Notes under the pieces: model-generated
Seen by the model: only the letters and a program-made list of their open reading frames with translations
Told to the model about the DNA's origin: nothing
Database searches by the model: none
Shown here: one piece after another, positions 1-19,445 of the stretch
Numbering within the stretch: the first letter of the stretch is position 1
Layout of the letters: every line of letters begins with the position of its first letter
From: Blautia sp.
GTDB taxonomy: Bacteria > Bacillota > Clostridia > Lachnospirales > Lachnospiraceae
Reading direction: 5' to 3'
Assembly: GCA_017515945.1 (NCBI GenBank)
Contig: JAFWDX010000305.1
Location: 1-19,445 of the forward strand
Length of the DNA: 19,445 nt
Made by a program: the position numbers and the translations under genes

Positions 1-1
1 A

Positions 2-793
2 CTTTATGCAGGTATTGATTCGGACGGGGAGATCGAAGCTTTTGACACATACGGAATGGCACCCAGGGCAGACAGCATTTCACTGGTGATCATGGACAAA
101 AAGCATGAAAAGATGTCCATCCTGTCGCTGAACCGTGATATCATGACGCAGATCCACAGGTACGATATGTACGGTGCGGATGACGGCGTATACGAGTCAC
201 ATCTGGGGTATGCCTACTCCTACGGGGATGGGCTGGAATTCAGCTGTGAGAATCTCAGGGAGGCGGTCGAGACCCTGCTTCAGATACCTGTTGATGAATA
301 TTTTGTGTCCAACCGGGGATCTATGGCATTTATCAATGATCTGGTCGGAGGCGTTACCGTCACGGTGCCGGATGATGATCTGTCTGCCGACTATCCGGAG
401 ATGACTAAAGGCAGCCGTGTCGCGATCACGGAAAAAAATATAAACGCGTTTCTGCGGAGCCGGGATACGGACGTGGATTTCAGTAATGAAGGGCGTATCG
501 AAAGACAGCGTGTCTATATAAACGCCTACGTGGAGAAACTCAGAGGCATGCTGCCGGACAGAACTCAGGAGATCTGGAAAGAGCTTGAGGAAAAGAGCCG
601 GTATCTGCTGACCAGTATTACCAAAAACAAATACCTCCAGTTCGCCGGACTTCTGTCAACCGTACAGTATGGTGAGGATGACTTTTATAAAGCGCCGGGC
701 GAAGACCGGCAGGGCGAGTATCACGATGAGTTCGTCGTGGACCAGGAAGCTCTCAGGTCATTGGTGGTGAATCTGTTTTACGAACCGGCATAA
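2..793 (+). CDS. LCP (LytR-CpsA-Psr) family protein, 5'-truncated by window edge
   Basis: The reading frame is open from base 2, so the N-terminus, including any membrane anchor, lies upstream; an ATG at 56 is internal. What is seen: the first residues read LYAGIDSDG, matching the LCP opening strand (LLxGxD). Then come a DSISLVIMD strand, LSLNRDIM (the SIPRDT equivalent), a VETLLQIPVDEYFVSN block, LVGGVTVTVPDD, and the arginine-rich RSRDTDVDFSNEGRIERQR motif, which in the family binds the polyprenyl pyrophosphate of the substrate. LCP enzymes transfer undecaprenyl-linked wall polymers or polysaccharides to peptidoglycan outside the membrane. The order of motifs fits the family, though the arginines are less regular than in the classic enzymes. 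The gene ends without an obvious terminator, 81 bp before the next gene. A LytR_C-domain protein lies two genes downstream, suggesting related envelope work. Confidence 0.85.
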   Translation, partial: LYAGIDSDGEIEAFDTYGMAPRADSISLVIMDKKHEKMSILSLNRDIMTQIHRYDMYGADDGVYESHLGYAYSYGDGLEFSCENLREAVETLLQIPVDEYFVSNRGSMAFINDLVGGVTVTVPDDDLSADYPEMTKGSRVAITEKNINAFLRSRDTDVDFSNEGRIERQRVYINAYVEKLRGMLPDRTQEIWKELEEKSRYLLTSITKNKYLQFAGLLSTVQYGEDDFYKAPGEDRQGEYHDEFVVDQEALRSLVVNLFYEPA

Positions 794-808
794 GTGATCG
801 CGTATAAT
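778..808 (+). promoter_or_regulatory. possible promoter of the secreted-protein gene
   Basis: A perfect -10 hexamer TATAAT lies at 803-808, directly after the LCP stop codon. The -35 side is poor: TTACGA at 778-783 with a 19-nt spacer is the best candidate. Transcription would start about 60 bases before the 875 start codon. Weak call. Confidence 0.3.
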
Positions 809-874
809 ATGTATGATATTTCTGCCCCTTGGGCTGAAATATAAACCATTCTTTTAAGAAAGGAGGAGATACCA

Positions 875-1450
875 ATGAAAAAGTTAACTGCGATCCTGTG
901 TGCAGTCGCCATGGTGGCTGCTACATGCGTAACTTCTTTCGCCAAAGTCAGCATCGGCCCTGCCGGACAGCTGGAAAACGGCGGCAAGGCGACGAATGTC
1001 AGTGCAATCGGCATCACCCTTCCTGCGGAGGGGATCATTGTACGTGAGGCGAAAGCAACCGATTATCCGGATGGATCTAAAGAAGATTCGTTTGTTGAGG
1101 CTTTCGAATCGGAAAAGACTCTGGCTGATGCTTTAGCCAAGGTTGATTTTACCGCTCCGATGACGACCGACGGCGGAAAAACTGTAGATCCCAAGACGGT
1201 AAAGCTGCTTACAAGCCCTCTGGTATTTGCGAATGCCGTGACAGGCGAAGTGCTTAAAGGTGACGGAAAGCTTAAGATTACGTTCCCTGGCAATGAGAAC
1301 ACCAAGGGTAAGGATTCTGATAAGGTTGCATCCGTTCAGATGGGTCCCGATGGTACTATCCATGTAGTGGATATGACGGTCGACAAGGATGCCAATACCC
1401 TTACGGCGATCTTCCCGTGCATTGGGCCGTTCGTTATCGTAGGACTTTGA
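875..1450 (+). CDS. small secreted protein of unknown function
   Basis: Encodes 191 aa. The start is well supported: AAAGGAGGAG lies just upstream of the ATG. Residues 1-23 form a typical signal peptide (MKK, then a hydrophobic core, ending near TSFA), so the mature protein begins near KVSIGP and is exported. No lipobox cysteine sits at the expected cleavage site. The mature part is a mixed beta-rich sequence with no recognised catalytic motif. It ends in FPCIGPFVIVGL; I have seen GPF-x-IV endings in other clostridial exported beta-domain proteins, but I cannot name the family. It lies between an LCP enzyme and a LytR_C-domain membrane protein, so an envelope role is plausible, by context only. 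A possible hairpin terminator follows about 50 bases downstream. Confidence 0.8.
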   Translation: MKKLTAILCAVAMVAATCVTSFAKVSIGPAGQLENGGKATNVSAIGITLPAEGIIVREAKATDYPDGSKEDSFVEAFESEKTLADALAKVDFTAPMTTDGGKTVDPKTVKLLTSPLVFANAVTGEVLKGDGKLKITFPGNENTKGKDSDKVASVQMGPDGTIHVVDMTVDKDANTLTAIFPCIGPFVIVGL

Positions 1451-1500
1451 GCACAAATCTGACAGCCCCGCAGGTTCCTACAGGCCGCAGGACTGCCGCG

Positions 1501-1542
1501 ACAGGCGGGAGCTCTGACCAGAGCTCCCTTTACCTGTCTTTT
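1501..1542 (+). terminator. probable Rho-independent terminator after the secreted-protein gene
   Basis: GGGAGCTCT (1507-1515), loop GACC, AGAGCTCCC (1520-1528) is a perfect 9-bp stem. ACAGG (1501-1505) and CCTGT (1533-1537) can extend it. The following T stretch (CTTTTG) is short, so termination may be partial. Confidence 0.5.
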
Positions 1543-1567
1543 GAAACTGTATATTACTCGTGGCTGG

Positions 1568-1677
1568 TGGAATGCTATGTATACCTGCATGGCATTCCAC
1601 TGGGCATGAGCCCGGGATATTATACCGGCACGGACAGTTACATGCTCTGAAACAAAAAAGAATCGGCTTTGTGCCGG
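1568..1677 (+). other. inverted repeats in the gap before the LytR_C gene
   Basis: Two inverted repeats lie in this gap: TGGAATGC (1568-1575) with GCATTCCA (1592-1599), and CCGGCAC (1625-1631) with GTGCCGG (1671-1677). They could form leader-RNA hairpins ahead of the gene at 1730. No T-run follows either and I recognise no riboswitch class. Confidence 0.3.
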
Positions 1678-1729
1678 CGGGTGCGTTATGGATCTGCCTG
1701 CCAGGAGCCTGGGGAAAGGATATTAGGTT

Positions 1730-2518
1730 ATGTCAGGAAAGAGACACAGTAGCGGAGGAAAACATTTGCTCAGGGATATTGCCTTTATTGCGGCGATCCT
1801 TATACTTGTGGCAGCGCTGGGATTGATCTATTATGTATCCAGAAAACAGGATCAGGCAGAATCCGAACGACTGGAGACGATCATCGCAAATGAACAGTCA
1901 CCGCAGATCAACAATGCAAAGATCATGGGTGAACAGATCGAAGCAGTTGAGAGCGATGGGGAAAAAGAGAACGGGGAAGAAAAATCTCCTGAGAAATCTG
2001 AAGAGGATGACACTGTGACAGATGAAACAGCATCAGAAGCAGAGGACGGGAGTGTACCTGAAGAGGCTGCACCGGAGAGCGGAGCAGGGTCTGAAGGTAA
2101 AGCGGAAAAGGAGAATGAGACAAAAGAAGGAGATAGTGCAGAGCCTGACGCTTCTGCAGAGGACGGAGCGGATCCGGCAGCGGCTGAGGAACTGCCTGAG
2201 CCGTCCCCTGAGCTGCTTGCTTCTTCGATCGTTATCCTTAATGGTACCAGCCGGAACGGGATGGCTGCCTTGTGGCTTGACAAATTTACCCAGGCCGGAT
2301 ATACCAGTGTAAGCGCCGGCAGTTACAGAGGAGCCGCAGAGCCCCTGAGTGTTGTTTATACAAAGGATCCGGAACAGGCCAAAGCCATAGGCAGAGTCGT
2401 TCCCGGGATCATTATCCGGGAAGGCGACATACCCGGGCCGTTTGTCATGAGCGGCGGAGTGGATGCTCCGTCTGAGATTGACCATTATGTGATCATCGGT
2501 AACAATAATGTACAATGA
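1730..2518 (+). CDS. membrane-anchored protein with C-terminal LytR_C domain
   Basis: Encodes 262 aa. Residues about 14-40 (DIAFIAAILILVAALGLIYY) form one membrane segment after a short basic N-terminus, so the rest should lie outside the cell. Residues about 70-165 are a low-complexity linker rich in Glu, Ser, Asp and Ala. Residues about 166-262 match the LytR_C (VirR-like) fold: a SIVILNGTSRNGMAA strand-helix start, then QAGYTSVSAGSY and a VVYTKDPEQAKAIGRVVPG segment. LytR_C domains often form the C-terminal part of LCP proteins; here the domain is on its own anchored protein, two genes after an LCP enzyme. The start has AAAGGA about 10 bases upstream. The gene ends two bases before a copy of the interspersed repeat family. 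Domain call good; exact role inferred. Confidence 0.75.
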   Translation: MSGKRHSSGGKHLLRDIAFIAAILILVAALGLIYYVSRKQDQAESERLETIIANEQSPQINNAKIMGEQIEAVESDGEKENGEEKSPEKSEEDDTVTDETASEAEDGSVPEEAAPESGAGSEGKAEKENETKEGDSAEPDASAEDGADPAAAEELPEPSPELLASSIVILNGTSRNGMAALWLDKFTQAGYTSVSAGSYRGAAEPLSVVYTKDPEQAKAIGRVVPGIIIREGDIPGPFVMSGGVDAPSEIDHYVIIGNNNVQ

Positions 2519-2520
2519 TC

Positions 2521-2555
2521 GTAACTTTGAAGGAGCTTGTTGCGGAACCAGTTAC
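2521..2555 (+). repeat. interspersed repeat copy 1, solo right end
   Basis: A 35-bp copy of the right end, GTAACTTTGAAGGAGCTTG...CCAGTTAC, more diverged than the others. GTAACT and AGTTAC at the tips are inverted repeats. It begins two bases after the stop codon of the LytR_C gene. The 8-mers on either side do not match, so no target duplication is visible. Confidence 0.75.
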
Positions 2556-2605
2556 AGATAGTGTATGAAAAACCGATGAAGAAAGATGGAAAGGAGGTTC
2601 ACCAT

Positions 2606-2929
2606 ATGACAAAAAAGAACAGGTATCTGAGATATATCGTTTTGGGTCTTGCTGCCGTTGCGGCTGTCATCGCTTTTGCTGTTTTTATGATCAGGCGTCA
2701 TGAGGAGGATGACTTTGAGGACTTTGAAGATTTCGAAGATTTCGAGGAGTCGGGATCCTCTGAGGCCAAAGAGGATCAGGTAAAAGGATCCGTGCATGCC
2801 GAAGAAAACGGCGACGATTTTGAAGACTGGGATACCGCAGCGGAGGACGACACGGAAGAGTTGTCTGAGCGGATTTCGGAGGACCTGGCTGCTGCTGTGG
2901 AAGAGGCTGCTTCCGGAACAGAGGAATAG
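2606..2929 (+). CDS. small acidic single-pass membrane protein, unknown
   Basis: Encodes 107 aa. I chose the ATG at 2606 because AAAGGAGG at 2590-2597 is well spaced; an upstream TTG at 2537 would put the start inside the repeat copy. Residues 9-29 form a membrane segment after MTKKNRYLRY. The rest is very acidic and includes the run DFEDFEDFEDFE, encoded by four tandem 9-bp units at 2711-2746, plus a second DDFEDWD patch. No catalytic motif and no family recognised. It follows the LytR_C gene on the same strand and ends just before a strong terminator, so it is probably the last gene of the envelope group. Confidence 0.75.
   Translation: MTKKNRYLRYIVLGLAAVAAVIAFAVFMIRRHEEDDFEDFEDFEDFEESGSSEAKEDQVKGSVHAEENGDDFEDWDTAAEDDTEELSERISEDLAAAVEEAASGTEE
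2711..2746 (+). repeat. 4 x 9-bp in-frame tandem repeat (Asp-Phe-Glu)
   Basis: GACTTTGAG, GACTTTGAA, GATTTCGAA, GATTTCGAG in a row, with synonymous differences. The repeat lies inside the small acidic membrane protein gene and encodes alternating Asp-Phe-Glu; being in multiples of three it can expand or shrink without breaking the frame. Confidence 0.85.
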
Positions 2930-2942
2930 GATAACAGAAGAT

Positions 2943-2985
2943 AAAAAGCTGTAAAAAAGTCGTTGAGACTTTTTTGCAGCTTTTT
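2943..2985 (+). terminator. strong Rho-independent terminator, possibly bidirectional
   Basis: A 19-bp stem (AAAAAGCTGTAAAAAAGTC, 2943-2961) pairs with 2967-2985 through a 5-nt loop GTTGA, with only one G-U pair. T-runs sit in the 3' arm. It separates the envelope group from maf. Confidence 0.92.
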
Positions 2986-3027
2986 GCAGGATATAAGGCT
3001 TGTCTGCCTGGTAATTATTACAGTATT

Positions 3028-3684
3028 ATGAATAAAAATGTGAAATCAGTCATTCTTGCATCCGCATCACCCCGCAGAAAAGAACTGCTTTCTCTGGCCG
3101 GTATCGACTTTGATATTCGGCCTGCTGTTGGGAAGGAGCTGTATATCGCTTCACAGCCGGATGGGATCGTGAAAGAGCTTTCTCAGCATAAGGCACAGGA
3201 AGCGGCTGCAAACCTTGACAAAGAGGGCAGTCCGGACGGCGCGTGCTGGGTGATCGGCGCGGATACGATCGTCTATGCCCATGGAAGGATCCTTGGAAAG
3301 CCTGCCGATGAGGAGGAAGCGGCTGCCACTCTGCGCCTGCTTCAGGACAGCACGCATCAGGTATATACCGGCGTCATGGTGATGTACAGAGAAAGTCCCG
3401 GACAGGACTGGCGTCAGGTGGTCTTTGACGAAAAAACGGATGTAACCTTTTATCCGGTGAGCGATGAAGAGATCGCAGCCTACGTTTCCACAAAGGATCC
3501 TATGGACAAAGCCGGCAGTTATGCGATACAGGGCCCATGGGCAGTGTATGTGCGCGGTATATGCGGTGATTACAACAATGTCGTCGGACTGCCTCTTGCC
3601 CGGCTGATCCATGAGGCCAAAGCTGCCGGTTTTCCGCTTCCGCGGCGGCCAGGTATTTCGGGAGGGCTTATTGAAGAATGGTAA
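3028..3684 (+). CDS. maf: Maf family nucleotide pyrophosphatase
   Basis: Encodes 218 aa. Maf proteins hydrolyse non-canonical or regulatory nucleoside triphosphates (dTTP/UTP or methylated forms) to monophosphates in the cytoplasm. Seen: the opening SVILASASPRRKELLSLAG (the SxSPRRxxLL phosphate loop), VIGADTIV, LGKPADEEEAAATLRLL, HQVYTGV, and the closing block MDKAGSYAIQG...GDYNNVVGLPLARL, all in family order. Length is close to the usual 190-210 aa plus a short tail. The ATG at 3028 has no clear ribosome site; a TTG at 2974 in the same frame lies inside the terminator and is rejected. The stop codon TAA (3682-3684) is part of the GTAAC tip of a repeat, and the next gene starts at 3678, overlapping by 7 bases. 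Confidence 0.92.
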   Translation: MNKNVKSVILASASPRRKELLSLAGIDFDIRPAVGKELYIASQPDGIVKELSQHKAQEAAANLDKEGSPDGACWVIGADTIVYAHGRILGKPADEEEAAATLRLLQDSTHQVYTGVMVMYRESPGQDWRQVVFDEKTDVTFYPVSDEEIAAYVSTKDPMDKAGSYAIQGPWAVYVRGICGDYNNVVGLPLARLIHEAKAAGFPLPRRPGISGGLIEEW

Positions 3685-4379
3685 CTGTACAGTCAGCACC
3701 CGAGGTGCGTAAGAAAAATATTCACGGATGTATTTTTGACCTGGATGGTACCCTGCTGTACACGCTTCAGTCCATGGCTGTACCGGCTAACCGCATGCTG
3801 CAGGAGCTTTCGCTGAAGGAACAGCCGGTGGAGAACTATCGCTATTACTGCGGAGACGGTGCGGACAATCTGGTCCGCAGGGTCCTTGCGGCAAGCGGGG
3901 ATCCGGAGGCAAAGCTGTTTGATCAGGCTTATCCTCTGTATATGAAATATTTCAATGACGATCCCATGCTGGGCGTGACCAGGTTCCCGGGCATCGGAGA
4001 GACACTGGAGCAGATGAAGCAGATGGGGATCGGACTTGCAGTCTGTTCCAATAAACCGGACGAAGCGGCCGGAAGGGTGATCGCCGATATGTTTCCCGGC
4101 ATTTTTACGACAGTGATCGGTCAAAGCAATGCCGTCAGGCGCAAACCGGCTCCGGACACACCTTTTATGGCAGCGGCCAGGCTTGGAGTCACTCCCGGAG
4201 AGTGTATGTATGTGGGAGATTCCGGTACGGATATGCGTACAGGGAAAGCCGCAGGCATGTTTACAGTCGGAGTGCTGTGGGGATACAGAGACCTGCAGGA
4301 ACTGCGGGAGAACGGGGCGGATGAGACGGTCCGTGAGCCGGCAGATCTGCTGCGCTTTCTGACTATAGAAAAACAGTAA
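3678..4379 (+). CDS. HAD-superfamily phosphatase, phosphoglycolate phosphatase-like
   Basis: Encodes 233 aa. HAD motifs in order: FDLDGTL (nucleophile D21, D23), VCSNKP (motif II Ser), a Lys in VRRKPAPD (motif III), and YVGDSGTDM (motif IV acids). The helical cap between residues about 30 and 95 fits the Gph/PgmB-type branch. Substrate cannot be fixed from sequence: 2-phosphoglycolate, a sugar phosphate or pyrophosphate are possible. GGGAGG lies about 12 bases before the ATG, inside the end of maf, so translation is probably coupled. Odd: codons 2-10 (VTVQSAPEV) are read from an interspersed repeat copy, and the stop TAA (4377-4379) lies in the first bases of another copy. Both ends of the gene are therefore shaped by repeat insertions. 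Confidence 0.88.
   Translation: MVTVQSAPEVRKKNIHGCIFDLDGTLLYTLQSMAVPANRMLQELSLKEQPVENYRYYCGDGADNLVRRVLAASGDPEAKLFDQAYPLYMKYFNDDPMLGVTRFPGIGETLEQMKQMGIGLAVCSNKPDEAAGRVIADMFPGIFTTVIGQSNAVRRKPAPDTPFMAAARLGVTPGECMYVGDSGTDMRTGKAAGMFTVGVLWGYRDLQELRENGADETVREPADLLRFLTIEKQ
3681..3708 (+). repeat. interspersed repeat copy 2, left-end derivative at the maf/HAD junction
   Basis: GTAACTGTACAGTCAGCACC followed by CGAGGTGC matches the left end of the family, with GCACC/GGTGC forming a small hairpin. It supplies the maf stop codon and is read through as codons 2-10 of the HAD gene. No right end and no matching flanks are visible, so this is a truncated or decayed copy. Confidence 0.75.
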
Positions 4380-4472
4380 CTGTACAGTCAGTACCTCGCA
4401 TTTGCTGCGAGGGATGTGAGAAAGAAGCTGAAATAATCGTAACTCTGAAGGAGCTTGTGACTGAACAGTTAC
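4376..4472 (+). repeat. interspersed repeat copy 3, 97 bp, left and right ends
   Basis: Left end GTAACTGTACAGTCA at 4376, with an internal hairpin CCTCGCA-TTTGC-TGCGAGG (4394-4412). The right-end unit at 4439-4472 (GTAACTCTGAAGG...GAACAGTTAC) is flanked by perfect 8-bp direct repeats AAATAATC at 4431-4438 and 4473-4480. Caution: similarity partly continues past the 8 bp (TAAC follows one base later on both sides), so an old local duplication is an alternative. The element provides the HAD stop codon and fills most of the gap before glnS. Confidence 0.85.
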
Positions 4473-4541
4473 AAATAATCATAACAGATGAACAGATAAT
4501 CATAGTATTTACATCATATATCCGCGAATCAGGAGGAAAGA

Positions 4542-6209
4542 ATGGAAAACGAGAACACATCCAGAAATTTTATCGAAATGATCATCGACAAAGATCTGCA
4601 GGAAGGGACATATGACGCTGTCTGCACCCGCTTCCCTCCGGAACCGAACGGATATCTGCATATCGGACATGCCAAATCCATTCTGTTGAATTATGGTCTC
4701 GCTCAGGAGTACCATGGCAAATTCAACATGCGCTTTGATGACACCAATCCTACCAAGGAAAAGACGGAGTTTGTCGAGTCGATCAAAGAGGATATACAGT
4801 GGCTCGGTGCGGACTGGGAAGACAGGCTTTATTTCGCTTCCGACTATTTTCCGAGGATGTATGACGCGGCAGTGCGTCTGATCAAAAAAGGAAAGGCTTA
4901 TGTCTGTGATCTTACGGCAGATCAGATCCGGGAGTACCGAGGTACGCTTACCGAGCCGGGCAAAGAAAGCCCATACCGGAACCGGTCCGTGGAGGAAAAC
5001 CTGGCTCTGTTCGAACAGATGCGGGATGGTGTCTACGGAGACGGTGAGAAGGTCCTGCGGGCCAAAATCGATATGGCTTCCCCGAATATGAATATGCGTG
5101 ATCCGGTGATCTACCGGATCGCGCACATGAACCATCACCGGACGGGAGATACCTGGTGCATTTATCCGATGTACGATTTTGCCCATCCGCTGGAGGATGC
5201 CTTTGAAGGCGTGACCCATTCGATCTGTACGCTGGAGTTTGAAGATCATCGTCCGCTGTACGACTGGGTCGTCCATGAGGTGGATCTCTTTGAAAAGCCG
5301 CCTAAACAGATCGAGTTTGCCAAGCTGTATCTGACCAATGTGGTCACCGGCAAGCGCTATATCAAAAAGCTGGTGGAGGACGGGATCGTAGACGGATGGG
5401 ACGATCCCAGGCTGGTCAGCATTGCCGCCCTGCGCCGCAGGGGCTTCACACCCGAATCCATCCGCATGTTCGTCGATCTGGTCGGCGTGTCCAAGGCCAA
5501 CAGCTCCGTGGATTATGCCATGCTCGAATACTGCATCCGCGAAGATCTCAAGCTCAAGGCTCCCCGTATGATGGCCGTGCTTGATCCGATCAGACATGTC
5601 ATTGACAATTATCCGGAAGGACAGACCGAAATGCTCCCGGTGGCCAACAATGCCGAAAATCCGGAGCTCGGCACCAGGGAGGTGCCCTTCTCCCGCGAAC
5701 TGTATATCGAGCGGGAGGATTTTATGGTCGAACCGCCGAAGAAATATAAACGCCTGTATCCCGGCGCCGAGGTCCGGCTCATGAACGCATATTTTGTCAC
5801 AGCTGTCAGCTGGGAGGCGGACGACGACGGGACAGTCCGGACAGTGCACTGCACATATGATCCCGCAACCAGAGGCGGCAACGCACCGGACGGGCGTAAG
5901 GTAAAGGGCACGATCCACTGGGTAAATGCAGGGACAGCCGTGCCTGTCAAGGCAAGGCTCTATGAGAACATCGTTGACGAAGAAAAAGGCGTGTACAATA
6001 AAGAGGATGGAAGCCTGAACCTGAATCCGGATTCCCTGAAGGAATGCGAAGCGTATGTGGAGCCGATGCTTGCAGAAGCAAAGGCCTATGACCGCTTTCA
6101 GTTTGTACGGAACGGATTTTTCTGCGCGGACGTTCGTGACAGCGCGCCGGGCGCGCCGGTGTTTAACCGGATCGTTTCGCTGAAGAGCTCATTTAAGCTG
6201 CCGATGTGA
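4542..6209 (+). CDS. glnS: glutaminyl-tRNA synthetase
   Basis: Encodes 555 aa, the usual bacterial GlnRS length. It charges tRNA-Gln with glutamine in the cytoplasm. Seen: [16 protein letters not shown] with the HIGH motif at residues 40-43, MRFDDTNP (ATP and amino-acid pocket), [31 protein letters not shown], and [16 protein letters not shown]. The C-terminal half carries the beta-barrel anticodon domain with the typical KGTIHWV and [11 protein letters not shown] strands. The class I KMSKS loop appears as VTGKR (268-272) rather than the common MSKR; I believe this is a lineage variant, because everything around it is intact. AGGAGG lies 5 bases before the ATG. A strong terminator follows the stop. 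Presence of GlnRS means Gln-tRNA need not rely on the GatCAB route. Confidence 0.96.
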
Positions 6210-6210
6210 T

Positions 6211-6260
6211 AAAAAGGGAGCCGGTTGGTGAAATGTATTTCACCAACCGGTTCCTTTTTT
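6211..6260 (+). terminator. strong Rho-independent terminator after glnS
   Basis: AAAAAGGGAGCCGGTTGGTG (6211-6230), extended by AAA, pairs with 6238-6260 around a TGTA loop with one bulge, and ends in CCTTTTTT. It starts two bases after the glnS stop. Confidence 0.95.
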
Positions 6261-6270
6261 ATGAAAATAA

Positions 6271-6457
6271 GTAATTGTTCCGTCAGCACCTCGCATTTAC
6301 TGCGACACCGCAGGCGTGCCTTGGCAGGTGCGTGGAACAAAAGCTCAATAGTCAAGGCCAGGCGCACTTTCAATGAGATGAAAGGGGCCTGCGCCTCCCA
6401 AGGGACGCCTTCGGTGTGGCCTCGCAACTGTGAAGGAGCTTGTGACTGAACAGTTAC
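6271..6457 (+). repeat. interspersed repeat copy 4, longest copy (187 bp), MITE-like
   Basis: Left end GTAATTGTTCCGTCAGCACC, right end TGTGACTGAACAGTTAC. Inside, ACACCGCAGGCGTGCCTTGG pairs with CCAAGGGACGCCTTCGGTGT, and further in AGGCGCA...TGCGCCT encloses CTTTCA-ATGAGA-TGAAAG, so the whole element folds as one long palindrome. It is flanked by GAAAATAA (6263-6270) and GAAAATAG (6458-6465), an 8-bp direct repeat with one mismatch, as expected for a target-site duplication. No open frame of note. It lies just after the glnS terminator and before the promoter region of the next gene. Confidence 0.92.
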
Positions 6458-6534
6458 GAAAATAGCTGTTACATACCCCTCGCTCCCTGTATGCTATAGT
6501 ATACGCAAATAAAGGGAAAGAGGGGGGATCGGTT

Positions 6535-7884
6535 ATGCGCGCAGGAAAGGCATGTGCGGCGGTTCTCAGCCTGCTGGTCACAGCTGCTGCCTGTTGCTGT
6601 CCGGCATCTGCCCGGGAGCAGGGTTTCAGAAATAACAGAGAAAATAATCTGATACCGCTGGACGAGGAGGAATGGGGTGTCCCGCAGGATGAGCAGGGCT
6701 TCACGTTTGACGGGGAGGAAGAAGAAAATACCATCGCATCATTTACAGTGAACCCGGATCAGCTGGATTTCGGGACTGTTTTCGCCGGCTATACACAGCA
6801 GAGACGACCGGCTTTTGAGGTAGAGGTGACGAATACGGGAGATACGCTCCTCAACCTGATGGAGCCCGTAAGCGCCAATGGCTGGTTTGAGTCTTCCGTT
6901 CCGGAAACTCTTTCCCTGGCGCCCGGAGAGGAGACTGTATTTACACTCGTACCGGTAGTCGGTCTGGAGCCGGATGTCTATGATGACGAGATCACTTTTG
7001 CCTGCACCGATCATGCCTGCGACCCACAGACCGTGTACGTGGACCTGACTGTGACGGAGCCGGAAATGGATCTGACGGGCATAGAGATACCTGTCATGGA
7101 TGATGCTCTTCCCAATGGTACGGTTAAAAATGCACAGGATCTTGGCCTTCCGGACACATTGACGATCCATACGACGCAGGAGGATCTGGAAGCGGCCGTT
7201 CACTGGAAGCTGGAGGACTGTGCCTATAATCCGGAATCCATTGATGAGCAGACATTTGACGTAGTCGGGGAAGTGATCCTTCCTGACGGAGTAGGCAATC
7301 CTGACGGGATCGATACACTTGTGGAAGTACAACTGTTCGTGGCGGCAAGGATTCCTTATCATGCGGATCCATCTTTATCCCGGATCACCGGTATTGATGC
7401 CGGAGGAGAGTATACGACACAGACGAGGCTTACGTTCACAGCCCTGGGAGACGGGTGTGACAACGAACGGCCGATGGAAGGAGACACACGGTTTATGCCG
7501 ACGGGATGGAAAGTCCTGGAAAGCAGGACCTTTGAAAAAGGAACGCAGACGGCTTCCTTCCGGATCGCGAAAGCCGGCGGCTTCACACTTTCCGTCATCT
7601 TTAAAGAAGAGAAATATGACGGCAGCGAATGGCATGCCTCAGGTCTCCAGGATACAAAGCAGGTGAATTTTCACATTAAAAACGCTCCGGACAGCGAGGC
7701 TCTCCCGCCTGCCAAAACCAAAGACGCCAGTGTGGCAGGGACACGCATGATAAAACCGGTGATCACAGAGGATGCGTCCGGTTCCGTAAAGTATTATGTG
7801 GGTCTGATGCTGCTTGCGGCAACGGCGTTCATGACGATCATGGTATTGAGAAAAACCGACTCTGTCAGCACTCAAAACAAATGA
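6535..7884 (+). CDS. membrane-anchored cell-surface protein with beta-sandwich repeats
   Basis: Encodes 449 aa. Residues 1-26 are a signal peptide (hydrophobic core LSLLVTAAACCCPA, cleavage near ASA). Residues about 65-175 look like a HYDIN/ASPM-type immunoglobulin-like fold: FTVNPDQLDFGTVFAGYTQ, VEVTNTGD, ETLSLAPGEETVFTLVP. Residues about 185-270 resemble bacterial Ig-like domains (QTFDVVGEVILPDGVGNPDG). A further beta region follows. Residues about 422-440 (KYYVGLMLLAATAFMTIMVL) form a C-terminal membrane anchor with a basic stop signal; no LPxTG motif is seen. Probably displayed on the cell surface; ligand unknown. AGAGGGGGG gives a ribosome site just before the ATG. The last codons (VSTQNK, stop) overlap the CIRCE operator of htpG. 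Confidence 0.8.
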   Translation: MRAGKACAAVLSLLVTAAACCCPASAREQGFRNNRENNLIPLDEEEWGVPQDEQGFTFDGEEEENTIASFTVNPDQLDFGTVFAGYTQQRRPAFEVEVTNTGDTLLNLMEPVSANGWFESSVPETLSLAPGEETVFTLVPVVGLEPDVYDDEITFACTDHACDPQTVYVDLTVTEPEMDLTGIEIPVMDDALPNGTVKNAQDLGLPDTLTIHTTQEDLEAAVHWKLEDCAYNPESIDEQTFDVVGEVILPDGVGNPDGIDTLVEVQLFVAARIPYHADPSLSRITGIDAGGEYTTQTRLTFTALGDGCDNERPMEGDTRFMPTGWKVLESRTFEKGTQTASFRIAKAGGFTLSVIFKEEKYDGSEWHASGLQDTKQVNFHIKNAPDSEALPPAKTKDASVAGTRMIKPVITEDASGSVKYYVGLMLLAATAFMTIMVLRKTDSVSTQNK

Positions 7885-7891
7885 GTGCTAA
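7865..7891 (+). promoter_or_regulatory. CIRCE operator (HrcA binding site) for htpG
   Basis: TCAGCACTC, nine bases, GAGTGCTAA. The consensus is TTAGCACTC-N9-GAGTGCTAA; only one base of the left arm differs and the spacer is exactly nine. It lies seven bases upstream of the -35 of the htpG promoter and overlaps the end of the upstream surface-protein gene, whose TGA stop is at 7882-7884. HrcA represses chaperone genes through this site. The HrcA gene itself is not in the window. Confidence 0.92.
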
Positions 7892-7898
7892 TTTTCCC

Positions 7899-7927
7899 TT
7901 GACAAGAGGCTCTTTTCGCGATACTAT
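7899..7927 (+). promoter_or_regulatory. htpG promoter
   Basis: TTGACA (7899-7904), 17-nt spacer, TACTAT (7922-7927): a perfect -35 and a good -10 for the housekeeping sigma factor. Start of transcription is expected near 7934, a few bases before repeat copy 5 begins, giving a leader of about 165 nt. Confidence 0.85.
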
Positions 7928-7937
7928 AACTTTCGTT

Positions 7938-8052
7938 GTAATTGTTCAGTCAGCACCTTGCATTTACTGCGACACCGCAGTCGTGCCCTGGCAGGTGCCT
8001 GGGAATAATCCAACAGTCGTAACTGTGAAGAAACTTGTGACTGAACAGTTAT
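7938..8052 (+). repeat. interspersed repeat copy 5 (115 bp) in the htpG leader
   Basis: Left end GTAATTGTTCAGTCAGCACC, part of the inner arm (CACCGCAGTCGTGCCCTGGC), then the right end GTAACTGTGAAG...TGACTGAACAGTTAT. The middle is deleted compared with copy 4. It should lie entirely inside the 5' untranslated RNA of htpG and can fold into a hairpin. Flanking 8-mers do not match. Confidence 0.85.
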
Positions 8053-8062
8053 CATACTACAT

Positions 8063-8088
8063 GCAGCCGCCGGCTGCAGCGAAAGGAG
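8063..8088 (+). promoter_or_regulatory. GC-rich leader hairpin next to the htpG ribosome site
   Basis: GCAGCCG-C-CGGCTGC (8063-8077) is a perfect 7-bp inverted repeat followed three bases later by the ribosome site GAAAGGAG (8081-8088). It does not cover the ribosome site, so a thermosensor role is only a guess. Confidence 0.4.
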
Positions 8089-8098
8089 TTGGCAACAT

Positions 8099-10210
8099 AT
8101 GTCAGAAAAACATGGCAGTCTGTCCATAAACAGTGAAAATATTTTTCCGATCATAAAGAAATGGCTCTATTCTGATCACGATATCTTTGCCAGAGAAATG
8201 GTCTCCAATGGATGCGACGCGATCACCAAGCTCAAAAAGCTCGATGTGATGGGCGAATACGCTCTGCCGGATGATTATAAACCGGAGATCCACGTGGAGG
8301 TCAATCCTGAGAATAAAACACTCAGGTTTATCGATAACGGCCTTGGCATGACCGCAGATGAGGTTGAGGAGTACATCACCCAGATCGCTTTCTCCGGGGC
8401 CACCGAGTTCCTGGAGAAATATAAGGATAAAACCACGGATGATCAGATGATCGGCCATTTCGGCCTTGGTTTTTATTCTGCGTTCATGGTGGCGGATGAG
8501 GTGCACATCGATACGCTTTCCTATAAGGATGGCGCGACAGCGGTACACTGGGCCTGTGACGGCGGTACCGAGTATGAGATGAAGGATGGCAGCAAAACCA
8601 CCGTCGGTACCGAGATCACCCTGTTTCTCAACGATGAGAGCGTGGAGTTTGCCAATGAGTATCGCATGCGGGAGGTTCTGGAGAAATATTGTTCCTTCAT
8701 GCCTGTGAACATTTACCTCAGCAAAGAAAACGCGGAGCAGGAATATGAGACCATCGACGAAGCGGATCTGCGCGAGGACGATGTGATCGTTGAACGCATT
8801 CATGAAGAGGCAAAGACAGAGGAAAGGGAGAATAAAAACGGCGAAAAAGAGACCGTAGAGATCTCCCCTGCCCGGGACCGGGTCAAGATCAATAAAAGAC
8901 CGGTATCCCTGAGCGATCCGAACCCGCTCTGGACCCGCCATCCCAATGAGTGTACGGATGAGGAATATAAAGAATTCTACCGCAAGGTATTTCTGGATTA
9001 CAAGGAGCCCCTGTTCTGGATCCATCTGAACATGGACTATCCGTTTAATCTCAAGGGGATCCTGTATTTCCCGAAGATCAATACAGAGTATGACAGCATA
9101 GAGGGTACGATCAAGCTCTATAACAACCAGGTCTTTATCGCGGACAACATCAAAGAAGTGATCCCCGAATTCCTGTTGCTTTTAAAGGGTGTGATCGACT
9201 GCCCGGATCTGCCGCTGAATGTTTCACGTTCCGCGCTGCAGAATGACGGCTTCGTAAAGAAGATCAGTGAATATATTACCAAAAAGGTGGCCGACAAGCT
9301 GACCGGCATGTGCAAGACAGACCGGGAGTCCTATGAGAAATACTGGGACGACATCAGCCCGTTCATCAAATTCGGCTGCATCCGCGACACCAAATTTGCC
9401 GACAGGCTCCACGATTATCTGCTGTTCAAAAACATTGACGGCAAATATTTGACACTGAAAGACTGCATCGAAGAAAATAAAAAGAGCAGCGAGGGGGAGG
9501 CCGCGCCTGAGACTGAGCAGAAAGCGGAATCTGAGCAGGCCGACGAAAGCGGACAGGACACGGATTCTCAGAAAGAGGCGGAAAATGACGGCGACAAGGA
9601 AAAGAAAGAAGAAAAAGTAACGATCTGGTATGTGACCGATGAAGTTCAGCAGAGCCAGTATATCAATCTTTTCCGCGAAGCGGGCAGGGATGCCGTCATC
9701 CTCAGACATACGATCGACACACCGTTCATCACACATCTGGAGAGCCGCGATGAGAATATTGCATTCAAGCGGATCGATGCCGATGTGACAGAGGATCTCA
9801 AAGAGGACACGGAGGTGGATCAGGCAAAAGCTGATCAGCTGACGGGACTGTTCCGCAAAGCTCTTGGCAAGGATAAGCTCGAGGTCAGGGTCGAAAATCT
9901 CAAAAATGAGAAGATCGCCGCGATGGTCACTCTCTCCGAGGAGAGCCGCCGTATGCAGGACATGATGAAGATGTACAATATGTACGGTATGGATCCTGGC
10001 ATGTTCGGCTCTCAGGAAACTCTGGTTCTCAATGCTCTTCACCCGCTGGTACAGCACCTGTCCGGACGGGGAGAGGAAGATGAACCCGCAAAGCTGATCT
10101 GCTGCCAGCTGTATGACCTGGCCATGCTCAGCCATAAGCCTCTCGCGCCGGAAGACATGACCAGATTTGTCCAGAGAAGCAATGAAATCCTGATGAAATT
10201 GGCTAAATAA
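8099..10210 (+). CDS. htpG: molecular chaperone HtpG (Hsp90 family)
   Basis: Encodes 703 aa, longer than the usual 610-640. HtpG is an ATP-driven dimeric cytoplasmic chaperone. N-terminal GHKL ATPase: catalytic E32 and N36/D40 in AREMVSNGCDA, DNGLGMT (79-85), GATEFLEK, the glycine-rich lid GHFGLGFYS (119-127) and GTEITLFL (170-177). The middle domain holds FWIHLNMDYPFNLKGILYFP and the ATP-contacting arginine in LPLNVSR (R377). An acidic, low-complexity insert (Glu, Asp, Lys, Ser, Gln; residues about 461-506) lies late in the middle domain, just before VTIWYVTDE, which explains the extra length. The C-terminal dimer region follows. GAAAGGAG gives a good start. Control by HrcA through the upstream CIRCE is indicated. 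Confidence 0.96.
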   Translation: MSEKHGSLSINSENIFPIIKKWLYSDHDIFAREMVSNGCDAITKLKKLDVMGEYALPDDYKPEIHVEVNPENKTLRFIDNGLGMTADEVEEYITQIAFSGATEFLEKYKDKTTDDQMIGHFGLGFYSAFMVADEVHIDTLSYKDGATAVHWACDGGTEYEMKDGSKTTVGTEITLFLNDESVEFANEYRMREVLEKYCSFMPVNIYLSKENAEQEYETIDEADLREDDVIVERIHEEAKTEERENKNGEKETVEISPARDRVKINKRPVSLSDPNPLWTRHPNECTDEEYKEFYRKVFLDYKEPLFWIHLNMDYPFNLKGILYFPKINTEYDSIEGTIKLYNNQVFIADNIKEVIPEFLLLLKGVIDCPDLPLNVSRSALQNDGFVKKISEYITKKVADKLTGMCKTDRESYEKYWDDISPFIKFGCIRDTKFADRLHDYLLFKNIDGKYLTLKDCIEENKKSSEGEAAPETEQKAESEQADESGQDTDSQKEAENDGDKEKKEEKVTIWYVTDEVQQSQYINLFREAGRDAVILRHTIDTPFITHLESRDENIAFKRIDADVTEDLKEDTEVDQAKADQLTGLFRKALGKDKLEVRVENLKNEKIAAMVTLSEESRRMQDMMKMYNMYGMDPGMFGSQETLVLNALHPLVQHLSGRGEEDEPAKLICCQLYDLAMLSHKPLAPEDMTRFVQRSNEILMKLAK

Positions 10211-10218
10211 TAGACTTT

Positions 10219-10273
10219 GTAACTGTTCAGTCAGCACTTCGCATTTACTGTGAGGTGCTGACTGTACAGTTTC
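10219..10273 (+). repeat. interspersed repeat copy 6 (55 bp), hairpin and possible htpG terminator
   Basis: GTAACTGTTCAGTCAGCACT is followed by CGCATTTACTGTGA and GGTGCTGACTGTACAGTTTC, giving a stem of over 20 bp with a TTTAC-type loop. The 8-mers outside are TAGACTTT (10211-10218) and TAGATTTT (10274-10281), 7/8 identical, consistent with a target duplication. It starts 8 bases after the htpG stop and is followed by T-rich DNA, so it may also terminate htpG transcription. Confidence 0.88.
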
Positions 10274-10280
10274 TAGATTT

Positions 10281-10320
10281 TTATCTTTTTTTATCGAAAA
10301 TTCTCTTTTTTTACCGAAAA
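10281..10320 (+). promoter_or_regulatory. two 20-bp direct repeats resembling Spo0A boxes
   Basis: Units 10281-10300 and 10301-10320 agree at 18 of 20 bases. Each ends in TATCGAAAA or TACCGAAAA. The embedded 7-mers TATCGAA and TACCGAA differ by one base from the Spo0A box TGNCGAA. The exact 20-bp period puts both sites on one face of the helix, upstream of a TATAAT and of a gene for a Spo0A-type DNA-binding domain. Binding is inferred, not shown. Confidence 0.5.
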
Positions 10321-10322
10321 GC

Positions 10323-10351
10323 TTCTGTATAACGATAGTATTAGTTATAAT
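10323..10351 (+). promoter_or_regulatory. possible promoter for the Spo0A_C-domain gene
   Basis: A perfect -10 TATAAT lies at 10346-10351 with a weak -35 TTCTGT at 10323-10328 (17-nt spacer). TATAAC (10328-10333) and GTTATA (10344-10349) form an inverted repeat across the spacer. A poor -35 next to box-like repeats suggests an activator-dependent promoter. Confidence 0.5.
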
Positions 10352-10403
10352 GCGTATGAAACAGAAACAGTCAGATTGTTCCCGTGGGGATACAAGAAGG
10401 AGG

Positions 10404-10464
10404 ATAACTGTTCGATCAGCGTCTGGCCTCGTAACTGTGAAGGAGGCTGTGATTGAACAGTTAC
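10404..10464 (+). repeat. interspersed repeat copy 7 (61 bp) with perfect 8-bp flanks
   Basis: Left end ATAACTGTTCGATCAGC, a short middle, then the right end GTAACTGTGAAGGAGGCTG...TGATTGAACAGTTAC. Both sides carry GAAGGAGG (10396-10403 and 10465-10472), a perfect 8-bp target-site duplication. The terminal arms have changed together relative to other copies (CAGTCA/TGACTG has become CGATCA/TGATTG), keeping base pairing. Confidence 0.9.
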
Positions 10465-10508
10465 GAAGGAGGAGCTTCGGGAGCTGAGGTATGAAAGGAG
10501 TTTTTGTT

Positions 10509-10832
10509 ATGAGTACTGTTGCAAATGTCATCCGTGAACTAGGCATTACCAGTAAGTATAAGGGATATGACCAGATCATTGATGCCCTGGAACAGAAACA
10601 GAAATGGGGTTTGGGGTACTGCAAGGTGACCAAGGATGTATATCCCTGGGTCGCACGGATGCATCATACAAAACCATGGAATGTGGAACAGAATATCCGG
10701 ACAGTGGTCAAGTACTGCTGGGACAACAGCCGACCGCAGCTCAACAGGATGGCGGGCCGCAAGCTGATCGTGATGCCTACCAATTCGGAGTTCCTGGATA
10801 TTCTCTCCTGGTATACCCGCGAGGAGGATTAA
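10509..10832 (+). CDS. stand-alone Spo0A C-terminal (DNA-binding) domain protein
   Basis: Encodes 107 aa. The ATG at 10509 is preferred over one at 10491 because AAAGGAG sits 8 bases upstream of it. The sequence matches the sigma-A-activator C-terminal domain of the sporulation regulator Spo0A: VIRELGITSKYKGYDQIIDAL, then KVTKDVYPWVARMHHTKPWNVEQNIRTVVKYCW, the helix-turn-helix with its YPxIA and VExxIRxxIxxxW pattern. The receiver domain of Spo0A is absent, and nothing in the upstream DNA encodes one, so this is not a broken spo0A but a small single-domain regulator. Its targets are unknown; two Spo0A-box-like repeats lie upstream of its own promoter. A repeat copy occupies part of its leader and another follows the stop. 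Confidence 0.8.
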   Translation: MSTVANVIRELGITSKYKGYDQIIDALEQKQKWGLGYCKVTKDVYPWVARMHHTKPWNVEQNIRTVVKYCWDNSRPQLNRMAGRKLIVMPTNSEFLDILSWYTREED

Positions 10833-10841
10833 AGATAAATC

Positions 10842-10875
10842 GTAACTGTGAAGGCGTCTGTGACTGAACAGTTAC
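10842..10875 (+). repeat. interspersed repeat copy 8, 34-bp solo right end
   Basis: GTAACTGTGAAGGCGTCTGT, GACTGAACAGTTAC; the tips GTAACTGT/ACAGTTAC form an 8-bp stem. It begins 9 bases after the Spo0A_C gene stop. Flanks AGATAAATC and AGATCGATC agree at 7 of 9 bases, too weak to call a target duplication. Confidence 0.85.
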
Positions 10876-11010
10876 AGATCGATCATCTTTTCTGAGGATA
10901 CCGTTTCATGGATATAGAAGCTTTTCATGCGATGATTTTCGATAAAGAAGGATTATCCGTTTTTGAATATCCTGTATGCGCGCGATCAGATAAATGTAGT
11001 ATAAAATCTC

Positions 11011-11039
11011 TTTTCAAAAGATGACAACTGTGCTATGAT
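11011..11039 (+). promoter_or_regulatory. promoter of the small membrane-protein gene
   Basis: TTTTCA (11011-11016), 17-nt spacer, TATGAT (11034-11039), with TGC directly before the -10 giving an extended -10 (TGCTATGAT). Expected start near 11046. A 14-bp perfect palindrome CAGCCTGCAGGCTG (11053-11066) follows just inside the transcript and could be an operator or a leader hairpin. Confidence 0.6.
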
Positions 11040-11090
11040 AAGCGGAGCGCATCAGCCTGCAGGCTGAAAAAAGAGAGAAGGAGAAGAAAT

Positions 11091-11345
11091 ATGAGCCAGA
11101 AAAAAGTGGATCTCTATAAAGAGCAGAAAGCGAACCGCGCGCAGATCATCCGCAGGGAAAAGCGCATCCTGCGTCTCGAAAAAACGATCGCCGCTCTGGT
11201 CTGTGTTGTTTTAGTCGGATGGATCGGTTTTTCGATCTATTCCCAGGCCACACGTCCCTCTGACGATGTGACTGTGGTGGATACACAGATCAATGTCACT
11301 GCATTGAATGATTATATCAGCGGACTTGACGCCGACGTTGAATAA
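11091..11345 (+). CDS. small single-pass membrane protein, unknown
   Basis: Encodes 84 aa. Residues 1-33 are strongly charged and heptad-like (KKVDLYKEQKANRAQIIRRE, then KRILRLEKT), suggesting a short cytoplasmic coiled coil. Residues about 33-51 (IAALVCVVLVGWIGFSIYS) form one membrane segment. The last 30 residues are acidic and probably outside. AAGGAGAAG precedes the ATG. It has its own promoter and terminator, so it is a single-gene unit. No family recognised. Confidence 0.75.
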   Translation: MSQKKVDLYKEQKANRAQIIRREKRILRLEKTIAALVCVVLVGWIGFSIYSQATRPSDDVTVVDTQINVTALNDYISGLDADVE

Positions 11346-11350
11346 AAATG

Positions 11351-11396
11351 AAAGCACAGGGGACAGGCCGGTGGGTCTGTTCCCTGTGCTTTTCTG
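11351..11396 (+). terminator. strong Rho-independent terminator
   Basis: AAAGCACAGGGGACAG (11351-11366) pairs with 11377-11392 (one G-U pair) around a 10-nt loop, followed by more T. It closes the small membrane-protein gene. Confidence 0.93.
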
Positions 11397-11406
11397 TATA
11401 AAAAAT

Positions 11407-11443
11407 AAAAAAACGTGTCTCTCTATGAGAAACACGTTTTTTT
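11407..11443 (-). terminator. terminator of the cold-shock gene (can act in both directions)
   Basis: AAAAAAACGTGT (11407-11418) pairs with ACACGTTTTTTT (11432-11443), with an inner TCTC/GAGA. Seen from the minus strand it lies about 57 bases after the cold-shock stop codon and has a T-run on the right side. Confidence 0.85.
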
Positions 11444-11499
11444 ACGTAATGACCATGCATATGTCAGAAAACCGGAAGATGTCGACCGGCCCGGCAGGA

Positions 11500-11700
11500 T
11501 CAGAGCTTGGTGACGTTGGATGCCTGCATGCCGCGGGCGCCTTCTGTCAGATCGTATGTGACAGCCTGACCTTCTTCAAGAGACTTGAAGCCTTCGCCGT
11601 TGATGGCGGAAAAATGTACGAAAACATCAGCACCGTCCTCGCCTGTGATAAAGCCGTAGCCTTTTTCCGCGTTGAACCATTTTACAGTTCCTTTGTTCAT
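11500..11700 (-). CDS. cspA: CspA-type cold-shock protein
   Basis: Encodes 66 aa on the minus strand, the full length for the family. Single-stranded nucleic-acid-binding OB fold acting as an RNA chaperone. Seen: [15 protein letters not shown] with RNP1 (KGYGFI, 13-18), RNP2 (VFVHF, 26-30), and the closing strands EGQAVTYDL and [10 protein letters not shown]. The start is the ATG at 11700, because GGAGG lies 8 bases upstream; an in-frame GTG three codons earlier overlaps that ribosome site and is rejected. A consensus promoter lies about 150 bases upstream, giving the long untranslated leader typical of cold-inducible csp genes. It is a single-gene unit pointing away from the pyr cluster. Confidence 0.96.
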
Positions 11701-11854
11701 CTTGAACACCTCCGTGTATTGAAAAGATTAGTAGAGCAGATGACGGGAAATAATGAATCCTAGTAGTGCAAAGCACGGCCATTTTTCATACAATCATTGA
11801 AAAAAGAATCGTAGAGACGATTTTGAGATTAACACAATACCCCCGCACTATTCG

Positions 11855-11883
11855 ATTATATGCTCTTGTCTATAAAATGTCAA
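11855..11883 (-). promoter_or_regulatory. consensus promoter of the cold-shock gene
   Basis: On the minus strand: TTGACA (complement of 11878-11883), exactly 17 nt, TATAAT (complement of 11855-11860). Both hexamers are perfect. Start is expected near 11848, so the leader runs about 148 nt to the ATG at 11700. Confidence 0.93.
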
Positions 11884-11896
11884 GGTGAACTTGACA
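11878..11896. promoter_or_regulatory. palindrome spanning divergent -35 sites
   Basis: TGTCAAG-GTGAA-CTTGACA is a perfect 7-bp inverted repeat. Its left arm is the cold-shock -35 on the minus strand; its right arm is a perfect TTGACA on the plus strand, facing the pyr genes. The plus-strand -10 is unclear: TAAAAT at 11912 has only a 15-nt spacer. It may be an operator or two back-to-back promoters. Confidence 0.5.
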
Positions 11897-11975
11897 GAAA
11901 CGACCGTAAACTAAAATATGAAAAATATGAAAAGAAAAATCAGAAAACAGGTAAAATGATTTGTCGCTAAAGCTC

Positions 11976-12004
11976 TTCCTTTCAGTACGGTTTTCGTGTA
12001 AAAT
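11976..12004 (+). promoter_or_regulatory. possible promoter of the pyr genes
   Basis: TTCCTT (11976-11981), 17 nt, TAAAAT (11999-12004); the -35 is weak. The alternative is the TTGACA at 11891. Between here and pyrC I see no PyrR-type attenuator or terminator hairpin. Confidence 0.3.
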
Positions 12005-12047
12005 GTAGCATGAAAATTTATGCATATACTCAGTTAAAGGAGACTAT

Positions 12048-13334
12048 ATGGGAATCCTGATCAAAGGTGGAACAGTGACAGACCCGGCAGCGGGGCTTAA
12101 TGGAAAAACAGATGTCCGCATAAAGGATGGTCTGATCGTGCAGGTCGGTGAGGACCTGAAACCGGAAGGAGACGACGCTGTACTTGATGCGTCAGGTCTT
12201 TGCGTGCTTCCCGGACTGGTGGACATGCATGTTCATCTGAGGGATCCGGGTCTGACGGACAAGGAGGATCTCTGCAGCGGAAGCAGGGCGGCGGCCAGGG
12301 GCGGCGTGACAACGCTGCTGGCCATGCCGAATACCAGGCCCGTGATCGATACCCCGGACCGTGCGGCTTATGTGCTCAACAAGGCACAGGAGGTCAGTCC
12401 GGTTCATATCCTCCAGGCGGGATCATTGACCCGTGGAGAGGAGGGCAGGGAGCTCTCGGATATTGCCGGGATGGCCCGGGCGGGAGTGAAGGCTCTTTCT
12501 GAGGACGGCAAATCCGTGATGGATGCCGGTCTGTGCAGACAGGCTTTTGCGCAGGCGGCAGCGTGCGGCCTGCTGGTGTGCGATCATTGTGAGGACCTGT
12601 CGATCCGCGGCAACGGCTGCATGAATGAGGATGAAAATGCCAGGCGTCTGGGTCTTGACGGTATCCCGGCCAGTGTGGAGGACACGATCACAGCCCGGGA
12701 TATGATCCTGGCAGCGGAGACCGGAGCCAGGCTGCATTTATGCCATGTCTCCACCGAGGGGGTAACCAGGCTCCTGCGCTTCGCGCGGGAAAACGGCTGG
12801 GAGCAGGTGAGCGCGGAGGTCTGTCCCCATCATCTGCTGCTCTCCTCTGATGATATACCGGGCGATGATCCGGATTACAAGATGAACCCGCCCCTGCGGA
12901 CTCCGAGGGATGTGCAGGCACTGCGTGAAGCCCTGGCTGCGGGGCTGATCGATGTGATCAGTACGGATCACGCGCCGCACACACAGCGCGACAAGGAGGG
13001 CTCCATGCGTACGGCGGCCTTTGGCATTGTCGGACTGGAGACGAGCCTGCCCCTGATCTATACGTATCTGGTGAGAACAGGCATCCTGACCCTGTCCCAG
13101 ATGGTGGAGAAGATGAGCCTTAACCCGGCCAGACTCCTGGGACTGCCCTGTGGCACACTGCTGCCAGGTCATCCGGCGGATGTGATCCTGGTGGATCTTG
13201 AGACGCCATACCGGATCGACCGTTCCTCCTTTGTCTCTAAAGGCAGAAATACGCCTTTTGACGGCTGGGAGGTCAGGGGAAAGGTGATGGTGACGATCGT
13301 TGACGGGAAAATAGTATATAAAGACAAGGAGTGA
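12048..13334 (+). CDS. pyrC: dihydroorotase, class I
   Basis: Encodes 428 aa, normal for the class I enzyme. Closes carbamoyl-aspartate to dihydroorotate, step 3 of UMP synthesis, in the cytoplasm. Metal ligands visible in order: DMHVHLRDPG (H61, H63), LSEDGKSV (D153, the bridging acid of the bacterial type I form), CDHCED (H180), LCHVSTEG (H233) and STDHAPH (D307, catalytic). MNPPLR supplies substrate-binding residues. AAAGGAG precedes the ATG. It is the first gene of the pyr group; the next gene starts 4 bases after its stop. Carbamoyl-phosphate synthetase and aspartate transcarbamylase genes are not in the window. Confidence 0.96.
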   Translation: MGILIKGGTVTDPAAGLNGKTDVRIKDGLIVQVGEDLKPEGDDAVLDASGLCVLPGLVDMHVHLRDPGLTDKEDLCSGSRAAARGGVTTLLAMPNTRPVIDTPDRAAYVLNKAQEVSPVHILQAGSLTRGEEGRELSDIAGMARAGVKALSEDGKSVMDAGLCRQAFAQAAACGLLVCDHCEDLSIRGNGCMNEDENARRLGLDGIPASVEDTITARDMILAAETGARLHLCHVSTEGVTRLLRFARENGWEQVSAEVCPHHLLLSSDDIPGDDPDYKMNPPLRTPRDVQALREALAAGLIDVISTDHAPHTQRDKEGSMRTAAFGIVGLETSLPLIYTYLVRTGILTLSQMVEKMSLNPARLLGLPCGTLLPGHPADVILVDLETPYRIDRSSFVSKGRNTPFDGWEVRGKVMVTIVDGKIVYKDKE

Positions 13335-13338
13335 GACC

Positions 13339-14259
13339 ATGATCGACAGACTGACTGAAGCTATCAGAAAAACCGGCGCTCCCGTGGTGGTGGGACTGGA
13401 TCCGATGCTGGATTATATTCCCGCCCCCATCTGCAGCGATGCCTTTGCACAGGCCGGCCAGACCCTTGAGGGGGCGGCCCTGGCCATCTGGAATTTCAAC
13501 AAGGGGATCGTGGACGCCATCGCCGGCCTGGTTCCGGCTGTGAAGCCGCAGATCGCCATGTATGAACAGTTCGGTCTGCCCGGGCTGGAAGCGTATAAAA
13601 GGACCATTGATTACTGCCATGAGAAAGGACTGCTCGTGATCGGGGATGTCAAGAGGGGCGATATCGGCTCTACTTCCGCGGCTTATGCGGTCGGTCATCT
13701 CGGCAGGGTCCGGGTAGGGGACAGCTTCCTGCCTGTTTTTGACGAGGACTTTGCGACAGTCAATCCTTATCTGGGCACAGACGGGATCCGCCCCTTCCTG
13801 GATGTCTGCCGGCAGGAGCATAAAGGGATCTTTGTCCTTGTCAAAACGTCCAATCCCTCCAGCGGTGAGTTTCAGGATCGTCTGACAGATGGCCTGCCTT
13901 TGTATGAACTGGTGGCAGAGAAGGTCGCCGAGTGGGGAGAGGAAGTGATGGGCAGCGTATACAGCAATGTCGGAGCCGTTGTCGGGGCGACCTACCCGGA
14001 AATGGGTGCGGCTGTGCGCCGGCTCATGCCCAAAGCTTTTATCCTGGTCCCGGGTTACGGCGCTCAGGGAGGCAAGGGTTCAGACCTGGCGCCCTTCTTT
14101 AATGAAGACGGACTCGGAGCCATCGTAAATTCATCCCGCGGCATCATTGCCGCCTGGCGTCAGGAGAAATACAGCTCCTTTGGAGCTGATGCCTATGCGG
14201 ATGCGTCCAGGCAGGCGGTCCTGGATATGATCGAAGATATCAGGCAGGCTGTAGGATAA
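13339..14259 (+). CDS. pyrF: orotidine 5'-phosphate decarboxylase, long (type 2) form
   Basis: Encodes 306 aa, matching the roughly 270-310 aa PyrF subfamily rather than the 230 aa form. Removes CO2 from OMP to give UMP. Seen: VVVGLDPMLDYIP, FNKGIVDAIAG, AVKPQIAMYEQFG, the catalytic strand VIGDVKRGDIGSTSAAYA (Asp-x-Lys-x-x-Asp), TVNPYLGTDGI, and the phosphate-site VPGYGAQGG. AAGGAG at the end of pyrC serves as ribosome site, so translation is coupled to pyrC. A solo repeat copy follows 12 bases after the stop. Confidence 0.95.
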   Translation: MIDRLTEAIRKTGAPVVVGLDPMLDYIPAPICSDAFAQAGQTLEGAALAIWNFNKGIVDAIAGLVPAVKPQIAMYEQFGLPGLEAYKRTIDYCHEKGLLVIGDVKRGDIGSTSAAYAVGHLGRVRVGDSFLPVFDEDFATVNPYLGTDGIRPFLDVCRQEHKGIFVLVKTSNPSSGEFQDRLTDGLPLYELVAEKVAEWGEEVMGSVYSNVGAVVGATYPEMGAAVRRLMPKAFILVPGYGAQGGKGSDLAPFFNEDGLGAIVNSSRGIIAAWRQEKYSSFGADAYADASRQAVLDMIEDIRQAVG

Positions 14260-14271
14260 TAATGAAGGCGC

Positions 14272-14305
14272 GTAACTGTGAAGGAGCTTGTGACTGAACA
14301 GTTAC
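14272..14305 (+). repeat. interspersed repeat copy 9, solo right end inside the pyr operon
   Basis: A 34-bp right-end copy, GTAACTGTGAAGGAGCTTGT, GACTGAACAGTTAC, matching the family consensus exactly. It lies in the 74-bp gap between pyrF and pyrK and would form an 8-bp stem in the operon mRNA. Flanking 8-mers do not match. Confidence 0.9.
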
Positions 14306-14333
14306 AAAATACCGCGGAAAGGAATCTAAATCT

Positions 14334-15125
14334 ATGAATCAGATTTTTCAGGAGCACTGCAGGGTACTTTCCCAGGAGGAGCTGGCACCGGGGATCTTCA
14401 GTCTGTGGCTGCAGACGGAAGGGATCGCGGCGGCCGCACGTCCGGGGCAGTTTGTCAGCCTGTATTGCCGGGACCGGCAAAAGCTGCTGCCGAGACCGGT
14501 GAGCCTTTGTGAGATCGACAGAAAGACAGGTGCCCTGCGGCTGGTATACCGGGTCACGGGACCAGGAACCGGGACGGAGGAGTTTTCACGTCTCGCCACG
14601 GGAGAAGAGATCCGGATACTTGGCCCGCTGGGCAACGGCTTCCCGCTTGAAGAGGCGGAAGGCAGGCGGACGATCCTGGTGGGCGGCGGTATAGGGATCC
14701 CGCCCATGCTGGGGGCGGCAAAGGCGCTGACCGCGGGAGGATTCCGGCCGCAGGCCGTACTGGGGTATCGGGATAATCTGTTTCTGAAAGAGGACTTTGA
14801 AGCCAGGGTCTCAGTCGTAACTGCGACGGAGGACGGGAGCTGTGGCTGGCACGGAACAGTGCTGGATGCCATAAAGGGCGAAGCGATGGATCCTGAGATC
14901 ATATTTGCCTGTGGCCCCAGACCTATGCTCAAAGCTTTGGCTGCATATGCTGCGGAAAGGAATATCCCGTGCTGGATATCCATGGAGGAGCGGATGGCCT
15001 GCGGGGTCGGCGCATGCCTGGGCTGTGTCTGTGAGACAGCTGCCGTGGATGATCATTCACATGTACATAACGCCAGGGTCTGTACCGACGGCCCGGTTTT
15101 TCTGAGCAGGGAGGTGGTCCTTTGA
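14334..15125 (+). CDS. pyrK: dihydroorotate dehydrogenase electron-transfer subunit
   Basis: Encodes 263 aa. PyrK carries FAD and a [2Fe-2S] cluster and passes electrons from the PyrD class 1B flavoprotein to NAD+. Seen: RPVSLCEID (FAD-binding RxYS/T-type loop, residues about 54-62), the nucleotide-binding GGGIGIPPML (117-126), FACGPRPML, and C-terminal cysteines C223, C228 and C231 in MACGVGACLGC, with C250 as the likely fourth ligand. AAAGGA about 11 bases upstream is a moderate ribosome site. The stop overlaps the pyrD start by 4 bases, fitting a two-protein complex made in equal amounts. Confidence 0.95.
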   Translation: MNQIFQEHCRVLSQEELAPGIFSLWLQTEGIAAAARPGQFVSLYCRDRQKLLPRPVSLCEIDRKTGALRLVYRVTGPGTGTEEFSRLATGEEIRILGPLGNGFPLEEAEGRRTILVGGGIGIPPMLGAAKALTAGGFRPQAVLGYRDNLFLKEDFEARVSVVTATEDGSCGWHGTVLDAIKGEAMDPEIIFACGPRPMLKALAAYAAERNIPCWISMEERMACGVGACLGCVCETAAVDDHSHVHNARVCTDGPVFLSREVVL

Positions 15126-16027
15126 GCGCAATGGAAGTCACTCTGGCCGGCGTGACTCTTAAAAATCCCGTTATGACCGCGTCCGGTACCTTCGGATCAG
15201 GTATGGAATATGCCGCGTTCGGGGACCTGGGCAGGCTGGGGGCCGTAGTTACCAAGGGTGTGGCAGCGGTTCCGTGGCCGGGCAATCCGGTGCCCCGGGT
15301 GGCCGAGACACCGTCCGGCATGCTCAATGCCATCGGACTGCAGAATCCGGGCGTGGAGGTTTTCTGCACCCGTGACCTGCCATTTTTAAAACAGTTTGAT
15401 ACAAAGGTCATCGTCAACGTATGCGGACATTCCGAGGCCGAATACTGTGAGGTGGTGGAGCGGCTTTCTGAGGAGCCGGTCGACCTGCTCGAGATCAATG
15501 TCTCCTGTCCGAATGTGAAAGAGGGCGGGATCGCGTTCGGCCAGGATCCGGCGGCTCTTTCCGCCATCACGCGCAGTGTGAAACGCCTGGCCCGCCAGCC
15601 GGTGATCATGAAGCTCAGCCCAAATGTCACGGACATTGCCCTGATGGCCAAAACGGCTCAGGATGCCGGTGCCGACGCGATTTCCCTGATCAATACCCTC
15701 CTGGGTATGAAGATCGATATCTACCGGCGTCAGTTCGTCCTTGCCAACCGCACCGGAGGCCTGTCCGGGCCGGCGATCCATCCGGTGGCCGTGCGCATGG
15801 TATATCAGGCTGCACAGGCTGTACAGATCCCCATTATCGGAATGGGAGGGATCGCATCGGCCGCGGATGCGCTGGAAATGATGATGGCCGGGGCGACAGC
15901 AGTCAGCGTAGGAACGGCGACTTTTGCGGATCCGCTTACGGTCTTTAAGATCGCCCGGGATATGGAGGCTTTTGCCGAGACGCAGGGGATCAGGGATATC
16001 CGTGAGATCATCGGTATTGTAAAATGA
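15122..16027 (+). CDS. pyrD: dihydroorotate dehydrogenase, class 1B catalytic subunit
   Basis: Encodes 301 aa. Oxidises dihydroorotate to orotate with FMN, step 4 of the pathway, in complex with PyrK. Seen: LKNPVMTASGTFGSG, TKGVAAVPWPGNPVPR, GMLNAIGLQNPG, and INVSCPNVKEGG with the catalytic Cys (C129), which marks class 1 rather than the membrane class 2 enzyme. LSGPAIHPVAVRMV and GMGGIASAADALEMMMAGA form the FMN phosphate site. I chose the TTG at 15122: GGAGG lies exactly 7 bases upstream, whereas the ATG at 15131 would be 16 bases away. The TTG start gives a TTGA overlap with the pyrK stop. Confidence 0.95.
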   Translation: MSAMEVTLAGVTLKNPVMTASGTFGSGMEYAAFGDLGRLGAVVTKGVAAVPWPGNPVPRVAETPSGMLNAIGLQNPGVEVFCTRDLPFLKQFDTKVIVNVCGHSEAEYCEVVERLSEEPVDLLEINVSCPNVKEGGIAFGQDPAALSAITRSVKRLARQPVIMKLSPNVTDIALMAKTAQDAGADAISLINTLLGMKIDIYRRQFVLANRTGGLSGPAIHPVAVRMVYQAAQAVQIPIIGMGGIASAADALEMMMAGATAVSVGTATFADPLTVFKIARDMEAFAETQGIRDIREIIGIVK

Positions 16028-16050
16028 AGAAATATAAGGAGTATGCATAT

Positions 16051-16731
16051 ATGGAACAGTACAAGCAGGATTTTATAGAGTTTATGGTTGAGTCGGAGGT
16101 CCTCCGTTTCGGGGACTTTATGACTAAATCCGGCAGGAATACTCCCTTTTTTGTCAATACAGGGTTTTATCGTACCGGATCTCAGCTTTCCCGCCTCGGT
16201 GAGTATTACGCGCGGGCGATCCACAGCGCCTTTGGGCTGGATTTTGACGTCCTGTTCGGACCGGCGTACAAGGGCATTCCTCTGTCGGTAGCGGCCTCGA
16301 TCGCGGCCAGTTCCCTGTACGGCGCGGATCTGCGTTACTGCTGCAACCGTAAGGAGATCAAGGATCACGGTGACAAGGGGATCCTGTTGGGGAGTCCTTT
16401 AAAGGATGGCGACAGGGTGGTGATCATTGAGGACGTGACAACAGCCGGCACATCTATTCGGGAAACTGTGCCGATCCTGCGTTCGCAGGCAGATGTGGAC
16501 ATCATCGGGCTGGTGGTATCTGTGGACAGGATGGAGAGGGGAACCGGCGACAAGAGCGCGCTGGCAGAGATCTCGGAGGAATTCGGCCTGCAGACCACGG
16601 CGATCGTCACCATGAAAGAGGTTGTCGAATACCTTTACAACAGACCACTCAAAGGCCGTGTGCTGATCGACGAAGATATGAAACGCGCCATTGATGCTTA
16701 TTATCAGAAATACGGCGCGTCAGAGAGGTGA
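16051..16731 (+). CDS. pyrE: orotate phosphoribosyltransferase
   Basis: Encodes 226 aa. Joins orotate and PRPP to give OMP, the step before PyrF. Seen: FGDFMTKSGRNTPFFVN (orotate side), FGPAYKGIPLS, YCCNRKEIKDHG (flexible catalytic loop), and the PRPP motif VVIIEDVTTAGTSIRE. The ATG at 16051 has AAGGAG 9 bases before it and gives the usual MEQYKxDFxEFMV start. An in-frame ATG at 16024 would overlap the pyrD stop (ATGA) and add nine residues; it is less likely. The gene is followed by a 50-aa membrane protein only 6 bases later. Confidence 0.95.
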   Translation: MEQYKQDFIEFMVESEVLRFGDFMTKSGRNTPFFVNTGFYRTGSQLSRLGEYYARAIHSAFGLDFDVLFGPAYKGIPLSVAASIAASSLYGADLRYCCNRKEIKDHGDKGILLGSPLKDGDRVVIIEDVTTAGTSIRETVPILRSQADVDIIGLVVSVDRMERGTGDKSALAEISEEFGLQTTAIVTMKEVVEYLYNRPLKGRVLIDEDMKRAIDAYYQKYGASER

Positions 16732-16737
16732 GACAGG

Positions 16738-16890
16738 ATGAATGAGAAGGTTTTCAGAACCATGAATCAGGCGGGAACCGTTTCTTTGGTGCTCGGGATC
16801 CTGACTGTGGTCACGGGCGTCGTGACAGGGGTGCTGCTGATCATTCACGGCGCCATGCTCCTTAGGGAGAAGAAAGAGGTACTTTTTTAA
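16738..16890 (+). CDS. 50-aa small membrane protein
   Basis: A short frame of 50 codons plus stop, directly after pyrE. GAGAGG lies about 9 bases before the ATG. The product starts MNEKVFRTMNQAGTVSL and has one long hydrophobic stretch (VSLVLGILTVVTGVVTGVLLII, residues about 15-36), rich in Gly, Val and Thr, ending in a charged LLREKKEVLF tail, so it is a single-pass or hairpin membrane peptide. Tight spacing, a good ribosome site and a following membrane-protein gene support its being real. Function unknown. Confidence 0.7.
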   Translation: MNEKVFRTMNQAGTVSLVLGILTVVTGVVTGVLLIIHGAMLLREKKEVLF

Positions 16891-16892
16891 AT

Positions 16893-16909
16893 TGTGACTG
16901 AGCAGTTAC
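16893..16909 (+). repeat. interspersed repeat copy 10, right-end remnant
   Basis: TGTGACTGAGCAGTTAC is the last 17 bp of the family right end with one change. The rest is missing. It lies 2 bases after the stop of the 50-aa gene. Confidence 0.65.
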
Positions 16910-16952
16910 GAACAGAGATACCTGTTATAAACGTGCCGGGAGGTGACAGGCA

Positions 16953-17267
16953 ATGGCAAAACGGTATCGATACGCCTTTACCAGGAAAAAGGAAGCTGCA
17001 GGGGGCAAGTGGTCAGTGGCGATGGCCGTGATTTCCGTGCTTCTGCTTCCTGCCTCGGTTTTTTATGCGTTTCTGAATGGTGGAGATAAGCCTTATATCA
17101 CGGGAGGGCTGTGCCTGCTGGCCGCCCTTTTGTCTGTATATGGCTTTTTTCTCGGACTGGGCAGCTTTAAAGAAAAAAACACAGGTCATCTGGCCAGCAT
17201 CGTAGGTTCCCTCGCAAACGGGGTCATTTCGATCGTCTGGCTGGGGATCTATCTGTCGGGGGTATAG
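16953..17267 (+). CDS. small three-pass membrane protein, unknown
   Basis: Encodes 104 aa. GGGAGGTGAC gives a strong ribosome site. A basic N-terminus (MAKRYRYAFTRKKE) is followed by three hydrophobic segments at residues about 20-41, 49-70 and 80-102. It resembles small uncharacterised membrane proteins of Lachnospiraceae (DUF6142-like, from memory and not verified). It sits between the 50-aa membrane protein and the aminopeptidase, five bases before the latter, so it is probably in the same transcript. Confidence 0.75.
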   Translation: MAKRYRYAFTRKKEAAGGKWSVAMAVISVLLLPASVFYAFLNGGDKPYITGGLCLLAALLSVYGFFLGLGSFKEKNTGHLASIVGSLANGVISIVWLGIYLSGV

Positions 17268-17271
17268 GATT

Positions 17272-19320
17272 ATGGAGGAATGGATCCGGGAGCGATATGC
17301 ACTGGCAGCGGGGCGCGTGAAGCAGATCCGCGCAGAGTGCGGTGCGAAGGCGCCGTTTGATGATTTTTTCCGTCGGGAAGCAGCTTTCCTGACGCTGGCC
17401 GCAGAGGCTGTGCCGGCGTACAGCGGTGCAGGAGAAATGCCTGCGTTACAGGCCTGTCAGGAAAGAAACCGTATGCTTTATGAGGAACTGCTGCCGGAAA
17501 ACTATGCCGCTTGTTATGGAAACCCTGCCTTTGCGGTAAGCCGGCTGGGGGAATATGGCCGGCTTTTTTCATTTTTATACAGAGAGCTGAGAGGCATCAC
17601 AGGCTTTGCGGCGGAGGGACGGCTTCAGGATGTGACCATTCTCCTGGAACTGTTTTCGGAGATCCATGCCTCGTTCTGCCAGGAGGAGATCCCTTCACCG
17701 GCACAGATGCAGGATGATCTGCTTTCATACATCATGGATTATTGCCAGGAGATGGTGGAGGCTCATGTGCGGGAGGGGCTTGACCCTGACTGCGATTTTG
17801 CCCTGCGGATCGTGCAGGAGGCGGATCTGTCGGATCTGCGCTATCTGTATCGGTACGGAGAGTATGTCTCTGAGGATGAACTGGGTACGGCCGCTTTTCT
17901 GAACAGCCTTGGTGAGGACGAGATCCGCGACATGGCCGCTATATTTACCGGAGGCTTTAAACGGGGATTTATCGCCGGCCGCAAGGATCTTGGCAAAAAA
18001 AAGACCGTGCAGATCCGGTACCATCTCGGCTTTGAACGGCTGGTACGTGAAGCCGTGAGGCAGTTCGGTGAAATGGGGCTTTCCTGTATTCTGACCCGCC
18101 AGCCTCTGCGGGCTGTGTGCCGGTCGTCGAGAGGCGTTGCCGGCTATACCGGCGGGACTGTAAATCCTCAGTTCCAGTATGATCATCTGCAGGATGATGC
18201 GCTGTTCCTGAGCGAGGATTTCGTGAGCAGGAAGCTCCGGGCTCTGCAGACCGCATACGAAAAGTATAAAACGGCCGCGTCCGTCTATGCCGGACCTGCC
18301 CTCATTGAGACCTTTGGCGAGCCGGTCTTTGACCCGGATCCATGCCCCGATGCGCTCAGCCTGAGTCCACAGCAGCAGAGCCTGCTCTCCCGGCTCAGGG
18401 GGGAGGCTGCCCGGATCACGGAAAGGTATATCCGCTCGGAGGAGAGAAGCTTCACTATTATTGCATGGCCGCTGCCATCGATTTCGGAAAAATATCCGGA
18501 GATCTTCCGCGAGGTGACCCGGATCAACGCCCTCGATAACGCCAGGTATCAGGAGATCCAGCAGCGCCTTATTGACAGACTGGACAGCTGTGAGTGGGTC
18601 CAGGTCCTCGGCAGAGGGAGCAATGAGACGGACCTGATCATTCATCTGCATGAACTGAAGCATCCGGTGCGCCAGACCAATTTCGAAAACTGTACGGCGG
18701 ATGTGAACATTCCTGCCGGAGAGGTTTTCACTTCTCCGCAGCTGGCCGGCACAGGCGGAACGCTCCATGTATCGGGAGTCTATCTGAATGGCCTGTACTT
18801 CAAGGACCTCAGGCTGGTTTTTGACTGCGGGCAGGTGATCGATTACTCCTGCGCCAATTTTGATTCCGAAGAAGAGAATCGGCGCTATATCGAGGATAAC
18901 ATTCTTTTCCATCATCCGCGGATCCCAATGGGAGAATTTGCCATCGGCACCAACACCGCAGCCTATGCGCTCGTGCGCAGGTACGGGATTGAGGACCGGC
19001 TGCCCATCCTGATCGCGGAAAAAATGGGCCCCCATTTTGCGGTCGGGGATACCTGCTACAGCAGGGAAGAGGATCACAAGGTCTATAATCCGGACGGGAA
19101 AGAGATCATCGCGCGGGACAACGAGATCTCGGCCCTGCGGCAGGAGGATCCTGAGCTGGCTTATTTTGACTGCCATACGGACATTACTCTTCCCTATGCG
19201 GAGCTGGGCAGCATCAGTGTCATCGACGACGACGGAGAAAGCCACCCGCTGCTGGAGAACGGGCGCTTTGTCCTGCCGGGGACCGAAGCGCTCAATGAAC
19301 CGCTGGAAGGACTGGAGTGA
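17272..19320 (+). CDS. M29-type metallo-aminopeptidase with long N-terminal extension
   Basis: Encodes 682 aa. The C-terminal part (residues about 395-682) matches the thermophilic aminopeptidase (AmpS/PepS, M29) family, which removes N-terminal residues from peptides using two metal ions in the cytoplasm. Likely ligands and catalytic residues: E484 in NIPAGEVFTSP, E555 in GEFAIGTN, H588 and Y596 in EKMGPHFAVGDTCY, and H635 and D637 in FDCHTDI. Typical family members are about 410 aa; here about 270 extra residues, mostly helical and without known motifs, precede the enzyme. The start ATG has only a poly-G stretch (CGGGGG) about 10 bases upstream, so it may rely on coupling to the previous gene, 5 bases away. 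No clear terminator follows. Confidence 0.88.
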   Translation: MEEWIRERYALAAGRVKQIRAECGAKAPFDDFFRREAAFLTLAAEAVPAYSGAGEMPALQACQERNRMLYEELLPENYAACYGNPAFAVSRLGEYGRLFSFLYRELRGITGFAAEGRLQDVTILLELFSEIHASFCQEEIPSPAQMQDDLLSYIMDYCQEMVEAHVREGLDPDCDFALRIVQEADLSDLRYLYRYGEYVSEDELGTAAFLNSLGEDEIRDMAAIFTGGFKRGFIAGRKDLGKKKTVQIRYHLGFERLVREAVRQFGEMGLSCILTRQPLRAVCRSSRGVAGYTGGTVNPQFQYDHLQDDALFLSEDFVSRKLRALQTAYEKYKTAASVYAGPALIETFGEPVFDPDPCPDALSLSPQQQSLLSRLRGEAARITERYIRSEERSFTIIAWPLPSISEKYPEIFREVTRINALDNARYQEIQQRLIDRLDSCEWVQVLGRGSNETDLIIHLHELKHPVRQTNFENCTADVNIPAGEVFTSPQLAGTGGTLHVSGVYLNGLYFKDLRLVFDCGQVIDYSCANFDSEEENRRYIEDNILFHHPRIPMGEFAIGTNTAAYALVRRYGIEDRLPILIAEKMGPHFAVGDTCYSREEDHKVYNPDGKEIIARDNEISALRQEDPELAYFDCHTDITLPYAELGSISVIDDDGESHPLLENGRFVLPGTEALNEPLEGLE

Positions 19321-19326
19321 TGTCTC

Positions 19327-19359
19327 CTGTGTGCTACTGTGCGATAACAGTTGACACAG
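19327..19359 (+). promoter_or_regulatory. inverted repeat overlapping a -35 site
   Basis: CTGTGT-GCT-ACTGT-GCGATA-ACAGT-TG-ACACAG: two nested inverted-repeat arms of 6 and 5 bp. The right side contains the TTGACA of the downstream promoter. It could be an operator, or an RNA hairpin after the aminopeptidase gene; no T-run follows. Confidence 0.45.
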
Positions 19360-19379
19360 AGAAGTGAATTATTTACAAT
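19351..19379 (+). promoter_or_regulatory. strong promoter at the window end
   Basis: TTGACA (19351-19356), 17 nt, TACAAT (19374-19379): perfect -35 and a 5/6 -10. Start is expected near 19386. The gene it serves lies beyond the window; the transcript runs straight into repeat copy 11. Confidence 0.85.
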
Positions 19380-19388
19380 AATGTGATC

Positions 19389-19445
19389 GTAACTGTTCAG
19401 TCACAAGCTCCTTCACAGTTACGAGGCCACACCGAAGGCGTCCCT
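19389..19445 (-). repeat. interspersed repeat copy 11, reverse orientation, cut by window end
   Basis: GTAACTGTTCAGTCACAAGC, TCCTTCACAGTTACGAGGCC and ACACCGAAGGCGTCCCT form the exact reverse complement, bar one base, of the right 57 bp of the longest copy (6401-6457). It is the only clearly reversed copy here and is probably a long form that continues past the window. Confidence 0.9.

Follow-up and report, generated by a model that had tools for sequence, protein, structure and literature searches.

The structured repeats scattered through a 19,445-nt contig of a Blautia sp. genome (hereafter the window) are a family of MITEs, i.e., non-coding miniature transposons. The reading that we favor, with a probability of about 0.8, is that they are non-autonomous DDE transposons which carry the ends of ISBst12-group IS66 elements with a single ORF and are moved in trans, with their 34-bp forms produced by slippage and a 30-bp form in a sister species (G085) spreading as such. 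A sequence-only reading of the window had proposed a single interspersed family of at least 11 copies with inverted-repeat ends, situated mostly in gaps and often beside stop codons, and this description holds at all 11 coordinates (Table 1). Several window copies deviate from the consensus ends that it quoted, and it omitted the transposon nature of the repeats, their exact 8-bp target duplications and the IS66/ISBst12-type ends. A search of the whole genome returned many further copies rather than few or none, and pairing across copies is kept in 94.7% of cells rather than lost. A scan of the window against Rfam gave 0 matches above the gathering score.

Table 1. Copies of the repeat family in the window, with one associated target duplication
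Feature	Positions	Strand	Basis
Degenerate solo right end, 35 bp	2521..2555	+	sequence, repeat family D2, gene call
Left end only	3681..3712	+	sequence
Internally deleted copy, 97 bp	4376..4472	+	sequence
Target duplication GAAAATAA on the left of the 187-bp copy	6263..6270	+	sequence
187-bp copy, two 21-nt modules	6271..6457	+	sequence
Internally deleted copy, 115 bp	7938..8052	+	sequence
55-bp hairpin form, left end and its own mirror, near-perfect palindrome	10219..10273	+	sequence, fold
61-bp copy	10404..10464	+	sequence
34-bp solo copy	10842..10875	+	sequence
34-bp solo copy, identical to consensus	14272..14305	+	sequence
Right-end remnant, 17 bp	16893..16909	+	sequence
Right part of a longer copy, cut at the contig end	19389..19445	-	sequence, repeat pair I1

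Target duplications and terminal sequences

Among the full-length copies collected from 117 contigs, a perfect 8-bp target duplication flanks 27 of the 52 testable ones (0.6 expected), and a duplication matching at 7/8 positions or better flanks 34 of the 52 (null 0.8); no duplications were seen at lengths of 4-7 or 9-12, and the inner 34-mer of these copies, taken as a control, has a duplication of at least 7/8 in 1 of 53 cases. In the window the 61-bp copy lies between perfect copies of GAAGGAGG (10396-10403 and 10465-10472), the 187-bp copy is followed by GAAAATAG at 6458-6465, a 7/8 match to its left duplication, and the hairpin form (fold z -8.9) is flanked by TAGACTTT and TAGATTTT, again a 7/8 match. 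Poorly matching flanks (0-4 of 8) are found in 11 of the 52 full copies and in both 34-bp window copies, with no duplication visible at either 10842..10875 (0/8) or 14272..14305 (3/8). Empty-site evidence comes from a second repeat family, in which three copies have entered the same 8 bp (GATCGCGC, with the variant GATCGTGC on one side of one of the three), while the remaining members of that family are unoccupied at this site. The target preference is mild and amounts to GA at the first two positions.

The element ends, GTAACTGTTCAG, match those of the one-ORF IS66 elements (ISBst12 group); in full-length copies they begin with GTAAC and extend to the ISBst12-type GTAACNNTTCAG. Perfect 8-bp duplications were present at 7 of the 8 one-ORF IS66 loci examined, which have ends such as GTAACTATTCAG, GTAACTGCTCAG and GTAACAGTTCAG, and among which variants occur: GTAACTACTTAG in Planococcus, two right ends starting with GTATC and one right end with TTCAC. 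The active ISDge4 carries GTGACTACTCAGCA and GTAACTGCTCAGCA at its ends, with a DR of 8 bp. ISDge4 and ISGst1 share with the elements described here both the GTAACNNTTCAG-type ends and the length of the duplication. The ISBst12-group loci that were read are, however, about 1.5-1.9 kb long with one transposase ORF, whereas the present elements are non-coding and about 30-230 bp long. The comparison elements also include an "IS66-like ISGka4" of a plasmid record, a name that, in the available portion of PMC8024623, belongs to an ISLre2 element.

Candidate sources of the transposase

On the favored reading the transposase would be supplied in trans and would recognize about 12-15 bp at each end, starting with GTAACNNTTCAG, its gene either lying outside the assembly or having escaped recognition there. 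An IS66 transposase with these ends was not found in the window genome (2.6 Mb assembled, 79% complete), and because of this incompleteness the partner IS may be missing from the data. The single PF03050 hit of this genome (L175), the left end of which falls beyond its contig, has the right end GTAACGAGCCTGG; as this is unlike the MITE end, the genome's own IS66 element was rejected as the driver. G085 gave no PF03050 hit at E <= 0.001, and a search of viral contigs with a congener transposase found no relative. A viral source was likewise rejected: the 16-bp end retrieved 20 IMG/VR loci, in which exact ends stand solitary, without a partner end to form an element, and which are for that reason read as chance matches.

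Abundance in the genome and the genus

When up to one mismatch is allowed, the 15-bp end occurs at 565 sites of the window genome (an element with two ends counts twice) and its reversed control at 0. On 96 contigs not selected for the repeat, 59 copies bearing the 34-mer were counted in 431 kb (71 kb masked); the same rule, applied to the 19 kb of the window, picks up 7 of its 11 copies, so that copy density there exceeds the genome average. A broader sample of 126 copies from 117 contigs comprises 54 full, 54 solo and 18 truncated forms. Within the genus, the 34-mer is present in 5 of 64 genomes, 279 times in the window genome and 1-2 times in each of four others, and none was found in the remaining 59 of the 64 searched, which suggests a recent burst in the lineage of the window genome. 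Exact GTAACTGTTCAGTCA is found in just 4 other genomes among 397 of the family, which is near chance by our own estimate. Assembly breaks coincide weakly with copies (13 of 192 contig ends vs 6.6 expected).

Interior structure and the origin of the 34-bp forms

The interior of the element consists of two hairpins that are lengthened stepwise by a 21-nt module, yielding forms of 145, 166 and 187 bp, and the modular size series previously proposed is thereby borne out. The inner hairpins covary: 12 of 41 pairs are changed on both sides, a value that 0 of 500 shuffles reach, although part of this signal comes from four diverged sequences of a further sister species (G032) that are aligned with less certainty, and the shuffles ignore relatedness. 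Full copies span 61-305 bp, with the 145-bp form made up of hairpins, and are too short to hold a transposase gene.

Of the 54 solos of 34 bp, 14 retain a duplication of at least 7/8 (0.7 expected). Their left tip lacks TTCAG, and on this basis we read most of them as internal deletions. At its inner edge, the right end bears a second GTAACTGT, which repeats the left tip in direct orientation; if slippage between the two copies removed the hairpins, a 34-bp form with an intact target duplication would remain, much as a solo LTR is formed. The interpretation of the size variation as decay suits the 34-bp forms of the window genome but is less apt for the 30-bp forms of G085, where the loci read showed no longer parent flanked by a target duplication.

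Short palindromes in sister species

In G085 the family takes the form of palindromes in 30 loci, where 26 of 27 units are exactly 30 bp long within a search range of 22-39 bp, and 16 of the 27 show a duplication of at least 6/8 (null 0.7). Of the twenty loci examined together with about 300 bp on either side, 6 had been recognizable as close pairs beforehand and 14 had one end only; among the latter a 30-bp unit is present in 10 (5 of these with a duplication of at least 6/8) and none in 4. No longer pairing with both good ends and a duplication was found in these 20 loci; one pairing of 532 bp (L321) has good ends, with 1 mismatch each, and a duplication score of 0/8. The constant length, the multiple copies, the target duplications and the failure to find longer duplicated forms in the loci read suggest that the 30-bp palindrome has spread as such, and these units may be minimal transposons. 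In G032 the right end contains a complete second GTAACNNTTCAG, giving a 26-37-bp palindrome that is itself a full two-ended element. We give an even chance to the wider proposition that palindromes of about 30 bp with two ISBst12-type ends are the smallest DDE transposons known, which spread independently with 8-bp duplications and re-arise repeatedly from larger MITEs, in which they form the nested right end.

The strongest competing explanation, which we regard as possible yet less probable, is that the 30-bp (G085) and 34-bp (window genome) forms are all footprints left by an IS or a long MITE after near-precise excision or slippage, nothing of 30 bp having moved. Near-precise excision of Tn10 offers a precedent, its footprints being two transposon tips between target duplications. 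In its favor, the solos of the window genome bear target duplications, lack TTCAG on the left, share the tandem-gap orientation bias of full-length copies (25:7 against 23:5) and are more diverged (mean 3.3 vs 1.5 mismatches), and GTAACTGT is present as a direct repeat at both places. In G085, however, the absence of longer duplicated pairings from the 20 loci and of a PF03050 hit speaks against it, and it would be unusual for footprints, all but one of equal length, to outnumber intact parents so far. The Tn10 footprints are rare deletion products, unlike a constant-length family without parents.

Orientation and gene neighborhood

In gaps between tandem genes, 53 of 65 copies point the same way as the genes (p 3e-7). 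Asymmetry of the target site was rejected as the cause, predicting 0.56 against the observed 0.82. Replication direction is weakened as a cause: of 27 copies in divergent or convergent gaps, 15 follow the GC skew of their contig, and of 10 copies in tandem gaps that run against the skew, 3 agree with it. It keeps some weight, as 87 of all 126 sampled copies agree with the skew, and short contigs do not allow the effect of skew to be told from that of gene direction. The flanks of solos are at most 15 bp from a stop in 20 of 39 cases and from a start in 7 of 43. This closeness to stops is partly literal, as in 12 of the 126 sampled copies the gene's TAA stop codon is part of the GTAA end itself. 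Such is the case for a Maf-type gene (TAA 3682-3684; here GTAA is also in frame with the following gene, if that gene starts at ATG 3678) and for a phosphoglycolate-phosphatase-like gene (TAA 4377-4379), while the copy at 2521..2555 begins 2 bp past the stop of the ORF at 1766-2518.

The excess of gene-oriented copies over the 0.56 expected from target preference, the covarying hairpins and the proximity to stops are features that host regulatory RNA parts, i.e., non-mobile 3'-UTR hairpins or terminators that selection maintains, would also display. We consider this explanation unlikely, as the target duplications, the insertion into another repeat and the species-restricted copy number show mobility, and the orientation bias may reflect selection after insertion.

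Relation to known small elements

REP/RAYT-type elements, palindromes that a Y1 tyrosine transposase mobilizes in the form of single-stranded hairpins, resemble the present ones in their size of 20-40 bp, extragenic palindromic form and many copies (available text of PMC3733652), but we hold this origin to be highly improbable, as REPs have a tag at one end (GTAG, the type linked to Y1 RAYT, or CGTC) rather than GTAAC at both, and single-strand Y1 transposition is not known to make exact 8-bp target duplications.

Bacterial MITEs such as RUP, NEMIS, Nezha and ERIC, which like the present elements are non-coding, have terminal inverted repeats and lie beside genes, are given as 70-300 bp long with TIRs of 15-30 bp (PMC3733652, as far as available), a range far above the 26-37 bp of the two-ended palindromes; MITEPsy1, of 100 nt, has been observed transposing (PMC3189936, in part). 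In the portions of these sources available, the comparison MITEs derive from other IS families than the elements described here. A MITE burst as such is already known: MITECca01 of a Cardinium endosymbiont reached 169 mostly intergenic copies in a lineage-specific burst and, unlike the present family, derives from an IS982-family element with intact copies present (PMC9769881, in part). Our literature search, conducted mostly outside subscription journals and partly on excerpts, noticed no report of this family, of an ISBst12-derived MITE or of an element so small.

The favored reading of the 30-bp form bears on mechanism. Its shortness and stiffness would probably prevent the two ends from being brought together in a single transposition complex as they usually are, and, if it moves, it raises the question of how IS66-type transposases pair ends, be it through two molecules, a hairpin or fork copying. 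The short IESs of Paramecium, of about 26-28 bp, are transposon-derived and eukaryotic; they share this size limit but are known for excision, not for copy-based spread. Transposition mechanisms of the IS66 family are described as insufficiently characterized (PMC12898284, in the part available). A moving 30-bp element would join the REP-like palindromes and MITEs, and the window genome provides a natural size series that runs from about 230 bp to only 17 bp.

Copy number and anatomy of the family

The repeats of the window are real, numerous and explained as a family of ISBst12-type MITEs, i.e., non-coding interspersed elements with IS66-type ends whose full copies span 61-305 bp. All 11 copies listed in the sequence-only reading are present at their positions (11/11), and the further genomic copies it anticipated were recovered: in the window's own genome (G000; 2,625,352 bases in 518 contigs, 79% complete), the 15-bp element end TGACTGAACAGTTAC has 565 matches at ≤1 mismatch (reversed control 0) and the 34-bp right-end consensus (34-mer) 279 at ≤3 mismatches (control 0). 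For a copy sample, all 34-mers at ≤8 mismatches were collected from 117 G000 contigs (618 kb), comprising the window, 20 contigs picked for carrying the repeat and 96 picked without regard to it; 71 kb of the 431 kb in the 96 fetched contigs is masked N, so that counts there are lower bounds. Pairing each 34-mer with the nearest upstream left end yielded 54 full copies and left 72 unpaired. Eighteen of these have MITE-like sequence upstream and were excluded as truncated copies; the other 54 are solo right ends (solos).

The full copies cluster at 145 bp (12/54), 166 bp (12/54) and 187 bp (5/54), with 37 of the 54 lying within 1 bp of one of these lengths; longer copies of 204, 207 and 229 bp occur once each. 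As read from the sequences, the length steps are made by a module of 21 nt, CACCGNAGGCGTNCCTTGGNA, placed in the left hairpin or in one of the central hairpin's two arms. Compared with shuffles, the fold of the 145-bp form is far stronger (z -8.3). Pairing, proposed to persist across copies, is kept in 94.7% of cells in an alignment of 20 copies, to which two other genus genomes contribute, G003 one copy and G032 four diverged copies. Both-sided changes occur at 12 of 41 pairs (shuffled mean 5.0; equalled in 0/500 shuffles; 0-5 in slid versions of the pairing), and are confined to the two inner hairpins, the terminal stem having none.

Target duplications and insertion sites

The family is a transposon family. 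The 8 bases flanking full copies are identical left and right in 27/52 cases (shuffled pairs 0.6) and agree at ≥7 positions in 34/52 (shuffled pairs 0.8); in 11/52 just 0-4 bases agree; no flank identity was seen around full copies at lengths 4-7 or 9-12. The nested 34-mer inside full copies reaches ≥7 in 1/53, as expected if the outer ends alone are the insertion boundaries. Within the window, the duplication is perfect at copy 10404 and 7 of 8 at copies 6271 and 10219; none is visible in the flanks of 10842 and 14272. The first two of the 8 target bases favor G (27/48) and A (37/48).

Further, three MITE copies (L124 7173, L186 1738, L150 180) are inserted at one and the same 8-bp site, GATCGCGC, within copies of a second repeat family (see table). 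Cutting them out gives a join with the sequence of unoccupied second-repeat copies; at the L186 insertion, one flank is GATCGTGC. Two MITE copies (L094 4864-5168 and L177 2272-2799) contain a third repeat (..CTGATTGAGACGGACCACTA or a close variant of it, with apparently inverted ends), which suggests nested insertion.

Relationship to IS66 elements

IS66 elements are characterized by GTAA ends and 8-bp duplications. A PF03050 search of 60 genus genomes was followed by a scan of 30 loci for paired GTAA ends, which identified both ends with an 8-of-8 duplication in three; a fourth locus, L225, has both ends without a duplication (see table), and in the others paired ends were not settled inside the fetched flanks. 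The L236 element encodes a single 515-aa transposase, and six of the 142 records matching it by tblastn were added as plasmid loci. Perfect 8-bp duplications with GTAACTATTCAG-type ends are found in 7/8 loci of the set formed by these six, L230 and L236, the ends of the eighth (L324) being unsettled.

Features of IS66 loci and of the second interspersed repeat
Feature	Locus	Coordinates	Ends or sequence	Remarks
IS66 locus	L230		GTAACTATTCAG.., ATATTTTT	8-of-8 duplication
IS66 locus	L236		GTAACAGTTCAG.., CTTCACTT	8-of-8 duplication
IS66 locus	L221		GTAAGCGTC.., GATTAATA	8-of-8 duplication; IS66 end type differs
IS66 locus	L225		perfect 20-bp ends GTAAGTGCC	without duplication
IS66 element	L175 (G000 C266)	26-2855	right end GTAACGAGCCTGG	tnpB, extra 135-aa ORF, 628-aa TnpC
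Second repeat	L102; L135; L270; L277; L267	2154-2230 (L102); 3524-3600 (L135)	..GCCTCTGCATATACCGCGCGGAAAACCAGGTACATTTTCCATTTATTTGATCGCGCGAGTATAA	many copies in own-genome contigs

The active ISDge4 of the ISBst12 group is described as bounded by GTGACTACTCAGCA and GTAACTGCTCAGCA, with a DR of 8 bp (PMC12898284). The sequence of the MITE end, GTAACTGTTCAG, fits this group. L175 is the sole IS66 transposase or element found in G000, and its right end differs from that of the MITE; as no exact MITE end was found adjoining an IS either, the mobilizing enzyme is one that we infer.

Origin of the solo ends

Because GTAACTGT recurs at the inner edge of the right end, the last 34 bp resemble a complete two-ended element. 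Solo flanks agree over 8 bp exactly in 7/54 cases (null 0.2), at ≥7 in 14/54 (null 0.7) and at ≥6 in 24/54 (null 2.0). An internal deletion between the two GTAACTGT repeats would likewise retain the target duplication. The solo inner tip is GTAACTGTGAAGG, without the TTCAG that most left ends of full copies and the majority of IS ends have; solos are more divergent than full copies (mean 3.3 versus 1.5 mismatches) and keep their orientation bias. These three features point to such deletions as the somewhat better account of most G000 solos (probability roughly 0.6).

Distribution and short palindromes in relatives

The 34-mer occurs in 5/64 genus genomes, with two matches each in G032 and G027 and one each in G003 and G063 besides those of G000. 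At ≤1 mismatch the 15-mer is found 19 times in G032, three times in G003 and 0-4 times in the other 58 examined relatives, and across 397 family genomes its exact form occurs 363 times in G000 and five times in total in four others. By these counts the MITE burst is confined to one sampled species.

The most surprising part lies outside the window, where 30-bp palindromes look like complete transposons. Two-ended palindromes of the form GTAACNNTTCAG-N(0-14)-CTGAANNGTTAC occur in 8/64 genus genomes (10 in the sister species G085, six in G032, two in G082, one in each of five others; reversed control 0); this strict form is absent from G000. At 23 distinct palindromes with flanks, duplications are 8/8 in three, 7/8 in four and 6/8 in three (null 0.3 for ≥7, 0.6 for ≥6). 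No duplication is expected at three of these 23 palindromes, which form the nested right ends of longer copies in G032. At L249 4855 in G003, a form of 27 bp is flanked by a perfect duplication, GAATAATG; its 26-bp neighbor has none.

In G085, GTAACAGTTCAGGC matches at 172 sites at ≤2 mismatches; the reversed control gives 77, which means that chance accounts for many of the weaker sites. Thirty G085 loci were read, 10 from the palindrome search (50-bp flanks) and 20 from the GTAACAGTTCAGGC site list (flanks of about 300 bp or more; six close pairs visible beforehand and 14 one-end loci). Allowing ≤2 mismatches in one end and ≤5 in the opposite end, at a length of 22-39, gives 27 units in these loci, of which 26 measure exactly 30 bp and the remaining one 26 bp. 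Four loci contain no unit; 10 of the 14 one-end loci contain the 30-bp unit. Unit duplications are 8/8 in three, 7/8 in five and 6/8 in eight (null for ≥6, 0.7). Among the best two pairings per locus in a search up to 600 bp, only one longer pairing has good ends (532 bp, L321; 1 mismatch at each end, duplication 0 of 8); each of the other longer candidates has 4-5 mismatches at one end, and none exceeds 4 of 8 in duplication. PF03050 has no match in G085 at E ≤ 0.001.

Gene context and orientation

With genes predicted by a simple purpose-made caller, the proposed location in gaps holds, only 1/54 full copies and 8/54 solos lying mostly within coding sequence (random 0.84 and 0.87), as does the proposed proximity to stop codons: a flanking stop lies within 15 bp in 15/44 full and 20/39 solo cases. 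A flanking start is this close in 0/52 full and 7/43 solo cases. In 12/126 copies the GTAA of the element provides the TAA stop codon. In tandem gene gaps of the G000 sample, 53/65 copies lie along the direction of transcription; target preference predicts just 0.56, making selection after insertion the likely source of the bias, with replication direction as a further possible source. The window left end at 3681 (region 3678-3712) overlaps the stop of a Maf-type gene and, if the ATG at 3678 is the start, codes for the first residues of the following gene's product (MVTVQSAPEV.., by eye).
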